From NCBI RefSeq assembly GCF_025153525.1, contig NZ_JANZNR010000005.1, positions 186,001-250,000 of the forward strand: DNA of 64,000 nt. Direction: 5' to 3'. The DNA comes from Psychroserpens sp. SPM9. Lineage in GTDB: Bacteria; Bacteroidota; Bacteroidia; Flavobacteriales; Flavobacteriaceae. Under the pieces are notes generated by a model, which saw only the letters and a program-made list of their open reading frames with translations, was not told the origin of the DNA and made no database searches. Below, one piece after another: positions 1 through 64,000 of the stretch. Positions within the stretch are counted from its first letter, which is position 1. Every line of letters starts with the position of its first letter. Position numbers and translations under genes: made by a program.

Positions 1-97
1 GCTTATTTCATTAGGCTTGATGTTTCTTGCATTTAGCGGATTTTGGTTGTGGATAAAACCCAAACAAATAAGAAAAAACAAAGCCAAAACGTCTTAA
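1..97 (+). CDS. C-terminal end of a membrane protein (partial)
   Basis: An open frame enters from the left edge and stops at a TAA at 95-97. It gives about 31 residues: one hydrophobic segment (LGLMFLAFSGFWLW) followed by a Lys/Arg-rich cytoplasmic tail. The SGxWLW-xKPK ending resembles the last helix of PepSY-associated (iron-regulated) membrane proteins. That is only a resemblance, because the rest of the gene lies outside the window. It converges on the leftward MoxR-type gene with a gap of about 20 bases. Confidence 0.5.
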   Translation, partial: LISLGLMFLAFSGFWLWIKPKQIRKNKAKTS

Positions 98-117
98 ATC
101 AACCCCTTGATTTTTAA

Positions 118-1584
118 CTATAAACCACTGATATAACTGCCATAAGGATCTTTAAACTGAAGCCCTTCCGTGAAACGGTATTTACTTAATTGTTTAAATT
201 CTACTAAAGCCCAGAGCACAAATTCTTTTACAAAATAGCTTTCTTCAGGTTTTAAATTGGGCTGATATTCGCCTAGCAAATCATCTAATGGTGACACTGC
301 ATCTAACAACGCCTTATAGGCTTTATCTCTTGAATCGTCCAGAAGTTCAAATCCGTCTTGCTGATTAAAAAACCAGGACACAATCGCATCATAAGGCGTT
401 TCTTCATCGTCTTTTTTCAGCTTTTCTATCTTCGGAAAAAATTCTGGAAACAAACTCTTTACGGCTTCACCAATCAAGTTATAAGCTACCATAGCAGCAC
501 CTTCTTGTTCGCCTTCGTAAACCAGCTCGACTTTTCCTGTAATGGAAGGAATAATCCCAACAAAATCACTCAATCGCACTGTCGTTTTAGCATCTCCAGA
601 TATTAAAGCTCGACGCTCGGCTGTACTTAGTAAATTCTCCAAAGCCGTAATACTTAAGCGGGCGCTGACACCACTTTTTGCATCAATATATTCGCTTTCA
701 CGAGCTTCAAAAACAATTTGTTCTAATAGATCTCTGGCTAAATCAGGAACCATAACCATTGCGTTCTGGCTCTCAACTAATTTTGCTTCTTGTGCAGTAA
801 TTAATTTGGCGGTTTCAATATCGATAGGATAATGGGTTAAAATCTGACTACCAATCCTATCTTTTAGAGGTGTAACGATGCTACCTCTGTTGGTATAATC
901 TTCAGGGTTTGCCGTAAATACAAATTGCACATCTAAAGGCAAACGTAACTTGAACCCACGAATTTGAATATCACCTTCTTGTAAAATATTAAATAAAGCC
1001 ACTTGAATTCTTGCCTGTAAATCGGGAAGTTCATTAATAACAAAAATGCAACGATTAGCTCTCGGAATCATCCCATAATGAATCACACGGTCATCGGCAT
1101 AACTCAGTTTTAAATTAGCGGCTTTAATGGGATCAACATCACCAATTAAATCAGCAACAGTTACATCGGGAGTTGCTAATTTTTCGGCAAAACGCTCGCT
1201 TCTGTGTAACCATGCTATTGGTGTACCATCTCCTTTTTCCGCAAGTAATTCGGTAGCAAAGCGTGATATAGGTTGAAACGGGTCGTCATTAATTTCGGAA
1301 CCTGCGACATACGGAATATAATCATCCAACAAATTCAGCATCAAACGTGCCAAGCGTGTTTTTGCTTGTCCGCGAAGTCCTAACAAATTAATATTGTGTC
1401 GCGACAAAATCGCACGTTCTAATTCTGGAATAACTGTATTTTCATAACCATGAACACCCTCAAAAGCGGTTTCATTATTTTTTATTTTCGCTATTAAATT
1501 ATCACGCAGCTCATCTTTTATAGATTTTGGCTGATATCCTGAGTCTTTGAGTTCTCCAAAGGTTTTTATTGTTTCTATGTTCAT
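118..1584 (-). CDS. MoxR/magnesium-chelatase-like AAA+ ATPase
   Basis: A 488-residue cytoplasmic AAA+ ATPase. The Walker A loop is GLRGQAKT at about residues 69-76. The Walker B region reads CIFVINELPDL, so the usual DE is replaced by NE. It is followed by the chelatase-type stretch QVALFNILQEGD and a sensor region (VFTANPEDYTNRG). ATPases of this family act with VWA-domain partners as chaperone-like machines that insert metals or remodel proteins. The gene directly upstream (72-base gap, same strand) encodes such a VWA protein, so the two probably form one operon and one complex. The substrate cannot be read from the sequence. Confidence 0.85.
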   Translation of the reverse strand: MNIETIKTFGELKDSGYQPKSIKDELRDNLIAKIKNNETAFEGVHGYENTVIPELERAILSRHNINLLGLRGQAKTRLARLMLNLLDDYIPYVAGSEINDDPFQPISRFATELLAEKGDGTPIAWLHRSERFAEKLATPDVTVADLIGDVDPIKAANLKLSYADDRVIHYGMIPRANRCIFVINELPDLQARIQVALFNILQEGDIQIRGFKLRLPLDVQFVFTANPEDYTNRGSIVTPLKDRIGSQILTHYPIDIETAKLITAQEAKLVESQNAMVMVPDLARDLLEQIVFEARESEYIDAKSGVSARLSITALENLLSTAERRALISGDAKTTVRLSDFVGIIPSITGKVELVYEGEQEGAAMVAYNLIGEAVKSLFPEFFPKIEKLKKDDEETPYDAIVSWFFNQQDGFELLDDSRDKAYKALLDAVSPLDDLLGEYQPNLKPEESYFVKEFVLWALVEFKQLSKYRFTEGLQFKDPYGSYISGL

Positions 1585-1656
1585 GTTTTAATACCTATCT
1601 AGTTTATATTTTTAATAGCTCTCTTCTTAAATCTAAGAGGAGAATGAATTTTGATG

Positions 1657-2784
1657 TTATCCTTTTATTCGTTTTTTTCTGTTGGTTTCATAATCTTCAA
1701 AAATCATTTCTCCCAAACCTTTTAGCCCTGTGTAAAACGCCTTTCCTTGATTAGCTCTGGTAAATTCCTGAACAAACTGCATCAAATAACGATCTTGCGC
1801 AATCATAAACGTAGTAATCGGAATATGCAGTTTTCTGGCTTGCTGCGCCATAGCGTAGCACTTGTTAGTGATGTAAGGATTGAGTCCGTTACTGTCTTTA
1901 TAATATTGACCATCAGGCAGACGCAAGCAACTGGGTTTACCATCGGTAATCATAAAAACTTGTTTATTGGTATTGCGTTTTCTTCGGAGTAAATCCATCG
2001 CCAATTGTAAACCAGCGACCGTATTCGTGTGATACGGACCAACTTTTAAATAAGGTAAATCCTTAATTTCAATTTGCCAGGAATCATTTCCGAAGACAAT
2101 AATATCTAAAGTATCTTTGGGATACCGCGTTGTGATGAGTTCGGCTAGAGCCATGGCTACACGTTTGGCTGGTGTGATGCGATCTTCGCCATACAAAATC
2201 ATACTATGACTTATATCGATCATTAAAACGGTACTCATCTGAGATTTGTGCAAGGTTTCTTCAACGACCAGATCATCTTCTGTTAGGCTAAAGTTTCCAA
2301 TGCCATGATTAATTTGTGCATTTCTTAAACTTTCGGTCATCGACACTTTATCTAAGGCGTCTCCAAACTGATACGCTCTAAAATCTCCTGTATGCTCGTC
2401 TCCTATTCCCGGACTCTTACTCTTGTGGTTTCCTTGTCCGCTACGCTTAATCTTTCCGAAGATATGCTCTAAAGCCTGTTGCCTGATAGCGCGTTCGGTT
2501 TTGGCAGTAATGGCCATTTCTCCATTACCATCGGGATCAATAGTTTCTTTGATATACCCTTTCTTTTTAAGGTCTTCGATAAAATCTTCTATGGTGTATT
2601 CTGCTGTAGTGAGCTTGTACTCTTTATCCAGTTCACGAAGCCAGGAAATTGCTTCATCAAAATCCCCTGAAGTATGAGTGATTAACTCCTTAAAAATTTC
2701 AAAAAGTGTCTCAAAAGGAGATAAATCAGGTGCTTTGTAAGCGGTAAAAGAAAAGCCTTTTCTAAAATTATTGTTCTTTGTCAT
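1657..2784 (-). CDS. VWA-domain protein, partner of the MoxR-type ATPase
   Basis: About 375 residues, with no signal peptide or membrane segment. The C-terminal half is a von Willebrand A domain with an intact MIDAS motif (DISHS at about residues 190-194), a later TNTVAG threonine and ITDGKP. The N-terminal half is helical and charged, as in CoxE/YehP-like VWA proteins. It lies upstream of the ATPase in the same direction, the usual arrangement for ATPase/VWA pairs. I chose the ATG at 2784 (MTKNNNF); an in-frame ATG at 2802 adds six residues and cannot be excluded. The metal or protein target is unknown. Confidence 0.82.
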   Translation of the reverse strand: MTKNNNFRKGFSFTAYKAPDLSPFETLFEIFKELITHTSGDFDEAISWLRELDKEYKLTTAEYTIEDFIEDLKKKGYIKETIDPDGNGEMAITAKTERAIRQQALEHIFGKIKRSGQGNHKSKSPGIGDEHTGDFRAYQFGDALDKVSMTESLRNAQINHGIGNFSLTEDDLVVEETLHKSQMSTVLMIDISHSMILYGEDRITPAKRVAMALAELITTRYPKDTLDIIVFGNDSWQIEIKDLPYLKVGPYHTNTVAGLQLAMDLLRRKRNTNKQVFMITDGKPSCLRLPDGQYYKDSNGLNPYITNKCYAMAQQARKLHIPITTFMIAQDRYLMQFVQEFTRANQGKAFYTGLKGLGEMIFEDYETNRKKRIKG

Positions 2785-2838
2785 AGCTCTATAAAAATAC
2801 AACTATTACTATTCAATTTTAATAAAGTTTTTATAAAA

Positions 2839-3516
2839 CTATTCGACGCGTTTTAGTTTTTGAAGATTCTCAATTTTAATCTGCTTTCCTTGTGTAGAAA
2901 TTAAGCCTTCTTTTTTAAACTGAGAGATAATACGAATGGCCGATTCGGTTGCAGTTCCAACAATATTAGCATAATCTTCTCGAGATAAGTTAATCGCTAA
3001 AAAGCCTTGGTCATCAACACCAAAATGTTCACTGATATACACAAAAACATCAGCTAATCTGTTTTTAACCGATTTTTGGGCCATGTCTACAATCACATTA
3101 TCCGACTCTTTTAAATCGTGAGCCATTTGTTGCAACATGTCTAAGGTAAACTTTGTGTTTTTTTGAAGGTCGTTCATAATTTCATGCTTCGGAATAAAGC
3201 AAACTTCCATATCGTTAAGTGCTACAGCACTCAAATTGGCCGATTCCTCTCCTACTAAAGACCGTTGTCCTAACAAATCACCTTTAACAACGAGTTTTAC
3301 TATTTGATCTCTTCCGTTAGAACTTAACTTTGATAATTTACAAACTCCATCTTTAACACAAAACACACCATTGATGGTGTCGCCTTCTTCAAAAATGACT
3401 TCGCCTTTTTTAATAATTCGGGAAGTCTTACAACCAGAAATACGAACCAACTCCTCTTTTGTTAACGCTTTTAAAGAATTAAATTGTCTAATTATACATT
3501 GTTCGCATTTGCTCAT
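2839..3516 (-). CDS. Crp/Fnr-family oxygen-type transcription regulator
   Basis: A 225-residue protein with an N-terminal cyclic-nucleotide-binding fold (about 20-140) and a C-terminal winged helix (about 150-220). Its recognition helix (TESAIRII) keeps the Glu and Arg of Fnr but has Ile where Fnr has Ser212. Cys4 and Cys7 (CEQC) match Fnr Cys20 and Cys23, and Cys106 (EVCFIP) matches Fnr Cys122. The position of Fnr Cys29 is Asn13, and a different cysteine, Cys29, is available. It is divergent from the cco genes, and an ATGAC-N4-ATCAT site lies 38 bases before its start. It is probably the low-oxygen activator of the neighbouring cbb3 oxidase genes. The Fe-S cluster is inferred. Confidence 0.85.
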   Translation of the reverse strand: MSKCEQCIIRQFNSLKALTKEELVRISGCKTSRIIKKGEVIFEEGDTINGVFCVKDGVCKLSKLSSNGRDQIVKLVVKGDLLGQRSLVGEESANLSAVALNDMEVCFIPKHEIMNDLQKNTKFTLDMLQQMAHDLKESDNVIVDMAQKSVKNRLADVFVYISEHFGVDDQGFLAINLSREDYANIVGTATESAIRIISQFKKEGLISTQGKQIKIENLQKLKRVE

Positions 3517-3553
3517 ACCTGAATTTTAAGTCTTAGGTAAAAATAATCAAAAC

Positions 3554-3597
3554 ATGACAAAAATCATATTTTAAAAGACCTTCATTTTCAACCTTTG
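3554..3597 (+). promoter_or_regulatory. Fnr-type operator plus -7 element before ccoI
   Basis: The operator ATGACAAAAATCAT occupies 3554-3567. A near-consensus Bacteroidota -7 element, AACCTTTG, starts at 3590, which is 29.5 bases from the operator centre. With the -7 element at -12 to -5, the operator centre falls at -41.5, a class II activator position. The predicted start of transcription is near 3602 and the leader is about 21 bases. The same site also lies 38 bases before the divergent fnr-like gene, but no matching -7 element is visible in that direction. Confidence 0.65.
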
Positions 3598-3622
3598 TAA
3601 AAGGTATAAATGAGCAAAAATT

Positions 3623-5998
3623 ATGGAAAAACTAACGTGTTTCCACTGTGGTGATCCTTGTGATTCTACCATAATCACATCTAATGACAAACACTTTTGT
3701 TGCAAAGGTTGCAAGACGGTTTATGAAATTTTTTCAGAACATGATTTAAGCTGTTACTACGATTTGCAAGCTTCGCCAGGTGCAGCTCCTAAAGAGATTC
3801 AGGGGACATACGATTTCTTAACTCAGGCAAATATAATTGAAAAACTTACCGAGTTTAATGACGGAAGCATACAAATCGTCACTTTATATATTCCGCATAT
3901 TCACTGTAGTTCATGTATCTGGATTTTAGAAAACCTCAACAAATTAAATCCGGACATAACCTCCTCTCAAGTAAACTTTGGAAAAAAGACGGTGAGAATC
4001 ACTTATAATTCTGAACAACTATCGCTTAAAGAGGTTGTATTGCTTTTAAGTACTATTGGTTATGAACCTTATATTTCATTAGACGATTATAAAACTGGTC
4101 AGCAAAATGTGAACAGGAGTCTGATTTACAAATTAGGCATTGCTGGTTTTGCCTTCGGAAATGTGATGTTTCTCTCCTTTCCTGAGTATTTTGAAGTTGG
4201 AGAATTCTGGTTAGAACAATACAAGTATTTATTTCGCTGGCTTATGTTTGCCTTCTCAGTTCCCGTTGTGTTTTATGCTGGTCGGGATTATTTTATTTCA
4301 GCTTATAAAGGCTTACGTGCTAAACTTCTCAATATTGATGTTCCTATTGCTTTAGGCATCGCTGTATTATTTATTAGAAGTACTGTTGAAATTAGTTTTG
4401 ATTTAGGTTCAGGCTTTTTTGATAGTCTTACTGGTCTGGTCTTCTTTTTATTACTCGGTAAGTTTTTTCAGCAAAAAACCTATTCATTTTTATCCTTTGA
4501 ACGCGATTACAAATCCTATTTTCCTATTGCAGTTACTACAATTAACTCTGATAATGAAGAAACCGCTACGCAAGTCTATGATATAAAAAAAGGTGATCGA
4601 TTGCTTATTAGAAATGAAGAACTGATTCCTGTAGATGGCATTTTAATTAAAGGAAAAGCGAGAATTGATTACAGCTTTGTAACTGGCGAATCTGAAACCA
4701 TTAGAAAAACTTCTGGAGAAAAGCTCTTTGCTGGCGGAAAGCAAACTTCTGGCGTGATTGAAATGGAAGCTCTAAAATCTGTGGAGCAAAGCTACCTCAC
4801 GCAATTGTGGAGCAATGATGTCTTCAGTAAAAACAAAGAAGATGGTTTTACAACATTAACGAACAAAATCAGTAAACGTTTTACCATTGCTATTTTAAGC
4901 ATCGCTGTCATTGCCACTTTGTATTGGTTATTTACTGATGCTGCTAAAGCCATGAATGTATTTACTGCTGTTTTGATCATTGCTTGTCCTTGTGCCATCG
5001 CATTATCGGCGCCTTTTACCTTCGGGAATTTGCTGCGCATCTTCGGAAAGTTAAAGTTTTATGTCAAAAACGCTTCAGTCATTGAACAATTGGCCAGTAT
5101 AAACACTATAATTTTTGATAAAACCGGAACCATAACCTCCAACAAAAAAAGTAATGCAACTTATGAAGGTATTGCTTTAAATCCTTCCGAAGAAAGTCTG
5201 CTAAAAAACACGCTACGTGGTTCAAATCATCCTTTGAGCAGAACCCTTTACGAGATTCTAGATGCCCATAACATTATTACTCTCAATCATTTTGAAGAAC
5301 ATCTTGGCAAAGGTATTGAAGCAACACATGATAGCAATCATATTAAAATTGGTTCGGCAAGTTTTGTAGGCGCTACAGAAACGCCTGTATTAAATACGAC
5401 TGTTCACGTGAGCACCAATAATCAATATAAAGGAAAATTCACCTTTTACAACAAGTATAGGAAAGGGCTTTCTAAACTATTTAACAGGCTCAAAAAAGAG
5501 TATGATCTGGTTATTCTTTCTGGAGATAATGAAGGTGAACTAGAGAATCTCAAAAAGCTATTACCATCAAAAACTAAATTGATTTTTAATCAGAAACCAA
5601 ACGATAAATTAGAATACATCAAATACCATCAAACCGAAGGCGCCAAGGTGCTTATGATTGGCGACGGACTTAATGATGCTGGTGCTTTAGCGCAAAGTAA
5701 TGTAGGTATTGCGCTTTCTGAAAATGTCAACGTGTTTTCACCCGCTTGCGATGCCATTCTAGACGCCTCAAAATTTAATCAGCTATACGCATTTATAAAG
5801 GCTTCAAAAAGCGCTATAAAAATTATTAAATGGAGTTTTTTACTGTCATTTATTTACAATAGTATCGGACTCTATTTTGCAGTTACTGGGCAATTAGCAC
5901 CTGTGGTTGCTGCTATTCTAATGCCTTTGAGCTCCATTAGTATTGTTGTGTTTACAACCATTGCCACCAATATTATTGGTCGAAAATTGAATGTATAA
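3623..5998 (+). CDS. ccoI: CcoI-type copper-translocating P1B ATPase for cbb3 oxidase assembly
   Basis: A 791-residue heavy-metal P-type ATPase that supplies copper to the cbb3 oxidase. Domains in order: an N-terminal Cys-rich metal-binding segment (CFHCG, then CCKGC at 26-30), a heavy-metal-associated domain with CSSC (95-98), membrane helices, TGES in the actuator, the CPC transport motif (IIACPCAIAL), the phosphorylation loop DKTGT and the hinge GDGLNDAGAL. The extended N-terminus and adjacency to ccoS-ccoNO distinguish it from CopA efflux pumps. It is transcribed toward the oxidase genes from its own predicted Fnr-type promoter. Confidence 0.93.
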   Translation: MEKLTCFHCGDPCDSTIITSNDKHFCCKGCKTVYEIFSEHDLSCYYDLQASPGAAPKEIQGTYDFLTQANIIEKLTEFNDGSIQIVTLYIPHIHCSSCIWILENLNKLNPDITSSQVNFGKKTVRITYNSEQLSLKEVVLLLSTIGYEPYISLDDYKTGQQNVNRSLIYKLGIAGFAFGNVMFLSFPEYFEVGEFWLEQYKYLFRWLMFAFSVPVVFYAGRDYFISAYKGLRAKLLNIDVPIALGIAVLFIRSTVEISFDLGSGFFDSLTGLVFFLLLGKFFQQKTYSFLSFERDYKSYFPIAVTTINSDNEETATQVYDIKKGDRLLIRNEELIPVDGILIKGKARIDYSFVTGESETIRKTSGEKLFAGGKQTSGVIEMEALKSVEQSYLTQLWSNDVFSKNKEDGFTTLTNKISKRFTIAILSIAVIATLYWLFTDAAKAMNVFTAVLIIACPCAIALSAPFTFGNLLRIFGKLKFYVKNASVIEQLASINTIIFDKTGTITSNKKSNATYEGIALNPSEESLLKNTLRGSNHPLSRTLYEILDAHNIITLNHFEEHLGKGIEATHDSNHIKIGSASFVGATETPVLNTTVHVSTNNQYKGKFTFYNKYRKGLSKLFNRLKKEYDLVILSGDNEGELENLKKLLPSKTKLIFNQKPNDKLEYIKYHQTEGAKVLMIGDGLNDAGALAQSNVGIALSENVNVFSPACDAILDASKFNQLYAFIKASKSAIKIIKWSFLLSFIYNSIGLYFAVTGQLAPVVAAILMPLSSISIVVFTTIATNIIGRKLNV

Positions 5999-6014
5999 AA
6001 AATAGTTTCTAAAC

Positions 6015-6058
6015 ATGACTTATATCATGTTTTAAGAATCTATTCAAACGTAATTTTG
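6015..6058 (+). promoter_or_regulatory. Fnr-type operator and -7 element before the ccoS-ccoNO operon
   Basis: The operator ATGACTTATATCAT at 6015-6028 sits within a longer inverted repeat (AACATGA...TCATGTT). An exact TAnnTTTG element, TAATTTTG, spans 6051-6058 and starts 29.5 bases from the operator centre. No TTG -33 element is visible, as expected if an activator bound at -41.5 replaces it. The predicted transcription start is near 6063, giving a leader of about 16 bases to the ccoS ATG. Confidence 0.72.
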
Positions 6059-6078
6059 AACCATAACTTCTAATAGGT

Positions 6079-6264
6079 ATGAGTGTTATATATGTTTTGT
6101 TAAGTATCAGCATTAGTGTCGCTATTGTATTTTTTGTGGCGTTTATAACAGCAGTAAAAAAAGGACAATTTGATGACGGCTATACACCTTCTGTTAGAAT
6201 GCTTTTTGAAGACGAACTTGTTAAAGAGCAACAAAAACCATCTGTTAAAACAAAAAAAGACTAA
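6079..6264 (+). CDS. ccoS: cbb3-type cytochrome oxidase assembly protein CcoS
   Basis: A 61-residue protein with one N-terminal membrane helix (about 3-25), then the CcoS signature region with KKGQFDD and a charged cytoplasmic tail. CcoS is needed for inserting cofactors into CcoN. Length, topology and position (10 bases before ccoNO) all fit. It is the first gene of the oxidase operon. Confidence 0.9.
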   Translation: MSVIYVLLSISISVAIVFFVAFITAVKKGQFDDGYTPSVRMLFEDELVKEQQKPSVKTKKD

Positions 6265-6274
6265 TTAAATTATT

Positions 6275-8464
6275 ATGGAAGTTCAACAGTTTCACTACGA
6301 TAATAAAATCGTTAAAAATTTCCTCTATGCGACCATGTTTTGGGGAGTTGTAGGAATGTTAGTAGGTTTATTACTAGCCTTTATGTTTATTTTCCCAAAT
6401 CTTACAGACGGCATTTCCTGGTTAAGTTTTGGTCGTTTAAGACCTTTACATACAAATGCTGTTATTTTTGCTTTTGTTGGAAATGCCATTTTTGCTGGTG
6501 TATATTACTCATCACAACGGTTGCTTAAAGCCAGAATGTTTAATGATACTTTAAGTAAAATCAATTTTTGGGGCTGGCAACTCATTATCGTTGGTGCTGC
6601 GATAACACTTCCTTTAGGCTATACAACGTCGAAAGAATATGCCGAATTAGAATGGCCTTTTGATATTGCTATTGCTGTAATCTGGGTGGTTTTTGGTTGG
6701 AACTTAATTGGAACGATCCTAAAAAGAAGACAACGTCATTTATATGTTGCAATCTGGTTTTACCTTGCAACATTTGTTACCGTTGCCGTGCTACACATTT
6801 TCAATAGCTTAGCCTTACCTGTTAATGGCATGAAAAGTTACTCGGTTTATGCTGGTGTTCAAGATGCTTTAGTACAATGGTGGTATGGTCATAATGCGGT
6901 TGCATTCTTTTTAACCACGCCTTTTTTAGGCTTGATGTACTATTTTGTACCTAAAGCGGCTAACAGACCAATATATTCTTACAGATTATCAATTGTTCAC
7001 TTCTGGTCTTTAATATTTATTTATATCTGGGCAGGACCTCATCATTTATTATACACAGCACTTCCTGGATGGGCACAAAATCTTGGTGTTGCTTTTTCAG
7101 TTATGCTTTTAATGCCATCTTGGGGAGGAATGATCAACGGACTCCTTACACTGCGTGGCGCATGGGACAAAGTACGTACTGATCCTGTTTTAAAATTTAT
7201 GGTCGTTGCTATTACCGGTTATGGTATGGCAACCTTTGAAGGTCCGATGCTATCTCTAAAAAGCATGAATGCAATGGCGCATTTTACCGATTGGATTATT
7301 GCCCATGTGCATGTAGGTGCATTAGCCTGGAATGGGTTCTTAACCTTTGGAATGATTTATTACCTCGTTCCAAAGTTATTTAAAACCAAATTACATTCTA
7401 CAGGTTTAGCCAATCTTCATTTCTGGGTTGGTACTCTGGGAGTTATCTTCTATGCATTACCAATGTATGTTGCTGGTTTTCAACAATGGGCTATGTGGAA
7501 ACAATTTAATCCAGACGGTACTTTAGTCTACGGAAACTTCCTGGAAACCGTTACTGCAATCATGCCTTTATACTACATGCGTGCTATTGGTGGTTCCTTG
7601 TTTATTATTGGAATGCTCATTATGGTCGTTAATGTAATCCTGACAATTAAAAATGGCAGCAAAGTTTCTGATGAACTAGCTGAAGCTGCAGCACTTAAAC
7701 GGGTTTCTAAAAGACGTGTTGCTGGTGAAGGATGGCATACTTGGTTAGAACGTAAACCTGTTAAATTAACCATTTTTGCAACGATTGCTATTCTTATTGG
7801 TGGTATTGTACAGATTATTCCAACACTCTTGGTAAAATCTAATATCCCAACAATTACAAGTGTAAAACCTTATACGCCTTTAGAACTTGAAGGTAGAGAC
7901 ATTTATATTAGAGAAGGCTGTGTAGGCTGCCACTCGCAAATGGTACGACCGTTTAGAAATGAAGTAGAACGCTATGGCGAATATTCTAAAGCAGGTGAGT
8001 TTGTTTATGATCGTCCGTTTCTCTGGGGAAGCAAACGTACTGGACCTGATTTACATCGTGTTGGTGGAAAATATTCAGACAACTGGCATCTAAACCATAT
8101 GTATGATCCGCAAAGCACCTCATCAGGTTCTATTATGCCAGCCTATCAATGGCTCATAAAAACCAAACTTGATAAATCGCAAACCGAAGCCAAAATGCAA
8201 ACCATGGTATCGCTTGGTGTTCCTTATACCGAAGAAGACATCGCCAATGCACAAAAATCAATGGAAGCGCAAGGTCTTCAAATTGAACAAAACCTGTACA
8301 CCGATCCTGATTTTGTAGAAACTTATGAAGCCGATAAAAAAGCAGCTGGAGACGCATTTGTTGAAATGCGTAACCGTGAAATTGTCGCAATCATAGCGTA
8401 TTTACAACGACTGGGCACCGATATTAAAGTGAAAGATCAAGACCTATCAACAACTCAAAACTAA
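6275..8464 (+). CDS. ccoN: cbb3 cytochrome c oxidase, fused CcoN-CcoO subunit
   Basis: A 729-residue fusion. Residues 1 to about 480 form the multi-helix heme-copper CcoN subunit, with conserved His pairs such as GPHHLLY and HVHVGAL. A new helix near 500 leads into CcoO, with one c-type heme motif CVGCH at 549-553 and a Met in the SIMPAY stretch. The protein reduces oxygen with high affinity and pumps protons in the inner membrane. Other bacteria usually encode CcoN and CcoO separately; fusion is a known Bacteroidota arrangement. No internal stop or frameshift is seen. Confidence 0.95.
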   Translation: MEVQQFHYDNKIVKNFLYATMFWGVVGMLVGLLLAFMFIFPNLTDGISWLSFGRLRPLHTNAVIFAFVGNAIFAGVYYSSQRLLKARMFNDTLSKINFWGWQLIIVGAAITLPLGYTTSKEYAELEWPFDIAIAVIWVVFGWNLIGTILKRRQRHLYVAIWFYLATFVTVAVLHIFNSLALPVNGMKSYSVYAGVQDALVQWWYGHNAVAFFLTTPFLGLMYYFVPKAANRPIYSYRLSIVHFWSLIFIYIWAGPHHLLYTALPGWAQNLGVAFSVMLLMPSWGGMINGLLTLRGAWDKVRTDPVLKFMVVAITGYGMATFEGPMLSLKSMNAMAHFTDWIIAHVHVGALAWNGFLTFGMIYYLVPKLFKTKLHSTGLANLHFWVGTLGVIFYALPMYVAGFQQWAMWKQFNPDGTLVYGNFLETVTAIMPLYYMRAIGGSLFIIGMLIMVVNVILTIKNGSKVSDELAEAAALKRVSKRRVAGEGWHTWLERKPVKLTIFATIAILIGGIVQIIPTLLVKSNIPTITSVKPYTPLELEGRDIYIREGCVGCHSQMVRPFRNEVERYGEYSKAGEFVYDRPFLWGSKRTGPDLHRVGGKYSDNWHLNHMYDPQSTSSGSIMPAYQWLIKTKLDKSQTEAKMQTMVSLGVPYTEEDIANAQKSMEAQGLQIEQNLYTDPDFVETYEADKKAAGDAFVEMRNREIVAIIAYLQRLGTDIKVKDQDLSTTQN

Positions 8465-8470
8465 TTCGTC

Positions 8471-8656
8471 ATGTTAAAATTTGTAAAAAATCATATGGAA
8501 AGCATCACAGGAATAGAAATCTATCCTCTGATTTCTCTAACTATATTTTTCAGTTTTTTCGTCATCTTATTTTGGTGGGTAATTACTGCAAAAAAAGACT
8601 ATATCACCAAGGTGAGTCAGATTCCTTTAGATAACCAAAATCCATCAGAATTATGA
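8471..8656 (+). CDS. ccoQ: CcoQ-like small cbb3 oxidase subunit
   Basis: A 61-residue protein with a single membrane helix (about 17-40, rich in Phe and Trp) and a short polar tail. Its size, topology and position between ccoNO and ccoP fit subunit IV (CcoQ), which stabilises the oxidase complex. Sequence conservation in this family is low, so context carries the call. Its stop overlaps the ccoP start (ATGA at 8653-8656), indicating translational coupling. Confidence 0.8.
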   Translation: MLKFVKNHMESITGIEIYPLISLTIFFSFFVILFWWVITAKKDYITKVSQIPLDNQNPSEL

Positions 8657-9603
8657 GACATATACCATCATGGATACGAGTACCTCTTGTATTCTTTATA
8701 ATTTTCGGACTCACAGAATACGTCATCGATTCTGGTAATGAACCTGCGTTTATAGCAGAACCACTGGTATCGTTATTTTTGTTACTTGTATTTCTAATAC
8801 TCGTCGCTATTGAGGGCATCGTTGGTGCTTTAGATAATGTACTATATCAAAGTTTAGATGCTGAAGCAAAAGCACGATATGACGCTAAAAAACAAGCACC
8901 TTCTAAGTTGATAACCTGGTTTAAAACTCAATACAAAAAATCATTAGGTCAAAAACCTCTTGAAGAAGAACATGATATCATTCTCGATCACAATTACGAT
9001 GGGATACGTGAATTAGATAACGATTTACCACCATGGTGGTTATATGGGTTCTATGCTTCCATCATTTTTGCAGCTGTGTATTTAGTTAAATATCATGTCT
9101 TTAATGGAGACACACAGTTTGACGAATTAGAAGCCGATATCGCACAAGCTAAAATTGATATTGAAGCCTACAAAAAGACCGCAAAAGACTTAGTCGATTT
9201 TAATACAGTAACCATTTTAACTGAAGCTTCAGATTTAGCGAACGGAAAATCCATTTTCGAAACCAATTGTATCGCTTGTCATAAAGCTGATGGTGGCGGC
9301 GGAATTGGTCCGAACCTAACCGACAACTATTGGGTGTTAGGTGGTGGTATTAAAAATGTATTTAAAACCATTTCTGAAGGTGGTCGTGATGGTAAAGGTA
9401 TGATTGCTTGGAAACAAAGTTTAAAACCATCCGAAATCGCTCAAGTAGCAAGCTATGTTTTAAATTTTGAAGGTACCACTCCTGCCGAACCTAAAGCTCC
9501 AGAAGGAGATCTGTGGGTTAGTGAAGAAGCACCAGTTGAAGACATTACTACTGAAGCCATTGAAACTAAAACAGATTCTGTTAGTACCATAGAAGAACAC
9601 TAA
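8653..9603 (+). CDS. ccoP: cbb3 cytochrome c oxidase subunit III (CcoP), single heme c
   Basis: A 316-residue membrane-bound cytochrome c. Two hydrophobic helices lie near the N-terminus (about 7-25 and 35-58) and a third at about 133-152 (WWLYGFYASIIF). A single cytochrome c domain follows, with CIACH at 206-210, GIGPNLTDNYW and a likely axial Met in GKGMIAW. Proteobacterial CcoP carries two CXXCH motifs; only one is present here. The last 40 residues are acidic and low-complexity. It passes electrons to CcoNO. Confidence 0.92.
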   Translation: MRHIPSWIRVPLVFFIIFGLTEYVIDSGNEPAFIAEPLVSLFLLLVFLILVAIEGIVGALDNVLYQSLDAEAKARYDAKKQAPSKLITWFKTQYKKSLGQKPLEEEHDIILDHNYDGIRELDNDLPPWWLYGFYASIIFAAVYLVKYHVFNGDTQFDELEADIAQAKIDIEAYKKTAKDLVDFNTVTILTEASDLANGKSIFETNCIACHKADGGGGIGPNLTDNYWVLGGGIKNVFKTISEGGRDGKGMIAWKQSLKPSEIAQVASYVLNFEGTTPAEPKAPEGDLWVSEEAPVEDITTEAIETKTDSVSTIEEH

Positions 9604-9605
9604 AA

Positions 9606-11030
9606 ATGGAAACACCCAACAACGAAAGTTTTAGAGATACCATCGGGACACTTACCGATGACGGAAAACGCGCTTGGGTGTATCCTAAAAAACCAAGTGG
9701 TCGGTATTACGAGAAGCGTAAAATTGTAAGTTATAGTCTCCTCATATTTTTATTTGCTGCGCCGTTTATTAAAATTAACGGGAATCAGTTTCTGCTCTTT
9801 AATGTTTTAGAGCGTCGCTTTAATATTTTCGGCTTTCCGTTTTGGCCACAAGACTTTTACTTATTTGTTATTTCAATGCTTATAGGTGTGGTTTTTGTCA
9901 CCTTATTCACCGTGGGTTTTGGTCGGATTTTCTGCGGATGGATTTGCCCTCAAACTATTTTCATGGAAATGGTCTTCCGAAGAATAGAATACTGGATTGA
10001 TGGCGATAGAAATAAACAACGAAAACTAGACAAACAACCATGGAATGCTGAAAAAATCAGAAAGCGACTGCTCAAATGGTTTGTATTTTTAGTGATTTCA
10101 TTTCTTATCGCTAATGTGTTTTTAGCCTACTTAATTGGGAGCGACAAACTCTTAAACTATATAATCGACGGTCCCTTTAAACATTTAGGAACCTTGTTTC
10201 CACTCATTATTTTTACAGCAGTCTTCTATTTCGTATTTGCCTGGTTTAGAGAACAAGTGTGCATTATTGCTTGTCCGTATGGTCGATTACAAGGCGTATT
10301 ACTCGATAACAAATCTATTGTAGTGGCTTACGATCACAAACGTGGTGAAGGCGATAATGGTCGAAAAAAATTCAGAAAAAATGAAGATCGTCAAGCTCTC
10401 GGACATGGAGATTGCATCGATTGCTTCCAATGTGTTCATGTATGTCCTACAGGTATTGATATTAGAAATGGAACACAATTAGAATGTGTCAACTGTACAG
10501 CGTGCATTGACGAATGTGACCATATTATGGAGAGTATTAATCTTCCTAAAGGCTTGATTCGCTATGCTAGTGAAGATAATATCGAACAAAAAAAGAAATT
10601 TGAATTTACACCAAGGTTAAAAGGATATACAGCAGTGTTGGTTATCTTAATCGGACTCTTATCTGGACTTCTAATGCTTAGAAATGATGTTGAAGCCAGA
10701 ATTCTTAGATTACCTGGTCAATTATATGAAAAGAAAGGAGAGGACATTATCAGCAATGTATTTACTTATAAATTGATTAATAAAACTACTGATACGATAT
10801 CTGATGTTAGTTTCAAATTGCGCCATTATAAAGGCGTTATAAAACTGGTATCGACATCAGAAAAATTTATGGTGCCAGCACAAGGTTTAGCAGAAGGCAC
10901 ACTATTTATTGAAATAGATAAAAAAGAACTTAAAGGTGATAAAAACAAGCTTTTAATTGAAGTATATAATAACAATGAATTGATTGAAACCACAACGGTT
11001 AATTTTTTAGGACCGAGAAGTTATAATTGA
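9606..11030 (+). CDS. ccoG: CcoG cytochrome c oxidase accessory ferredoxin-like protein
   Basis: A 474-residue membrane protein of the CcoG/RdxA/FixG family. Membrane helices lie in the first 220 residues, with the Cys motifs CGWICPQ and CIIACPYGR. Two 4Fe-4S motifs follow (CIDCFQCVHVCPTG and CVNCTACIDECD), then another helix and an Ig-like periplasmic domain. CcoG reduces Cu(II) for cbb3 assembly. It starts two bases after ccoP. The gap after it (205 bases) is unusually long for this operon and holds a hairpin-rich element. Confidence 0.94.
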   Translation: METPNNESFRDTIGTLTDDGKRAWVYPKKPSGRYYEKRKIVSYSLLIFLFAAPFIKINGNQFLLFNVLERRFNIFGFPFWPQDFYLFVISMLIGVVFVTLFTVGFGRIFCGWICPQTIFMEMVFRRIEYWIDGDRNKQRKLDKQPWNAEKIRKRLLKWFVFLVISFLIANVFLAYLIGSDKLLNYIIDGPFKHLGTLFPLIIFTAVFYFVFAWFREQVCIIACPYGRLQGVLLDNKSIVVAYDHKRGEGDNGRKKFRKNEDRQALGHGDCIDCFQCVHVCPTGIDIRNGTQLECVNCTACIDECDHIMESINLPKGLIRYASEDNIEQKKKFEFTPRLKGYTAVLVILIGLLSGLLMLRNDVEARILRLPGQLYEKKGEDIISNVFTYKLINKTTDTISDVSFKLRHYKGVIKLVSTSEKFMVPAQGLAEGTLFIEIDKKELKGDKNKLLIEVYNNNELIETTTVNFLGPRSYN

Positions 11031-11061
11031 TACCAATTGAGCATAAAAAGACAATCGCATT

Positions 11062-11217
11062 AAGGATTGAAACGGCATCCTTTTTATTTGAGGGCTGAGC
11101 GCAGTCGAAGACAGCCAATAAAAAGATACAGTAGAAAGCCTGACCCTTTTGATGGGAATGAGAAAGGGTAATGCACAACAAATTATTAATAATGAGATCC
11201 TGAAACAAGTTCAGGAT
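11062..11217. repeat. Hairpin-rich intergenic repeat element inside the cco operon
   Basis: Four consecutive inverted repeats fill this gap. They are AAGGAT/ATCCTT (11062-11067 with 11077-11082); TTTTTATT plus GGCTG paired with CAGCC plus AATAAAAA (11081-11124); ACCCTTT/AAAGGGT (11143-11149 with 11163-11169); and ATCCTGAA/TTCAGGAT (11197-11204 with 11210-11217). The words GAGCGCAGTCGAAG and ATCCTGAAACAAGTTCAG are, from memory, recurrent in flavobacterial noncoding DNA; I could not search. The short frames crossing it are not genes. It may be a dispersed repeat or a structured RNA segment between ccoG and ccoH. Confidence 0.65.
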
Positions 11218-11235
11218 GACCAAATAAATAAGGAT

Positions 11236-11682
11236 ATGAAATTAAATTGGGGAACAGGAATCGTACTCGCATTTATAGGCTTTATCAGTTTTATCTTGTA
11301 CTTCGTAGTACACATGAATACAACTAAAAAGTACGATACGTCATTAGTGACTGAAAACTATTACAAAGCCGAATTAGAATATCAAAATGATATTGATAAA
11401 GAAACGAATGCTAAAAATTTAGTGTCAAATATTTCGTGGAAACGCTCCGATACAGGCTTAGAAATCACGTTTCCTTTATCAATGAACGAAAAAGACATCA
11501 CTGGAAAAGTGTTCCTATATAGACCATCTAATGAACATGTAGACTTTGAAACTGCAATTTCATTGTCTCACCACACTTTGCTCATACCTGACAAACGTTT
11601 ATTGGATGGTCGTTGGAACATCAAAGTCGATTGGCAATATAAAGGAAAATCATATCTCTACAAAAAGGAAATCGTTTACTAA
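11236..11682 (+). CDS. ccoH: CcoH/FixH-family protein
   Basis: A 148-residue protein with one N-terminal membrane helix (about 6-27) and a periplasmic beta-rich domain, the FixH/CcoH layout. FixH/CcoH helps assemble cbb3 oxidase alongside the CcoI pump. I place the start at the ATG of MKLNWG (11236). A longer frame from 11149 would translate the intergenic hairpin element into a hydrophilic N-terminus and put the helix too far in. The stop overlaps the next gene's start by one base. Confidence 0.85.
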   Translation: MKLNWGTGIVLAFIGFISFILYFVVHMNTTKKYDTSLVTENYYKAELEYQNDIDKETNAKNLVSNISWKRSDTGLEITFPLSMNEKDITGKVFLYRPSNEHVDFETAISLSHHTLLIPDKRLLDGRWNIKVDWQYKGKSYLYKKEIVY

Positions 11683-12386
11683 TGATGCTTTGGTCTGCAC
11701 TCATATTTGGTCTTTTAGGAAGTTTTCACTGCATCGGAATGTGCGGTCCTATTGCTTTTATGTTACCTGTAGACAGAACTAATTCTATAAAAAAAGGTGT
11801 TCAGATTTTCTCTTATCACTTCGGAAGGCTTCTTGCTTATGGACTCATCGGACTCGTATTTGGTTTGATTGGTAAAGGGTTATATCTCTTTGGAGTACAA
11901 CAACAGTTATCTATAGTTATAGGGATTATAATGATTGCTGTTGTTTATATTCCAACTCCAACTTTTAATGCCTACAACTTTTCCAAGCCTTTATATCGAA
12001 TCATTTCAAAAGTAAAGTCATCATTGGGAAACGCTTTAAAAAAGAAAACAGTTGACACCTTTTTAACCATAGGATTTTTAAATGGGTTTTTACCTTGCGG
12101 ATTAGTATATATGGCTGTTTTTGCTTCTTTAGCCATGCAAAATGCGGTTCAAGGAAGCTTATATATGCTATTGTTTGGTTTGGGAACTATACCATTAATG
12201 ACCACAGCGATTTACTTGGGTAGGTTTTTAAATTCTGGCATTAAACAACGCATTCAAAAAGCAATTCCTGTATTTGTTATCATCATAGGAGTCTTATTCA
12301 TTATTCGTGGTTTAGGGTTAGGGATTCCATACTTGTCACCTGCTCCTTTTACAAATGTGGTTTCTAGTACAATGGAATGTCATTGA
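11682..12386 (+). CDS. SafE/TauE-type membrane protein of the cco cluster
   Basis: A 234-residue membrane protein with about six helices. It opens with GLLGSFHCIGMCGPIAF, the Cys motif of the DsbD-like/SafE family that accompanies ccoGHI in many bacteria (often called CcoI-associated or CycZ-like). A second Cys motif, GFLPCGLVYMA, starts the other half. The two conserved Cys-containing repeats suggest metal or thiol transport for oxidase assembly. It is the last gene of the oxidase operon; its stop codon touches the operator of the next unit. Confidence 0.82.
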   Translation: MMLWSALIFGLLGSFHCIGMCGPIAFMLPVDRTNSIKKGVQIFSYHFGRLLAYGLIGLVFGLIGKGLYLFGVQQQLSIVIGIIMIAVVYIPTPTFNAYNFSKPLYRIISKVKSSLGNALKKKTVDTFLTIGFLNGFLPCGLVYMAVFASLAMQNAVQGSLYMLLFGLGTIPLMTTAIYLGRFLNSGIKQRIQKAIPVFVIIIGVLFIIRGLGLGIPYLSPAPFTNVVSSTMECH

Positions 12387-12429
12387 TGACTTATATCATA
12401 GTTTTTCAGAAACATAATTAGTAATTTAC
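12386..12429 (+). promoter_or_regulatory. Fnr-type operator and -7 element before the usp operon
   Basis: The operator ATGACTTATATCAT at 12386-12399 is identical to the ccoS operator. A degenerate -7 element, TAATTTAC, begins at 12422, again 29.5 bases from the operator centre. The predicted transcription start is near 12434 and the leader is about 15 bases. The operator begins on the last base of the preceding stop codon, so it starts a separate transcript right behind the cco operon. Confidence 0.65.
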
Positions 12430-12448
12430 TGTTCTAAATTAGAAAACG

Positions 12449-13246
12449 ATGAAAAACATTCTACTTCTTACAGATTTTTCTGATAACGCGTTTAATGCGA
12501 TACGTTATGCGGTACAGTTTTTTAAATCAGAAAGTTGTAATTTTTACCTCATGCATGTATGTAAAGTCAAATCTTTTATCTCTGATGATTTGATGCTTTC
12601 GTCTCAAGACAGTATTTATGACTCTATAATTGTAGAACCTAAAGACAAACTCAGTCAACTTATAAAAGAACTAAAAGAAGAATTTACTAATAGAGAGCTT
12701 CGTATAGAAACTATTATTGATTTTGATCTCTTTACTGATGCTATTAACCAAGTCATCAGCACAAAAGATATTGACCTTGTGGTGATGGGGAGTAATGGCA
12801 TTACTGGAGCTAGCGAAATTATTTTTGGTTCTAATACAGCTAATGTCATCAGAAAAGTAAAATGTAAGACATTAATTATTCCTGAAGGCTATCGTTTTAA
12901 AAGTGTAAAGGAGGTATTGTTTCCTATAACATCTGATGATGACCTAACGGAAAGCACATTAGAAGACATCGTTACCTTTATTAATTCATATAAACTGCAT
13001 ACTCATATCTTACAACTTAATTCGCATAACAATCTGGCTGAAACCATAATGTCTAAACTACCTGATAGTGATTTCAAAACCATAAATGATGTCCCTTTCG
13101 AACATGCAATTTCTAGTTATCTCCAGACTAACACTATCGATTTAACCCTATTTTTAGAACATTCAAAAACTTTTTTAGAACGGATATTTAAGGCTTCACC
13201 TGCAAAAAATATCGCCAATCCTTTATTAATTTTTCATACTTATTAA
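12449..13246 (+). CDS. Universal stress protein (UspA family)
   Basis: A 265-residue cytoplasmic protein. The first half is a recognisable Usp domain: LLLTDFSDNAFNA at the start and the nucleotide-loop-like VVMGSNGITGASEIIFGSNT at about 110-130. The second half is a degenerate Usp copy without the glycine loop. Tandem-Usp proteins of this length are common in Bacteroidota. The predicted Fnr-type promoter and the location behind the cbb3 genes suggest a role in low-oxygen stress, which is inference. Confidence 0.88.
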   Translation: MKNILLLTDFSDNAFNAIRYAVQFFKSESCNFYLMHVCKVKSFISDDLMLSSQDSIYDSIIVEPKDKLSQLIKELKEEFTNRELRIETIIDFDLFTDAINQVISTKDIDLVVMGSNGITGASEIIFGSNTANVIRKVKCKTLIIPEGYRFKSVKEVLFPITSDDDLTESTLEDIVTFINSYKLHTHILQLNSHNNLAETIMSKLPDSDFKTINDVPFEHAISSYLQTNTIDLTLFLEHSKTFLERIFKASPAKNIANPLLIFHTY

Positions 13247-13272
13247 TTCGAATCATAAAACATAACAAACAC

Positions 13273-13722
13273 ATGATTAAAAACTTAACATCAAAAGACT
13301 GCGACTTTATTTTAAGTCATAATTATATTGGCTATTTATCTTATATTTATTTAGACAAGCCTTATACAGTTCCAATAACCTATTTTTTTAAAGACAATAC
13401 TATTATTTGTTATTCGTCTAATGGTCATAAAATAAATGCCATGCGAAAACATCCGCAGGTATCATTGCAGGTGGCTTCAATTGACACAGTATCAGAATGG
13501 AAATCTGTTTTAGTACATGGTGTTTATAAAGAAATAGAAGGCAGTGAAGCCAAAGCATTACTCCATGAATTTTCTTTAGGTATTAAAGATATTATCATGA
13601 CTATTGAACAAAAAGACTTAGATTACATAAGTGAATTTTCAGCTAAAATCTATAAAGAAGAAACACCTATTGTTTTCATTATCGACATAGAAGGCATGAC
13701 CGGAAAATTAAGAAGAAACTAA
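13273..13722 (+). CDS. Pyridoxamine 5'-phosphate oxidase-like flavin protein
   Basis: A 149-residue protein of the split-barrel FMN-binding superfamily. It carries the motifs IGYLSYIYLDKPYTVPI and YSSNGHKINAMRKHPQVSLQV, which match the flavin-binding strands of the NimA/PNPOx-like group. The reaction is unknown; relatives reduce nitro compounds or bind cofactors. It lies 26 bases after usp and 15 before deoD on the same strand, so it is probably co-transcribed under the same low-oxygen control. Confidence 0.8.
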   Translation: MIKNLTSKDCDFILSHNYIGYLSYIYLDKPYTVPITYFFKDNTIICYSSNGHKINAMRKHPQVSLQVASIDTVSEWKSVLVHGVYKEIEGSEAKALLHEFSLGIKDIIMTIEQKDLDYISEFSAKIYKEETPIVFIIDIEGMTGKLRRN

Positions 13723-13737
13723 TTTTAAAAATCCAGG

Positions 13738-14439
13738 ATGAGTATACATATCGAAGCCCAAAAAGGAGACATTGCCCAAACTGTTTTATTACCAGGAGAT
13801 CCCATGAGAGCCAAATGGATTGCAGAAACCTTTTTAGAGGATTCAAAACAATATAATGATGTTAGAGGTATGTTAGGTTTTACCGGTACTTATAAAGGGA
13901 AACGTGTTTCTGTTCAGGGCACAGGCATGGGCATTCCATCCTGTCTAATTTACTGTCATGAACTCATCAATGATTATGGCGTTAAAAACTTAATTCGGGT
14001 TGGTTCTGCTGGATCTTACCATAAAAACATCAAACTTAGAGACATCGTAATTGCAATGTCTGCATCGTCAACTTCTGGCATAAATAATTCGCGGTTTATA
14101 AATGCCGATTATGCTCCAACAGCAAATTTTGATTTGTTTATGAAAGCAGCTACATACGCTAAGGAAAATCAAATTCCTATCAAAGCTGGAAACGTTTTAT
14201 CATCTGATGAATTCTACGAAGACCACTATGATTCCTATAAAAAATGGGCCGAATTTGGCGTGCTATGTGTAGAAATGGAAACTGCTGGGCTTTATACCAT
14301 AGCTGCAAAACACAATGTAAAAGCATTATCGATTTTAACAATTTCAGATTCTTTGGTTACCAAAAAAACCACATCCTCTAGTGAAAGAGAGTCCTCTTTT
14401 AACACCATGATAGAAATCGCTCTAAACACCTCAGATTAA
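13738..14439 (+). CDS. deoD: Purine-nucleoside phosphorylase, DeoD type
   Basis: A 233-residue enzyme that splits purine (deoxy)ribonucleosides with phosphate for purine salvage. Family signatures are clear: the N-terminal His4 region (MSIHIEA), LPGDPMRAKWIA for phosphate binding, GTGMGIPS, IRVGSAGS, the VEMETAGLY nucleoside-binding stretch and LTISDS with the catalytic Asp. Length matches hexameric bacterial DeoD. It is the last gene of the usp operon, followed by a hairpin terminator. Confidence 0.93.
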   Translation: MSIHIEAQKGDIAQTVLLPGDPMRAKWIAETFLEDSKQYNDVRGMLGFTGTYKGKRVSVQGTGMGIPSCLIYCHELINDYGVKNLIRVGSAGSYHKNIKLRDIVIAMSASSTSGINNSRFINADYAPTANFDLFMKAATYAKENQIPIKAGNVLSSDEFYEDHYDSYKKWAEFGVLCVEMETAGLYTIAAKHNVKALSILTISDSLVTKKTTSSSERESSFNTMIEIALNTSD

Positions 14440-14464
14440 AACAACAATCATTTCATTTTGAATC

Positions 14465-14495
14465 ACAAGGATCAGTAAAGTGATGCCTTGTTTTT
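14465..14495 (+). terminator. Intrinsic terminator after deoD
   Basis: ACAAGG-ATCA pairs with TGAT-(G)-CCTTGT across a GTAAAG loop with one bulged G. A run of five T follows. It lies 26 bases after the deoD stop on the same strand. Confidence 0.7.
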
Positions 14496-14559
14496 AACTT
14501 TTAAAACTTACATCCAATAGTTAGTTTTAGTATCTTTAAAGCAACTAATCAAAATCAAA

Positions 14560-17500
14560 ATGAAAAAATCACTTTCCTTGATGCTATTCTTAGCATCACT
14601 TATGCTCTTTGCTCAAGATATTTCTCTCGATGTATTAAAAAACATGAAACCTCGTAATATTGGTCCGGGCGGAATGTCTGGTCGTGTTACAGCCATTGAT
14701 GTTGTACACAAAAACACAGATATTATGTATGTAGGAACCGCTTCTGGTGGTTTGTGGAAAAGTGAATCTGCAGGAATAACCTGGACACCCATTTTTGATA
14801 ATCAAGTTACAGCTTCAATTGGTGCTGTCGCCATTCAGCAGTCTAATCCTAGTGTCATTTGGGTAGGTACTGGTGAAGGCAATCCTCGTAATAGTTTAAA
14901 TGGTGGTTATGGTATTTTTAAATCTTTAGATGGTGGCAAAAGCTGGATGTCTATGGGCTTAGAAAACACCAGACATATTCATCGCGTTGTTATTGACCCT
15001 ACAAATCCAGATATAGTTTATGTTGGCGCCATAGGATCGCCTTGGGGAGAACATCCAGAACGCGGTGTTTTTAAAACTACAGATGGCGGAAAAACATGGA
15101 AGAACATTTTATTTGCCAATAATAAAACTGGAGTTGCCGATTTGATTATGGATCCTAGCAATCCTAATAAATTAATTGCTGCCATGTGGGAACACAAACG
15201 TGAGCCGTGGTTTTTTAATTCTGGTGGTAAAGGTTCTGCTTTACACATCACTCACGACGGAGGTGCTACCTGGAAAAAAATCACAGATAAAGAAGGCTTT
15301 CCTGAAGGTGATTTAGGTCGCATCGGAGTTGCTATTGCTCCAAATAAGCCCAACATCGTCTATGCCTTAGTTGAAGCTAAAAAAAATGCGCTTTATAAAA
15401 GTGACGATGGCGGATTCAGCTGGAATATGATCAACAATAAAAATGATATTGGAAATCGTCCATTTTATTATTCTGAAATCTATGTCGATCCGCAAAATGA
15501 AAATCGCGTATTTTCAATATATACCTATGTGAATGTTTCCGAAGATGGCGGAAAAAACTTCTCTCAATTGATGCCTGCTTACGGTGTTGATAATGGCGTA
15601 CATCCCGATCATCATGCCTGGTGGATTCATCCTAACGATGGAAGTTTTATGATTGATGGAAACGATGGCGGATTAAATATCACCAGAGATGGCGGAAAAT
15701 CATGGCGCTTTATTGGTAATCTACCAGTCGCTCAGTTTTATCATATTAACGTCGATAACGAAATTCCATACAATGTCTATGGCGGCATGCAAGATAATGG
15801 TTCCTGGAGAGGTCCTGCTTATGTTTGGCGTGACCAAGGAATTCGCAATAGCTACTGGCAGGAAATTAGCTTTGGAGATGGTTTTGACGTCGTGCCAGAC
15901 AAAGACGATTCCAGATACGGATGGTCCATGAGCCAGCAAGGTGCCGTGAGTCGTTACGACTGGCAAACCGGTAATAACTATTCTGTAAAGCCAACACATC
16001 CTGATCCTGATGTCAAATTACGTTTCAACTGGAATTCAGCCATAAATATTGATCCGTTTAATAATAGTACGATTTACTTCGGAAGTCAGTTCGTTCATAA
16101 ATCTACAGATAAAGGTGATACATGGACCGTTATTTCTCCAGATTTAACTACCAACGACCCTGAAAAGCAAAAGCAATCGGAATCTGGCGGACTTACTATG
16201 GATGCCACAGGAGCCGAAAATCATACCACCATACTTGTCATAGAACCATCGCCTCTGGAACAAAATATGCTTTGGGTAGGCACTGATGATGGAAAAGTAC
16301 ATTATACAACCAATGGTGGTGATTCATGGACAGACGTTACAAAAAACATTAAAGGTTTACCAGCTGGAAGTTGGATTGCTCAAATTAAAGCCTCCAACAA
16401 AACAAAAGGGGAAGCACTACTTATTGCTAACGATTACCGTCGTTTTAATTATACGCCTTATGCCTACAGAACTGTTGACTACGGAAAAACATGGACGCGC
16501 ATTGTAGACGCTCAAGATGTTGAAAGCTATACCCTTGCAATTATTGAAGATCCTGAAGAAAAAAATCTTATGTTTTTAGGAACAGATGATGGTTTATACA
16601 TTTCGTTTGACGCCGGAAATAAATGGACCAAATGGACCAACGGTTTTCCAACAGTTTCTGTTAAAGATCTTGTCATTCATCCCAGAGAACAAGATTTAAT
16701 TATTGGAACTTTCGGACGAGCAGCATGGGTTTTAGATGATATTCGTCCGTTACGTGCCTTAGCAAAAAACAAGCAACTCATAAATAACAAGCTCGAACTG
16801 TTTGAACCTCCAACAGCGTATCAGGCGGCATACCAACAACCTACCGGAAGCCGTTTTGGAGCCGACGCCATGTATCATGGTCAAAACAGAGCTTATGGTG
16901 CGCAACTAGCCTATTTTGTTAAAATAGATGCTGAAAAAAAAGCGTCTGAATCTAAGAAAACTAAGAAAAAAGAAGAGGAGGCCAAACCAGATACCAGTGA
17001 AGCTAAAGAAGCAAAGGTAACATGGGATTCTTTACATCTGAAAATCTATGATGGTGAGCGCTTAATTAGAACTCTAAAACGTAAAGCACCAGACACTACC
17101 GGATTGTACAAATGGACATGGTTTATGGATGAGGCAGGTGTCGACTTTCCTTCAAGACGAACCAGAACACGTCGTAATGAACCAGGAGGTGTTTCAGTAA
17201 AACCTGGTATGTATAAAGCGGTCCTGTCTTTTGGTGATCAAACTTCCGAAGAAATGATTAAAGTAGCATCCGATCCAAGACTCAATGTATCTATGGCTAA
17301 TATTAATCAAACATACGACAGTTACAAGCAACTGGAGCATATGCAACAAACTGCTGCCGATGCTATAAAGCAACTCGTTGAGAGTAAAGATATTGCCAAA
17401 GACTATCAATCGCTATTAAGTAAATTAGATAAAAAGAAATACAAAGAGGATATCAAAGCATCTAAAGAGGTCATTAAAAACATCGATAGTATCATTGATA

Positions 17501-17778
17501 AGTTTTTAGGGAAACAAGATAAACGTCAAGGCATCACTAGAAGTCCGGAAGTCACCATAACACAACGCTTAAGACAAGCCAGAGGCTATGTTGGTTCGAG
17601 ACAAAACGGAATTACATCTACTGAAACGACACTAATTAAAAACGCCCAAGATGCGCTTGAAAATGCACTTGATGAAGTCAATCGTTTCTATAGTGAAATC
17701 TGGGCGCCTTACCGCTCAAGAATGGAACAGGTACAAGCCAGTCCGTTTAAAGATATAAAAACTTTCAAATTAAATTAA
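14560..17778 (+). CDS. Secreted BNR/VPS10-like beta-propeller protein
   Basis: A 1072-residue exported protein. The first 19 residues form a signal peptide ending near LMLFAQD. Residues about 35-740 contain many BNR/sortilin-type repeats with the Asp-box pattern (for example SLDGGKSW, TTDGGKTW, THDGGATW, SDDGGFSW, TRDGGKSW), indicating one or two beta-propellers. A Lys/Glu-rich linker follows at about 785-820, then a helical C-terminal region. Proteins of this type in flavobacteria are annotated as glycosyl-hydrolase-like or VPS10-domain proteins; no catalytic residues can be assigned. A secreted S9 peptidase lies 21 bases downstream, suggesting one operon. Confidence 0.8.
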   Translation: MKKSLSLMLFLASLMLFAQDISLDVLKNMKPRNIGPGGMSGRVTAIDVVHKNTDIMYVGTASGGLWKSESAGITWTPIFDNQVTASIGAVAIQQSNPSVIWVGTGEGNPRNSLNGGYGIFKSLDGGKSWMSMGLENTRHIHRVVIDPTNPDIVYVGAIGSPWGEHPERGVFKTTDGGKTWKNILFANNKTGVADLIMDPSNPNKLIAAMWEHKREPWFFNSGGKGSALHITHDGGATWKKITDKEGFPEGDLGRIGVAIAPNKPNIVYALVEAKKNALYKSDDGGFSWNMINNKNDIGNRPFYYSEIYVDPQNENRVFSIYTYVNVSEDGGKNFSQLMPAYGVDNGVHPDHHAWWIHPNDGSFMIDGNDGGLNITRDGGKSWRFIGNLPVAQFYHINVDNEIPYNVYGGMQDNGSWRGPAYVWRDQGIRNSYWQEISFGDGFDVVPDKDDSRYGWSMSQQGAVSRYDWQTGNNYSVKPTHPDPDVKLRFNWNSAINIDPFNNSTIYFGSQFVHKSTDKGDTWTVISPDLTTNDPEKQKQSESGGLTMDATGAENHTTILVIEPSPLEQNMLWVGTDDGKVHYTTNGGDSWTDVTKNIKGLPAGSWIAQIKASNKTKGEALLIANDYRRFNYTPYAYRTVDYGKTWTRIVDAQDVESYTLAIIEDPEEKNLMFLGTDDGLYISFDAGNKWTKWTNGFPTVSVKDLVIHPREQDLIIGTFGRAAWVLDDIRPLRALAKNKQLINNKLELFEPPTAYQAAYQQPTGSRFGADAMYHGQNRAYGAQLAYFVKIDAEKKASESKKTKKKEEEAKPDTSEAKEAKVTWDSLHLKIYDGERLIRTLKRKAPDTTGLYKWTWFMDEAGVDFPSRRTRTRRNEPGGVSVKPGMYKAVLSFGDQTSEEMIKVASDPRLNVSMANINQTYDSYKQLEHMQQTAADAIKQLVESKDIAKDYQSLLSKLDKKKYKEDIKASKEVIKNIDSIIDKFLGKQDKRQGITRSPEVTITQRLRQARGYVGSRQNGITSTETTLIKNAQDALENALDEVNRFYSEIWAPYRSRMEQVQASPFKDIKTFKLN

Positions 17779-17799
17779 CAACACAAAAAAACGAACATT

Positions 17800-19755
17800 A
17801 TGAAACTAAAACTCTTAGGATTTTGCCTGGTAATTTTGATGTTTTCCTGTAAAGAGGACACCAAAGACAAAGCTATGGCAGAGCGCGAAATTCAACATTA
17901 TACCATTGAACAATTTATGGACAATGAAGCTGTAGGTGGTGGGAGCTTTTCTGCAGATAATAGTCAAGTACTGGTATCCAGTAACCGATCGGGAATTTAC
18001 AACGTTTACACGATACCTGTGGAAGGTGGAGAAATGACAGCGGTTACGCAATCTGATAGTACGTCTATTTTTGCCGAATCCTATTTTCCAAATGATAATC
18101 GCATGTTATTAAGTGCCGATGGAAATGGTGACGAGATTGACCATCTCTTTGTTAGAGAACTTGACGGAACCATAAAAGATATCACTCCAGAAAAAGGAGC
18201 CAAATCTAATTTTTATGGATGGTCTGAGGATGACAACTATTTATACTTTGGATCTAATAAACGAAACCCCAAATATTTCGACATCTATAAAATGTCTATC
18301 GATGATTATACTTCGGAAATGATTTATCAGGATGATACTGGACTCAGTTTTTCGGGCATGTCTGATGATGAAAACTATTTTGCGTTATCAAAAAACTTAA
18401 ACACTAACGATACGGACTTGTTTCTTTACAATGTCAATACCAAAGAGAAAATTAAAATAAACGATAATCAAAGTGGTAATTCTGCTGAAGACTTTTCTAA
18501 AGATCATAGCACCTTTTATTACACCACTGATGACGGTTCAGAATTTGCTTATTTAATGGCTTATGATTTAGCTACCAAAGAAAAGAAAAAAGTCGCCGAG
18601 AAATCCTGGGATATTATGGGAAGTGGCTTCACCTCTCAAGGTTCGTACCTGGTTATCTATGTTAATGAAGATGGAAAAAATGTTATTGAAGTCTTAGATT
18701 CCCAAAGCATGTCTCCTATTGATTTACCAGATTTTGGAGACAAAAGCATCACCAGTGTTAGTTTTAGTGATGACGAAAAATGGATGCGCATGTATGTTGG
18801 AGGCTCTAATGCGCCTTCAGATTTATACACCTATAATTTAGAAACCAAAGCGCAGCACAAACTTACCAATGTGCTTAACAGTGCTATAAACGCCGAAGAT
18901 TTAGTAACCGCTAAAGTGGTGCGTTATAAGTCTTTTGATGGCACAGTGATTCCTGCAATTTATTACGTACCACATCAAGCTTCAAAAGACCATAAAGTTC
19001 CGGCTATGGTTTGGGTACATGGTGGTCCTGGAGGACAAACACGTCAAGGGTTTAGCTCTTTAATTCAATATATGGTTAATCATGGTTATGCCGTTTTAGC
19101 AGTCAATAATCGTGGAAGTAGTGGCTACGGAAAAACGTTTTATCAAATGGATGATTTAAACCATGGAGAGAAAGATCTACAAGATTGTGTAGAAGGAAAA
19201 AACTGGTTAGCAACACAACCAGAAATTGATGGCGATAAAATTGGTATTATTGGAGGCTCCTATGGTGGTTACATGACTATGGCTGCATTAACCTATACAC
19301 CTGAAGAATTTGACGTAGGTGTCAACATTTATGGAGTTACCAATTGGATTCGGACATTAAAAAGCATTCCACCGTATTGGGAATCGTTTAGAGAATCGTT
19401 GTATTTAGAATTAGGTGATCCTTACTCTGCTGATTCCACACGTTTAAAACGTATTTCACCATTATTTCATACCGATAAAGTGACCAAACCTTTAATTGTT
19501 TTACAAGGTGCTCAAGACCCAAGAGTACTGCAGGTAGAGAGTGATGAAATCGTTGCTGGCGTTAGAAAAAACAATGTTCCGGTAGAATATGTGTTATTTG
19601 AAGATGAAGGTCATGGTTTTATAAAAAAGGAGAACCAGATTGAAGCTTATAGCCGTATTTTGAAATTCTTAGACACACATCTTAAAAAAGAAAAAGCACC
19701 TGTAGATGGTGAAACAGAAAGCACCGAAATTGAAGTCGAAGACGCGACCAAATAA
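17800..19755 (+). CDS. Prolyl oligopeptidase family (S9) lipoprotein peptidase
   Basis: A 651-residue serine peptidase. The start is a lipoprotein signal (LMFSCKED, Cys17), so the enzyme is probably membrane-anchored outside the cytoplasm. Residues about 40-370 form a WD/TolB-like propeller. The C-terminal alpha/beta-hydrolase domain has the oxyanion region HGGPGG, the nucleophile motif GGSYGGY, an acid in QGAQDPRV and the His in DEGHGF. It would cleave short peptides. A Glu-rich tail ends the protein. The next gene is convergent, separated by a strong bidirectional hairpin. Confidence 0.92.
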   Translation: MKLKLLGFCLVILMFSCKEDTKDKAMAEREIQHYTIEQFMDNEAVGGGSFSADNSQVLVSSNRSGIYNVYTIPVEGGEMTAVTQSDSTSIFAESYFPNDNRMLLSADGNGDEIDHLFVRELDGTIKDITPEKGAKSNFYGWSEDDNYLYFGSNKRNPKYFDIYKMSIDDYTSEMIYQDDTGLSFSGMSDDENYFALSKNLNTNDTDLFLYNVNTKEKIKINDNQSGNSAEDFSKDHSTFYYTTDDGSEFAYLMAYDLATKEKKKVAEKSWDIMGSGFTSQGSYLVIYVNEDGKNVIEVLDSQSMSPIDLPDFGDKSITSVSFSDDEKWMRMYVGGSNAPSDLYTYNLETKAQHKLTNVLNSAINAEDLVTAKVVRYKSFDGTVIPAIYYVPHQASKDHKVPAMVWVHGGPGGQTRQGFSSLIQYMVNHGYAVLAVNNRGSSGYGKTFYQMDDLNHGEKDLQDCVEGKNWLATQPEIDGDKIGIIGGSYGGYMTMAALTYTPEEFDVGVNIYGVTNWIRTLKSIPPYWESFRESLYLELGDPYSADSTRLKRISPLFHTDKVTKPLIVLQGAQDPRVLQVESDEIVAGVRKNNVPVEYVLFEDEGHGFIKKENQIEAYSRILKFLDTHLKKEKAPVDGETESTEIEVEDATK

Positions 19756-19780
19756 AATACTGTAACCAACATATTCATAA

Positions 19781-19809
19781 AAAAGCTTGAGCAAATTGCT
19801 CAAGCTTTT
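19781..19809. terminator. Bidirectional terminator between S9 peptidase and usp2
   Basis: AAAAGCTTGAGC pairs with GCTCAAGCTTTT around an AAATT centre. Flanking T-rich sequence on the + strand (CTTCTTT) and A-rich sequence on the left make it work in either direction. It lies between two convergent genes. Confidence 0.85.
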
Positions 19810-19855
19810 CTTCTTTAGTCTCTAATAAATAACGAACTAATAACGAACAAAAGAA

Positions 19856-20677
19856 CTAAATTTTAAATGTAATGACTGGAAGTGTGGCATGATTTGCGAC
19901 ATCTTCAGAAATACTACCTGTAAAAAAATGTGCTAAGCCTTTTCGTCCATGTGTTGGTACAGCAATCAAATCGGCACCTAACAGATTAGAAGCATTTAAA
20001 ATGCCTTTTTCTACCGTATAGTCTGAAGTATAATGCACATCATTTAGCTTATCTAAATTTCCATCAGCAGTCTGTAAAAAATCAGCAACAGTAGCTTCCA
20101 TTTCGGCTGAACTCTTAAAACTTTCACCTGGAACATTCACATGAATTAATTTAATATGATCAAATAACTGTCGAGCTTTTAAATAAGGTGCCACCATTTC
20201 TTTAGAAAAATCGCTGGCAAAAGTAACCGTTTCAAAATCTATTTTTGAGGGTTTCTGTTTGACTACTAAGACTGGAATTTCAGAAGAACGTACAACTTTC
20301 TCTGTGTTTGATCCTACAAATATTTCAGATAAACCACTTGTCCCATGAGAGCCCATAACAATCAAATCGGCTTGGTGTTCTTCAGCAACTTCGGCAACTT
20401 CACTAAACACTTTAAAGTGTTTTACAATGGGTGTAATGCTAATGCCCTCAAGAAAATCTTTATTTAAAAATGATTCAAATTTTTGTTCAGCTAATTTTAG
20501 AAAAAACACCATTTTCTCATTGTGTTCATTGCTCGAATCGGTCACACGACCTTTATCGATTTCTAACATGTGTAACACCAATAATTCAGCATTATAGCGT
20601 TGTGCCATTAATGCAGCGGTTTCCAATGCATATTCTGAATATTTAGAAAAATCTACAGGTACTATTATCTTATTCAT
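19856..20677 (-). CDS. Universal stress protein, two Usp domains
   Basis: A 273-residue protein with two Usp domains. The first opens with IIVPVDFSKYSEYALE and has the nucleotide loop VMGSHGTSGLSEIFVGSNT. The second ends with AVPTHGRKGLAHFFTGSIS, so both halves keep glycine-loop motifs, unlike the copy at 12449. I start at the ATG of MNKIIVPVDF (20677); the in-frame GTG at 20728 would add 17 residues that are not Usp-like. Its upstream region shows no ATGAC-N4-ATCAT site. It probably binds ATP and acts in stress survival. Confidence 0.9.
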   Translation of the reverse strand: MNKIIVPVDFSKYSEYALETAALMAQRYNAELLVLHMLEIDKGRVTDSSNEHNEKMVFFLKLAEQKFESFLNKDFLEGISITPIVKHFKVFSEVAEVAEEHQADLIVMGSHGTSGLSEIFVGSNTEKVVRSSEIPVLVVKQKPSKIDFETVTFASDFSKEMVAPYLKARQLFDHIKLIHVNVPGESFKSSAEMEATVADFLQTADGNLDKLNDVHYTSDYTVEKGILNASNLLGADLIAVPTHGRKGLAHFFTGSISEDVANHATLPVITFKI

Positions 20678-20762
20678 GATATTATAAGTTTTTGGGTTTG
20701 TTACATTAAATATATAGGTTTTGTTCACCTATAAAACTTTTTAAAATTAATTTAACACTAAG

Positions 20763-22127
20763 TTAAACAGTCATAGAAAACAAAGGTGTATCGGGTTGTT
20801 TTCGTTGCAATAATACATCAAAGGCCATACATACATTTCTAACAAAAGGTTGCCCTTTTGAAGTGATTTTTAAGCTTTCATTGTCGAGGGTTACTAAACC
20901 GTCAATTTCCAATTCTTTTAGACGAGGCAGAACCGTTTGCATAGTCTCTACATAAAGTGATTTATCTGACCAACTGGTTTCAAATTGGCACATTAAATTT
21001 AAAATATGTTGTCTAATGACTAGGTCTTCTGTACTCAAAATATGACCTCTGTTTACCGGAATTACACCTTGATCTACAAGGTCACAATACGCTTCTACAC
21101 CTTTCACATTTTGAGAAAACCCATACCAGCTATCACTAATTGAGGAAACCCCTAAACCTATCATGGTTTGCGTCTTTGACGTCGTATACCCCATGAAATT
21201 ACGATGCAGTTTATGATGTAATTTTGCTTTATATAAGGTATCCGTTTGTAAGGCAAAATGATCCATTCCAACGTCGTGGTATCCCGATTGACAGAGCAAT
21301 TTTTTCCCTAATTCATACTGAGCTCGTTTTGAAGTTCCGCTTGGTAAATCGGAGTCCTTAAAACCACGTTGCCCATTACCTTTAAGCCAAGGTACGTGTG
21401 CGTAACTATAAAAGGCGATTCGATCTGGCATTAATGTTTTTGTGAGTTCTATTGTTTTAGCAACATGTGCTTCGGTTTGAAAAGGTAAACCAAAAATAAT
21501 ATCATGTCCAACAGAGTTATACCCTATGTCTCGGGCTGCTACTGTTGCCTGCTTAACCGTTTCGAAAGGTTGAATGCGATGAATTGCTTTCTGAACGTCT
21601 TCGTTATAATCTTGAACACCAAAACTGACACGTGAAAACCCAAGGTTGTAAAGGGTTTGTAAATGCTGCTGAGTGGTGTTATTTGGATGGCCTTCAAAAC
21701 TAAATTCATAGTCATCGGCTAGTGTCGCACAACTTAAAACACCTTTGATTAGAATTTCCAGATTTTCTGGAGAAAAAAATGTAGGTGTCCCGCCTCCAAT
21801 ATGGAGTTCTTTAATTTTCGGCCTTCCATTTAACAACTCACGATACAAACTCCATTCTTTTAAAACCGCTGCAATATAAGGTGCTTCTACATCGTGACGT
21901 TTGGTGATGCGTTTATTACATCCACAAAACGTACAGAGTTGCTCGCAAAAGGGTAAATGAATGTAAAGGCTAATACCTTCTTTAACATTACTTTCGTCAA
22001 AAGAAACTTTGACTGAAGTCTTCCAGTTTTCAAGTGAAAATGATGACGTATCCCAATACGGAACCGTTGGATAACTTGTATAACGCGGTCCTGCCACATT
22101 ATACTTTTGGACTAATGAATTGCACAT
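20763..22127 (-). CDS. hemN: Oxygen-independent coproporphyrinogen III oxidase HemN
   Basis: A 454-residue radical-SAM enzyme that converts coproporphyrinogen III to protoporphyrinogen IX without oxygen. The cluster motif CEQLCTFCGC gives Cys61, Cys65 and Cys68 (CX3CX2C, plus the HemN-typical extra Cys70). ELHIGGGTPTFF and SFGVQDYN follow, and a winged C-terminal HemN domain is present. The N-terminal NVAGPRYTSYPT is the HemN signature that separates it from HemW. A predicted Fnr-type promoter sits directly upstream, so it would be induced when oxygen is low. Confidence 0.95.
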   Translation of the reverse strand: MCNSLVQKYNVAGPRYTSYPTVPYWDTSSFSLENWKTSVKVSFDESNVKEGISLYIHLPFCEQLCTFCGCNKRITKRHDVEAPYIAAVLKEWSLYRELLNGRPKIKELHIGGGTPTFFSPENLEILIKGVLSCATLADDYEFSFEGHPNNTTQQHLQTLYNLGFSRVSFGVQDYNEDVQKAIHRIQPFETVKQATVAARDIGYNSVGHDIIFGLPFQTEAHVAKTIELTKTLMPDRIAFYSYAHVPWLKGNGQRGFKDSDLPSGTSKRAQYELGKKLLCQSGYHDVGMDHFALQTDTLYKAKLHHKLHRNFMGYTTSKTQTMIGLGVSSISDSWYGFSQNVKGVEAYCDLVDQGVIPVNRGHILSTEDLVIRQHILNLMCQFETSWSDKSLYVETMQTVLPRLKELEIDGLVTLDNESLKITSKGQPFVRNVCMAFDVLLQRKQPDTPLFSMTV

Positions 22128-22144
22128 ACCTTAACAATTTGACT

Positions 22145-22188
22145 CAAAGTTACTGGCATTAAGCAGTATAAAATATGATAAATGTCAT
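22145..22188 (-). promoter_or_regulatory. Fnr-type operator and -7 element before hemN
   Basis: Read toward hemN, the operator ATGACATTTATCAT occupies 22188-22175. An exact TAnnTTTG element, TAACTTTG, occupies 22152-22145. Its first base is 29.5 from the operator centre, the same spacing as at ccoI, ccoS and usp. The predicted transcription start is near 22140, leaving a leader of about 13 bases. Confidence 0.72.
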
Positions 22189-22270
22189 ATCCAGAAAATA
22201 AGCTGAAAAATTTTCTATCGGTTTAAATATTGATTATCTTTCAGCATAATTAACACTTAAAACAAAACCA

Positions 22271-22894
22271 ATGAAACGTTCAATTTTATACATTCCGCTA
22301 TTAGCTTTATGTTTAAGTATTTCGTGTAAATCTGATAAAAAAGAAGCGGTCACTCCAGAGACTGAATCTAATGCTAAAGAGGTTCCACCTCCACCGCCTC
22401 CACCGCCAATTAATAAGGATGAGCCAGAATATTACAAAGACTCAAAAAAAGTAACGCTTTCATTAGAATCTAAAAGTAATAGTGGTGTCACTGGTAATGT
22501 TGTATTTAAGCAAGACCATGGTGTTGTGACGATGATAGCTGTAATGAGCGGTTTATCTGAAGGTGAGCATGCCATTCATATTCATCAAACTGCCGATTGT
22601 ACTGCTGATGACGGATCTTCGTCTGGCGGACACTGGAACCCAACTGCACAACCACATGGAAAATGGGGTGATGAAGCTGGGTATCACAAAGGTGATATAG
22701 GAAACTTTACTGCAGATGCCAAAGGTCATGCCACCATCACTAAAGTAACAGACGAATGGTGTATAGGTTGCGGTGATGAAACTAAAGATATCATTGGCAA
22801 AGCTATAATAGTACATCAAGGTGTCGATGATTTTAAATCTCAACCTTCTGGTGCTGCTGGAAGCCGTGTTAGTTGTGGCGGAATTATAGAGTAA
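22271..22894 (+). CDS. sodC: Cu/Zn superoxide dismutase lipoprotein
   Basis: A 207-residue lipoprotein (lipobox LSISC, Cys19) with a polyproline linker at about 39-46 and a Cu/Zn-SOD domain. Metal ligands are intact: copper H103, H105, H121 and H182; zinc H121, H129, H139 and D142. The structural disulfide Cys110/Cys202 and the active-site Arg199 are also present. An extra CIGC pair (Cys164, Cys167) is not part of the canonical fold. It removes superoxide in the periplasm or at the cell surface. A hairpin terminator follows before the sigma factor gene. Confidence 0.95.
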   Translation: MKRSILYIPLLALCLSISCKSDKKEAVTPETESNAKEVPPPPPPPPINKDEPEYYKDSKKVTLSLESKSNSGVTGNVVFKQDHGVVTMIAVMSGLSEGEHAIHIHQTADCTADDGSSSGGHWNPTAQPHGKWGDEAGYHKGDIGNFTADAKGHATITKVTDEWCIGCGDETKDIIGKAIIVHQGVDDFKSQPSGAAGSRVSCGGIIE

Positions 22895-22918
22895 TCAGCG
22901 TAACAATAAACAACCAAT

Positions 22919-22942
22919 AAAAGCTACCAGTGGTAGCTTTTT
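22919..22942 (+). terminator. Intrinsic terminator after sodC
   Basis: AAAAGCTACC pairs with GGTAGCTTTT across an AGT loop, and the stem ends in a T-run. It lies 24 bases after the sodC stop and 34 before the sigma factor start, so the two genes are probably separate units. Confidence 0.85.
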
Positions 22943-22975
22943 CAATTATCTTTAACTGCACTTAATCCTAAAGCC

Positions 22976-23506
22976 ATGCAATTAGACATTTTAATTTCTC
23001 AGTTTCAAAAGAAAGATGAAAAAGCTTTTGAACAACTTTACAACATGTACAGCGATAGTATGCATGGTGTTATTTATAACATCGTGAGAGACCATGAAAT
23101 CGCTGAAGAAGTCATGCAAGATGTCTTTATTAAAGCCTGGCATAAATCAGATTCGTATAATTCTAAAAAAGGCCGCTTTTTCACATGGATTCTCAACATT
23201 GCCAGAAATGCAGCCATTGACAAAACCCGATCCAAAGCTTATAAAAACACAGGCAAAAACCTTAATGCTGAATTTTTCGTAGATATTTTAGAAACCTCTG
23301 AAAACCTAAACGATAAGGTTGATGCTATTGGAATAGGCAAATATGTTAAAGCCCTTGGTGAAAAATGTAAGAAAATAATTGAATACTTATATTTTAAAGG
23401 ATTTACACAAAAAGAAACTTCTGAAGAATTAGATATTCCGATAGGAACTATAAAAACTAGAAACAGAAACTGTATCAAGGATTTAAGAGCAATGGTTTTA
23501 GAATAA
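22976..23506 (+). CDS. ECF RNA polymerase sigma factor
   Basis: A 176-residue extracytoplasmic-function sigma factor. Region 2 spans about 10-80 (FEQLYNMYSDSM, EIAEEVMQDVFIKAW, GRFFTWILNIARN). Region 4 spans about 120-173 (CKKIIEYLYFKGFTQKETSEELDIPIGTIKTR, given here as its two ends CKKIIEYL and GTIKTR). It directs RNA polymerase to a dedicated promoter class. The next gene starts one base after its stop and encodes a membrane anti-sigma factor. The opposing DUF4331/TPR/TonB operon is a plausible target set. Confidence 0.92.
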   Translation: MQLDILISQFQKKDEKAFEQLYNMYSDSMHGVIYNIVRDHEIAEEVMQDVFIKAWHKSDSYNSKKGRFFTWILNIARNAAIDKTRSKAYKNTGKNLNAEFFVDILETSENLNDKVDAIGIGKYVKALGEKCKKIIEYLYFKGFTQKETSEELDIPIGTIKTRNRNCIKDLRAMVLE

Positions 23507-23507
23507 T

Positions 23508-24311
23508 ATGGATATAAAAAATTACATAGAATCAGGAATTTTAGAGCTCTTTGTGGCAGGTCAATTGACTGAAAACGAAAACAAAGCTGTTCAAGAAATG
23601 ATGCTAAAACATCCTGAAGTTTTACAGGAAGTTCTTGAGATAGAATCGGCAGTAATTAAACTGTCGTCTGCTATGGCTCCTGGAGATAACAAACATTTAC
23701 TACAACTCATTAAAGACAAATTACAATTAGGCGGTAAAACTGTAAAAGTTGTTTCTATTGAAAAATCGAAATACAACTGGATAACTTATACCGGATGGGC
23801 AGCTGCACTAATTGTTGGTGCTGGTTTATTATGGACATTAAACCAAAACAAGCAATTAGAGGTACAAGTTTCTGATGCTGAAATTGAAAAAGCGTATTTA
23901 GAAGTTCAGATTGAAAACGCAAAAACCGATTTAGCAGCTAAAGAACACCTACTAAATGTATTAAGAGATCGACATATTATTGCGGTACCATTAGGTGGCC
24001 AAGGTAATTTTGCTGATAGCTATGCAAAAGTGTATTGGAATAAAGCCGATAATAGCATTTATTTAGATGCACAAGGCTTACCAAATGCTCCTGAAGGGAA
24101 AGTATGGCAAGTATGGTCGTTAACCTTAAACCCATTAACACCAACAAGTTTAGGTACTATTGATAACTTTAACGACGACGATAATAAGATCTTTAATATC
24201 GCTAACGCTAATGAAAGTCAGGCCTTTGGAATTACTTTAGAACCTGCAGGCGGAAGTGAAACACCTACCATGGAACAACTACATACCTTAGGTGTTGTAG
24301 CTCAACCCTAA
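23508..24311 (+). CDS. Membrane anti-sigma factor, RskA-type C-terminal domain
   Basis: A 267-residue protein. The first 80 residues are cytoplasmic and resemble an anti-sigma domain (ESGILELFVAGQLTENE, then a helical region), without a zinc HCC motif. One membrane helix lies at about 92-110 (TGWAAALIVGAGLLW). The periplasmic part has a short coiled coil (about 115-150), then the RskA-like anti-sigma-K domain (GKVWQVWSL, FGITLEPAGGSETPT). It would hold the adjacent ECF sigma inactive until a periplasmic signal appears. Confidence 0.88.
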   Translation: MDIKNYIESGILELFVAGQLTENENKAVQEMMLKHPEVLQEVLEIESAVIKLSSAMAPGDNKHLLQLIKDKLQLGGKTVKVVSIEKSKYNWITYTGWAAALIVGAGLLWTLNQNKQLEVQVSDAEIEKAYLEVQIENAKTDLAAKEHLLNVLRDRHIIAVPLGGQGNFADSYAKVYWNKADNSIYLDAQGLPNAPEGKVWQVWSLTLNPLTPTSLGTIDNFNDDDNKIFNIANANESQAFGITLEPAGGSETPTMEQLHTLGVVAQP

Positions 24312-24330
24312 CAACCTATATTTATAATTT

Positions 24331-24365
24331 AAAAAGCGTCACATTTAAGTTTGACGCTTTTTTTT
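24331..24365 (+). terminator. Terminator after the sigma/anti-sigma pair
   Basis: AAAAAGCGTCA pairs with TGACGCTTTTT across a 10-base loop, followed by further T. It lies 19 bases after the anti-sigma stop on the same strand. Confidence 0.88.
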
Positions 24366-24410
24366 ATTGTGAATAGTTAGCTTCACTTAAGAAACCTATT
24401 TCAGGAAACT

Positions 24411-24447
24411 AAAAAAAGAAAGCATCTGCTTTACTGCAGATGCTTTC
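24411..24447 (-). terminator. Terminator of the leftward TonB-receptor operon
   Basis: GAAAGCATCTGC pairs with GCAGATGCTTTC across TTTACT. Read leftward, it is followed by seven T (the A-run at 24411-24417). It lies about 115 bases after the receptor stop codon. A second perfect inverted repeat (TATCATAG/CTATGATA, 24471-24490) lies between. Confidence 0.82.
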
Positions 24448-24470
24448 AACTAACAAAAAAACTCTAAAAA

Positions 24471-24490
24471 TATCATAGTCACCTATGATA
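24471..24490. repeat. Perfect short inverted repeat
   Basis: TATCATAG and CTATGATA flank a four-base spacer (TCAC). It lies 74 bases after the TonB-receptor stop and 24 before the leftward terminator. It has no T-run of its own. It may be an RNA stem in the 3' untranslated region or a protein-binding site. Confidence 0.45.
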
Positions 24491-24563
24491 ACTCTTAAAA
24501 ATGCTTAACCAATTATTGTTAGTCTTCACCAATTAATTCCCTCAAATCATCGGTAGTAGTATT

Positions 24564-26795
24564 TTAAAATTTATAAGTCACACTTCCTTTAATAAAAAAG
24601 GGCGTTCCTGGTGTAAAATGAATTTCTTCAACAGCTTGAGCTTCGTTTTGCAAACGTGATTCTGTAGCGAATTGCGTTTCATTCCATTCGACATCAAATA
24701 GGTTTTCAATAACCAAACCTAAAGTCACATTATCAAAACTGTAATTCATATTAAAGTCGGTCACAACATAACCTTCAGCAACAATACTATTATCTTCATT
24801 CGCTGGTCTGTCATCGATATATCGATATCGAATTCCTCCTGAAAACCCATTCAAATCACTCACTGACAATCCGCCAGCTAAAGTAAAATCTGGTGCTAAC
24901 GGAATATAATCTTCGCCTGAAGCTGCTTCCAAACTTCTCGCTTTAGTTAGTGTTGCATCGGTATCAAAAAATAACCAATCATTAAACTGATAGCGAAGCC
25001 CTAAATCCAATCCGAAACGTTCGGTCTTTCCACTAGGTTCTACGATTCCGGCATCTCCAACGTAAACAAATTCTTGTTCTAGAAACAAATACCATAAGGC
25101 GGTATTTACCACCAGCTTTTTAGCAGGCTTCCATACATTTCCTAAATCTAAACCATAAGCTCTTGGTAAAATATCTTCGCCCAGATTATTCACAACCACA
25201 CGTGTGTCGTTGGAGTGAAATCCGATACCCGATTTTAAGAAAACCTGTAAATTATCTTTAGCATTATAGAAAAGATTTAATTTCGGACTTACTATAGTTT
25301 TGGTTTCTGATTGTAAAGTATAAGTGGTTTGTAATTTATCAGTGTATAAAAACTTGAAATAATCCAATCGTAAAGCAGGCGCAATTTTAAATTTTCCAAA
25401 TTCAAATTCTGCATTTAAAAATGCATCAACATTGGTTTGATTAATATCACCTAACTGGATCTGTTCTAATGTCGTTTGGCGGTTTAAAGTGTGTGATAAT
25501 TCAACATCATTATTAATATCATGTCTAAATCCTAAACCTGTAGTTAATGTCAATTCGGTAGTTCCTAAATACGTATGATGCTTAATTGCAGTGTTAGCTC
25601 CAAAGATTTGTCGGTCTTCTTTTTGTCTTATTTGATCGCCATTTATAGGGTCTTCTAAAAAGAAGGTAAAGTTTGAATACAACTCAAAAGCATAATGCGA
25701 ATAAAAGGCATTCGATGTAAATAAGGTTTTATCAGATATGTTTTTACTAAACTCTACATTGAAATTAGTACGTTCGGTCTCACCACCTTCTGTATCATCA
25801 ATGGCTCCAAAACGGGTGATATTTCCATTATCAACTTCACGTTGCGGAATTTGCCCTGAAGCATTCCACCGACTCGTAAAATGCGAAGCCGAAATACTTA
25901 ATTTGTCATTTTCGGGAGAAAAGTGTACATACTTTCCGAAGATATTTAAGCGGTTAAAATTTTGAGGCGATTCAAAAGGTCCATCTGTAGCAATATACTC
26001 GGTTGCGATATAAGCATTTTGACGCTTGGTATTTTCTAAAAGATTGAATAATCCTAATGTTCTCAAGGAATTAAAATCACCAAGAGAAAAGCTAATCTGA
26101 CTATCTTTCAAATAATCTCTGGTCGAAAAATCAACATAACCAGCTGTATTAAAATCGCCTTCTTGAGCGTAATAAGGTCCTTTTCCGAAGTCAATTTTAT
26201 TCACCGTTTCTGGAATTAAAAAGTGTAAATCACTATACCCTTGACCATGAGCATGTGATACCATATTTACAGGCATTCCATCTACCGAAATAGACACATC
26301 TGTACCATGATCAATATCAAAACCACGAAGAAATAATTGTTCTGCTTTACCGCCTCCAGCATGTTGTCCAATAATTAAACCTGGGACTTTTCGCAAAACT
26401 TCTTGTGACGAATTGACCGGACTAGTATTTAAGTCTAATCTGGTAATCGTACTTAATGTATTTAGTTCTTCGGTAATGACCATTTCTTCTAATTGAAACA
26501 TTTTTTCTTCTAATACGATGGTGAGCTTCGACTCAAAATTGGCCGCCTCTAATACCATTGTTTTTACACGATACCCTAACAAACCAATCCGTATAGAATC
26601 ACCGGGTTTACTGTCTTTTAAAACAAACACTCCGTTTTCTGAAGTGTGTGCGTGACTCTGAGAGCTTGTATTAAATACATATACAGCTTCAAGAGGCTGA
26701 TTAATTTCATTAAGTACTTCTCCTTTTAGCTCTTGCGCATAGGTATTAGCCAGCACTACTACTGAAAGTAGTGTTAAAATTTTATTTAAGTTCAT
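24564..26795 (-). CDS. TonB-dependent outer-membrane receptor
   Basis: A 743-residue outer-membrane receptor. It has a signal peptide (to about residue 20, ANTYAQE), then a CarboxypepD-regulatory-like domain (about 22-100), a plug domain (about 115-230, with LRKVPGLIIGQHAGGG and the repeated FLRGFDIDHGTDV) and a beta-barrel ending in the aromatic TYKF. It imports an unknown ligand with TonB energy. No SusD partner is adjacent, which argues against a polysaccharide-utilisation locus. It is the last gene of the DUF4331/TPR operon, 16 bases after the TPR gene. Confidence 0.92.
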   Translation of the reverse strand: MNLNKILTLLSVVVLANTYAQELKGEVLNEINQPLEAVYVFNTSSQSHAHTSENGVFVLKDSKPGDSIRIGLLGYRVKTMVLEAANFESKLTIVLEEKMFQLEEMVITEELNTLSTITRLDLNTSPVNSSQEVLRKVPGLIIGQHAGGGKAEQLFLRGFDIDHGTDVSISVDGMPVNMVSHAHGQGYSDLHFLIPETVNKIDFGKGPYYAQEGDFNTAGYVDFSTRDYLKDSQISFSLGDFNSLRTLGLFNLLENTKRQNAYIATEYIATDGPFESPQNFNRLNIFGKYVHFSPENDKLSISASHFTSRWNASGQIPQREVDNGNITRFGAIDDTEGGETERTNFNVEFSKNISDKTLFTSNAFYSHYAFELYSNFTFFLEDPINGDQIRQKEDRQIFGANTAIKHHTYLGTTELTLTTGLGFRHDINNDVELSHTLNRQTTLEQIQLGDINQTNVDAFLNAEFEFGKFKIAPALRLDYFKFLYTDKLQTTYTLQSETKTIVSPKLNLFYNAKDNLQVFLKSGIGFHSNDTRVVVNNLGEDILPRAYGLDLGNVWKPAKKLVVNTALWYLFLEQEFVYVGDAGIVEPSGKTERFGLDLGLRYQFNDWLFFDTDATLTKARSLEAASGEDYIPLAPDFTLAGGLSVSDLNGFSGGIRYRYIDDRPANEDNSIVAEGYVVTDFNMNYSFDNVTLGLVIENLFDVEWNETQFATESRLQNEAQAVEEIHFTPGTPFFIKGSVTYKF

Positions 26796-26811
26796 GATAT
26801 TAGGGTCTTAA

Positions 26812-28113
26812 TTACAATTGATTAATTTTACTTTCCATTGTAGGTCCTAACTCATAAATACTAGCTAGCAATTCTTCTTTAAGCGGTTTGAGATCTTTTG
26901 TTTTTCCTGCGGATTTGTAGATTTCGGCAACATGATATAAGGTCTCAGGTTCAAACGTTTTATTAATGATATGTGTTTCAACAATAGTCAACGCTTTATC
27001 TAAGTCGCCATTATTGAAATAAGCCCAAGCCAATAAATCGTAGGATTGTGGTGTTGGTCTGTTAGCGACCTCCGTTTTAGCAATGGCAATTGCCTCTTCA
27101 AGATTTGCTTTTTCGTCAATATGTAACAATACATTGTATTTGTTATACATATCGCCATAGGCTGTATTTTGCATTGCTTTTTTATACAATTCTAACTGCG
27201 CTGCTTTCATGGCTCTATCACCTTTAAAATCAGCAATTTCAGATTTCAACAAATAATAATCTGGTGCTGTATAAGATGCCGTTACTGTATTTAAGATACG
27301 TAATGCTTCATCTGGATTTTTTTCATAAGAATAGACAATCCATGCGATACCTTTTTTTGCATAAGCATCATTTGGATCCAGTTCTAAAGCCTTTAAAAAG
27401 TGATGGTATGATTTTTCGATATCTCCTGCATGTCCGTAGAAATCAGCAATATTGGTATAGGACCATTGTTTTAAATCCGCTAAATTTGACGACTCAGCAA
27501 TACGCATAGCCTTTTCCATATATTTAATAGCCGCATCTAAGTTTCCTTTATGATCACTCCATTTAGATAAGCGAATAAGGTAATCAAAATCACTAAAATT
27601 TTCGAAAGTTTTTAAGTATGATTGTGCTGTTTCATAATTTCCTAATTCTAAATGCACATCAAATAACATTTTTTGTGTAGCTGATAGGTTGCCTTTTAAA
27701 TCTTCAGCGGTTTCTAAATGCTCTAAAGCGTCTTTAAATTTGTGTTGCGAGATATAATTGTAAGCTAAACTACGGAGGTATGAAGGATTATTAAACTTCG
27801 TTCGTTCATTAACTTGTAGTAAATGACTTTCGGCTTTTTTAAGATATTCTATTGTTCCTGTTGCAGAAAAATATTGAGAGTAAGTTGATGCTAATTGATT
27901 ATGAAAACCATATTGATGAGGGGTTTGTTCTAATTTTTCAGACCAAAAGATTTCATTCTTCTGAGCGCGTTCCAGCGTTTCGTTTTCAGCTATAGCGAGA
28001 TAATCGTTATAATCGTTTGAATTTGTAACGTTTTGCGTTGTATCTGTTTGGCAGTTGGTTAAAAGAACTGCTACAGCTACAAAAATCATATAGATGTGCT
28101 TTGTTGAGTTCAT
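26812..28113 (-). CDS. TPR-repeat lipoprotein
   Basis: A 433-residue lipoprotein (VLLTNCQTD, Cys21). From about residue 70 to 420 it is made of tetratricopeptide-like helical pairs, including LEHLETAEDLKGN, AIKYMEKAMRIAESS and SYHHFLKALELDPNDAYAKKG. Such proteins are protein-protein scaffolds; this one is presumably periplasmic or attached to the outer membrane. It lies between the DUF4331 genes and the TonB receptor, so it may link the secreted proteins to the receptor. That is inference. A strong hairpin lies just upstream of its start. Confidence 0.85.
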   Translation of the reverse strand: MNSTKHIYMIFVAVAVLLTNCQTDTTQNVTNSNDYNDYLAIAENETLERAQKNEIFWSEKLEQTPHQYGFHNQLASTYSQYFSATGTIEYLKKAESHLLQVNERTKFNNPSYLRSLAYNYISQHKFKDALEHLETAEDLKGNLSATQKMLFDVHLELGNYETAQSYLKTFENFSDFDYLIRLSKWSDHKGNLDAAIKYMEKAMRIAESSNLADLKQWSYTNIADFYGHAGDIEKSYHHFLKALELDPNDAYAKKGIAWIVYSYEKNPDEALRILNTVTASYTAPDYYLLKSEIADFKGDRAMKAAQLELYKKAMQNTAYGDMYNKYNVLLHIDEKANLEEAIAIAKTEVANRPTPQSYDLLAWAYFNNGDLDKALTIVETHIINKTFEPETLYHVAEIYKSAGKTKDLKPLKEELLASIYELGPTMESKINQL

Positions 28114-28148
28114 AATCGTGTGTTTTATATTTTTAGAGTCTTTGTTGT

Positions 28149-28192
28149 TAAAAAGAACTCTGAAATGGGCTGTTAGAATCCCATTTCAGAGT
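28149..28192 (-). terminator. Hairpin between the DUF4331-C and TPR genes
   Basis: ACTCTGAAATGGG (28157-28169) pairs perfectly with CCCATTTCAGAGT (28180-28192). Read leftward, a T-rich stretch (TCTTTTT) follows. It is a good intrinsic terminator within a same-strand gene series, and may reduce expression of the TPR and receptor genes relative to the two DUF4331 genes. Confidence 0.75.
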
Positions 28193-28200
28193 ACATTAGT

Positions 28201-28764
28201 TTACCAAGGCGAAGCTAGGTATGGAAATGTTGATAAGAATGGTTTATCATTACCATCAACATTATCATTAATTAATCCAGGATTGGTAGGGTTACCCGTT
28301 AAGGCATCTGGACCACCAAAAATCAAGGTTAATTCTACATTGATAACGTCATCGGCTAAAGCGCGACCTGTTAATACATTAGTTCCATCAAAAAATGTGG
28401 TCGTACCATTTAAGGACACTGTTAAGACATCGGTAGCCAAAGCACCTGTAAATGTCGCAGCATCCCAAGTTAATGCGTTTGTTGTATAACCTGGATTTAA
28501 TGCTAATAATTTAGCTTCAAATTTTGTTTGAAATGCAGCGCCTTGATTAGAAGGAATGGTTGTATTAAACATATTTTTATCTGCCATATCTACAAATACA
28601 GTATTTATAGCTGGTCTACCCATTTGATCTTGTTGTGCAAATGTCCCTGTAAAGTTAGGACCTGTTGGACCTGTTGGTCCGTTATCATCATCACTACTAC
28701 AATTAAATGCTGTAAATGATACTAGCAATGCTATTGCTGTTAATTTTATATTATTGAATTTCAT
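28201..28764 (-). CDS. DUF4331 C-terminal half as a lipoprotein
   Basis: A 187-residue lipoprotein (AFNCSSDDD, Cys22). A short collagen-like GPTGPTGPN segment follows, then a stretch matching the C-terminal half of DUF4331: GRPAINTVFVDMADKNMFN near 50 and NDKPFLSTFPYLA at the end. Full-length DUF4331 proteins carry this part directly after the region found in the neighbouring gene at 28821. It has its own export signal and no sign of being a frameshifted remnant. Function is unknown. The gap to the upstream gene is 56 bases. Confidence 0.78.
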   Translation of the reverse strand: MKFNNIKLTAIALLVSFTAFNCSSDDDNGPTGPTGPNFTGTFAQQDQMGRPAINTVFVDMADKNMFNTTIPSNQGAAFQTKFEAKLLALNPGYTTNALTWDAATFTGALATDVLTVSLNGTTTFFDGTNVLTGRALADDVINVELTLIFGGPDALTGNPTNPGLINDNVDGNDKPFLSTFPYLASPW

Positions 28765-28820
28765 GTTCTTTAATTTTTTGTTTGTTAATAATTATAAGCG
28801 TCTTTTAAACATCAAATAGA

Positions 28821-29513
28821 TTACTGTTTTCTTTTAGTTTCTACCCAAATATTTACAGAATCGCCATTACCAACCATAGATTTTGGTAATTCGACGACAA
28901 TAGACAATACATTAGTACCTGCAAAAGAATCTGAAGCAAAACCATCACCAGTTCCTGCTGGTAAAAATGCCGTTTCCTCTTCACCGTCACCATCATCATC
29001 ACCTGGAGTTACGATATCAACATATCTAAAGAAATCCATAAAAAACGGATCATCTCTTGGTCCAGCAAAAAAGCTCATTCCGTTGTTGGTTTCAACAATA
29101 GCTGAACCTCCAGTCGTAATTTGTACTTCATTACGAATTGCAGTATCTGCAAGAATGGTACTATTTAATCCTGATTGCGAAGGTGCTATCGGACCAAAGA
29201 AATACATCACACCATCTCTTGGTATGGCTTGAATAACTAAGTCGGCCACAGCATCACCATCATTATCTATATTAAATTCTACCAACACATTTTCATCAAA
29301 TGCAGCACTTGCTGTATTGGCAGGAGTAATTAGCCCTTGTACATTGGCTACAAACACAATATTATCTGTGTTTTGACCTTCAAAGGCATAAATGTCGGTG
29401 ATATCACTTGTACCACCAGCAACAGCAGGCGCATCAATGTGATCGGCTGCAATTGCAAAGAAGCCAGCAATCGTTAGAATAGCCGCTCCAATTAAAATTT
29501 TTGATTTTTTCAT
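28821..29513 (-). CDS. DUF4331 N-terminal half, secreted
   Basis: A 230-residue secreted protein with an N-terminal signal helix (AAILTIAGFFAIA). The mature start DHIDAPAV and ITDIYAFEGQNTDNIVFVANV are the N-terminal marks of DUF4331. It also has an acidic Gly/Asp-rich segment (PGDDDGDGEEE) and ends at VELPKSMVGNGDSVNIWVE, where a full-length DUF4331 protein would continue. The continuation is encoded by the next gene. It is the first gene of the leftward operon. Its function is not known from the family. Confidence 0.8.
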   Translation of the reverse strand: MKKSKILIGAAILTIAGFFAIAADHIDAPAVAGGTSDITDIYAFEGQNTDNIVFVANVQGLITPANTASAAFDENVLVEFNIDNDGDAVADLVIQAIPRDGVMYFFGPIAPSQSGLNSTILADTAIRNEVQITTGGSAIVETNNGMSFFAGPRDDPFFMDFFRYVDIVTPGDDDGDGEEETAFLPAGTGDGFASDSFAGTNVLSIVVELPKSMVGNGDSVNIWVETKRKQ

Positions 29514-29661
29514 AATATTTGAGATTTTGTTGTTTAATTATTAGTCTCTGCATACACTTACGGAAAAATCACAAATGCGGTTTTGTTAAAACTATGTTAA
29601 CAACAAAAAAATTCGCTTTAAGAGATAAAGAATTAACTTTACGTATTATAAACAAGCTAAT

Positions 29662-30102
29662 ATGAGAGATGCATTTTTAGAAGCGGCAATCAAAGAAGCC
29701 AAAATAGGTTTACAAGAAGGAGGAATTCCAATAGGATCTGTTATTGTTCACCGTAATAAAATTCTTGGGAAAGGCCATAACAAGCGCGTACAAGATGGTA
29801 GTGTTATTCTACATGGCGAAATGGATGCCTTAGAAAACGCTGGAAGACAAAACGCATCGGTTTACAAAGAAAGTGTCTTATATACAACGCTTTCGCCATG
29901 TTCGATGTGTACCGGTACAATACTTCTATATGGTATCCCAAAAGTGGTTATTGGAGAGCATCAAACATTTATGGGCGAAGAAGATTTATTAAGATCAAAA
30001 GGTGTTGAAGTGGTCGTTGTTAATGATGAAGAATGTATTGAAATGATGAAAACATTTATAAAACATCAACCCAAATTATGGAATGAAGACATAGGTGTAT
30101 AA
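29662..30102 (+). CDS. Cytosine deaminase of the yeast FCY1 type
   Basis: A 146-residue zinc deaminase of the cytidine-deaminase fold. The zinc site is H51-x-E53 with C80 and C83 (LSPCSMC), spacing identical to yeast cytosine deaminase as I remember it (H62, E64, C91, C94). Further matches to that enzyme are LYTTLSPCxMCTG, LYGIP, VEVVVVNDEEC and the C-terminal W-EDIG. It probably converts cytosine to uracil in pyrimidine salvage. Typical bacterial CodA belongs to a different fold, and TadA is the main alternative. It stands alone on the + strand. Confidence 0.82.
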   Translation: MRDAFLEAAIKEAKIGLQEGGIPIGSVIVHRNKILGKGHNKRVQDGSVILHGEMDALENAGRQNASVYKESVLYTTLSPCSMCTGTILLYGIPKVVIGEHQTFMGEEDLLRSKGVEVVVVNDEECIEMMKTFIKHQPKLWNEDIGV

Positions 30103-30173
30103 GCCAATTATGGTCGTTTATATTTTATACGCTTTCCTCGTAAAAAAACTCAAGACGAGTTGAAATAAAAAAT

Positions 30174-30181
30174 TAACTTTG
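30174..30181 (+). promoter_or_regulatory. -7 element before the LETM1-like gene
   Basis: TAACTTTG is an exact TAnnTTTG element 22 bases before the ATG at 30204. No TTG at the usual -33 spacing is clear, so the promoter is only partly defined. Confidence 0.45.
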
Positions 30182-30203
30182 CACTGTCTAAAAACAAAAA
30201 TAC

Positions 30204-31391
30204 ATGAACCCATCGACTAGTGGTTGGATTGAAAAATTCTGTTCGTTGCTCTCAAAAAAAGGAATACCTTTTGAGAACTATGAGGACTTATATGATGGAT
30301 TAAAAGCTAACGGATTTATTTATGGTGTCAATATTGGCATTATAGATCAGATTGATAAAACGCTTAAGTATTCTGAAGATGAATTAGCTAAAGTCAACCT
30401 AATTACTGGACTCTATCACATATACTATTTTAGAAAAGGGACCGTTACCAAAAATGAATTTATTGCTGAATTACTAGGCTTTTATAAAGCTTTAGAAGTT
30501 GCTGATTTATCACTTTGGGACAAGTTATTTATTGGAAAAAGTAAGACTTCAATGCTTGAACGTTTGATACATGACCGCATTAAAATTGACGACAATCTGC
30601 TCACTCGAAACTTCAATAAGTCGATTACCAATTCATTATTGTTTTCAGATATCCTGACTTTTGATGCTTACTTAACTCAAAATATTGAACCCAATTCGTA
30701 TACTGCAAAGCTAGAAAGTATTATTATTGGGACCTTATACCAATCTTTAAACTCTAAGAGTAAAATTTCAGATTACGACAAAGAAATCATCAATATTTTT
30801 GAATCTTCGGTGTCTTTTCTTGAAGATGATGATAATGATATTGAAGACCTTATTTACGACATTGATTATGATATCAATTATAATGAAAAAAAGTACCTCT
30901 TAGACTTAATGTGCCTGTCGGTTTGGGATGATGAAATTTTAGAGCGTTCTGAATATCAGTTCTTAAAACAATTATCTAAACGGCTTCATATTGATAAATC
31001 TGAAATACAAGATTCTATTTTATGCGTGTCTAACTTTCATGAAAAGCATAAGAAAGAGGTGATGTTATTTTTACAGACAAACCCTTTAGGTAATTTTTAT
31101 GAAAACTCGTCCCAATTAGTTAACAAACTTATTAGGCGCAACAGTAAACGCTTGATAAAAGAAATGCGTCAAAGCAAAGAGTTGATGTTACTTATTACCA
31201 AGTCAACACACTCCGATCTCAGTAAAGAAGAACAAAAACAAATGCAAGCGCAATTGCTTGACACTTTAAAAGCCATACCGAGTTTGGCAATATTTATGTT
31301 GCCTGGAGGCGCTATATTATTACCGCTTTTTGCAAAATTAATTCCGAATTTATTACCATCGGCTTTTGATGATAACCGTATTGAAGACTAA
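30204..31391 (+). CDS. LETM1-related protein
   Basis: A 395-residue, mostly helical protein without a signal peptide. The middle is acidic (EDDDNDIEDLIYDIDYD near 210-226) and resembles a TerB-like helical bundle. The C-terminus (about 320-390: SKELMLLITKSTHSDLSKEEQ, here only named by its ends SKELML and KEEQ, then a hydrophobic stretch AIFMLPGGAILLPLFAKL) resembles the membrane-proximal part of LETM1 proteins. Flavobacterial relatives are annotated as LETM1-related biofilm-associated proteins. The actual activity is unknown. Confidence 0.65.
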   Translation: MNPSTSGWIEKFCSLLSKKGIPFENYEDLYDGLKANGFIYGVNIGIIDQIDKTLKYSEDELAKVNLITGLYHIYYFRKGTVTKNEFIAELLGFYKALEVADLSLWDKLFIGKSKTSMLERLIHDRIKIDDNLLTRNFNKSITNSLLFSDILTFDAYLTQNIEPNSYTAKLESIIIGTLYQSLNSKSKISDYDKEIINIFESSVSFLEDDDNDIEDLIYDIDYDINYNEKKYLLDLMCLSVWDDEILERSEYQFLKQLSKRLHIDKSEIQDSILCVSNFHEKHKKEVMLFLQTNPLGNFYENSSQLVNKLIRRNSKRLIKEMRQSKELMLLITKSTHSDLSKEEQKQMQAQLLDTLKAIPSLAIFMLPGGAILLPLFAKLIPNLLPSAFDDNRIED

Positions 31392-31405
31392 TTGATTTTC
31401 AACTT

Positions 31406-32161
31406 CTAACTAAGCCATTCTTTAAAATCTTTAACACGTTCTCTGGCTACGATAACGTCTTGTTCTTTATAAGAATTTAATTTAATTTGAAGTCGGGAAT
31501 TGGTATAACTCACCATATCCTTGATGGCATTGACATTCACATAAAATTTGCGACTGATTCTAAAAAATTTGTGAGGTTCTAATTCTTCTTCAAGTTGTTC
31601 TAAAGTGGTGTCCAATAAATAATTTCTACCTTCAGAAGTATAGGCATACGTCCCTTTATTTTCACTGTAAAAACATTCAATATCGTCAATATTAATCAAC
31701 TTAAGATGCTGACCAACTTTTACTGAAAACCGCTTTTTATACTCGCGTTCGATAGGGTTTACAAGTAATTTTTTAATATCATTAAAATCGAGAGTAACCG
31801 ATTGTTGTTTTGGCAGACGTTCTTTATATTTTGAAACCGCTTTAGCTAGATCATCTTCATCAATAGGCTTTAACAAATAATCGATACTATTTAACTTAAA
31901 CGCCTGTAAAGCGTATTCATCATAAGCTGTGGTGAAAATAACAGCCGAATTAATATCGATAGTTTCAAAAATCTCAAATGACAAACCATCACTCAACTGA
32001 ATATCTAAAAAAATCAAATCAGGATGTGCATTATTTTGAAACCAATTTATAGATTCTTCAACCGAATGCAACATCGTTTGTGCTTCCAGATTTAATTCTG
32101 TTAACATCCGTTGTAAACGTCTAGCTGAAGGTTTTTCGTCTTCAATAATGATTGTTTTCAT
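31406..32161 (-). CDS. LytTR-type response regulator
   Basis: A 251-residue response regulator. The receiver domain (1-120) has the acidic pocket E7/D8 and the phosphorylated Asp53 (LIFLDIQLSDG), and Thr in FTTAYDEYALQAF. The LytTR DNA-binding domain covers about 150-250 (IDDIECFYSENKGTYAY, FFRISRKFYVN). It is the last gene of an operon that begins at 35208 and includes the matching LytS-type kinase, so it should be phosphorylated by that kinase. Confidence 0.93.
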   Translation of the reverse strand: MKTIIIEDEKPSARRLQRMLTELNLEAQTMLHSVEESINWFQNNAHPDLIFLDIQLSDGLSFEIFETIDINSAVIFTTAYDEYALQAFKLNSIDYLLKPIDEDDLAKAVSKYKERLPKQQSVTLDFNDIKKLLVNPIEREYKKRFSVKVGQHLKLINIDDIECFYSENKGTYAYTSEGRNYLLDTTLEQLEEELEPHKFFRISRKFYVNVNAIKDMVSYTNSRLQIKLNSYKEQDVIVARERVKDFKEWLS

Positions 32162-32216
32162 CTGTTTTTAAAATTTATTTCTTTACGTATTAATATATGT
32201 GATTTCTTGTCGTTGA

Positions 32217-32546
32217 TTATTCCCAGATTTTGGTTTCTACCTTGTCTTCGTCTTTTTCTTCTAATAACTGCTTAATTTTTTTATCCTCCCAACTTTTCCG
32301 AAAGAGCAACCTTCCTTTAAAAACACGCCAGCCATGTATGAAGATGATAATGGTCCAAAATACGATTATAGAAATATTTAAACCTGTGATTACATCCGTA
32401 TAAGGTCCTTCTAAAATGTAAAAATTATACGCGATAAGTGCAATTACAATACCATATAAGATTAAATGCAAATAGAAAATTTTAAGTTTCTGGACGCTCT
32501 CTTTTGCTTTATTATAGCGTTTTTTCTCTTCATCAAGTGATGTCAT
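32217..32546 (-). CDS. 2TM-domain protein, third stand-alone copy
   Basis: About 109 residues with a 2TM domain: an N-terminal helix rich in Arg/Lys (KRYNKAKESVQKLKIFYLHL), two membrane helices, and the ending LFRKSWEDKKIKQLLEEK that all copies share in form (F-G-K-x-W-E-x-(R/K)-KI). I use the ATG at 32546 because AGGAG lies a few bases upstream. The longer frame from 32576 would overlap the preceding gene. Its role is unknown; the operon context ties it to the LytTR system. Confidence 0.82.
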   Translation of the reverse strand: MTSLDEEKKRYNKAKESVQKLKIFYLHLILYGIVIALIAYNFYILEGPYTDVITGLNISIIVFWTIIIFIHGWRVFKGRLLFRKSWEDKKIKQLLEEKDEDKVETKIWE

Positions 32547-32566
32547 AATACTCCTATTTAATTTTA

Positions 32567-32881
32567 TTATTCCCAACCTTGAGACTCTTGCTCAATATAT
32601 TTTTTAATCCGACGTGCTTCCCAGTTTTTCCCAAAAATTAAGTTTGGTAAAAATACAGAAGCCGCATGAGCTAATAAACCAATTCCCCAGAATGAAAGTG
32701 TGATAAAATTTTGCCAATGAAAATAACTTTCGCCTTCATCTAAATTTTGAATATTTATATAGCATATCACAAGATTAACGACAATATAAACTATAAGATG
32801 CGAATAAAACTTTTTGAGTTGTTTAACGCGTTTTGCTGCAAATTGATAACGCTCTTGATATAAAATTTTATCTGTGTCCAT
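32567..32881 (-). CDS. 2TM-domain protein, second stand-alone copy
   Basis: About 104 residues with the 2TM domain layout: RYQFAAKRVKQLKKFYSHL, two membrane helices, then FGKNWEARRIKKYIEQE and a terminal Trp-Glu. The start at 32881 overlaps the preceding stop (TAATG), which indicates translational coupling; the frame could also begin three codons earlier. It is one of four related domains in this operon. Confidence 0.83.
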   Translation of the reverse strand: MDTDKILYQERYQFAAKRVKQLKKFYSHLIVYIVVNLVICYINIQNLDEGESYFHWQNFITLSFWGIGLLAHAASVFLPNLIFGKNWEARRIKKYIEQESQGWE

Positions 32882-33219
32882 TAGTCCCAATGTTCTTTAT
32901 CTTTCTCCATAAGTTCTTTAATTTTGCGCTCTTCCCAATGCTTTCCGAATAAAAAATCGGGTCCATAAACACCCATAAAATGGAAGAAAACACCAATTCC
33001 CCAAAATAAGGCTGTAGCAAATGTTCCAAAACTCCATAGTTCTCCGCCATTAGTTACAATTAAAATAATGATAAGGATATTCACTATCACATAGGAGGCA
33101 AAGTGCCAGTAAAAACCTAATAAGGCCTTTACTTTTTTTTGAGCTCTTAGGTAGGCTTCCTCTTTTTCAAAAGCCCTATGATTTCTATTATTTCTGTAAT
33201 GATCTAAATTATTTTCCAT
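32881..33219 (-). CDS. 2TM-domain protein, first stand-alone copy
   Basis: A 112-residue protein with the 2TM domain: EEAYLRAQKKVKALLGFYWHF, membrane helices at about 45-65 and 75-93, then FGKHWEERKIKELME and a final HWD. It closely resembles the C-terminal domain of the kinase encoded immediately upstream (12-base gap). This suggests duplication from that domain. Cytoplasmic ends are inferred from charge. Confidence 0.85.
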   Translation of the reverse strand: MENNLDHYRNNRNHRAFEKEEAYLRAQKKVKALLGFYWHFASYVIVNILIIILIVTNGGELWSFGTFATALFWGIGVFFHFMGVYGPDFLFGKHWEERKIKELMEKDKEHWD

Positions 33220-33231
33220 GATTTTTAAATA

Positions 33232-34578
33232 TTAATTCCAACGTTCTTCTTCTTCCTCACGCATGAATTTTTCAATTTTGCGTTGTTCCCAGCCTTTTCC
33301 CAGTACACCATCATTGACATACACTTTGTACGCATGAAATGCCAATCCCATTCCCCAACCAAACATTGGGAACCAGAACCACTGAATGGTATTTGGTGTA
33401 TAACGATACCAGATAAAAAATAAAAAGGGAATCACTAAGCAATAGGAGATTAAACTATAATAAAACTCTTTCATGTCTTCGACACGCTTACGTGCTCTTA
33501 CATACCTGTCGTCAAATTTTGATTTTGGTTCGATTGCTTTCATAATTGATACTTGTTTTGTTAGCATTGGTATTGCAACTGCAAAACGGTTTGCTTGTTG
33601 ATTGATTGATACGGTTTTATTTGATAATAATTTATAGCGTTGTTTGATATTTTCTAAACCTACACCACTACTCTTTTTTACAATTTGTTTAGGCTGAAGG
33701 TTATTTTCTACAACGAGCATACCCTCTGATTCATAAATCTTGATATGCAAAGGTTTGCTACTGGTGACCATATTGTGCTTCACAGCATTTTCTAACAGCA
33801 ATTGTAAGGACAAAGGCACTACTTTACTTTCTGGGTTTGTTGCCTGATCTGGTATTTCAAAAATAATACTGTCTTCAAATCGCATTTTTAAAAGTGACAT
33901 ATAGGTTCGTGCAAAATTCAGCTCTTCATCTACAGTAATTAAATCCTTATTTTTCTGCTCCAGTACATAACGATAAACCTTAGACAATGAGGTGGTAAAC
34001 TTTTGGGCGTTTTTAGGGTTTTCTTCAATTAAACTTGTTAAAACATTTAAGCTATTAAACAAAAAGTGTGGATCTAATTGATTTTTTAAAGCATCAAATT
34101 TCGCACTTGCTGTACCTGCAATAACCTTTTGTTCTTTAATCTTATTTTTCTGGTATCTGTTATAGAAAAATATAATGTGAAATACAGATACAATACTCAA
34201 GGTAATCCAGAGCCCGAAACTATAGCCTTGCCAGGTTTCATTTTTGATAAATTCTTCAAAAGTGACGCCATATAACAACACTGATGTTAAGGCTCTTAGT
34301 AAAAATAATGCAATTAAAGTGATGACTGTAGCTCCAATAACACCAATGATGATACGTTTAATAGTATCGCCTTTTTTCCATTGGCGCTGCTCCATATAAT
34401 CAAAGAACGCCATATTAGAGTACCCTAAAACAAAAGCATAGAGTTGATAAAGCCCAAAGTCAATTAAAAAGTCATTAACCGTTTTAAAATCAAAACCTCC
34501 AGATAGTACATTTCCAATAACGAAAACTAGACATCCAATAATGAAGGTTATAATGATATTTTTAACTGATTTAGTCAT
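33232..34578 (-). CDS. LytS-type sensor histidine kinase with C-terminal 2TM domain
   Basis: A 448-residue kinase. Four N-terminal membrane helices (about 8-140) are followed by a His_kinase dimerisation domain with the phospho-acceptor His171 in QLDPHFLFNSLNVL. A short ATP-binding domain comes next (LLLENAVKHN, GVGLENIKQRYKLL). Residues about 365-448 form a 2TM domain (FGWGMGLAFHAYKVY, then GKGWEQRKIEKFM). The fusion of a LytS kinase to a 2TM domain, with three free 2TM proteins in the same operon, is characteristic. It should signal to the LytTR regulator at 31406. Confidence 0.93.
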   Translation of the reverse strand: MTKSVKNIIITFIIGCLVFVIGNVLSGGFDFKTVNDFLIDFGLYQLYAFVLGYSNMAFFDYMEQRQWKKGDTIKRIIIGVIGATVITLIALFLLRALTSVLLYGVTFEEFIKNETWQGYSFGLWITLSIVSVFHIIFFYNRYQKNKIKEQKVIAGTASAKFDALKNQLDPHFLFNSLNVLTSLIEENPKNAQKFTTSLSKVYRYVLEQKNKDLITVDEELNFARTYMSLLKMRFEDSIIFEIPDQATNPESKVVPLSLQLLLENAVKHNMVTSSKPLHIKIYESEGMLVVENNLQPKQIVKKSSGVGLENIKQRYKLLSNKTVSINQQANRFAVAIPMLTKQVSIMKAIEPKSKFDDRYVRARKRVEDMKEFYYSLISYCLVIPFLFFIWYRYTPNTIQWFWFPMFGWGMGLAFHAYKVYVNDGVLGKGWEQRKIEKFMREEEEERWN

Positions 34579-34584
34579 AATATT

Positions 34585-35208
34585 TTACTCTTTACAAGAT
34601 TTAGCAACCTGTTCTGCACGCTCTTTTCCCCAATTTGGATGTAAGTTGCTTTCTGGTTTAAAGGTAGCAAAAAGTTCAATTGATTTTTCTATTTCAACAC
34701 AATAGGGTTTGGTGTCTTGCCCAAAATATTTGGCACTTCCCATCGCCCAATCGGCTTTATTAAAGACCACTCTTGGATTTTTTGGTGCCAGCTTATAAGC
34801 CTTATTATAAAGCTCAGTAATTTTCCCAGCATATTTCATCCCATAAGTCGCACCATCAAAAGCAACCCAGTTGGTTAACACATGTGCTTGCAGCACTAAT
34901 AGTTCTGGGTTATCTTTACTTATGGTCATAGCCTTATCGATGTGATCTTGTGCTTTGTCCAACTGTGCTTTCAAAACATTTTCATCCTTTTCTGTCCAGC
35001 TTTTTAAACTGTTAATTTGAGCTATATAATAATGAGGTAACCATTTATCGGTTTCAGCCTTAGCAATGCGCTCGAACATATTTTCGGCTTCATCAGTTTT
35101 ATTCTCTTGCCAGAGTTTGAACGCTTTTTGCATTCCTTTTTCATAATTGGTTTGAGCTGTTGTAATCCCTGAAACCAATAGCAGTACGATGATTATTAAT
35201 TTTTGCAT
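34585..35208 (-). CDS. Exported TPR-like protein, first gene of the LytTR operon
   Basis: A 207-residue protein with a signal peptide (to about residue 19, GITTAQT). TPR-like helices follow (MQKAFKLWQENKTDEAENMFERI, given by its ends MQKAFKLW and NMFERI, then LDKAQDHIDKAMTISKDNPE). It ends six bases before the kinase start, so it belongs to the same operon. A periplasmic accessory or sensory role is possible but not shown. No catalytic motif is visible. Confidence 0.75.
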   Translation of the reverse strand: MQKLIIIVLLLVSGITTAQTNYEKGMQKAFKLWQENKTDEAENMFERIAKAETDKWLPHYYIAQINSLKSWTEKDENVLKAQLDKAQDHIDKAMTISKDNPELLVLQAHVLTNWVAFDGATYGMKYAGKITELYNKAYKLAPKNPRVVFNKADWAMGSAKYFGQDTKPYCVEIEKSIELFATFKPESNLHPNWGKERAEQVAKSCKE

Positions 35209-35506
35209 AATATTAAAGTGTTATGATTTGTATTATAATTTGAGTTTATATGAGATAAAATAATTGACTTAAAAAAATAAAAATTAAGATATTGACTAAG
35301 ACACTCATGATATTGTTTTTTTATACTGAAATAACTTCAGCTTGATTGATGAGACAAATATCCAACAGAAGGCTTCAGTTTTAAAAAGCAAATGACCGAA
35401 TTGTATTTTTTTAATGACGAATTGTAAAATATCTGAAGATTTAAGTAACTTATTGCTTTACCATACTACTAACACTATATCTATTCAAACAAAACAACCA
35501 ATACAA
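35209..35506. other. AT-rich divergent intergenic region
   Basis: A 298-base gap between the divergent LytTR operon and the serine hydrolase gene. I see no convincing ORF, RNA gene or hairpin. A frame in phase with the hydrolase reaches back to 35414 but lacks a signal peptide start. Promoters for both directions must lie here; no exact TAnnTTTG element stands out. Confidence 0.5.
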
Positions 35507-37300
35507 ATGAAAAAATTAGCTTTACTCTTATGTGCGTTATTGATGACTATTTCAATTGATGCGCAAGACAAACGACTTAAAGGTGTCGAAAAAGAACTAA
35601 ACAAAATTCTTGAAGCAACTAAAGCAGCTGGTTTTGCTGTGGCTGTTGTAGATGGCGATAAAATTGTATATGCTAAAGGCTTTGGCTATAGCGATTATGA
35701 AAATAAAATTCCTGCTGATGCCAATACACTTTTTGCGATCGGCTCCTCCACAAAAGCATTTACTTCGGCTATTCTGGGTTTATTAAGAGCCGATGATAAA
35801 TTATCATTTGATGATAACCCTCGAAAACACATTCCTGAATTAGAGTTCTTTGACGACAATATGAATAACAACATGATTATCAAAGATTTGATGAGACATA
35901 GTACAGGATTACCACGCCATGATGGTTCCTGGTACTACTTTCCTACACATAGTAAAGACAGTCTTATGATGCGAATCAAACATCACGAACCTTTTACAGG
36001 AATTAGACAACAATGGTATTATAATAACTTCGGATTTCTTGCTCAAGGCGTCATTGCTGAGCGAATTACAAGTAAAAGCTGGGAAGACAATCTAAAAGAG
36101 TACTTTTTTACGCCTTTAGAAATGAACCGAACGAATGCTTCAATTGCTGAAATGAAATCAAGTTCAAACGCAGCCTTAGGTTATGAAGTTAAAGATGATC
36201 AAATTAAAAAAATGGACTATTACGACATCGCCGGAATGTCGCCTGCCGGAAGCATAAACAGCAGTGTTAATGATATGTCTAAGTGGTTAATCACATGGAT
36301 GAATAATGGTAAATACAAAGACAGCGAAATTATTCCTGAAAACTATATTAACGAAGCCATGAGCTCGCAAATGGTCGTTGGCGGCAATATCCCTGATGAA
36401 AAATTTCCAGATATCCATTTTGCTAATTATGGCTACGGATGGTTTTTACAATCTTATAAAGGTCATTATCGTGTTGATCATGGTGGTAATATTGACGGAT
36501 TCTCAGCTAATGTCGCGTTTTTCCCTACCGATAAAATTGGTATCGTTGTATTAGCCAATCAAAATGGGTCGCCTGTGCCCTCATTGGTTAGAAATACGAT
36601 TGCCGACAGAATGATTGGTGAGGCGCGTACCGATTGGGTTGGACGCTATGAAGACGAACTAGAAAAGGGTAAAAAAGCCCAAAAAGATGCTGAAGAAAAT
36701 TCGGAAACCTCTAACGTCAAAAACACAAAACCATCTCATATTAGCTTAGACTACACAGGAACCTATGCTCATGAAGGCTACGGAAAATTTGAAATTGTCT
36801 CAGAAAATGATTCCTTATTTAGCACCATCAATTCAGATAAAATTTATTTACATCACTACCATTATGATGTATTTGAGATGATTGATGTTATTGAAGGCAA
36901 AGTAGATACGGCTTCCTATGGAAAATCTATAAAAATCGCATTTGCTACCAACGATGCTGGTGATATTTCTGGAGCAAAACTTAAAATTGAACCGACATTA
37001 GACGCTCTTGAATTTAAGCGTACGCCAAACACCATCGATGTTGACACCAAAACATTAGAACAGTATACAGGCGAGTACGATATCTCGGGAACCGGATTTA
37101 AAATATTTATCAAAAATGAGGCGCTTTATCTTTTTATAAAAGGGCAACCTGAATATGAATTGATTCCAACAGCAAAACACAAGTTTTCATTTAAAACGCT
37201 TGAAGGTTTTAAAATTGAATTTATAGAATCTGAGAACGGAACCATAACCGAGTTAAAAGCCATACAACCTAACGGAACATTTGTTGCTAAACGTAAGTAA
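35507..37300 (+). CDS. Beta-lactamase-like serine hydrolase (S12) with DUF3471-like C-terminus
   Basis: A 597-residue exported protein. The start at 35507 gives a clean signal peptide (MKKLALLLCALLMTISIDAQ); an in-frame ATG at 35414 would bury it behind 31 polar residues. The class C beta-lactamase/esterase domain has the nucleophile motif SSTK, YNN as the Tyr motif and HGG as the third element. The C-terminal 180 residues hold two lipocalin-like DUF3471-type segments. It may act on peptidoglycan peptides, D-amino-acid peptides or esters; the substrate is not predictable. Confidence 0.88.
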   Translation: MKKLALLLCALLMTISIDAQDKRLKGVEKELNKILEATKAAGFAVAVVDGDKIVYAKGFGYSDYENKIPADANTLFAIGSSTKAFTSAILGLLRADDKLSFDDNPRKHIPELEFFDDNMNNNMIIKDLMRHSTGLPRHDGSWYYFPTHSKDSLMMRIKHHEPFTGIRQQWYYNNFGFLAQGVIAERITSKSWEDNLKEYFFTPLEMNRTNASIAEMKSSSNAALGYEVKDDQIKKMDYYDIAGMSPAGSINSSVNDMSKWLITWMNNGKYKDSEIIPENYINEAMSSQMVVGGNIPDEKFPDIHFANYGYGWFLQSYKGHYRVDHGGNIDGFSANVAFFPTDKIGIVVLANQNGSPVPSLVRNTIADRMIGEARTDWVGRYEDELEKGKKAQKDAEENSETSNVKNTKPSHISLDYTGTYAHEGYGKFEIVSENDSLFSTINSDKIYLHHYHYDVFEMIDVIEGKVDTASYGKSIKIAFATNDAGDISGAKLKIEPTLDALEFKRTPNTIDVDTKTLEQYTGEYDISGTGFKIFIKNEALYLFIKGQPEYELIPTAKHKFSFKTLEGFKIEFIESENGTITELKAIQPNGTFVAKRK

Positions 37301-37363
37301 ATTGATGTTGTCATGAAGTACTAAATATATAAGGTTTGCGTTTAACCTATATAAACCAACAGT

Positions 37364-37744
37364 ATGAAAAAACTTCTTATAGGTCTGGCAGCTTTCGTTC
37401 TTCTTATGGCGATGTTATATGGTGGATTACATCTCTTCGGAAAAATAATTTACGATTCTCAATCATGTGACATGTATAATATTGATAATATCGAGTTGAG
37501 AACAGGAATTAATGTCCCGCAAATCACATCGACAGACTGCGAATGCAAAGACAATCGGAAGTTCTCGAAATTCGTTATTGATACCAGTAAAGTAGATGTA
37601 GACAACTATATTTCAAGAAATGACTTTACCTTAATTGACGACCTGTACATTAAAGAAAATGACACGAAAAATTCGACTTACAAGGTGGTTTTCAATAAAA
37701 AAACTGCCGAACTTATTGTCGATTTAACCTATAAGGACAATTAA
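37364..37744 (+). CDS. Small membrane-anchored protein of unknown function
   Basis: A 126-residue protein with one N-terminal hydrophobic helix (about 3-27) that is either a signal anchor or an uncleaved signal. A soluble domain follows with three Cys (SCDMYN, then DCECKDN). I do not recognise the family. It lies 63 bases after the serine hydrolase on the same strand and ends before a strong bidirectional terminator. Base composition is like its neighbours. Confidence 0.6.
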   Translation: MKKLLIGLAAFVLLMAMLYGGLHLFGKIIYDSQSCDMYNIDNIELRTGINVPQITSTDCECKDNRKFSKFVIDTSKVDVDNYISRNDFTLIDDLYIKENDTKNSTYKVVFNKKTAELIVDLTYKDN

Positions 37745-37762
37745 CTTGAGCAGAAGACAAAC

Positions 37763-37795
37763 AAAAAAAGCACCAATATATTTGGTGCTTTTTTT
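37763..37795. terminator. Bidirectional terminator
   Basis: AAAAAAAGCACCAA pairs with TTGGTGCTTTTTTT around TATAT. The A-run and T-run on either side serve both convergent genes (the 126-residue protein and the peptidyl-prolyl isomerase). Confidence 0.9.
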
Positions 37796-37834
37796 ATAAT
37801 TATAATTTAAGATTCAGAATCTGAATTGTTCAAC

Positions 37835-38767
37835 TTATTTGACATCCATCAACTCGACATCAAAAACCAAAGTTGCATTTGGTGGAATTACACCTCCAGC
37901 ACCAGCGGAACCATATCCTAAATCACTAGGAATTACCAATCGCGCTTTGTCTCCAACATTTAGTAAACAAATCCCTTCATCCCATCCTGGAATAACCTGA
38001 CCAACACCAACTTGAAAATCTAATGGTGCATTTCTTTTGTATGAGGAATCAAATACGGTTCCGTCAGCTAACTGGCCTTTATAATGTACCGACACTGTTT
38101 TTCCTGCTTCGGCAGCTTTACCAGCTCCTTTTTGGATAATCTGGTAACGCAATCCGCTTTTGGTTTCTTCAAAACCTGAAGCTAATTTATCTAACTCAGC
38201 TCTTGCTGCTTCTCTTTCGGCCGCAACTCTTGCTTCTCTAGCACCTTCAAAAACTCTAAATGCTTCAACAGCATTAAAACTTTCAGCGTCGTTTCCAACT
38301 CTAACAATTTCCAAAGTTTCAATTTCGTCACCTTGAGCAATCGCATCAACTACATCTTGTCCTTCTACTACCTTTCCGAAGACTGTATGATTATTATCCA
38401 ACCAAGGGGTCTCAACGTGTGTGATAAAAAACTGACTTCCGTTAGTACCTGGTCCAGCATTTGCCATAGACAATACGCCTGGTCCATCATGTTTTAAATC
38501 TGGGTGAAATTCGTCATCAAATTTATAACCTGGATTTCCTGTTCCTGTTCCTTGTGGGCAACCTCCTTGAATCATAAAATCTGGAATAACTCTGTGAAAT
38601 TTCAATCCGTCATAATAAGGTGTCCCTTGTGGCTTTACATCATTTTCTAAATTTCCTTCAGCTAAAGCAACAAAGTTACCCACTGTTCCTGGAGTTTTTT
38701 GAAATTCTAAAGCGACTAAAATTTCGCCTTTTGTCGTATTAAATTTTGCGTATAAACCGTCTTGCAT
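37835..38767 (-). CDS. Cyclophilin-FKBP fusion peptidyl-prolyl isomerase
   Basis: A 310-residue protein that joins two unrelated prolyl-isomerase folds. Residues about 5-165 are a cyclophilin ([13 protein letters not shown], the active-site Arg-Phe-Gln region, [19 protein letters not shown]). A charged linker (about 170-205) leads to an FKBP domain (about 215-310: [44 protein letters not shown]). It has no signal peptide, so it is cytoplasmic. Such dual immunophilins have been described in Flavobacterium. It would assist protein folding. Confidence 0.93.
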
Positions 38768-38940
38768 CGTGTTTTATTTTAATTGAGGTGCAAAGATACA
38801 CAATGATTTATGATATACGAATTACGACTTATGAAATTATGCAACCTAAAGAAATCGTATAATCGTACTATTGCTTTATGACAATCGCTTATAATTTTGC
38901 AAGCCTCAATATTAAACTTAATTTTGTGAAAACTCTTTTT

Positions 38941-39396
38941 ATGAACTTTATTACCAAATTAAAAGCAGCCTTCGGAAATCCTCGTGCGATGGAAAAAACA
39001 CATGTTGATGATCATACTGAAGCCATTATTAATGATATTGAACATGAACCTTTTGCTATTGCTGATGATAATGTTTTATATGCAGGCTTGAATGAACTGG
39101 GTGGCTATTATTTTTTTCAGACCGTTATTGTTGGCACCTTTCATACCAAAACAAAAAAAGGAGCACAGTTAAAAATTATTGGTGATGGTTTTGAATTGGA
39201 TTTAAATTCGGATATGCTCGAACTGGAATCAGATCATTCTAATGTCTCTAATAGAAACATCTCAAAAATAGATTTCCAAATTGAAGCTATAGACGCTGCC
39301 AAAATTGCAAAAGAGAACATCCAAAAATTGGTACTTACCTCCAAAAAACAGGAGCTCTCTTTTTTTATATATGACAGTACTGATGAAGAGGAATAG
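38941..39396 (+). CDS. Uncharacterised cytoplasmic protein
   Basis: About 151 residues with no signal peptide or membrane segment. It has an N-terminal basic stretch (MNFITKLKAAFGNPRAMEKT), then a beta-rich acidic body. I do not recognise a family. The start at 38941 is preferred because two TAATTTTG (-7-type) elements near 38892 and 38920 precede it and overlap the longer frame that starts at 38878. It converges on the marR-like gene with a gap of six bases. Confidence 0.6.
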   Translation: MNFITKLKAAFGNPRAMEKTHVDDHTEAIINDIEHEPFAIADDNVLYAGLNELGGYYFFQTVIVGTFHTKTKKGAQLKIIGDGFELDLNSDMLELESDHSNVSNRNISKIDFQIEAIDAAKIAKENIQKLVLTSKKQELSFFIYDSTDEEE

Positions 39397-39402
39397 AATA
39401 TA

Positions 39403-40017
39403 TTAACTAACAGGCTTTGCCACAAATTCTGGGCAATCTAATCGGATAGAATTAGTAACTAACTCTTTTTCTAAAAGATTACAGTAATGTACAGCTCCAT
39501 TCTTTTCATAAAATTTACAAGCAAAGCAAGTCCGCTGAACGGTTAGTATACCACTTCTGTTTAATTTATAAATAAGTGTACTTATAGTTTGGAATATAGC
39601 TTCTAAATCTGGCGGACTAAAATTATCGATTTGGGATTTTAACGGATGCGCAAAGTCGTGAATTTCAGAAACCATAGCTTCTCCCAGAGCCGATAACTGA
39701 ATTGTGTATCTGCGTTGATCTGAAGACGAAAAGACTTTGACAATAAGTGCTTTTTTATCGAGAATTTTAATAGCATCACTAACTGTAGGTTTGGTAACAT
39801 TAAATTCTTTGGCTAAATGACTCACACTACATAAGGACTCTTTGTGAAATGCAATGAATATGAGGATTTGAATTTGTATGGGACTCAAGCCCACAACCTT
39901 TGATTTCTCCCAAAGCAAAATTTTAAATACTTCGGAAATGCGTTCGAGTCCTGTAACGATTTTACTTGACAAATCGTTTTGTTGCTGATTTGGATTAAAA
40001 ACACTATTGTCTTTCAT
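39403..40017 (-). CDS. MarR-family regulator with C-terminal four-cysteine cluster
   Basis: A 204-residue winged-helix repressor. The MarR domain covers about 20-150 (LSPIQIQILIFIAF, HLAKEFNVTKPTVSDAIKIL, wing DQRRYTIQLS). The C-terminal 45 residues add Cys164, Cys167, Cys179 and Cys195 (CFAC, HYC, DCPEF), a pattern suited to an Fe-S or zinc site and thus to redox sensing. Palindromic TTAGGATTCCTAA-type boxes lie at its own promoter and at that of the upstream glutaredoxin-like gene, so autoregulation is likely. Effector and metal are inferred. Confidence 0.85.
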   Translation of the reverse strand: MKDNSVFNPNQQQNDLSSKIVTGLERISEVFKILLWEKSKVVGLSPIQIQILIFIAFHKESLCSVSHLAKEFNVTKPTVSDAIKILDKKALIVKVFSSSDQRRYTIQLSALGEAMVSEIHDFAHPLKSQIDNFSPPDLEAIFQTISTLIYKLNRSGILTVQRTCFACKFYEKNGAVHYCNLLEKELVTNSIRLDCPEFVAKPVS

Positions 40018-40046
40018 AAAAAAAGTCCCGCTTTAAGTTGCGGGAC
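40018..40046 (-). terminator. Terminator-like hairpin directly before the marR start
   Basis: Read leftward, GTCCCGC (40046-40040) pairs with GCGGGAC (40031-40025) across an 8-base loop, followed by seven T and then immediately the marR ATG. The 5' arm overlaps the end of the TAACTTTG promoter element. Transcripts arriving from the upstream gene could form the full hairpin, whereas transcripts started at the marR promoter would lack much of the 5' arm. Confidence 0.7.
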
Positions 40047-40063
40047 AAAGTTAGTCATCCTAA
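40046..40063 (-). promoter_or_regulatory. marR promoter -7 element overlapped by an operator-like box
   Basis: TAACTTTG (40053-40046, leftward) is an exact TAnnTTTG element. TTAGTCATCCTAA at 40051-40063, a degenerate copy of the palindrome found twice nearby, overlaps its start. Binding there would block the promoter, consistent with autorepression. Confidence 0.55.
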
Positions 40064-40092
40064 TTAAATTAATCAGACAATTTTTATTTAAA

Positions 40093-40105
40093 TTAGGATT
40101 CCTAA
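40093..40105. promoter_or_regulatory. Palindromic MarR-type box 1
   Basis: TTAGGATTCCTAA, a perfect 13-base inverted repeat around one central base. It lies in the 104-base gap between the glutaredoxin-like gene and the marR gene, about 40 bases upstream of the marR -7 element. Confidence 0.6.
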
Positions 40106-40121
40106 CTACATAAATTAAAAA

Positions 40122-40355
40122 TTAGCCTTTGACATCTGCCATTGAAGCTCCAAAATTAATGTGTAAGGTGTTTCCGTTTGGCGTTACTAATGCTGGAACC
40201 GATTCTACTCCAGCTTGTTCAGCTTCCAGAATACGAGAACGGTCTTCACCAATATTAACAACTTCTACGTTATCTTTTCCTACTAAATTAATGATGTCGT
40301 GCTCTGCACTTACACAAACCGGGCATCCTGCGTGATAAAAAATGGATTTACTCAT
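40122..40355 (-). CDS. Glutaredoxin/thioredoxin-like small protein
   Basis: A 77-residue protein of the thioredoxin fold. The redox pair is GCPVC (Cys11 and Cys14), and the cis-Pro loop is in ESVPALV. It is shorter than most thioredoxins and glutaredoxin-like in length. I start at the ATG of MSKSIFYHAG (40355); the longer frame from 40379 would run into the promoter area. Two operator-like palindromes frame it, and the marR gene follows on the same strand, which suggests thiol-redox control by that regulator. Confidence 0.82.
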   Translation of the reverse strand: MSKSIFYHAGCPVCVSAEHDIINLVGKDNVEVVNIGEDRSRILEAEQAGVESVPALVTPNGNTLHINFGASMADVKG

Positions 40356-40389
40356 GATATTAAATATTTGTTGATGCATTATTGCACTA

Positions 40390-40415
40390 CAAATATAGTA
40401 AGGATTCCTAACTAT
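40390..40415 (-). promoter_or_regulatory. Promoter and palindromic box before the glutaredoxin-like gene
   Basis: TAAGGATTCCTAA at 40399-40411 lies within a longer near-palindrome ATAGT...ACTAT (40395-40415). It sits next to TATATTTG (40397-40390, leftward), an exact TAnnTTTG element. The box therefore covers the space just upstream of the -7 element, a typical repressor position. Confidence 0.62.
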
Positions 40416-40473
40416 TAAAATTATTTAACATTTTTTCTAGGGTATAGATACTTAAAAACTAAGACGGTTTGAA

Positions 40474-42675
40474 TTAATTCGCTACTTCACTGATAAACTT
40501 GATGCGGTATAAACGTAGTTCTTCATCGTCGTAATCGCCATCAAATTCTTCGATAGCCAAATCGATTTTATCGGTTTCAGATTCCATAAAGTACTCATGA
40601 ATTTCTTCTTGTTGGTCTTCATCTAATAAATCATCTAACCAATAATTAATATTCAATTTAGTTCCTGAATAAACTATGGCTTCCATTTCTTTGATGAATT
40701 CTGGCATAGACATCCCTTTAGACGACGCTATATCTGTAAGTGGTAATTTACGATCTACATTTTGAATGATATACAATTTAATAGCCGAGTTAGAACCTGT
40801 ACTTTTTACAACAAAGTCATCAGGTCGAACAATATCATTATCTTCAACATACTGTGCGATTAGAGCGACAAAATCTTTACCATACTTTTTAGCTTTACCT
40901 TCTCCAACACCATGGACATTGCTTAATTCATCAATGGTGATTGGATATTTAAGTGCCATATCTTCCAAAGAAGGATCTTGAAAAATCACAAATGGTGGCA
41001 CGCCTAAACTTTTAGCATTTCGCTTGCGTAGGTCTTTTAACATTTTCATTAAGGCTTCATCGGCAACGCCTCCTCCACCTTTAGCAACTGTGACAATACC
41101 ATCATCACTTTCTTCATCAAAGACGTGATCTTCAGTCATCATAAACGATTGAGGAGACTTAATAAAAGCGTGTCCTTCTTCAGACAATCTTAAAACACCA
41201 TACGTTTCGATATCTTTTTTTAGGAAACCTGCTACTAATACTTGTCGTATTAATGCCATCCAATAACGTTTATCGTGATTGTTACCAATTCCGAAGAACG
41301 GTTGGGCATCTGTTTTATGGGACGAAATTAAGGCATTGGTTTTTCCAATCAATACTTGTACTAAATCCTTAGACTTATATTTCTCATTCGTCTTTTCAAC
41401 CGTTTCTAATAAAGTAACCACCTCATCTTGAGCCTCATGTTGTTTTTTAGGATGGCGAACATTATCATCCATATCGCCTCCTTCTCCTGTAGCATTATCA
41501 AATTCTTCTCCAAAATAATGAAGAATAAACTTTCGTCTCGATACCGAAGTTTCAGCAAAAGCGACCACTTCTTGCAATAAAGCATGACCAATCTCTTGTT
41601 CGGCAACCGGTTTACCAGACATGAATTTTTCTAATTTTTCAATGTCTTTATACGCATAGTATGCCAAACAGTGCCCTTCACCTCCATCGCGTCCTGCACG
41701 ACCAGTTTCCTGATAATAACTTTCGATACTTTTTGGTATATCGTGGTGAATAACAAAGCGCACATCGGGTTTATCAATTCCCATTCCGAAAGCAATAGTA
41801 GCCACAACTACATCACAGTCTTCCATTAAGAACATATCCTGATGCTTGACTCTGGTTTTAGGATCTAATCCTGCGTGGTACGGAACCGCTTTAATACCAT
41901 TCACCTGAAGTACTTGTGCTAATTCTTCTACACGTTTTCTGCTGAGGCAGTATACAATTCCAGATTTACCTTCGTTCTTTTTTACAAACCGAATGATATC
42001 CGCATCGACATTTTTAGTCTTCGGACGAATTTCATAATATAAATTTGGTCTGTTAAACGACGCCTTAAAAGTGGTTGCATTTTGAATATCTAAACTCTTT
42101 AAAATATCTTCTTGAACCTTAGGTGTCGCTGTAGCTGTAAGCCCAATAATTGGAATATTGTCACCAATTCGTTTTATAATATGACGCAAATTTCGGTATT
42201 CTGGTCTAAAATCATGACCCCATTCACTAATACAATGGGCTTCATCGACAGCCATAAAAGATATGGTCACCGATCTTAAAAACTCTACATGTTCTTCTTT
42301 AGTTAATGATTCTGGAGCAACATAGAGTAGTTTGGTGATTCCATTTGTAATATCTTCTTTAACCCGTTTGACTTCTGTTTTATTAAGTGAAGAATTTAAA
42401 ACATGTGCTACGCCTTCTTCATTAGAGACGCCTCGAATGGCATCTACTTGATTTTTCATTAAGGCAATTAAAGGTGAAACAATAATTGCAGTGCCGTCTT
42501 TGATAAGTGCTGGAAGTTGATAACACAACGATTTCCCTCCACCAGTTGGCATAATAACAAATACATCCTCACCTGCAACAACGCTTTTTATAACACTTTC
42601 CTGAAGTCCTTTGAATTGAGAAAAACCGAAGTATTGTTTGAGTGCAGAATGTATATCAATTTCTTTTATACTCAT
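40474..42675 (-). CDS. recQ: RecQ-type ATP-dependent DNA helicase
   Basis: A 733-residue superfamily 2 helicase. Visible motifs: GFSQFKGLQ (motif 0), PTGGGKSLCYQLPAL (Walker A), DEAH in VDEAHCISEWGHDFRPEYR, LTATATPKV, AFGMGIDKPDVR and QETGRAGRDG. RQC and HRDC domains follow (about 400-520 and 555-630). The zinc-binding region reads SRRKFILHYFGEEFDNATGE and lacks the four Cys found in E. coli RecQ. It unwinds DNA in recombination and replication-fork repair. It is divergent from kdsD. Confidence 0.95.
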   Translation of the reverse strand: MSIKEIDIHSALKQYFGFSQFKGLQESVIKSVVAGEDVFVIMPTGGGKSLCYQLPALIKDGTAIIVSPLIALMKNQVDAIRGVSNEEGVAHVLNSSLNKTEVKRVKEDITNGITKLLYVAPESLTKEEHVEFLRSVTISFMAVDEAHCISEWGHDFRPEYRNLRHIIKRIGDNIPIIGLTATATPKVQEDILKSLDIQNATTFKASFNRPNLYYEIRPKTKNVDADIIRFVKKNEGKSGIVYCLSRKRVEELAQVLQVNGIKAVPYHAGLDPKTRVKHQDMFLMEDCDVVVATIAFGMGIDKPDVRFVIHHDIPKSIESYYQETGRAGRDGGEGHCLAYYAYKDIEKLEKFMSGKPVAEQEIGHALLQEVVAFAETSVSRRKFILHYFGEEFDNATGEGGDMDDNVRHPKKQHEAQDEVVTLLETVEKTNEKYKSKDLVQVLIGKTNALISSHKTDAQPFFGIGNNHDKRYWMALIRQVLVAGFLKKDIETYGVLRLSEEGHAFIKSPQSFMMTEDHVFDEESDDGIVTVAKGGGGVADEALMKMLKDLRKRNAKSLGVPPFVIFQDPSLEDMALKYPITIDELSNVHGVGEGKAKKYGKDFVALIAQYVEDNDIVRPDDFVVKSTGSNSAIKLYIIQNVDRKLPLTDIASSKGMSMPEFIKEMEAIVYSGTKLNINYWLDDLLDEDQQEEIHEYFMESETDKIDLAIEEFDGDYDDEELRLYRIKFISEVAN

Positions 42676-42697
42676 TAATCCCTATTGGTATTTTTGA

Positions 42698-42705
42698 TAC
42701 ATTTG
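42698..42705 (+). promoter_or_regulatory. -7 element upstream of kdsD
   Basis: TACATTTG is an exact TAnnTTTG element in the recQ-kdsD divergent gap. It would start transcription about 50 bases before the TTG start codon of kdsD. Confidence 0.45.
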
Positions 42706-42761
42706 CATAAACCTAAAGATAACAATTTCTTTAGACCCATCAAACTCAAAAAAAATAAATT

Positions 42762-43727
42762 TTGTACAGTACTGAATCTATTCTTGAAACCGCAAGAAAA
42801 ACTATAAATTTAGAGCGTGATGCTATCGCTAATCTTAGTCATTTATTAACTGATGATTTTGCAAATGCTGTATCATTAATCTATAATTCTAAAGGTCGAG
42901 TAATCATTACAGGTATTGGAAAAAGTGCCATCATAGCCAATAAAATTGTTGCTACATTAAATTCTACAGGAACACCTTCAGTATTTATGCATGCTGCAGA
43001 TGCCATTCATGGCGATTTAGGTTTAATTTTAGAAGATGATGTGGTCATTTGTATTTCTAAAAGTGGTAATACGCCAGAAATTAAAGTTTTGGTACCTCTT
43101 ATTAAAAATGCCAATAACAAAATGATTGCTATTACTGGAAATGACACTTCATTTTTAGCACAACAAGCCGATTTTATTCTGAATGCTTTCGTCGCCCAAG
43201 AGGCTTGCCCAAATAACCTGGCACCAACTACCAGTACAACTGCGCAACTAGTCATGGGTGATGCCTTAGCAGTTTGTTTATTAGAACTTCGCGGCTTTTC
43301 AAGTAAAGACTTTGCTAAATACCATCCTGGTGGTGCTTTAGGAAAGCGACTGTATTTACGTGTGAGCGATTTATCGTCCATTAATCAAAAACCAAAAGTA
43401 GAACTTACCACCAGTGCTAAAGATGTTATTGTTGAAATTTCAGAAAAAATGCTAGGTGTAACAGCCGTTGTGAATGAGGATAAAATTGAAGGTATTATTA
43501 CAGATGGTGATTTAAGACGTATGTTAACCAAAAGTGATGAATTTCTTCATCTCACAGCAAAAGATATTATGAGTTCGCATCCTAAACGAATTGATGAAGA
43601 CGCCATGGCGATTGATGCTATGGAACTCATGGAAACTCATGGCATCTCACAGTTGCTTGTTGAAAAAGATGGGCGTTATGCTGGAGTCATTCATATTCAT
43701 GATTTAATTAAAGAAGGCATTATATAA
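42762..43727 (+). CDS. kdsD: Arabinose-5-phosphate isomerase, KpsF/GutQ/KdsD family
   Basis: A 321-residue enzyme that interconverts ribulose-5-phosphate and arabinose-5-phosphate, the first step to Kdo for LPS. The SIS domain (about 30-165) has GRVIITGIGKSAIIANK and HGDLG; two CBS domains occupy about 205-320. The start is TTG: an in-frame stop lies three codons upstream and the first internal ATG would remove most of the SIS domain. The stop overlaps the tatC ATG by one base. Confidence 0.92.
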   Translation: MYSTESILETARKTINLERDAIANLSHLLTDDFANAVSLIYNSKGRVIITGIGKSAIIANKIVATLNSTGTPSVFMHAADAIHGDLGLILEDDVVICISKSGNTPEIKVLVPLIKNANNKMIAITGNDTSFLAQQADFILNAFVAQEACPNNLAPTTSTTAQLVMGDALAVCLLELRGFSSKDFAKYHPGGALGKRLYLRVSDLSSINQKPKVELTTSAKDVIVEISEKMLGVTAVVNEDKIEGIITDGDLRRMLTKSDEFLHLTAKDIMSSHPKRIDEDAMAIDAMELMETHGISQLLVEKDGRYAGVIHIHDLIKEGII

Positions 43728-44554
43728 TGGCAAAAAAGAATACCGATGAGATGTCTTTTCTCGATCATCTCGAAGACTTAAGATGGCATTTAATACGAAT
43801 TACGCTTTCTGTTTTAATTTGTGCAACAGTAGCTTTTATTTTTAGTAAAGCCATTTTTAAGTACATTATTTTAGCTCCGAAACACACAGATTTCCCAACC
43901 TATGAGTGGTTGTGCAAAGCATCACAATTAATAGGAGTTAATGATGCTACTTTTTGTGCTGCCGAATTTCCTTTTATCATCCAAAGTAGAACGATGGCAG
44001 GGCAATTTTCTGCGGATATATGGACATCTATATTTGCAGGATTTATCTTAGCATTTCCTTATGTAATCTATCAATTCTGGAGTTTTATTAGTCCGGGAAT
44101 GCATGCCAAAGAACGTAAACACTCTAAAGGCTTTATTATCACAACCTCATTTTTATTCTTTGTAGGTGTGCTTTTTGGCTACTATATTGTAACGCCTTTA
44201 TCGATAAATTTCTTAGCCAATTATAGTGTAAGCCCAGAAATATCGAATGAGTTTGATCTTAGTTCCTACATTTCAATTGTAAGGTCTTCAAGTTTAGCTT
44301 CTGGTTTTGTGTTTGAGCTTCCTATTATTATTTACTTTTTGACCAAAGTAGGATTAGTGACGCCGCAAATCATGAAAAAATACCGAAAGTTTGCCTTGGT
44401 CATTGTATTAATTATTTCAGCTATAATTACACCGCCAGACTTAGCAAGTCAGGTTATTGTAGCGATTCCAATATTGATTTTATATCAAGTGAGTATTTAT
44501 ATTTCTAAAGTGGTTGTAAGAAACCAAAATAAAAAACAAAAAGCGCATGTCTGA
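43727..44554 (+). CDS. tatC: Twin-arginine translocase subunit TatC
   Basis: A 275-residue inner-membrane protein with six helices. The family signatures MSFLDHLEDLRWHLIR at the N-terminus and FELPIIIYFL in the later helices are present. It recognises twin-arginine signal peptides and exports folded proteins. It carries an insertion between helices 1 and 2 (about 55-85) with two Cys, common in Bacteroidota TatC. It is translationally coupled to kdsD and overlaps the next gene by eight bases. No tatA is in the window. Confidence 0.94.
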   Translation: MAKKNTDEMSFLDHLEDLRWHLIRITLSVLICATVAFIFSKAIFKYIILAPKHTDFPTYEWLCKASQLIGVNDATFCAAEFPFIIQSRTMAGQFSADIWTSIFAGFILAFPYVIYQFWSFISPGMHAKERKHSKGFIITTSFLFFVGVLFGYYIVTPLSINFLANYSVSPEISNEFDLSSYISIVRSSSLASGFVFELPIIIYFLTKVGLVTPQIMKKYRKFALVIVLIISAIITPPDLASQVIVAIPILILYQVSIYISKVVVRNQNKKQKAHV

Positions 44555-44903
44555 TATTGTTTCCGAATTTAATGCGTATCGTTCTAAAATGAACGACGCT
44601 ATTCTTGCCGATAATAACAAAATTATTAAACGCATTTTCAATCTGGACACCAATGCATTTGCTGAAGGAGCTCTGGATAAAAAAACCAAAGAGTTACTCG
44701 GTTTGGTCGCTTCTACCGTTTTACGATGCGATGATTGTGTCAAGTACCATTTAGAGTCGAGTCATAAGGCTGGATTAAACAAAACGGAAGTTGTAGAGGC
44801 TTTAGGTATCGCAACTTTGGTTGGTGGCACGATTGTCATTCCGCATCTACGTAGAGCTTACGAATATTGGGATGCACTAGAAGCTAATGCTGAAACAAAA
44901 TAA
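44547..44903 (+). CDS. AhpD/carboxymuconolactone-decarboxylase family protein
   Basis: A 118-residue helical protein of the CMD/AhpD family. The redox centre is CDDCVKYH (CX2C followed by a His three residues later), with a later LGIATLVGGT. Members with this motif are alkylhydroperoxidase-like disulfide reductases rather than decarboxylases. It overlaps tatC by eight bases and is probably co-transcribed. Confidence 0.88.
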   Translation: MSDIVSEFNAYRSKMNDAILADNNKIIKRIFNLDTNAFAEGALDKKTKELLGLVASTVLRCDDCVKYHLESSHKAGLNKTEVVEALGIATLVGGTIVIPHLRRAYEYWDALEANAETK

Positions 44904-44999
44904 AGCAGGATTTGTAATTGTTACAATACTACAATCCCACGCGTTAAACTTTTAATAAACTGAAAAGTTAGTCCTTTTGAATTTACTATTTTAGCAACC

Positions 45000-45749
45000 A
45001 TGAAGAAATTAAGAGCCGACAATTTAATGAAGTCTTACAACGGACGAAAAGTTGTTAAAGACGTATCTTTGGAAGTTAACCAAGGAGAAATCGTCGGATT
45101 GCTAGGACCTAATGGTGCAGGTAAAACGACGTCTTTCTATATGATTGTTGGTTTGATTAAACCTAATGGTGGAAGCATCTATCTTGATCATACTGAAATC
45201 ACCTCTTTCCCAATGTACAAACGTGCTCAAATTGGGATAGGTTATCTGGCTCAAGAGGCTTCAGTATTTAGAAAGCTAAGTATTGAAGATAATATTTTAA
45301 GTGTGCTTCAAATGACCAAGCTCAGCAAAAAAGAGCAAGAAGCTAAAATGGAGTCTTTAATTGACGAATTTAGTTTAGGTCACATTCGAAAAAATAGAGG
45401 TGATTTATTATCTGGTGGCGAACGTCGACGTACCGAAATTGCACGTGCTTTGGCAACCGATCCAGATTTTATTCTACTCGATGAACCTTTTGCAGGTGTA
45501 GATCCTGTGGCTGTAGAAGATATTCAGCGCATTATTGCACAATTGACCAAAAAGAACATCGGAATTCTTATTACCGACCACAATGTTCAGGAAACCTTAG
45601 CGATTACAGATCGTACCTATTTAATGTTTGAAGGTAGCATTCTAAAAGCTGGAGAACCTGAAGAACTAGCCAATGACGAAATGGTTCGTAAAGTCTATCT
45701 TGGGCAAAACTTTGAATTGCGTAAGAAAAAGATAAACTTTAACGGCTAG
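45000..45749 (+). CDS. lptB: LPS export ABC transporter ATP-binding protein LptB
   Basis: A 249-residue ATPase. Walker A is GPNGAGKTT, the signature is [16 protein letters not shown], Walker B is [13 protein letters not shown] and the H-loop is ITDHNV. The spacing and the sequence [13 protein letters not shown] are typical of LptB, which powers extraction of LPS from the inner membrane. It overlaps the convergent terC-like gene by four bases. Confidence 0.95.
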
Positions 45750-46573
45750 GCCTTTTCCTCTTTTGTTTTTTTAAGTGTTTTTTCCTGTTCGGCAATCAGT
45801 TTCTTTTGATAACGTCCTTGCACGATATCTGTGATAACTAAAATCACAATCACAAAATAGAAGGTTGTCTTACTCATTGGAACAATCTCATTTCCGAAGA
45901 TTTTTAAATGCGCTAAATGTCCGCCTTCAGTAATAAGCATAATTCCTACAATAAATAAAATAAAAAGTCCTAATACTTCATACATCCTGTTTTTAGCTAA
46001 AAACACCGAAATCTTATCAGCCAGTAATAACATTAATAAACCACTTACAACAATAGCAATTGCCATAACGATAAAAGCTGTGGTCGCATTTTCAATATCA
46101 CTGGTCAAACCTATAGCCGCTAAAATAGAATCGAAAGAAAATACCAAGTTCATAATCACAATACTAGTCACTACGGCATTGGCAGATTTTCTGCTTTTTT
46201 GAGTATCACCAACCTCATCATGCAAGTCGGTTTTACCAATCATATGCCAAATTTCTTTGATAGCTGTATAAATAATAAAAGCACCTCCAGCCAATACAAT
46301 TAAGCTATGACCATTAAAAGCAAAATCTAAAACATCTTCAATATGTCCTGTTAAAAATGAAAATGGTTCTTGAAAAAAGTCTATAATAGATACCAACACA
46401 AAAAGCAGTACTATACGTAAGACGATTGCAATTAAAATTCCGACTTTACGTACACGCTTTTGATCTTCTACTGGCGCTTTTTTAGATTCTAAAGAAATAT
46501 AAAGCAAGTTGTCAAATCCTAAAACAGCTTGTAATAACACTAACATTAATAGTGTAAAAATAACTTCTAACAT
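45746..46573 (-). CDS. TerC-family integral membrane protein
   Basis: A 275-residue membrane protein with about seven to eight helices. The first has [11 protein letters not shown], and a second acidic membrane motif is [15 protein letters not shown]; both match TerC, which has been linked to metal (manganese) or tellurite handling. A charged C-terminal tail ([12 protein letters not shown]) ends the protein. It lies six bases after pssA on the same strand, so the two may be co-transcribed. The transported ion is not shown by the sequence. Confidence 0.88.
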
Positions 46574-46579
46574 AATGGT

Positions 46580-47323
46580 TTATCTTTTAATTAGAGAAAG
46601 AATGATATATAATAGAATGATTAGAGGAATCGCCATAAAATGCAACAGCACTAATAATACGATGGTTGAAATGATTAAAATATATCTAAATTTATTATTG
46701 GCGAAGCTAAAGTCTTTAAATTTTAAAGCAATAAGCTTAATATTAGAATTGAGAAAATAACAACTTAGCAAGGTAAAACCTATTAAAAACCATTGATTTA
46801 ACAACAATGAGGTTGCCAAACTGCTATTCTGAAATTCTATAATTAAAGGCAATGACAAAACCAACAAGGCATTTGCTGGTGTAGGTAAGCCTTTAAAATA
46901 CGTTTGCTGATCTTCATCGATATTAAATTTTGCCAAACGATACGCAGAAGCCAGCGTGATGAATAATCCGATAAGTGCAAGTGGTGCAATATTAAATTCG
47001 CTAAAACTGAAATTAGAATTCCATTCATTTTGAGTGAGCATTTCTGGCGCATTGATACTCATCGAAATGAGTTTAAACATCACAATACCTGGTACCAATC
47101 CGCTGGTGACCATATCGGCTAGTGAATCGAGCTGAACACCTAAAGGACTCTGAACATTGAGTTTTCGAGCTAATAAACCATCAAAGAAATCAAAGAAAAT
47201 TCCTAAGAACACAAAAGCCGAAGCAGCAACGAAATTGTTGTGAACAGCAAAGACTACGGCTATACTTCCGCAGAACAAATTAAGTAAAGTGACAAAATTT
47301 GGAATGTACTTGTTTATGGACAT
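46580..47323 (-). CDS. pssA: CDP-diacylglycerol-serine O-phosphatidyltransferase
   Basis: A 247-residue membrane enzyme with the complete CDP-alcohol phosphotransferase motif: D45-x2-D48-G49-x2-A52-R53-x8-G62-x3-D66-x3-D70. The N-terminal NFVTLLNLFCGSIAVVFA is typical of PssA. It makes phosphatidylserine, the precursor of phosphatidylethanolamine. Several hydrophobic helices follow the motif. Confidence 0.92.
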   Translation of the reverse strand: MSINKYIPNFVTLLNLFCGSIAVVFAVHNNFVAASAFVFLGIFFDFFDGLLARKLNVQSPLGVQLDSLADMVTSGLVPGIVMFKLISMSINAPEMLTQNEWNSNFSFSEFNIAPLALIGLFITLASAYRLAKFNIDEDQQTYFKGLPTPANALLVLSLPLIIEFQNSSLATSLLLNQWFLIGFTLLSCYFLNSNIKLIALKFKDFSFANNKFRYILIISTIVLLVLLHFMAIPLIILLYIILSLIKR

Positions 47324-47446
47324 ACATAAGATTTGTGTAAAAATAGCAAACTATTTTCGACTAATGCAAGTGAAGTACAATATCTCACGCTATTTACAGT
47401 TTAATAGGTGGAAAATATTGTGCATATTTGTAAAAAAATTTTGCTG

Positions 47447-48511
47447 TTGAAAAAGTACCTATTCGTTGTCACGACTTTAATTACATTTTTTTGCGCTGCC
47501 CAAACTAAATATTCGAATGAATTTTTGAATATTGGTGTCGATGCGGCTGCACTTGGCATGAGTAACAGTGTCGTTTCACATACAGCAGATGTTAACTCAG
47601 GATATTGGAATCCTGCTGGTTTAGTCAATCTTGAAGATAACCAATTGGCGCTTTTACATTCTAATTATTTCGCTAATATTGCCAACTATAACTACATCGC
47701 CTTTGCCAAACCACTGGACGACAAAAGTGCCATCGCTTTATCTTTAATACGATTTGGTGTTGATGACATTTTAGACACCACACAACTCATTGACGATCAA
47801 GGAAATATTAACTACGATCGTATTAGTCTTTTTTCTACAGCAGATTATGCTCTGACGTTTTCGTATGCAAGAAAACTTCCGCTCGACGGTTTTAGTTATG
47901 GTGTGAATGCCAAAGTAGTACGTCGTATTATAGGTGATTTTGCTAATTCTTGGGGATTTGGTTTAGATGCCGGAATTCAATTTGAAACTAAAAATGACTG
48001 GAAATTTGGTCTTATGGCAAGAGATATTACGACCACATTTAATGCCTGGTCTTTTGATGAAGATAAGTTGGCAGATATCCAAAACGCTATTGAAGGTCAA
48101 AATCAAACAGTTCCAGAAAAAACAGAGTTAACCATTCCTAAATTACAAATTGGAATGTCTAAAAAATTCATTTTTCATTATGATTATACGCTATTAACTT
48201 CGCTGGATTTAAATGTGCGGTTTGAAGAAAATAATGATGTTATTTCTACATCTTTCGCTAGTATAAATCCCGCTTTAGGATTTGAATTTGGCTATACAGA
48301 TCTTGTGTTTTTAAGAGCAGGTCTAGGAAATTTTCAAAATGAATTACAAATTGACAATTCTGAAGATCTCACATTTCAGCCTAGTTTGGGACTCGGATTT
48401 AAATACAGAGGTATTCAAATTGATTACGCCTTTACGGATATTGGAGACCAAAGTGCTGCTTTATACTCTAATGTATTTTCGTTAAAACTAGATTTTAGTA
48501 TCTTTAGATAG
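47447..48511 (+). CDS. PorV/PorQ-type outer-membrane protein
   Basis: About 354 residues. The signal peptide (MKKYLFVVTTLITFFCAAQ if translation starts at the TTG at 47447) is followed by a beta-barrel of the PorV/OmpP1-FadL-like family, with NIGVDAAALGMSNSVVSHTADVNSGYWNPAGL as the start (quoted here by its parts: GVDAAALGMSNS and SGYWNPAGL). PorV and PorQ serve the type IX secretion system, but single paralogues are common. A GTG at 47408 would add 13 residues and is the alternative start. It is followed directly by lnt (one-base overlap). Confidence 0.8.
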   Translation: MKKYLFVVTTLITFFCAAQTKYSNEFLNIGVDAAALGMSNSVVSHTADVNSGYWNPAGLVNLEDNQLALLHSNYFANIANYNYIAFAKPLDDKSAIALSLIRFGVDDILDTTQLIDDQGNINYDRISLFSTADYALTFSYARKLPLDGFSYGVNAKVVRRIIGDFANSWGFGLDAGIQFETKNDWKFGLMARDITTTFNAWSFDEDKLADIQNAIEGQNQTVPEKTELTIPKLQIGMSKKFIFHYDYTLLTSLDLNVRFEENNDVISTSFASINPALGFEFGYTDLVFLRAGLGNFQNELQIDNSEDLTFQPSLGLGFKYRGIQIDYAFTDIGDQSAALYSNVFSLKLDFSIFR

Positions 48512-50109
48512 TGAATAGACTTTTACTAGCTTTATCCTCAGGAATATTACTGGCAATCGCCTGGCCAACTTACGGCTTTCCTGCCTTTTTGTTTGTAGCA
48601 TTTGTTCCGCTACTTCTGGCCGAACAGCAATTACGCTTATCTGAAATAAAACGCAAAGGACTCAAACTATTCGGTCTGTCGTATCTCACCTTCTTTATCT
48701 GGAATATCGTTACCACCAATTGGCTGAGGTTTGCCGATTTATTTGGGGCTTGTTTTGCCATTTTTGTGAATTCGGCTTTAATGGCACTACTGTTTTTAAT
48801 CTATCACAAATACGCCAAAAGACAATCACAAAACAGAGCCTTACTATTTTTAGTAACTCTTTGGATTAGTTTTGAAAAACTTCATCTGGGCTGGGAATTT
48901 TCCTGGCCTTGGCTTAACCTCGGAAATGGATTTTCAGAATATATTTCCTGGATTCAATGGTATGAATACACCGGAACTTTTGGCGGTACACTTTGGGTTT
49001 GGCTGGTTAATGTACTTGTTTTTAAAGCTGTGCTTTCTTATCAGAAAGAAAAATCTAAAGCAGTCCTCACCTCTGTTTTATTTAAATCTATTGGAATAAT
49101 ACTTGTTCCTATTCTGATTTCTGTAGTGATTTACAAGACCTATTCTCATGATGGTGAAACTGTAAATGTTATTGCATTGCAGCCTAATATCGATCCGTAT
49201 TCAGACAAATACAATATGACTAATATGAGGTTTGCGGATTTGTTTTTTGAACTATCAGATACGAAGCTTACAGATTCTACAGACTTTATCATTGCGCCTG
49301 AAACGTATTTTGCTGAAAGCACACGACTTAACAAGTTTGACAACTCACTTTTAAAAAACAGGCTAGAGCGTTATGTAGATGAACACCCTAATGTGAATTT
49401 ACTTACCGGAATTTCGTTTATCGACTGGTTTCATGATAAAAACAGAGTTCGAAAAGAAACCAATGTTTATAAGCCTAGACCTGATACTTGGTACGACGAT
49501 TACAATTCGGCTATTTTCATCAACACGTCTGACTCTGTAGCGCAATACAATAAATCAAAATTGGTAGTTGGCATTGAAAATTTCCCTTATCAAAGCGTTT
49601 TAAAACCAATTATTGGTGATGCACTTATAGATTTGGGAGGAACAGTTGCTATGAAAACAACTCAAAAAGACCGAAGTGTTTTTACGGCTTCTAACACCTT
49701 ATTTAAAGCGGCTCCTATTATTTGCTACGAATCGGTTTATGGTGAGTTTGTAACAGGTTATATTAGAAATGATGCTAATTTTTTAGCAATAATCACAAAT
49801 GACGCCTGGTGGAACGAAACTCAAGGCCATAAACAGCATTTGAGCTATGCCAGATTACGTGCCATAGAAACACGTCGGGATATTGTAAGAAGTGCTAACA
49901 CTGGTATTTCGGCCATCATTAATGCCAAAGGTGAGATAACTAATAGCTTAGCTTACGGTAAAAAAGGAGCGTTATCTGGACAGCTAACAACCAATAATAA
50001 CGTGACTTTTTATGTAAAAGCAGGAGATTATATAGCGAGAATTAGCATTTTTATTATGCTCTTTGTATTCCTAATTGGGTTTTTCCGAAGAGAGAAAGAA
50101 AAGCTTTAA
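48511..50109 (+). CDS. lnt: Apolipoprotein N-acyltransferase
   Basis: A 532-residue inner-membrane enzyme that adds the third acyl chain to lipoproteins. N-terminal helices (about 1-200) are followed by a nitrilase-like periplasmic domain. Its triad is E in APETYF, K in NKSKLVVG and the nucleophile Cys in PIICYESVYG. The last helix lies at about 508-525. The GTG start at 48511 overlaps the preceding stop codon. Many lipoproteins in this window would be substrates. Confidence 0.93.
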   Translation: MNRLLLALSSGILLAIAWPTYGFPAFLFVAFVPLLLAEQQLRLSEIKRKGLKLFGLSYLTFFIWNIVTTNWLRFADLFGACFAIFVNSALMALLFLIYHKYAKRQSQNRALLFLVTLWISFEKLHLGWEFSWPWLNLGNGFSEYISWIQWYEYTGTFGGTLWVWLVNVLVFKAVLSYQKEKSKAVLTSVLFKSIGIILVPILISVVIYKTYSHDGETVNVIALQPNIDPYSDKYNMTNMRFADLFFELSDTKLTDSTDFIIAPETYFAESTRLNKFDNSLLKNRLERYVDEHPNVNLLTGISFIDWFHDKNRVRKETNVYKPRPDTWYDDYNSAIFINTSDSVAQYNKSKLVVGIENFPYQSVLKPIIGDALIDLGGTVAMKTTQKDRSVFTASNTLFKAAPIICYESVYGEFVTGYIRNDANFLAIITNDAWWNETQGHKQHLSYARLRAIETRRDIVRSANTGISAIINAKGEITNSLAYGKKGALSGQLTTNNNVTFYVKAGDYIARISIFIMLFVFLIGFFRREKEKL

Positions 50110-50130
50110 GCTCAACGGTTTTAATCCCAC

Positions 50131-50670
50131 ATGAAAAACAAACATCTTAAGTATCACCTATTACCTCTTATTTATATTGGGAGTGTTCTTCTAAATGAAT
50201 TCTACCCAAATATTATTACCATTGGTATTTGGTTTATTTCATTTCTTTTATGTGTTATCGCTCTTATACGTTTTATAAAGAAAAAACGAATTCTAAAATC
50301 TAATACACTTCTAATAATATTACTACTCATTCCAATGTTTGATGTATCATTAGGAATTACAAATTCTATTCGGACAAAAATTAAGGGTAAAATTGTACTT
50401 AGCATAATTGATGATGGTTTTGCCACAACTAAATCACTCACAATTAGAGCTAAAAACGGAAAACTAAATGGTGAATTCTCTAATTCGGCTGCTGGATTTG
50501 GCGGTTTTGAAAAAGCTCAAATCGAAGTGCTAAATGATAGTGCTTTTTTGTTTAAATTATCTACTAGGGATTATTCTGAACATCTCACTTTAGATAAGCA
50601 AACCCAACGCTTTTACACCAAGAAAAAAAATATGAGCTACCGAATTTTATTAAACGAGTTATTAAAATAA
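50131..50670 (+). CDS. Membrane protein of unknown function
   Basis: A 179-residue protein with three hydrophobic segments in the first 80 residues (about 7-22, 27-45 and 58-72). A soluble beta-rich C-terminal domain follows. I do not recognise a family. It lies 21 bases after lnt and converges on the EPS cluster with a 26-base gap. Confidence 0.6.
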   Translation: MKNKHLKYHLLPLIYIGSVLLNEFYPNIITIGIWFISFLLCVIALIRFIKKKRILKSNTLLIILLLIPMFDVSLGITNSIRTKIKGKIVLSIIDDGFATTKSLTIRAKNGKLNGEFSNSAAGFGGFEKAQIEVLNDSAFLFKLSTRDYSEHLTLDKQTQRFYTKKKNMSYRILLNELLK

Positions 50671-50696
50671 CAGCCAAAAACTGAATACTGCAAACT

Positions 50697-52091
50697 TTAT
50701 TGCCCTCTATAATATAGAATAGTGCTCAAGGTTTTAACGACAATATTGATATCTAAAAACACACTTCTATGCTTGATATAATACAAGTCGTATTGCAGCT
50801 TAGTCAAGCTATCGTCAACAGATGAACCATAGCGCGTATTGACTTGCGCCCAGCCGGTTAGTCCAGGTTTAACAATATGTCGGGTTTCATAAAACGGAAT
50901 GATTCGAGATAATTCGTTGACAAAAAACGGACGTTCTGGTCGCGGACCAATAATACTCATATCGCCCATGAGTACATTGAGAAACTGCGGAATTTCATCT
51001 ATTCTAGAACGCCTGAGAAACTTTCCAAAAGTGGTGATTCTCACATCATTTTTTTGTGCCCATTTGGCACCACCAACTTCAGCATTCACAATCATGCTTC
51101 TAAGTTTTACAATTTGAAACAGTTTTCCATTTCTTCCAACACGTTCCTGAAAATAAAAAAGCGGACCTCTGTTCCCTAAAAGGTTGCCAATGTAAATAAT
51201 AGGAAGAATACAGGCTCCAAAAACCAAACCTAAGATTGAAAAGACAATATCAAAGGTGCGATGAAAAAACAAGTATAGTGTATTTTGATTGCTCCGACTA
51301 AACGGAAAATATTTATAAAAATCCTTTCCAACAAACTGAATAGGAACGCGATACGTTATTTCTTCAAACACCTGTGTGTATTCTCTAATTGTAAATCCTT
51401 GGTCTAAGAGCGCAATAAGATCGTGATAAATTTCTGGTGTGATGGTTTCCGAATTATAACTTGCTACCAATATTTCTGAAATCTTTTCTTTCCGAATGAC
51501 TTCCATAAGTTCTTCAGATGCAAATTCTTTTAATCCTTTAAATTTTATAGGAGATTCTACTTCAGTCTCGGAATTAATAAACCCAACAATTTTATAGTTA
51601 GGATCCGATTGATTTAAGGGTCTGATAATGTTTTCAATATTCGAAATTTCGCCAACTAGAAGTACTTTTTTATAGAATCTAGGTGATGAAATAAAAACGA
51701 TATAAGCCCATCGCCATAAAAATATCATGAAGATTATAGTCAAATAGAAATATAAAATCTCAAGTCTTTGAACAGGCAAAAAAGGTGCTAATACTGGTGT
51801 TAACATATAAAACAGCACTGTTGTTGATGCTGTTAAGACTATATTTTTAAACGTTGTATCGAGCTTACTCGATTTTTGAAGATTGTAAATTTCAAAGATA
51901 GTACCGAAAATAGTAATATAAATTACTAAGACGACAATGTAGGTGATGTTTTCCTGACTTATAGTAAGGTAATCAAAATCAAGAAAATTTTGTAAAATAC
52001 AGAGCCCTAATAAAACCATGCATATATCTAAAATACGCAGTAATATTTTTCGCTCAGATATTTCAAAATGTATGTCTTTTTTTCGACTCAT
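50697..52091 (-). CDS. Polyprenyl glycosylphosphotransferase (WcaJ/WbaP-like)
   Basis: A 464-residue enzyme that starts glycan assembly by moving a sugar phosphate to undecaprenyl phosphate. Four N-terminal helices (about 15-140), a CoA-binding-like domain (about 145-250) and a fifth hydrophobic segment (FDIVFSILGLVFGACILP) lead to the catalytic domain: FYFQERVGRNGKLF, KLRSMI, RRSRIDEIPQFLNVLMGDMS and GPRPERPFF. It is the last gene of the leftward EPS cluster. It would initiate synthesis of the repeat unit made by the neighbouring transferases. Confidence 0.93.
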   Translation of the reverse strand: MSRKKDIHFEISERKILLRILDICMVLLGLCILQNFLDFDYLTISQENITYIVVLVIYITIFGTIFEIYNLQKSSKLDTTFKNIVLTASTTVLFYMLTPVLAPFLPVQRLEILYFYLTIIFMIFLWRWAYIVFISSPRFYKKVLLVGEISNIENIIRPLNQSDPNYKIVGFINSETEVESPIKFKGLKEFASEELMEVIRKEKISEILVASYNSETITPEIYHDLIALLDQGFTIREYTQVFEEITYRVPIQFVGKDFYKYFPFSRSNQNTLYLFFHRTFDIVFSILGLVFGACILPIIYIGNLLGNRGPLFYFQERVGRNGKLFQIVKLRSMIVNAEVGGAKWAQKNDVRITTFGKFLRRSRIDEIPQFLNVLMGDMSIIGPRPERPFFVNELSRIIPFYETRHIVKPGLTGWAQVNTRYGSSVDDSLTKLQYDLYYIKHRSVFLDINIVVKTLSTILYYRGQ

Positions 52092-52136
52092 TAGTTTGGT
52101 TTGGGTCTTTGTAAATATAACAAGTTATGGCATTTA

Positions 52137-53159
52137 TCAAGAATTATCGGCCTCTAAAATTTGAAACCATTTATATTTTATCGTATTCCAATCCAATAGT
52201 TCTGATTGTGCTCTGGCATTATTTATTATTTGGGCTCTTTGTTCAGCATTATCAAAAACATAAGTAATAGCTTTTACCATCGCTTCAGAATCTTTTGGTG
52301 GGACTAACATCCCATTTTCATTATTCTGAATCAAAAACGGAATGCCACCAACATTGGTTGAAACAATAGGAAAACCTAAAGCCATAGCTTCAATTAAACT
52401 TACTGGCATATTATCGAAATTAGTGGTATTTATAAAAACATTATAACCCTTAGAAAGGTTAATCCATTCCGATTTGGAAAGCTTTCCTGTAAACTTCACA
52501 TTTAAATTCAAATCTTTGGCTAATTGCTTAACTGCTTTCAAAGTACCATCACTATCGGGTCCTACCATACATAATTCAGCTTCCGAATAGATATCTTTTA
52601 ATGCCTTAAAAACGTGAATTGCAAGTTTTGGGTTATAAATCTCTGAAAATGACCTTACCCATAACAACTTAGGGATTTCATAGACTTTTGTGCGAAAAGG
52701 ATATTGACTTAGGTCAACAGCATTAGGAATATGTGTAATATTAGTAAAACCAGAGTCTTCAAAAGCTGCTTTAAGATATAGTGATGGGGCTACATTCTGT
52801 TTGGCATTACTGAAAATCATACGACTCTTTTTAGGATCTGACTTTAAGCGCTGAGGCAGGTTGCCACCATGTAAAATGGGAATGTAATCCAACCTTAAAA
52901 TGCGACAAAGCTGACTAATAATAAAGGCGTAATAAAAGTTTTGCGTGCTATAAGTGTCAATCAAAACCAAGTCTACTTTTCGAGATACCCATAGGCAAGA
53001 TTTCACCATATCTAAAAGTCTGATGAATTTATTGGTATAACTTGAGGTATAGAAAAGCGTAAAGCCTTCTTTGCTAAGAAAGCCGCCCAAAATATTTATA
53101 TATGACGTATTACTTGTGTTATTTTGCAAGTTGTTCCCTACGTACAGTATTTTTTTCAT
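52137..53159 (-). CDS. Glycosyltransferase family 4
   Basis: A 340-residue GT-B enzyme. The acceptor domain is N-terminal (KKILYVGNNLQ, PILHGGNLP). The C-terminal domain has PKLLWVRSF, the E-x7-E type motif SLIEAMALGFPIVSTNVGG and NGMLVPPKD. It uses a nucleotide sugar to extend the lipid-linked repeat unit. It starts within the last 41 bases of the upstream polymerase gene. Confidence 0.9.
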   Translation of the reverse strand: MKKILYVGNNLQNNTSNTSYINILGGFLSKEGFTLFYTSSYTNKFIRLLDMVKSCLWVSRKVDLVLIDTYSTQNFYYAFIISQLCRILRLDYIPILHGGNLPQRLKSDPKKSRMIFSNAKQNVAPSLYLKAAFEDSGFTNITHIPNAVDLSQYPFRTKVYEIPKLLWVRSFSEIYNPKLAIHVFKALKDIYSEAELCMVGPDSDGTLKAVKQLAKDLNLNVKFTGKLSKSEWINLSKGYNVFINTTNFDNMPVSLIEAMALGFPIVSTNVGGIPFLIQNNENGMLVPPKDSEAMVKAITYVFDNAEQRAQIINNARAQSELLDWNTIKYKWFQILEADNS

Positions 53160-54474
53160 AAGTCACATTTAAAAGAGCTAAAGCATAGATATAAGCTGGA
53201 GCAGCAATACGCATAGATGAATGATTTATCGTTACAAACCAAAAGCAAAGAAATGCATAGAAAAAATAATTGCGTTTATTATTAGACCTTAAATCAAAAG
53301 GTTTAAAAATTAAGATTATAATAATGATTACTCCAAAAATTCCATGTTCGGCCAATACTCTACTTATTTCACTATGTGATGTTACCCCTTGACCTTCAAC
53401 TTCGATACGTTGATCTTTAGCTCGACTCGAACCAATACCAAAAAAAGGATTAGAAATAAAACCTGCTAACTCATCTTTAAAAAGCTCGCCTCTACCTGTT
53501 GTGATATCAGATTTCTCTCGTCCCAAGTGATCTTTATTAGAATATCTTAAATCAATAAAACCATCCGTTTGCTTAGAGCTTAATACCCAAGTTGCCACAA
53601 CACTTACAATAAACACAGCAAATAAAGCTACTAATTCATTTCTTCTTTTTCTTGAAATCTTTGTATAATAAATCACGAAAAAAGCGAAAATGGTAATCAA
53701 TGCCGTAATCACTCCTCCTCTACTAAAAGTAACAATCGCGCGAAAAGTAATGGCAGAAAAAATCCCAATGTTTAAGAGTTTCATACCCAAGTTTGGTGAT
53801 TTCGTGACCAGTCGTACAACGACAATAAACATTCCTAACCCTAAAATTGTAGAAACTTGATTTGCGCCCCAACCTCCTGAAGCTGCTCTATTTGAACCTG
53901 TTCCAGACAATACATCTCTGACACTTGGATTATAAAAAAAGATATAGATGGTATGTGTTATTATAGGTAATAGAATATATAATAAAATAGAATGGAGCTT
54001 ATTTATAGATAGTTTTTTGTCATAACAAAACAAGGCGGCTACACCAAGACAAATTGGACCACTGAGTACAAAAGCAATATTTGTTCGGAAATTTGCATCA
54101 AAGCTCAATGTTGTAGAAGCCACAAATATGGACGGTATGAGCAACATGATGTACAAAAAGTAGGGATAACCTTTACCAGACATCCCTTTATAGAACATCC
54201 CTACAAACATGAATAAGATTAATATATATTTTCCGGCCTCATAAGAAATTGATCCTTTTGTCATTCTTAAAAACACCTCAGCACCAACAAAATAGGCACA
54301 AGCCTTTAAGACCTCAAAAGTTTTTAAGTGATCTGGCGATAAAATAATTCGATATAGAAAGAATACAACAGCGCAAAAAAAGTACACTTTTGCCAAAGAC
54401 TCATTAAAATAAACTAACATGCCTATGAGCATATGAAATACAACCGCACTTATGTAGGTAATATTAGTTTTCAA
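53119..54474 (-). CDS. O-antigen ligase/Wzy-type polymerase
   Basis: A 451-residue membrane protein with about ten to twelve helices. The Wzy_C hallmark TFSRGGVITALITIFAFF is followed by a large loop with TGRGELFKDELAGFISNPFFGIG and TSHSEISRVLAEHGIFGV, including the conserved His. It probably polymerises or ligates repeat units on the periplasmic side. No Wzx flippase is within the window; it may lie beyond the right edge. Confidence 0.85.
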   Translation of the reverse strand: MKTNITYISAVVFHMLIGMLVYFNESLAKVYFFCAVVFFLYRIILSPDHLKTFEVLKACAYFVGAEVFLRMTKGSISYEAGKYILILFMFVGMFYKGMSGKGYPYFLYIMLLIPSIFVASTTLSFDANFRTNIAFVLSGPICLGVAALFCYDKKLSINKLHSILLYILLPIITHTIYIFFYNPSVRDVLSGTGSNRAASGGWGANQVSTILGLGMFIVVVRLVTKSPNLGMKLLNIGIFSAITFRAIVTFSRGGVITALITIFAFFVIYYTKISRKRRNELVALFAVFIVSVVATWVLSSKQTDGFIDLRYSNKDHLGREKSDITTGRGELFKDELAGFISNPFFGIGSSRAKDQRIEVEGQGVTSHSEISRVLAEHGIFGVIIIIILIFKPFDLRSNNKRNYFFYAFLCFWFVTINHSSMRIAAPAYIYALALLNVTYEKNTVRREQLAK

Positions 54475-54569
54475 ATCTTAGTTTAAATTTATGAGGATAA
54501 TGGTTAAAGATAGAAATAATAAAGCTTATAAAGTATTGAGACAAATTTGAAATAAATATCTATTTATTT

Positions 54570-55373
54570 TTAAGATAAAATCTGTTTATAATCATCTAAA
54601 GGAAAGCGGTAATGATAACTTTTTCCTAAAACAAATAATCCAAAGTGAACAATAAACACAGGAACTCGTGGTCTAAATTTTCTTAAGACTTTATCATATG
54701 TTTTATTAGAATAGTTACAAATTAAAAAAGGGACAGTATCTGGATTTAAATAGTTTTTAATGATATTTTTTTCATTAATTTCCTTTTTAAAATTAAAGGA
54801 TTTAAAACTTACCTTTTCATTCTTCCGTATTAATTCATAAAGGTCAATAACCGACAAAGGGTTATCGTTATAATAAAACAACACACAACTGTATACGTCT
54901 ATTAAAATCCACTTATTAAGCTCCTTACAGTACACTTCATTGTAAGAATGACCGCCATAATTTTTATCAAAAGGCGCTCGAGTATTACCCCATTCTCTAA
55001 CCTTAAGATCATTAATCACACAAAAATTATTAAAAACTTGTGCCATATCACTACAAACGCCACCTTTTCCAGATAGCATGATTTTAAGTGCTGCATCAGA
55101 AGGCTCACTTAAACCTGGTCCGCCTTTAATATTATTCTGCAACCAAGAACTTAAGTGCTTTATTAAATCTAAGTCTGTTTGAGGTTTAACATCCTTAAAA
55201 ATTACAGTATTAACTTCATTAAAATACTTTGGAATATCGGCTTTTTGATTGATTTGATTGTAAGTATACTGGTCAATATCTTTAATATTAGAATTTTTAG
55301 ACAGCAATTTAAAACGTGCTATATACAAAAATGGATGTCGTTTAAAAACCCAAGATATTTTCTTTAAAATCAT
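54570..55373 (-). CDS. Transglutaminase-like protein in the EPS cluster
   Basis: A 267-residue protein with a transglutaminase/papain-like core. The triad is visible: Cys107 in GGVCSDMA, His142 in GGHSYNEVY and Asp159 in WILIDVYS. No signal peptide is evident, but a hydrophobic segment lies near the C-terminus (VPVFIVHFGLFVLG). Transglutaminase-like proteins act as amide-forming or hydrolysing enzymes; a role in a polysaccharide cluster is not established. The sequence is more AT-rich than its neighbours, and a 12-base T tract lies 38 bases before the start. Confidence 0.78.
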   Translation of the reverse strand: MILKKISWVFKRHPFLYIARFKLLSKNSNIKDIDQYTYNQINQKADIPKYFNEVNTVIFKDVKPQTDLDLIKHLSSWLQNNIKGGPGLSEPSDAALKIMLSGKGGVCSDMAQVFNNFCVINDLKVREWGNTRAPFDKNYGGHSYNEVYCKELNKWILIDVYSCVLFYYNDNPLSVIDLYELIRKNEKVSFKSFNFKKEINEKNIIKNYLNPDTVPFLICNYSNKTYDKVLRKFRPRVPVFIVHFGLFVLGKSYHYRFPLDDYKQILS

Positions 55374-55410
55374 TTACAATACTTCGTTTAATAGCAAGTG
55401 CTAAATGTAA

Positions 55411-55422
55411 TTTTTTTTTTTT
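55411..55422. repeat. 12-base homopolymeric T tract
   Basis: Twelve consecutive T lie in the 153-base gap between the transglutaminase-like gene (start 55373) and the next glycosyltransferase. On the coding strand it is an A tract about 38 bases before the start codon, upstream of a TACATTTA -7-like element. Tract length variation could alter expression. Confidence 0.6.
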
Positions 55423-55526
55423 GTTAGACCTAATTATCTAAGTTATCAAATAACAGTCATAAAAAAAAGGCGAATATTAAGTGAAATTTGACTAGCAAAC
55501 TTCTTAGAATAGTCCCTCAACTATTC

Positions 55527-56654
55527 TCATAATAATTCTTCCCTTATTCGTTTATTATAATAGGAGTAGGTAAATTTTATCAGTTCTTGATTTTGGGCTT
55601 GAATCATCTTATGGTACTGAAAATCAGACAAATTTAACATTTTTTTAATACTAACAGTAAGATTTTCAAAAGTAATTGGAAAGAATAAAAATCCGTTGAT
55701 TTCATCCTTGACATAATCTGCAATTGATGAAATATTTGACACCATTGGTAAGCAGCCATAATTCATAGCTTCGGCAATAACTTTAGGAAACCCTTCAGAG
55801 GCTGAAGGCAATAGTATGGCATGAGATATTTGATAGATTTTATGAACTTCTTTTCGTGATATAAATCCGTGAAATATAAAATTAAGACCACTTTCATCGG
55901 CTTGCTTTTGATAGCGTTCTTTAGCTTTTCCATCGCCAACTATATGAATGGTATTCAACATTGTTTTTTCGGTCTTGCTCAAAGCAGACAAACACTGAAT
56001 TAGTAAACCAATACCTTTTTCTTCTTCTAGCCGACCAACAAAACAAAAATTTAGTCCTTCACCTTCTAAACTTTTACCTTGTATAACCTCGTTTCCAAAG
56101 GCTATTTCTTGTTCAGTTAAACACGGATTTTCAAAAGTTAAACACTGTGATTTCTGATGTTCCCACTTTCCATTTATAGTCACTTTTCGGCTTTGCTGTT
56201 TTAACAACCAACGTTGGAAACGATAGGCTAAAGGCGCCTGTTCTTGTTTCCAGTTTCCAGCATACTTAAACCATCCTTTTTTAGAGCGTTTAAACATCAA
56301 ATACGGAATCACAAATACTCCAATACCTGTTGGTGCTCTAAACTGAAAGTAATCCGTTTTATCTAAAGCGCTACTAATTATTTTTAAAACCGAAGGTGCT
56401 TTCCAAAGAATAGCCAGTTTATCACTTAGTTTTGAACCTCCTAATGCAGGCAATGGTACAAATTTGATTTTATCGGAAGTATAAGGCAAAGCACTGGCTG
56501 GTGCTAAAGAATCATACAACATAGCCACATGAATCACCTCATCAAACACTTCAACCAAATGATTGAGTTCTGTAACCGTTGATCCTAAACCCACCAATTG
56601 ACCATTGGGAGTTTTATAGTGTTCGGTATGTGATATAATTGTTAGTGTACTCAT
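55527..56654 (-). CDS. Glycosyltransferase family 4
   Basis: A 375-residue GT-B glycosyltransferase. The C-terminal half has LNFCFVGRLEEEKGIGLLI (given by its ends), HIVGDGKAKERYQKQADESG, a HGFISRKEV stretch and LLPSASEGFPKVIAEAMNYG, the family-4 donor-binding signature. The N-terminal half is a less conserved acceptor domain. Its start overlaps the stop of the GT4 gene upstream by four bases, so translation is coupled. Confidence 0.9.
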   Translation of the reverse strand: MSTLTIISHTEHYKTPNGQLVGLGSTVTELNHLVEVFDEVIHVAMLYDSLAPASALPYTSDKIKFVPLPALGGSKLSDKLAILWKAPSVLKIISSALDKTDYFQFRAPTGIGVFVIPYLMFKRSKKGWFKYAGNWKQEQAPLAYRFQRWLLKQQSRKVTINGKWEHQKSQCLTFENPCLTEQEIAFGNEVIQGKSLEGEGLNFCFVGRLEEEKGIGLLIQCLSALSKTEKTMLNTIHIVGDGKAKERYQKQADESGLNFIFHGFISRKEVHKIYQISHAILLPSASEGFPKVIAEAMNYGCLPMVSNISSIADYVKDEINGFLFFPITFENLTVSIKKMLNLSDFQYHKMIQAQNQELIKFTYSYYNKRIREELL

Positions 56655-57754
56655 GCCGTTAATGCCAAATACTGATTTATTACAACTGCCCAGTCATGAC
56701 GCTTCGCCCAGTTTTTAGCGTTGTTTTGATAAGTGTTTTTATCTGATAAAATGCGTTCTAACGCCGTTTTAAATTGCTTGGAATCATCAAAGTCTACCAA
56801 TTCACCTGATTGATTAGGCTGAATAGCATCTTCAATACCGCAACCTTTTGAACCAATTGCAGGAACGCCAAGTGCATTAGCTTCTAATATTGCAATTCCG
56901 AAACCTTCAACATCTCCAGAAATATCTTCAGAACTCAACATAACAAACACATCGGTCAAAGCCAACATTTGTTTTAAAGTTTGAGTAGCTACACTTCCGT
57001 GGAATGTGATATAATGATCGACTTTTAGTCGTTTTGCTTCTTCTATAAATGCATCGGCTTCAGTGGGTATGCCAATACAATGGTAATGTACATCTGGAAA
57101 GGTCTTAATCAATTCTGGCAATTGCTTAATCACATTTAACTGTCCTTTTCTGGAACTCACACGTCCAACAGTCGTTAATACAGGATTTCCTTTTAATTGC
57201 ATTGTTGGTGATTCGGTGAATTGCCAGTCGTTGACATTAATTCCGTTAGGAATCACATCAATATTCTTATTTAAATGCGACATTAATTGTTTTGTATATT
57301 GTGATACAGCTACAATCTTATCAAATCGCTTTAAGGCTAAATCTACAGATTTCCGAAGCAAAAAAGGTTTAAAATTAACTTCTGTTCCATGTACAACTGC
57401 TAGTGTTGGCACCTTGCTAAACAGACTTAAAAAACCGACATTCCAAAGTGAAAATTTCCCCGTAGCAATCATATATGTTGCTTTTTTAAAACTATTACGA
57501 GTCATCATCATACGCTTTATGTACATCTTAAAGCGAAGCCTTTGACGTTTAATACGTGTTACTGAAAACGGAAGTGTCGCATCAAATTGAGCTTCTTCTT
57601 TTCCTGTTTCTGAACGTTGATCGGCAATGACCTGAACGTCTAAATTTTGTTTCGACAAATACAAGGCAAGATGATAGGCATGGTTTCCTATACCACCAGG
57701 TTGTGGCGGAAACTCTGAAGTTACAATCACTATATGTGGTTTAACCGAATTCAC
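56651..57754 (-). CDS. Glycosyltransferase family 4
   Basis: A 367-residue GT-B enzyme with an N-terminal glycine loop (SEFPPQPGGIGNHAYHLA) and VVHGTEV in the acceptor domain. The donor domain carries TVGRVSSRKGQLNVIKQLP and the late signature GFGIAILEANALGVPAIGSKG. It is flanked on both sides by genes overlapping it by four bases, so this is a tight operon. The sugar transferred is unknown. Confidence 0.92.
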   Translation of the reverse strand: MNSVKPHIVIVTSEFPPQPGGIGNHAYHLALYLSKQNLDVQVIADQRSETGKEEAQFDATLPFSVTRIKRQRLRFKMYIKRMMMTRNSFKKATYMIATGKFSLWNVGFLSLFSKVPTLAVVHGTEVNFKPFLLRKSVDLALKRFDKIVAVSQYTKQLMSHLNKNIDVIPNGINVNDWQFTESPTMQLKGNPVLTTVGRVSSRKGQLNVIKQLPELIKTFPDVHYHCIGIPTEADAFIEEAKRLKVDHYITFHGSVATQTLKQMLALTDVFVMLSSEDISGDVEGFGIAILEANALGVPAIGSKGCGIEDAIQPNQSGELVDFDDSKQFKTALERILSDKNTYQNNAKNWAKRHDWAVVINQYLALTA

Positions 57755-59079
57755 GCTAATGGTTTGATTAATGGACCTTGCTTTATTTTTTTACTCGCCA
57801 GATGCCAGGATTTAAAAACCTGATAAATCACTAAAGGTAATATCAAAATACTGACTAAAACACCTAAAACCAATAGCGGTTTATTTTTTTTAAATTGATA
57901 CGGAAAAATAGAGAGTGGCACCATACGCAGTAATGCCAATCGCGATGCTTTTTTACCAAAATAGCGTCTAAAAAAATACAGCACACTCGGAATAGGTCTC
58001 GGAGCGAAAAAATTGGATGGTCTAAAGGCATCCCAGCTTCCCATTTCTCGCAAACCACCTTCTCCGGCTTTAACATCAATGCACGAGGCTTTAGGATTTG
58101 ATATACTTTTGATATCTGCTAAATATAAACGCATTCCAAACTCGCCATCGCCCATGCGCTGCTTTTCAAATTGGCGGTCAAATAATTTTACGGTTTTAAA
58201 TACCTCTTTATACAATAGGGCGTTTCCAGTAGCAAATTGTGAGGCTACAGCAAAAAACGAACGCTCTTTTGGAATCTGTTGCCCCTCCGGATAAAAGACA
58301 CCAGCAGACACCTGAGCATTGAAAAAGTCGAGGCATTTTAAATGTGATGAAATCCAATCTGGTTCGATACGCACATCATCTTCTGATAGTGCGATGAATG
58401 TACCTTTCGCTTTCCTAATCGCGCTATTTCTTGCTAACCACAGCGCTTTTTCCTCTTGTTTTATAAGCTGAATGTCTAAATTAAAGTTTCTATAAAAACC
58501 GGCATCGAAAGGATCGGATTGATCTACAACAATCACCTCAAAATTTGAATAATCCTGACGTTCTAAATCGTTTAAAACAGCTTTTAAATAAGCATATCTG
58601 TTTAAGGTCGGAATCACGACACTTACCTTTAAGTTTTTCTCAATTAGTGCCGATTTGAAGTTCTTATAATCACTATCATAGATAGAAATTGATTGAATTG
58701 GAGTCCGCTTGACATGACGTGTCTTATACCAACCTTTTATCTCCTTTAGCGGATTATGGAAAGACACTAGACGCAATATTAATACATATAACACCCAAGC
58801 TTTATGAAAGTATTTTCTAATAAAATGGTAATTATCTCTCACTGAAATAGTAGCAAAATCTGAATAGGTAGCTTCTGCTCCAACATATCCTTTTTGAATC
58901 GCCTGCCATGACAAATCATAGGCTTTGGCGATTTCTGATTCGTAGGTTGCATCGCTGTCTAATTGTGCTATTAATTGTTTTGGTAAGTCTTCCGCTTTAG
59001 GAAAAATTGAGGTTCCAGAATTCGTATATAATTGAAAATAATGTGTGGGCTGAAGATATTTTAAAAAACTAAATAGCAT
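57751..59079 (-). CDS. Glycosyltransferase family 2 with extra N-terminal region
   Basis: A 442-residue protein. About 150 N-terminal residues of unclear fold precede a GT2 domain (KVSVVIPTLNRYAYLKAVL, VIVVDQSD, ALSEDDVRIEPDW with the metal-binding DxD-like EDD). A C-terminal hydrophobic helix follows (about 410-430: LLVLGVLVSILILPLVIYQ). It is a membrane-attached glycosyltransferase for the repeat unit. Its start shares one base with the stop of the preceding methyltransferase gene. Confidence 0.88.
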   Translation of the reverse strand: MLFSFLKYLQPTHYFQLYTNSGTSIFPKAEDLPKQLIAQLDSDATYESEIAKAYDLSWQAIQKGYVGAEATYSDFATISVRDNYHFIRKYFHKAWVLYVLILRLVSFHNPLKEIKGWYKTRHVKRTPIQSISIYDSDYKNFKSALIEKNLKVSVVIPTLNRYAYLKAVLNDLERQDYSNFEVIVVDQSDPFDAGFYRNFNLDIQLIKQEEKALWLARNSAIRKAKGTFIALSEDDVRIEPDWISSHLKCLDFFNAQVSAGVFYPEGQQIPKERSFFAVASQFATGNALLYKEVFKTVKLFDRQFEKQRMGDGEFGMRLYLADIKSISNPKASCIDVKAGEGGLREMGSWDAFRPSNFFAPRPIPSVLYFFRRYFGKKASRLALLRMVPLSIFPYQFKKNKPLLVLGVLVSILILPLVIYQVFKSWHLASKKIKQGPLIKPLA

Positions 59080-59912
59080 TACATCGATTTTGGTAATGGT
59101 GAATTAGGTAAAATACCTTTTAAATAAGCAGGGTATTCTTGGTTTGAGGGTAATAATAACAAATGGCATTTTCCACGATCTTTAATGGTTTCGGCAGTCA
59201 ATAATTGCGAGCCTGTTTTTAAATACCAAGCACGATAACTCATTTCCTTACACCAATCTAACATTAGTTGACCAGCAGCTTCCATACCTAGATTTTCGAC
59301 ATTATGCATTTCAATAAAAAATGAGCATTGGGCCTCTTTAGCAAGCACTTTTGAAGCTTGCATAACCATGGTTTCGGCTCCTTCAACATCAATTTTAACC
59401 AGATCAGGTTTAAGTCCGTAAAACGAATACAAATAATCCAGAGTCACTGTTTTAACTTCCATAAACGAATTAATCGCTGCTGCAGATTGCGCATGAGAAG
59501 CATACATACTTCCAGCGGCTCCCGAACCGATAGTATAAAATTTAACCGTTTCATCTACCGCATCACTTACAAATGCAGGCATAAAAAACGCTTTATTACT
59601 CAAGCCGTTATGAATGAGATTAGTGGCTGCCTTTTGAAGTGCTGTAGGATTAGGATCTACAAGAAGTATTGATCTATTAGGATTTTGAATTAAAGCCAGT
59701 AAAGCTGTATAGCCAACATTACAACCTATATCATAAATAACATCGTGATTTTGAGTTAAATAAAACCACCATGCATCATCTTGATCTTCTTTTAATCGAA
59801 ATGAATTTTTTAAAACTTTCAACGATTTACCACACAGTAAAACTTGAGTCATATTAGACTCATTTTTATTTATAAGACGCGATAATTTAGTCTTTATTTT
59901 TTTAAAATTCAT
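59079..59912 (-). CDS. FkbM-family methyltransferase
   Basis: A 277-residue SAM-dependent methyltransferase. The FkbM pattern is present: VIYDIGCNVGYTALLAL for SAM binding, LLVDPNP, and DLVKIDVEGAETMVMQAS. Such enzymes O-methylate sugars or related small molecules. In this cluster the most likely target is a sugar of the repeat unit. No membrane segment is visible. Confidence 0.9.
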   Translation of the reverse strand: MNFKKIKTKLSRLINKNESNMTQVLLCGKSLKVLKNSFRLKEDQDDAWWFYLTQNHDVIYDIGCNVGYTALLALIQNPNRSILLVDPNPTALQKAATNLIHNGLSNKAFFMPAFVSDAVDETVKFYTIGSGAAGSMYASHAQSAAAINSFMEVKTVTLDYLYSFYGLKPDLVKIDVEGAETMVMQASKVLAKEAQCSFFIEMHNVENLGMEAAGQLMLDWCKEMSYRAWYLKTGSQLLTAETIKDRGKCHLLLLPSNQEYPAYLKGILPNSPLPKSM

Positions 59913-59929
59913 TTGTTTTAATTTATCAA

Positions 59930-60664
59930 TTATTTATAACCAATAGCAATTAAGTGGGCCGTTTCTTGAGATATATGTTGTACACCTTGTGATTGAAAAC
60001 GATTAACAATATTAGAATAAATAGATTTAAATGTACTCAAAGGACGACGCAAACTAAAACTTTTTAAGCCTTGTACTCTATATTTTCCGGTTTTAACAGC
60101 ATAATGAACATCAACCGAATCAAAATACTTTTCTAACAGGGCTTGTAATTGATCTTTTGTATAATGCCTTACGTGGTCTGGGTTTTTATGAGGCCCTTCA
60201 TTTTTTATATAGTCACCATTTGGAGTTGTAAAATAAGCCCAACCACCTTTTTTAATCACTTTTGAAATGTTTTTTACAAAAATATCATCCTCAACAACAT
60301 GCTCAATAACCTCTATACAAACTACAGCTCCATAGGATGCATCAGCTAAGGTAGACTTAGTCATATCTTGAATTACAACATCCTTAATATTACTACGCTT
60401 TTTTTGGATTGTAGCTAAAATATCATTGGTAAATCCCAGATTCAACGCTTCCCGAGTGCCACTTTCTTGAGGTACATCCAGCAATGTGATTTCGGCAGGT
60501 AAGTTTATAGTATAAGGTGATTTTCGTCCTCCAACATCAAGAATTGATAACGCTTCTCGCTGTTTATTGGTATTTATCAATCGTTTGATATCATTTCGTA
60601 CTGTAACTAAATGTGTTGGCATGATAAAAAATGTTGCCCAACGCATGAATTCATAGTTTGTCAT
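59930..60664 (-). CDS. Class I SAM-dependent methyltransferase
   Basis: A 244-residue methyltransferase. SAM-binding signatures are ILDVGGRKSPY (motif I) and VVCIEVIEHVVEDD, then GGWAYFTTPNGD. It resembles UbiG/type-11 methyltransferases found in LPS and capsule clusters. It lies 17 bases before the FkbM gene. The acceptor is unknown. Confidence 0.87.
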   Translation of the reverse strand: MTNYEFMRWATFFIMPTHLVTVRNDIKRLINTNKQREALSILDVGGRKSPYTINLPAEITLLDVPQESGTREALNLGFTNDILATIQKKRSNIKDVVIQDMTKSTLADASYGAVVCIEVIEHVVEDDIFVKNISKVIKKGGWAYFTTPNGDYIKNEGPHKNPDHVRHYTKDQLQALLEKYFDSVDVHYAVKTGKYRVQGLKSFSLRRPLSTFKSIYSNIVNRFQSQGVQHISQETAHLIAIGYK

Positions 60665-60745
60665 AGGACCCTATCGTATTATATTTCATTATCTAAAGAT
60701 TACAATATTAGATATAATGCATTAAAAAACCTCAAAGATTAAAAC

Positions 60746-61951
60746 CTAATCTTCGTAAAATTTAACAAATGCCGTATTCTGCTTTTTTAAATTAAACTCT
60801 TCACGAACGCGACTAATCGCAAACGTCCTAATAGCTTGTTTTTCATTTTGATTCATTTGAATTACCGCTTCTATTTTTTCGGCAAGTACTCTTGGCTGAC
60901 GCTTTGGTACAACCCATCCTGTTTGACCGTCAAGAACATTTTCACTTAAACCTTCGGCGTTAGAAACAATGGTCATTAAACCCATCGCTTGTGCTTCTAA
61001 AACCGCATTACAAAACCCTTCTTGAATACTGTATTGTAAGTAAATATCTGATTGCTCTAAGCAATGTTTAACTTCTATTTGTGGCAATTTTCCTTTAAAA
61101 GTAACATGGTCTTTAAGGCCTAACTGGTATGCCGCAAAAATTAAACGCTCGTATTCGCTTCCATCGCCAATAATTGTGTAATGAAATTTAACGCCTTTTT
61201 CTTTTAACAACTGTAAAGCTTCCAATGTATATTCTAAGCCTTTTTTCCAGTGAAGTCTGGCAACTGTAACCAATTGTATCACATTATCATTAATACTTTG
61301 TTTCTTATCGGTTTGAAAGACATTAACATCTATAGCTGGCGGAATTACTTCAATTTGTTTTTCTGAAATATGATAAGCTGTCAAGTCTGTTTTCATTTCA
61401 TTAGACAGCACGTGGTATTTTACAGCTTTTTGAAATAAATACTTGTAACACGCTTGATGCTTAAGAGGCGACAAATACAAGTCAAAACCTCTGAAACTAA
61501 CAGCCATTTTAGCTCCAATGGCTTTGGCTATATTCTCTCTATTTACGGATAACATTCCGAAACCAAAGTGCAACCAATCTAAGTCTCTTGTAAGCAAAAA
61601 CTCATTAACTATGAGGTTTCTGAAGCATTTATTAAAAGACAAACCATCTTGTTTGTCTAGTTTAAATAGTTTATAACTCCGTTTTGGATGCTTGAATAGG
61701 CTTTTAAATAGCGAGGCTATGCTATAGCTTATTGATGTTAATTTAGATTTTCCAAAATTGGGTGCCACAACACAATCACAAAGAAAATCATCATCATGAG
61801 CTGTAGCATAATCTACAAACAAAATCACCTCAAATCCATTAGCTTGCAAGCCCTTTATTTTATTTCTAAAAAAAGTTTCAGAATATTTCGGAACTGTAGA
61901 TAAAACAAGTCCTATCGTTAATTTATGTCCTTTGTTTTGATGCATCAACAA
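60746..61951 (-). CDS. Glycosyltransferase family 4
   Basis: A 401-residue GT-B enzyme. SYRGFD-type acceptor residues appear as AVSFRGFDLYLSP. The donor domain has LVTVARLHWKKGLEYTLEAL, IIGDGSEYERLI and IQEGFCNAVLEAQAMGLM, the family-4 motifs. It is similar in layout to the neighbouring gene at 61956 (both have HWKKG). A gap of four bases separates them, so they may be a duplicated pair. Confidence 0.92.
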   Translation of the reverse strand: MLMHQNKGHKLTIGLVLSTVPKYSETFFRNKIKGLQANGFEVILFVDYATAHDDDFLCDCVVAPNFGKSKLTSISYSIASLFKSLFKHPKRSYKLFKLDKQDGLSFNKCFRNLIVNEFLLTRDLDWLHFGFGMLSVNRENIAKAIGAKMAVSFRGFDLYLSPLKHQACYKYLFQKAVKYHVLSNEMKTDLTAYHISEKQIEVIPPAIDVNVFQTDKKQSINDNVIQLVTVARLHWKKGLEYTLEALQLLKEKGVKFHYTIIGDGSEYERLIFAAYQLGLKDHVTFKGKLPQIEVKHCLEQSDIYLQYSIQEGFCNAVLEAQAMGLMTIVSNAEGLSENVLDGQTGWVVPKRQPRVLAEKIEAVIQMNQNEKQAIRTFAISRVREEFNLKKQNTAFVKFYED

Positions 61952-61955
61952 CCCT

Positions 61956-63119
61956 TTATATTTGTTCGTAAAGTTTAAGCATGTTTGTTACCATTTGGGC
62001 TTCATTGTGCCTCGCCTTTACTGTTTTTAATGCCTGATCTGTTAAATTTTTATAGGCTTCAGAAGTTAAGCTGGCCGCTTCAATAACTTTTTCTGCTAAT
62101 AGTTTCGTTTGGCGAATAGGGACAATAAATCCGTTTTCACCATCGGCTATAACCTCTCCCATTCCGCCGCAATCTGTAGTAAGCACCAAGGTTTGTAAAG
62201 CCATTGCTTCTAATACGACATTTGCAATACCTTCTTCAACACTCGGCAACACCAATAAATCTGAAGCCTTCATTTGCGCTTCTACCTTACTAAACGGTAA
62301 ATTTCCTAAAAGCGTCACTTGAGCTGATAAGTCCAAATCTTTAATCTGATAAGCCAATTCAATATCACCAGCACCTCCAATAATAGTATATTTAAATTTT
62401 AGACCTTGCTCCTTCAGTATATCACACATATCTAAAGCATAAGTATATCCTTTTTTCCAGTGGGGTCTCCCAACCGATATAATATGAAACACATCATTTT
62501 TGAGTCTAGTTTCTTTGGTATTTGAAGTAATGTCTAATCCGCTATAAACCACTTTAATCTTATGACTATCAGCACCATATTTTTCAGCTTCTTGCGCAAT
62601 AGCTTCAGACACCGCATGAAATCCATCTACTTTCGGGAAATGCTCCCGATACATCGCTGCTAACTGCTCATCTGCAATGGGAGAATAGTTAATATGCGCG
62701 CCTCTTAAACTAAGTACAATCTTAACCCCAAACTCTTTGAGCCAAATCCATTCTGAAAGTCCTTTAGCCCATTGAATATGAAAAACATCAGGTTTATGCC
62801 ATAATACAGGATAACTTTTAAGTTTCTCGAGCAAAAGATTTTTGGATTTATTTTTCAGAATCTTATCCAGTTTTGCTTTGTCTTTAGATTTAAAAAGTTT
62901 TAGAAGCAAACTATATTTAAGCAGTGTAATGGCCTTATAAATTCTAATGTTTTTATACCCAAAAACCGACACATTACTTGGGTAACTAACACGGCGTTTA
63001 ACAAATCCGAAGATATAAATATCATGTGGCGAACCAGACAAGCCTTCAATAAGACGTTCAATAAATGTCGTACTAGGAATATCTCCCGAATAAACGGCTA
63101 TTTTAAGTCTATTTTTCAT
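61956..63119 (-). CDS. Glycosyltransferase family 4
   Basis: A 387-residue GT-B enzyme. Motifs are VLSLRGAHINYSP in the acceptor half and VGRPHWKKGYTYALDMC, IIGGAGDIELAYQ and SVEEGIANVVLEAMALQT in the donor half. The Arg-Gly and HWKKG motifs are shared with the gene at 60746. It overlaps the upstream gene by 11 bases. The sugar and linkage are unknown. Confidence 0.92.
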   Translation of the reverse strand: MKNRLKIAVYSGDIPSTTFIERLIEGLSGSPHDIYIFGFVKRRVSYPSNVSVFGYKNIRIYKAITLLKYSLLLKLFKSKDKAKLDKILKNKSKNLLLEKLKSYPVLWHKPDVFHIQWAKGLSEWIWLKEFGVKIVLSLRGAHINYSPIADEQLAAMYREHFPKVDGFHAVSEAIAQEAEKYGADSHKIKVVYSGLDITSNTKETRLKNDVFHIISVGRPHWKKGYTYALDMCDILKEQGLKFKYTIIGGAGDIELAYQIKDLDLSAQVTLLGNLPFSKVEAQMKASDLLVLPSVEEGIANVVLEAMALQTLVLTTDCGGMGEVIADGENGFIVPIRQTKLLAEKVIEAASLTSEAYKNLTDQALKTVKARHNEAQMVTNMLKLYEQI

Positions 63120-64000
63120 TGGTTATCCTACTAAATTCTTCAGCAAATTTGATACTTGAAATCTGTCGTCCTCTATAATTCACATGAATTGAATCATAAA
63201 AATACATGGTATTAGTTAAGAGGTTGCTATGGTTAATGCAACGATATTCATTGTTTTCAGAAATTACAGTAACCCCTTTTACAGGTGAAAAATAACATAT
63301 CAGTTTGATATTATTGGCCTCACAGAGACGTTTTATTTTTTCTACATATTGATTCGTAAAATCAACTCTCAAATTGGATTGAGATTGAATGATTTTAGAG
63401 CTGTTTTTAATCACAGGATAAGTATAATTTCCTCGATCATCAAAGCGATTTCTTTTCTCTGGCTGAAGAACACCTAATAAGGACGGATAAAAAAGTTCGG
63501 TGTTATAATAAGTCACACCAAGCATAGGAAACCATTGAGACAGGCTCAATAAACGCGCTCTTTTACTTTCAAATTGCTTGTAATAATCTGAAACATAAGA
63601 CGTTGAAATAAATGGTAAAAATCTATAATCATTATCACTTACATCCATAGTTTTTGAATCAAAACTTGGATTACTCGGTGCCAAAATACAATACTTGGTC
63701 GTTTTTCCTTGAGCTAAAAAATGTTGCAACATAAGGTATTGACTAGACAGTGCTGTATCGTCCATTGCTAAGTTAATTCCATTGGTATGCGCTATGGAAT
63801 CAATAAGCTTTGTGTTTAGTGTTGTTAGTCCGGTACTAGCTCCTAATACGATATAATCAAATTGTTGTTCACTGACTTGATTTGCCAAAAATGAAGGTTT
63901 ATAAAACGAAGAAGCCTTTAACGACTGTAAACTAAAGAAGGCTATTACAGACGATAAAACGACAACAGCGACACAAATAAACCCTATTTTTTTTAAAAAT
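63109..64000 (-). CDS. Membrane-anchored SGNH-like protein (partial, N-terminus outside window)
   Basis: The frame stays open from 63109 to the right edge with no ATG inside it. It therefore continues past 64000, and the TTG at 63888 is not a true start. Upstream residues form a membrane helix (VAVVVLSSVIAFFSL at about the first 20 visible residues). The soluble part has LGASTG near its start and DSIHVN near its end, positions like the Ser and Asp-x-x-His blocks of SGNH hydrolases. This points to an envelope-facing acyl hydrolase or acetyltransferase partner in the EPS cluster, but the assignment is tentative. Confidence 0.65.
   Translation of the reverse strand, partial: FLKKIGFICVAVVVLSSVIAFFSLQSLKASSFYKPSFLANQVSEQQFDYIVLGASTGLTTLNTKLIDSIAHTNGINLAMDDTALSSQYLMLQHFLAQGKTTKYCILAPSNPSFDSKTMDVSDNDYRFLPFISTSYVSDYYKQFESKRARLLSLSQWFPMLGVTYYNTELFYPSLLGVLQPEKRNRFDDRGNYTYPVIKNSSKIIQSQSNLRVDFTNQYVEKIKRLCEANNIKLICYFSPVKGVTVISENNEYRCINHSNLLTNTMYFYDSIHVNYRGRQISSIKFAEEFSRITNEK

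Follow-up and report, generated by a model that had tools for sequence, protein, structure and literature searches.

Four identically spaced ATGAC-N4-ATCAT sites in the window, i.e., the whole 64,000-nucleotide stretch of DNA from a marine bacterium analysed here, are probably class II low-oxygen operators of a variant FNR-like activator, whose regulon would be spread through the Flavobacteriaceae. According to the mechanism suggested by these sequences, a dimer of the Fnr-type protein encoded beside ccoI would bind ATGAY-N4-RTCAT centred at −41.5 and would help the sigma-A polymerase to initiate at low oxygen, leading to more cbb3 oxidase, more of its copper pump, and increased oxygen-independent heme synthesis and stress proteins. 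Oxygen itself would probably be sensed via a putative iron-sulfur cluster, with Cys 4, 7, 53 and 106 as candidate ligands.

Geometry of the four sites

The original observation that each site is centred 29.5 nt from the first base of a −7 element was borne out for all four: they are the only exact matches in the window (Table 1), and the gap between the 14-mer and the −7-like octamer is exactly 22 nt in every case. As the Bacteroidota −7 box spans −12 to −5 according to a published study (PMC9723704), this gap places the four operators at −41.5, so that they can be regarded as putative class II operators, with predicted transcription starts. The −7 elements, described as TAnnTTTG, are more uneven: of the six fixed positions, the octamers of ccoI, ccoS, usp and hemN match 5, 6, 4 and 6, respectively, which leaves the usp octamer as a weak candidate. 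The window background for such matches is 6.9% for at least four positions, 1.1% for at least five and 0.06% for six, and the remaining 11 exact ATGAC-N4-ATCAT sites of the genome match 0–3 positions at the same distance.

Table 1. Candidate operators, promoter elements and genes, with their positions in the window.
Feature	Position	Strand	Remark
Fnr-type regulator, 225 aa	2839..3516	-	cNMP-binding-type beta-roll and Crp-type HTH
Candidate operator ATGACAAAAATCAT, ccoI promoter, fnr-ccoI gap	3554..3567	+	exact match; same site and spacing in relatives
-7 element AACCTTTG, ccoI	3590..3597	+	predicted start ~3602
ccoI, copper P-type ATPase	3623..5998	+	E1-E2_ATPase, HMA, ATPase-cat_bd
Candidate operator ATGACTTATATCAT before ccoS-ccoNO operon	6015..6028	+	exact match
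-7 element TAATTTTG, ccoS	6051..6058	+	predicted start ~6063
ccoS	6079..6264	+	FixS
ccoN-ccoO fusion	6275..8464	+	COX1 and FixO
61-aa ORF	at 8471		named from position only
ccoP	8653..9603	+	FixP_N, cytochrome c
ccoG	9606..11030	+	Fer4_18, FixG_C
CcoH	11149-11682		named from position only
DsbD_2 family membrane protein	11682..12386	+	domain match
Candidate operator ATGACTTATATCAT before usp	12386..12399	+	exact match; overlaps last base of preceding stop codon
Weak -7 element TAATTTAC (4/6), usp	12422..12429	+	predicted start ~12434
Universal stress protein	12449..13246	+	Usp
Universal stress protein behind hemN	19856..20728	-	Usp models, scores below their cut-offs
hemN, oxygen-independent coproporphyrinogen III oxidase	20763..22127	-	TIGR00538, above cut-off
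-7 element TAACTTTG, hemN	22145..22152	-	predicted start ~22140
Candidate operator ATGACATTTATCAT before hemN	22175..22188	-	exact match

A relaxed composite of operator and −7 element retrieves six sites in this genome, against none for the reversed control, namely the four above and two more, one of which precedes a protein resembling the Thioredoxin_9 targets described below. The 134-aa protein behind the site C1:33116 of the same genome yielded no family in profile searches and was read by eye as a truncated hemoglobin.

The spaced composite across the family

At face value, four look-alike sites picked out post hoc might be due to chance: the bare ATGAC-N4-ATCAT motif shows no enrichment over the whole genome (15 matches vs. 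13 for the reversed control, i.e., chance level), while the composite with up to three mismatches barely exceeds its control (121 vs. 98) and was rejected as too loose a search tool. Because the bare motif is at chance, the enrichment scan initially proposed works for the spaced composite only. In 149 genomes taken as Flavobacteriaceae from their named relatives, ATGAY-N4-RTCAT-N22-TAnnTTTG has 577 matches vs. 1 when reversed. Moreover, when spacings of 8–36 nt are allowed, 22 nt is found at 108 of the 150 ATGAC sites listed (of 199 matches), the runner-up spacing accounting for 8 sites, as expected from the class II geometry. Along with the orthologous ccoI promoters, these results contradict the chance explanation, whose probability we regard as negligible. 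The asymmetric orientation shared by the four sites of the window, for its part, is real but not general, the fixed ATGAC..ATCAT form being ruled out as a rule by mixed Y/R bases (C/A 30, T/G 31, T/A 55 and C/G 34 among the 150 matches listed of 577).

The composite occurs in 14 of 15 same-family genomes vs. 13 of 133 genomes outside the family. Since the latter contain 24 matches vs. 1 reversed, with 8 of the 24 coming from two genomes that belong to the same order, the operator may extend slightly past the family.

Among 80 named loci (the best 80 of 584), the fnr-ccoI gap carries a perfect palindrome in 50, all with a −7 element (5 or 6 of 6 positions) at 22 nt; the Y/R bases are C/A in 44 of these 50, a predominance that may reflect shared ancestry. 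At 23 of the other 30 loci, there is an imperfect candidate at the 22-nt spacing, a count that comes with no background estimate. A second set of 53 loci, probably overlapping the first in part, includes 33 palindromes, two of them with a −7 element not at 22 nt. The 74 of the 80 loci that were aligned had to match at least 8 of 10 site positions and at least 4 of 6 −7 positions, hence their conservation is partly a product of this selection; across them, the central part of the spacer shows no conservation and the first T of the ccoI −7 element is missing in the relatives too (T in 1/74).

The genes recurring downstream of the composite are hemN, ccoS and those for cytochrome c, Usp, thioredoxin-like proteins and Pta, and they include low-oxygen genes, as originally predicted. 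An ORF follows 104 of the 108 exact-spacing sites (among the 150 listed of 199), and 60 of these 104 belong to recurrent families, assigned with verification on representatives: HemN (14), Usp (11), Thioredoxin_9 type (11), CcoS (9), small cytochrome c (6), Pta (6) and S30AE type (3); the other 44 fall outside them. One target resembles NorC, as named by eye with a score below the cut-off, and a 598-aa target (L133) has no Pfam or NCBIfam match. In F. psychrophilum, cbb3 oxidase and heme genes are up under oxygen limitation (PMC9723704).

The Fnr-type protein and a second candidate reader

The regulator encoded in the window is a member of the Crp/Fnr superfamily, with its beta-roll followed by the HTH domain, but it reaches only 95.9 bits against the NCBIfam Fnr model (cut-off 228). 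FNR binds its cluster through C20, C23, C29 and C122. In the 80 named orthologs (best 80 of 584), C20, C23 and C122 are kept while the position of C29 is Asn or Ser; Cys 4, 7, 53 and 106, which are among the cysteines of the protein, are invariant (80/80), three of them aligning with FNR ligands. Cys 53 is thus a candidate replacement for C29, and the limits of strands 50–56 and 103–109 suggest that C53 and C106 would face each other.

As FNR's third N-terminal cysteine is absent, oxygen sensing via a cluster is not assured. We consider it rather unlikely that the protein binds and activates in response to thiol redox, a small molecule or nitric oxide instead of cluster-sensed oxygen: besides the loss of C29, this would fit the match of the beta-roll to the cNMP-binding family, the top structure match (2gau, a P. 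gingivalis Crp/Fnr protein, with FNR behind) and the NorC-like target, but it is at odds with the four invariant cysteines and with the low-oxygen genes among the recurrent targets.

FNR recognises TTGAT-N4-ATCAA, which differs from the ATGAY-N4-RTCAT sites putatively linked to the present protein. The recognition helix of this Fnr-type protein is GTATESAIR, and the Ile reported at the position of FNR Ser212 recurs in 53/53 orthologs of one set and in 80/80 (best of 584) of another. Ile212 alone cannot account for the recognition code, since paralogs with Ile212 carry other residues at 208.

The number of sites follows the presence of this protein (orthologs cut at ≥42% identity, 91 genomes) and of a receiver-Crp fusion (E 1e-70, ≤14 candidates scored per genome). 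Mean composite sites per genome amount to 7.57 with both regulators (at least one site in 35/35 genomes), 3.23 with the Fnr-type protein alone, 3.90 with the fusion alone and 0.50 with neither (5/28). Three of these last five site-bearing genomes are 82% (G048), 73% (G147) and 88% (G051) complete; conversely, 8 of 121 genomes with at least one regulator have zero sites. Among genomes of at least 2.5 Mb, the order of the means is unchanged, with 0.36 for neither regulator (3/11 with sites). A Poisson fit with genome size gives rate ratios of 2.26 and 2.61; because the genomes share ancestry, the p values of all these comparisons are too small.

These counts suggest that the fusion also reads the operator in other genomes. 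It is present in 65 of 149 genomes; among the 30 that have it alone, 28 still carry sites, and it shares E209, I212, R213 and mostly T208 with the Fnr-type protein. In the 18 loci examined, which we selected from longer lists, a PAS histidine kinase always adjoins its gene; the single kinase compared has a FixL/DosP-like PAS match, and 17 of the 18 carry, by our reading, a candidate heme His, such a residue being no proof of heme. It nevertheless appears improbable that the operator is that of the fusion and its FixL-like kinase, the Fnr-type protein reading it in part or not at all: our search did not find the fusion in this genome, where the four sites are present, sites occur in 50 of the 56 genomes in which the Fnr-type protein is the sole one of the two regulators, and an operator lies within the fnr-ccoI gap. 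The adjacent Fnr-type protein thus stands as a likely reader here, though apparently not the only one in the family.

A joint reading, which we put forward tentatively, is that ATGAY-N4-RTCAT at −41.5 is read in Flavobacteriaceae by two interchangeable oxygen sensors. One would be an FNR-like protein with a cluster on Cys 4, 7, 53 and 106, in which a beta-roll cysteine replaces C29; the other would be the fusion, which resembles FixJ-FixK and would be controlled by a FixL-like kinase. Thr208 together with Ile212 would then determine the shift of the outer base that turns TTGA into ATGA.

Relation to known systems

Soil and water harbour Flavobacteriaceae as one of their major groups, and with a fixed, countable operator their regulon could be read directly from the sequences of many genomes. 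Among the open-licence papers listed by our text searches, none described a low-oxygen regulon native to the family, nor its operator or regulator; a 2021 study used a Bacteroides MalR matrix to assign a role in carbon sensing to a Crp/Fnr homolog of Flavobacteriales (PMC8510549). By sequence and fold, the solved structure nearest to the Fnr-type protein is 2gau from Porphyromonas gingivalis (30% identity across the structural alignment). Class II Crp/Fnr-dependent promoters have their site centred at −41.5, and the candidate promoters share this centre but combine it with a Bacteroidota −7 element and an ATGAY-N4-RTCAT operator. In the rhizobial FixL-FixJ-FixK system, a heme PAS kinase is paired with a receiver regulator; the second candidate reader resembles it in its PAS kinase (like FixL or DosP in the one compared), receiver protein, Crp-type output and some cbb3-related targets, yet its receiver and Crp output are fused in one protein, which our search did not find in this genome. 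Finally, compared with FNR of E. coli or A. fischeri (5e44), the Fnr-type protein has Asn/Ser for C29, an invariant Cys 53, Ile for Ser212, Thr for Val208 and a shorter N-terminus, while its candidate operator has A for T at the outer base. With its altered cysteines, the protein offers a new form in which a well-studied oxygen sensor could be put to the test.

Operator and promoter geometry

All four ATGAC-N4-ATCAT sites predicted in the window (GC 35%, 64 kb, within an assembly of 3.81 Mb) are real, being exact matches with a -7-like octamer 22 nt downstream. Since the sigma-A -7 box of F. psychrophilum (TAnnTTTG) occupies -12 to -5, according to PMC9723704, the operator centre would lie at -41.5. 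Genome-wide, there are 15 exact sites; the four of the window fit four to six of the six -7 positions at the 22-nt distance, and the remaining 11 fit zero to three.

Coordinates of the features discussed (window positions unless a contig is given)
Feature	Position	Strand	Remark
Fnr-type gene	2839..3516	-	225 aa, divergent from ccoI
Site before ccoI	3554	+	
Site before ccoS	6015	+	
61-aa ORF at the ccoQ position	8471-8656		without Pfam match
Site before usp	12386	+	
Site before hemN	22175	-	
Operator, 22 nt, then TAAATTGC (L322)	G000:C11:587853-587894		

In this genome, the motif on its own shows no enrichment (15 vs. 13 reversed). The strict spaced composite (operator, spacer, TAnnTTTG) does: with spacing left free (8–36 nt), 149 family genomes yield 199 matches vs. 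20 reversed, and among the 150 matches listed, spacing is 22 in 108, 21 in eight and 23 in five. Allowing up to three mismatches, the composite occurs only 121 times in this genome vs. 98 reversed. With ATGAY-N4-RTCAT and spacing fixed at 22, there are 577 matches vs. one reversed, in 118 of the 149 family genomes; outside the family, the composite is found in 13 of 133 genomes (24 matches vs. one reversed). We regard the sites as a real promoter class. The main proposal of the original prediction, activation by the adjacent Fnr-type protein, appears right, while the shared asymmetric orientation and the specificity code ascribed to Ile212 are weaker.

Divergent ccoI adjoins the Fnr-type gene in 79 of 80 named loci (the best 80 of 584). 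In this same set, the gap holds a perfect palindrome in 50 loci, always with the -7 element at 22 nt (50/50), and an imperfect candidate in 23 of the other 30, mostly with CTGAY in the upstream half; a first set of 53 loci gave 33 palindromes, 31 with this spacing. Across 74 aligned ccoI loci, partly selected for these same features, TCAT is invariant, TGA nearly so, as are A and TTTG of the -7 element; mid-spacer, the information content is about 0.1 bit, and of the two half-sites the one nearer the ccoI promoter is kept more strictly. Only one of the 74 has T as the first -7 base, which suggests a weak, activator-dependent ccoI promoter. In genome G129 and locus L174, the operator directly precedes the Fnr-type gene in the same direction, suggesting autoregulation there.

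Other operator classes were also seen at 22 nt. GTGAC-N4-GTCAC sites (L084, L218-L222, L230 and further loci) probably belong to another Crp/Fnr paralog; four GTGA-class sites, one of them GTGAC-N4-ATCAC, precede genes that by eye are persulfide dioxygenase-like. TTGA-class sites (e.g., TTGATATAGGTCAA; G033, L096, L223-L229) form a third outer-base class, amounting to seven of the 13 sites listed for G033. At L322, TAAATTGC fits the SM5-type -7 element of F. psychrophilum (TAnnTTGY) rather than that of sigma-A.

Genes behind the operator

The first ORF was read behind 148 spacing-22 sites (108 exact, others of further classes, and 13 TTGA or GTGA sites chosen by hand) and was present for 141. 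Seven recurrent families account for 71 of these ORFs (60 of 104 for exact sites alone): HemN (14), a Thioredoxin_9 type (13), CcoS (12), small cytochrome c (11), Usp (11), Pta (six) and an S30AE type (four). HemN, CcoS and Usp were assigned by resemblance to their counterparts in the window, the others through one Pfam-tested representative each. The strict pattern requires the first T of the -7 element, which the ccoI promoter mostly lacks; this is why CcoI is counted only twice. This genome has two more composites, one upstream of a 134-aa protein, the other (four of six -7 positions) upstream of a look-alike of the Thioredoxin_9 target. A protein of about 600 aa (L133, L195; three members in one cluster) also recurs behind the operator; the L133 protein has no match in Pfam or NCBIfam.

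A second candidate reader

Among the 58 family genomes without the Fnr-type protein, 30 encode a 350-aa receiver-cNMP-HTH protein (receiver-Crp; domain make-up determined on one protein), found in 65 of all 149. Its recognition helix shares E, I and R with the Fnr-type protein, position for position, and mostly has T at 208. Mean site numbers per genome, which ignore kinship, are 7.57 with both regulators, 3.90 with receiver-Crp only, 3.23 with Fnr only and 0.50 with neither, in the same order for genomes of at least 2.5 Mb. In receiver-Crp-only genomes, nine of the 17 ORFs listed are ccoS (two), Usp (three), cytochrome c (two) and S30AE types (two, recognised by eye). A kinase of one cluster adjoins receiver-Crp in 18/18 fetched loci, and Usp genes lie nearby in 16. 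The single kinase examined has PAS, HisKA and HATPase domains, its PAS resembling those of DosP and FixL; 17 of 18 kinases retain the candidate heme His (by our reading). There seems to be a second reader of the operator in relatives, and we favour two sensors acting on one operator.

The Fnr-type protein compared with FNR

The Fnr-type protein is identical to its Psychroserpens algicola counterpart (100%, rounded). In FNR numbering, the 80 named orthologs all have Glu209, Ile212 and Arg213, and 78 have Thr208. Cys 4, 7, 53 and 106 are invariant in these 80 and in the first 53 (53/53), while Cys 29 and 59 vary. A cluster ligated by the four invariant residues is plausible. In the structural model (mean pLDDT 86.9), Cys 53 and Cys 106 sit mid-strand (50-56 and 103-109), and antiparallel pairing of these strands would bring them side by side. 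A thiol switch or some other signal in place of a cluster is also possible. A further Crp/Fnr paralog has a helix that reads TTEEQVIR or similar (L231, L264-L266); three of the four cases show an N-terminal stretch with Cys pairs.

Returning to the cluster reading, Cys 4, 7 and 106 align with C20, C23 and C122 of A. fischeri FNR, whereas its C29 corresponds to Asn 13. Judged from sequence, the Fnr-type protein would work like FNR but differs in cysteine pattern and operator, and is therefore filed as a variant within Crp/Fnr.
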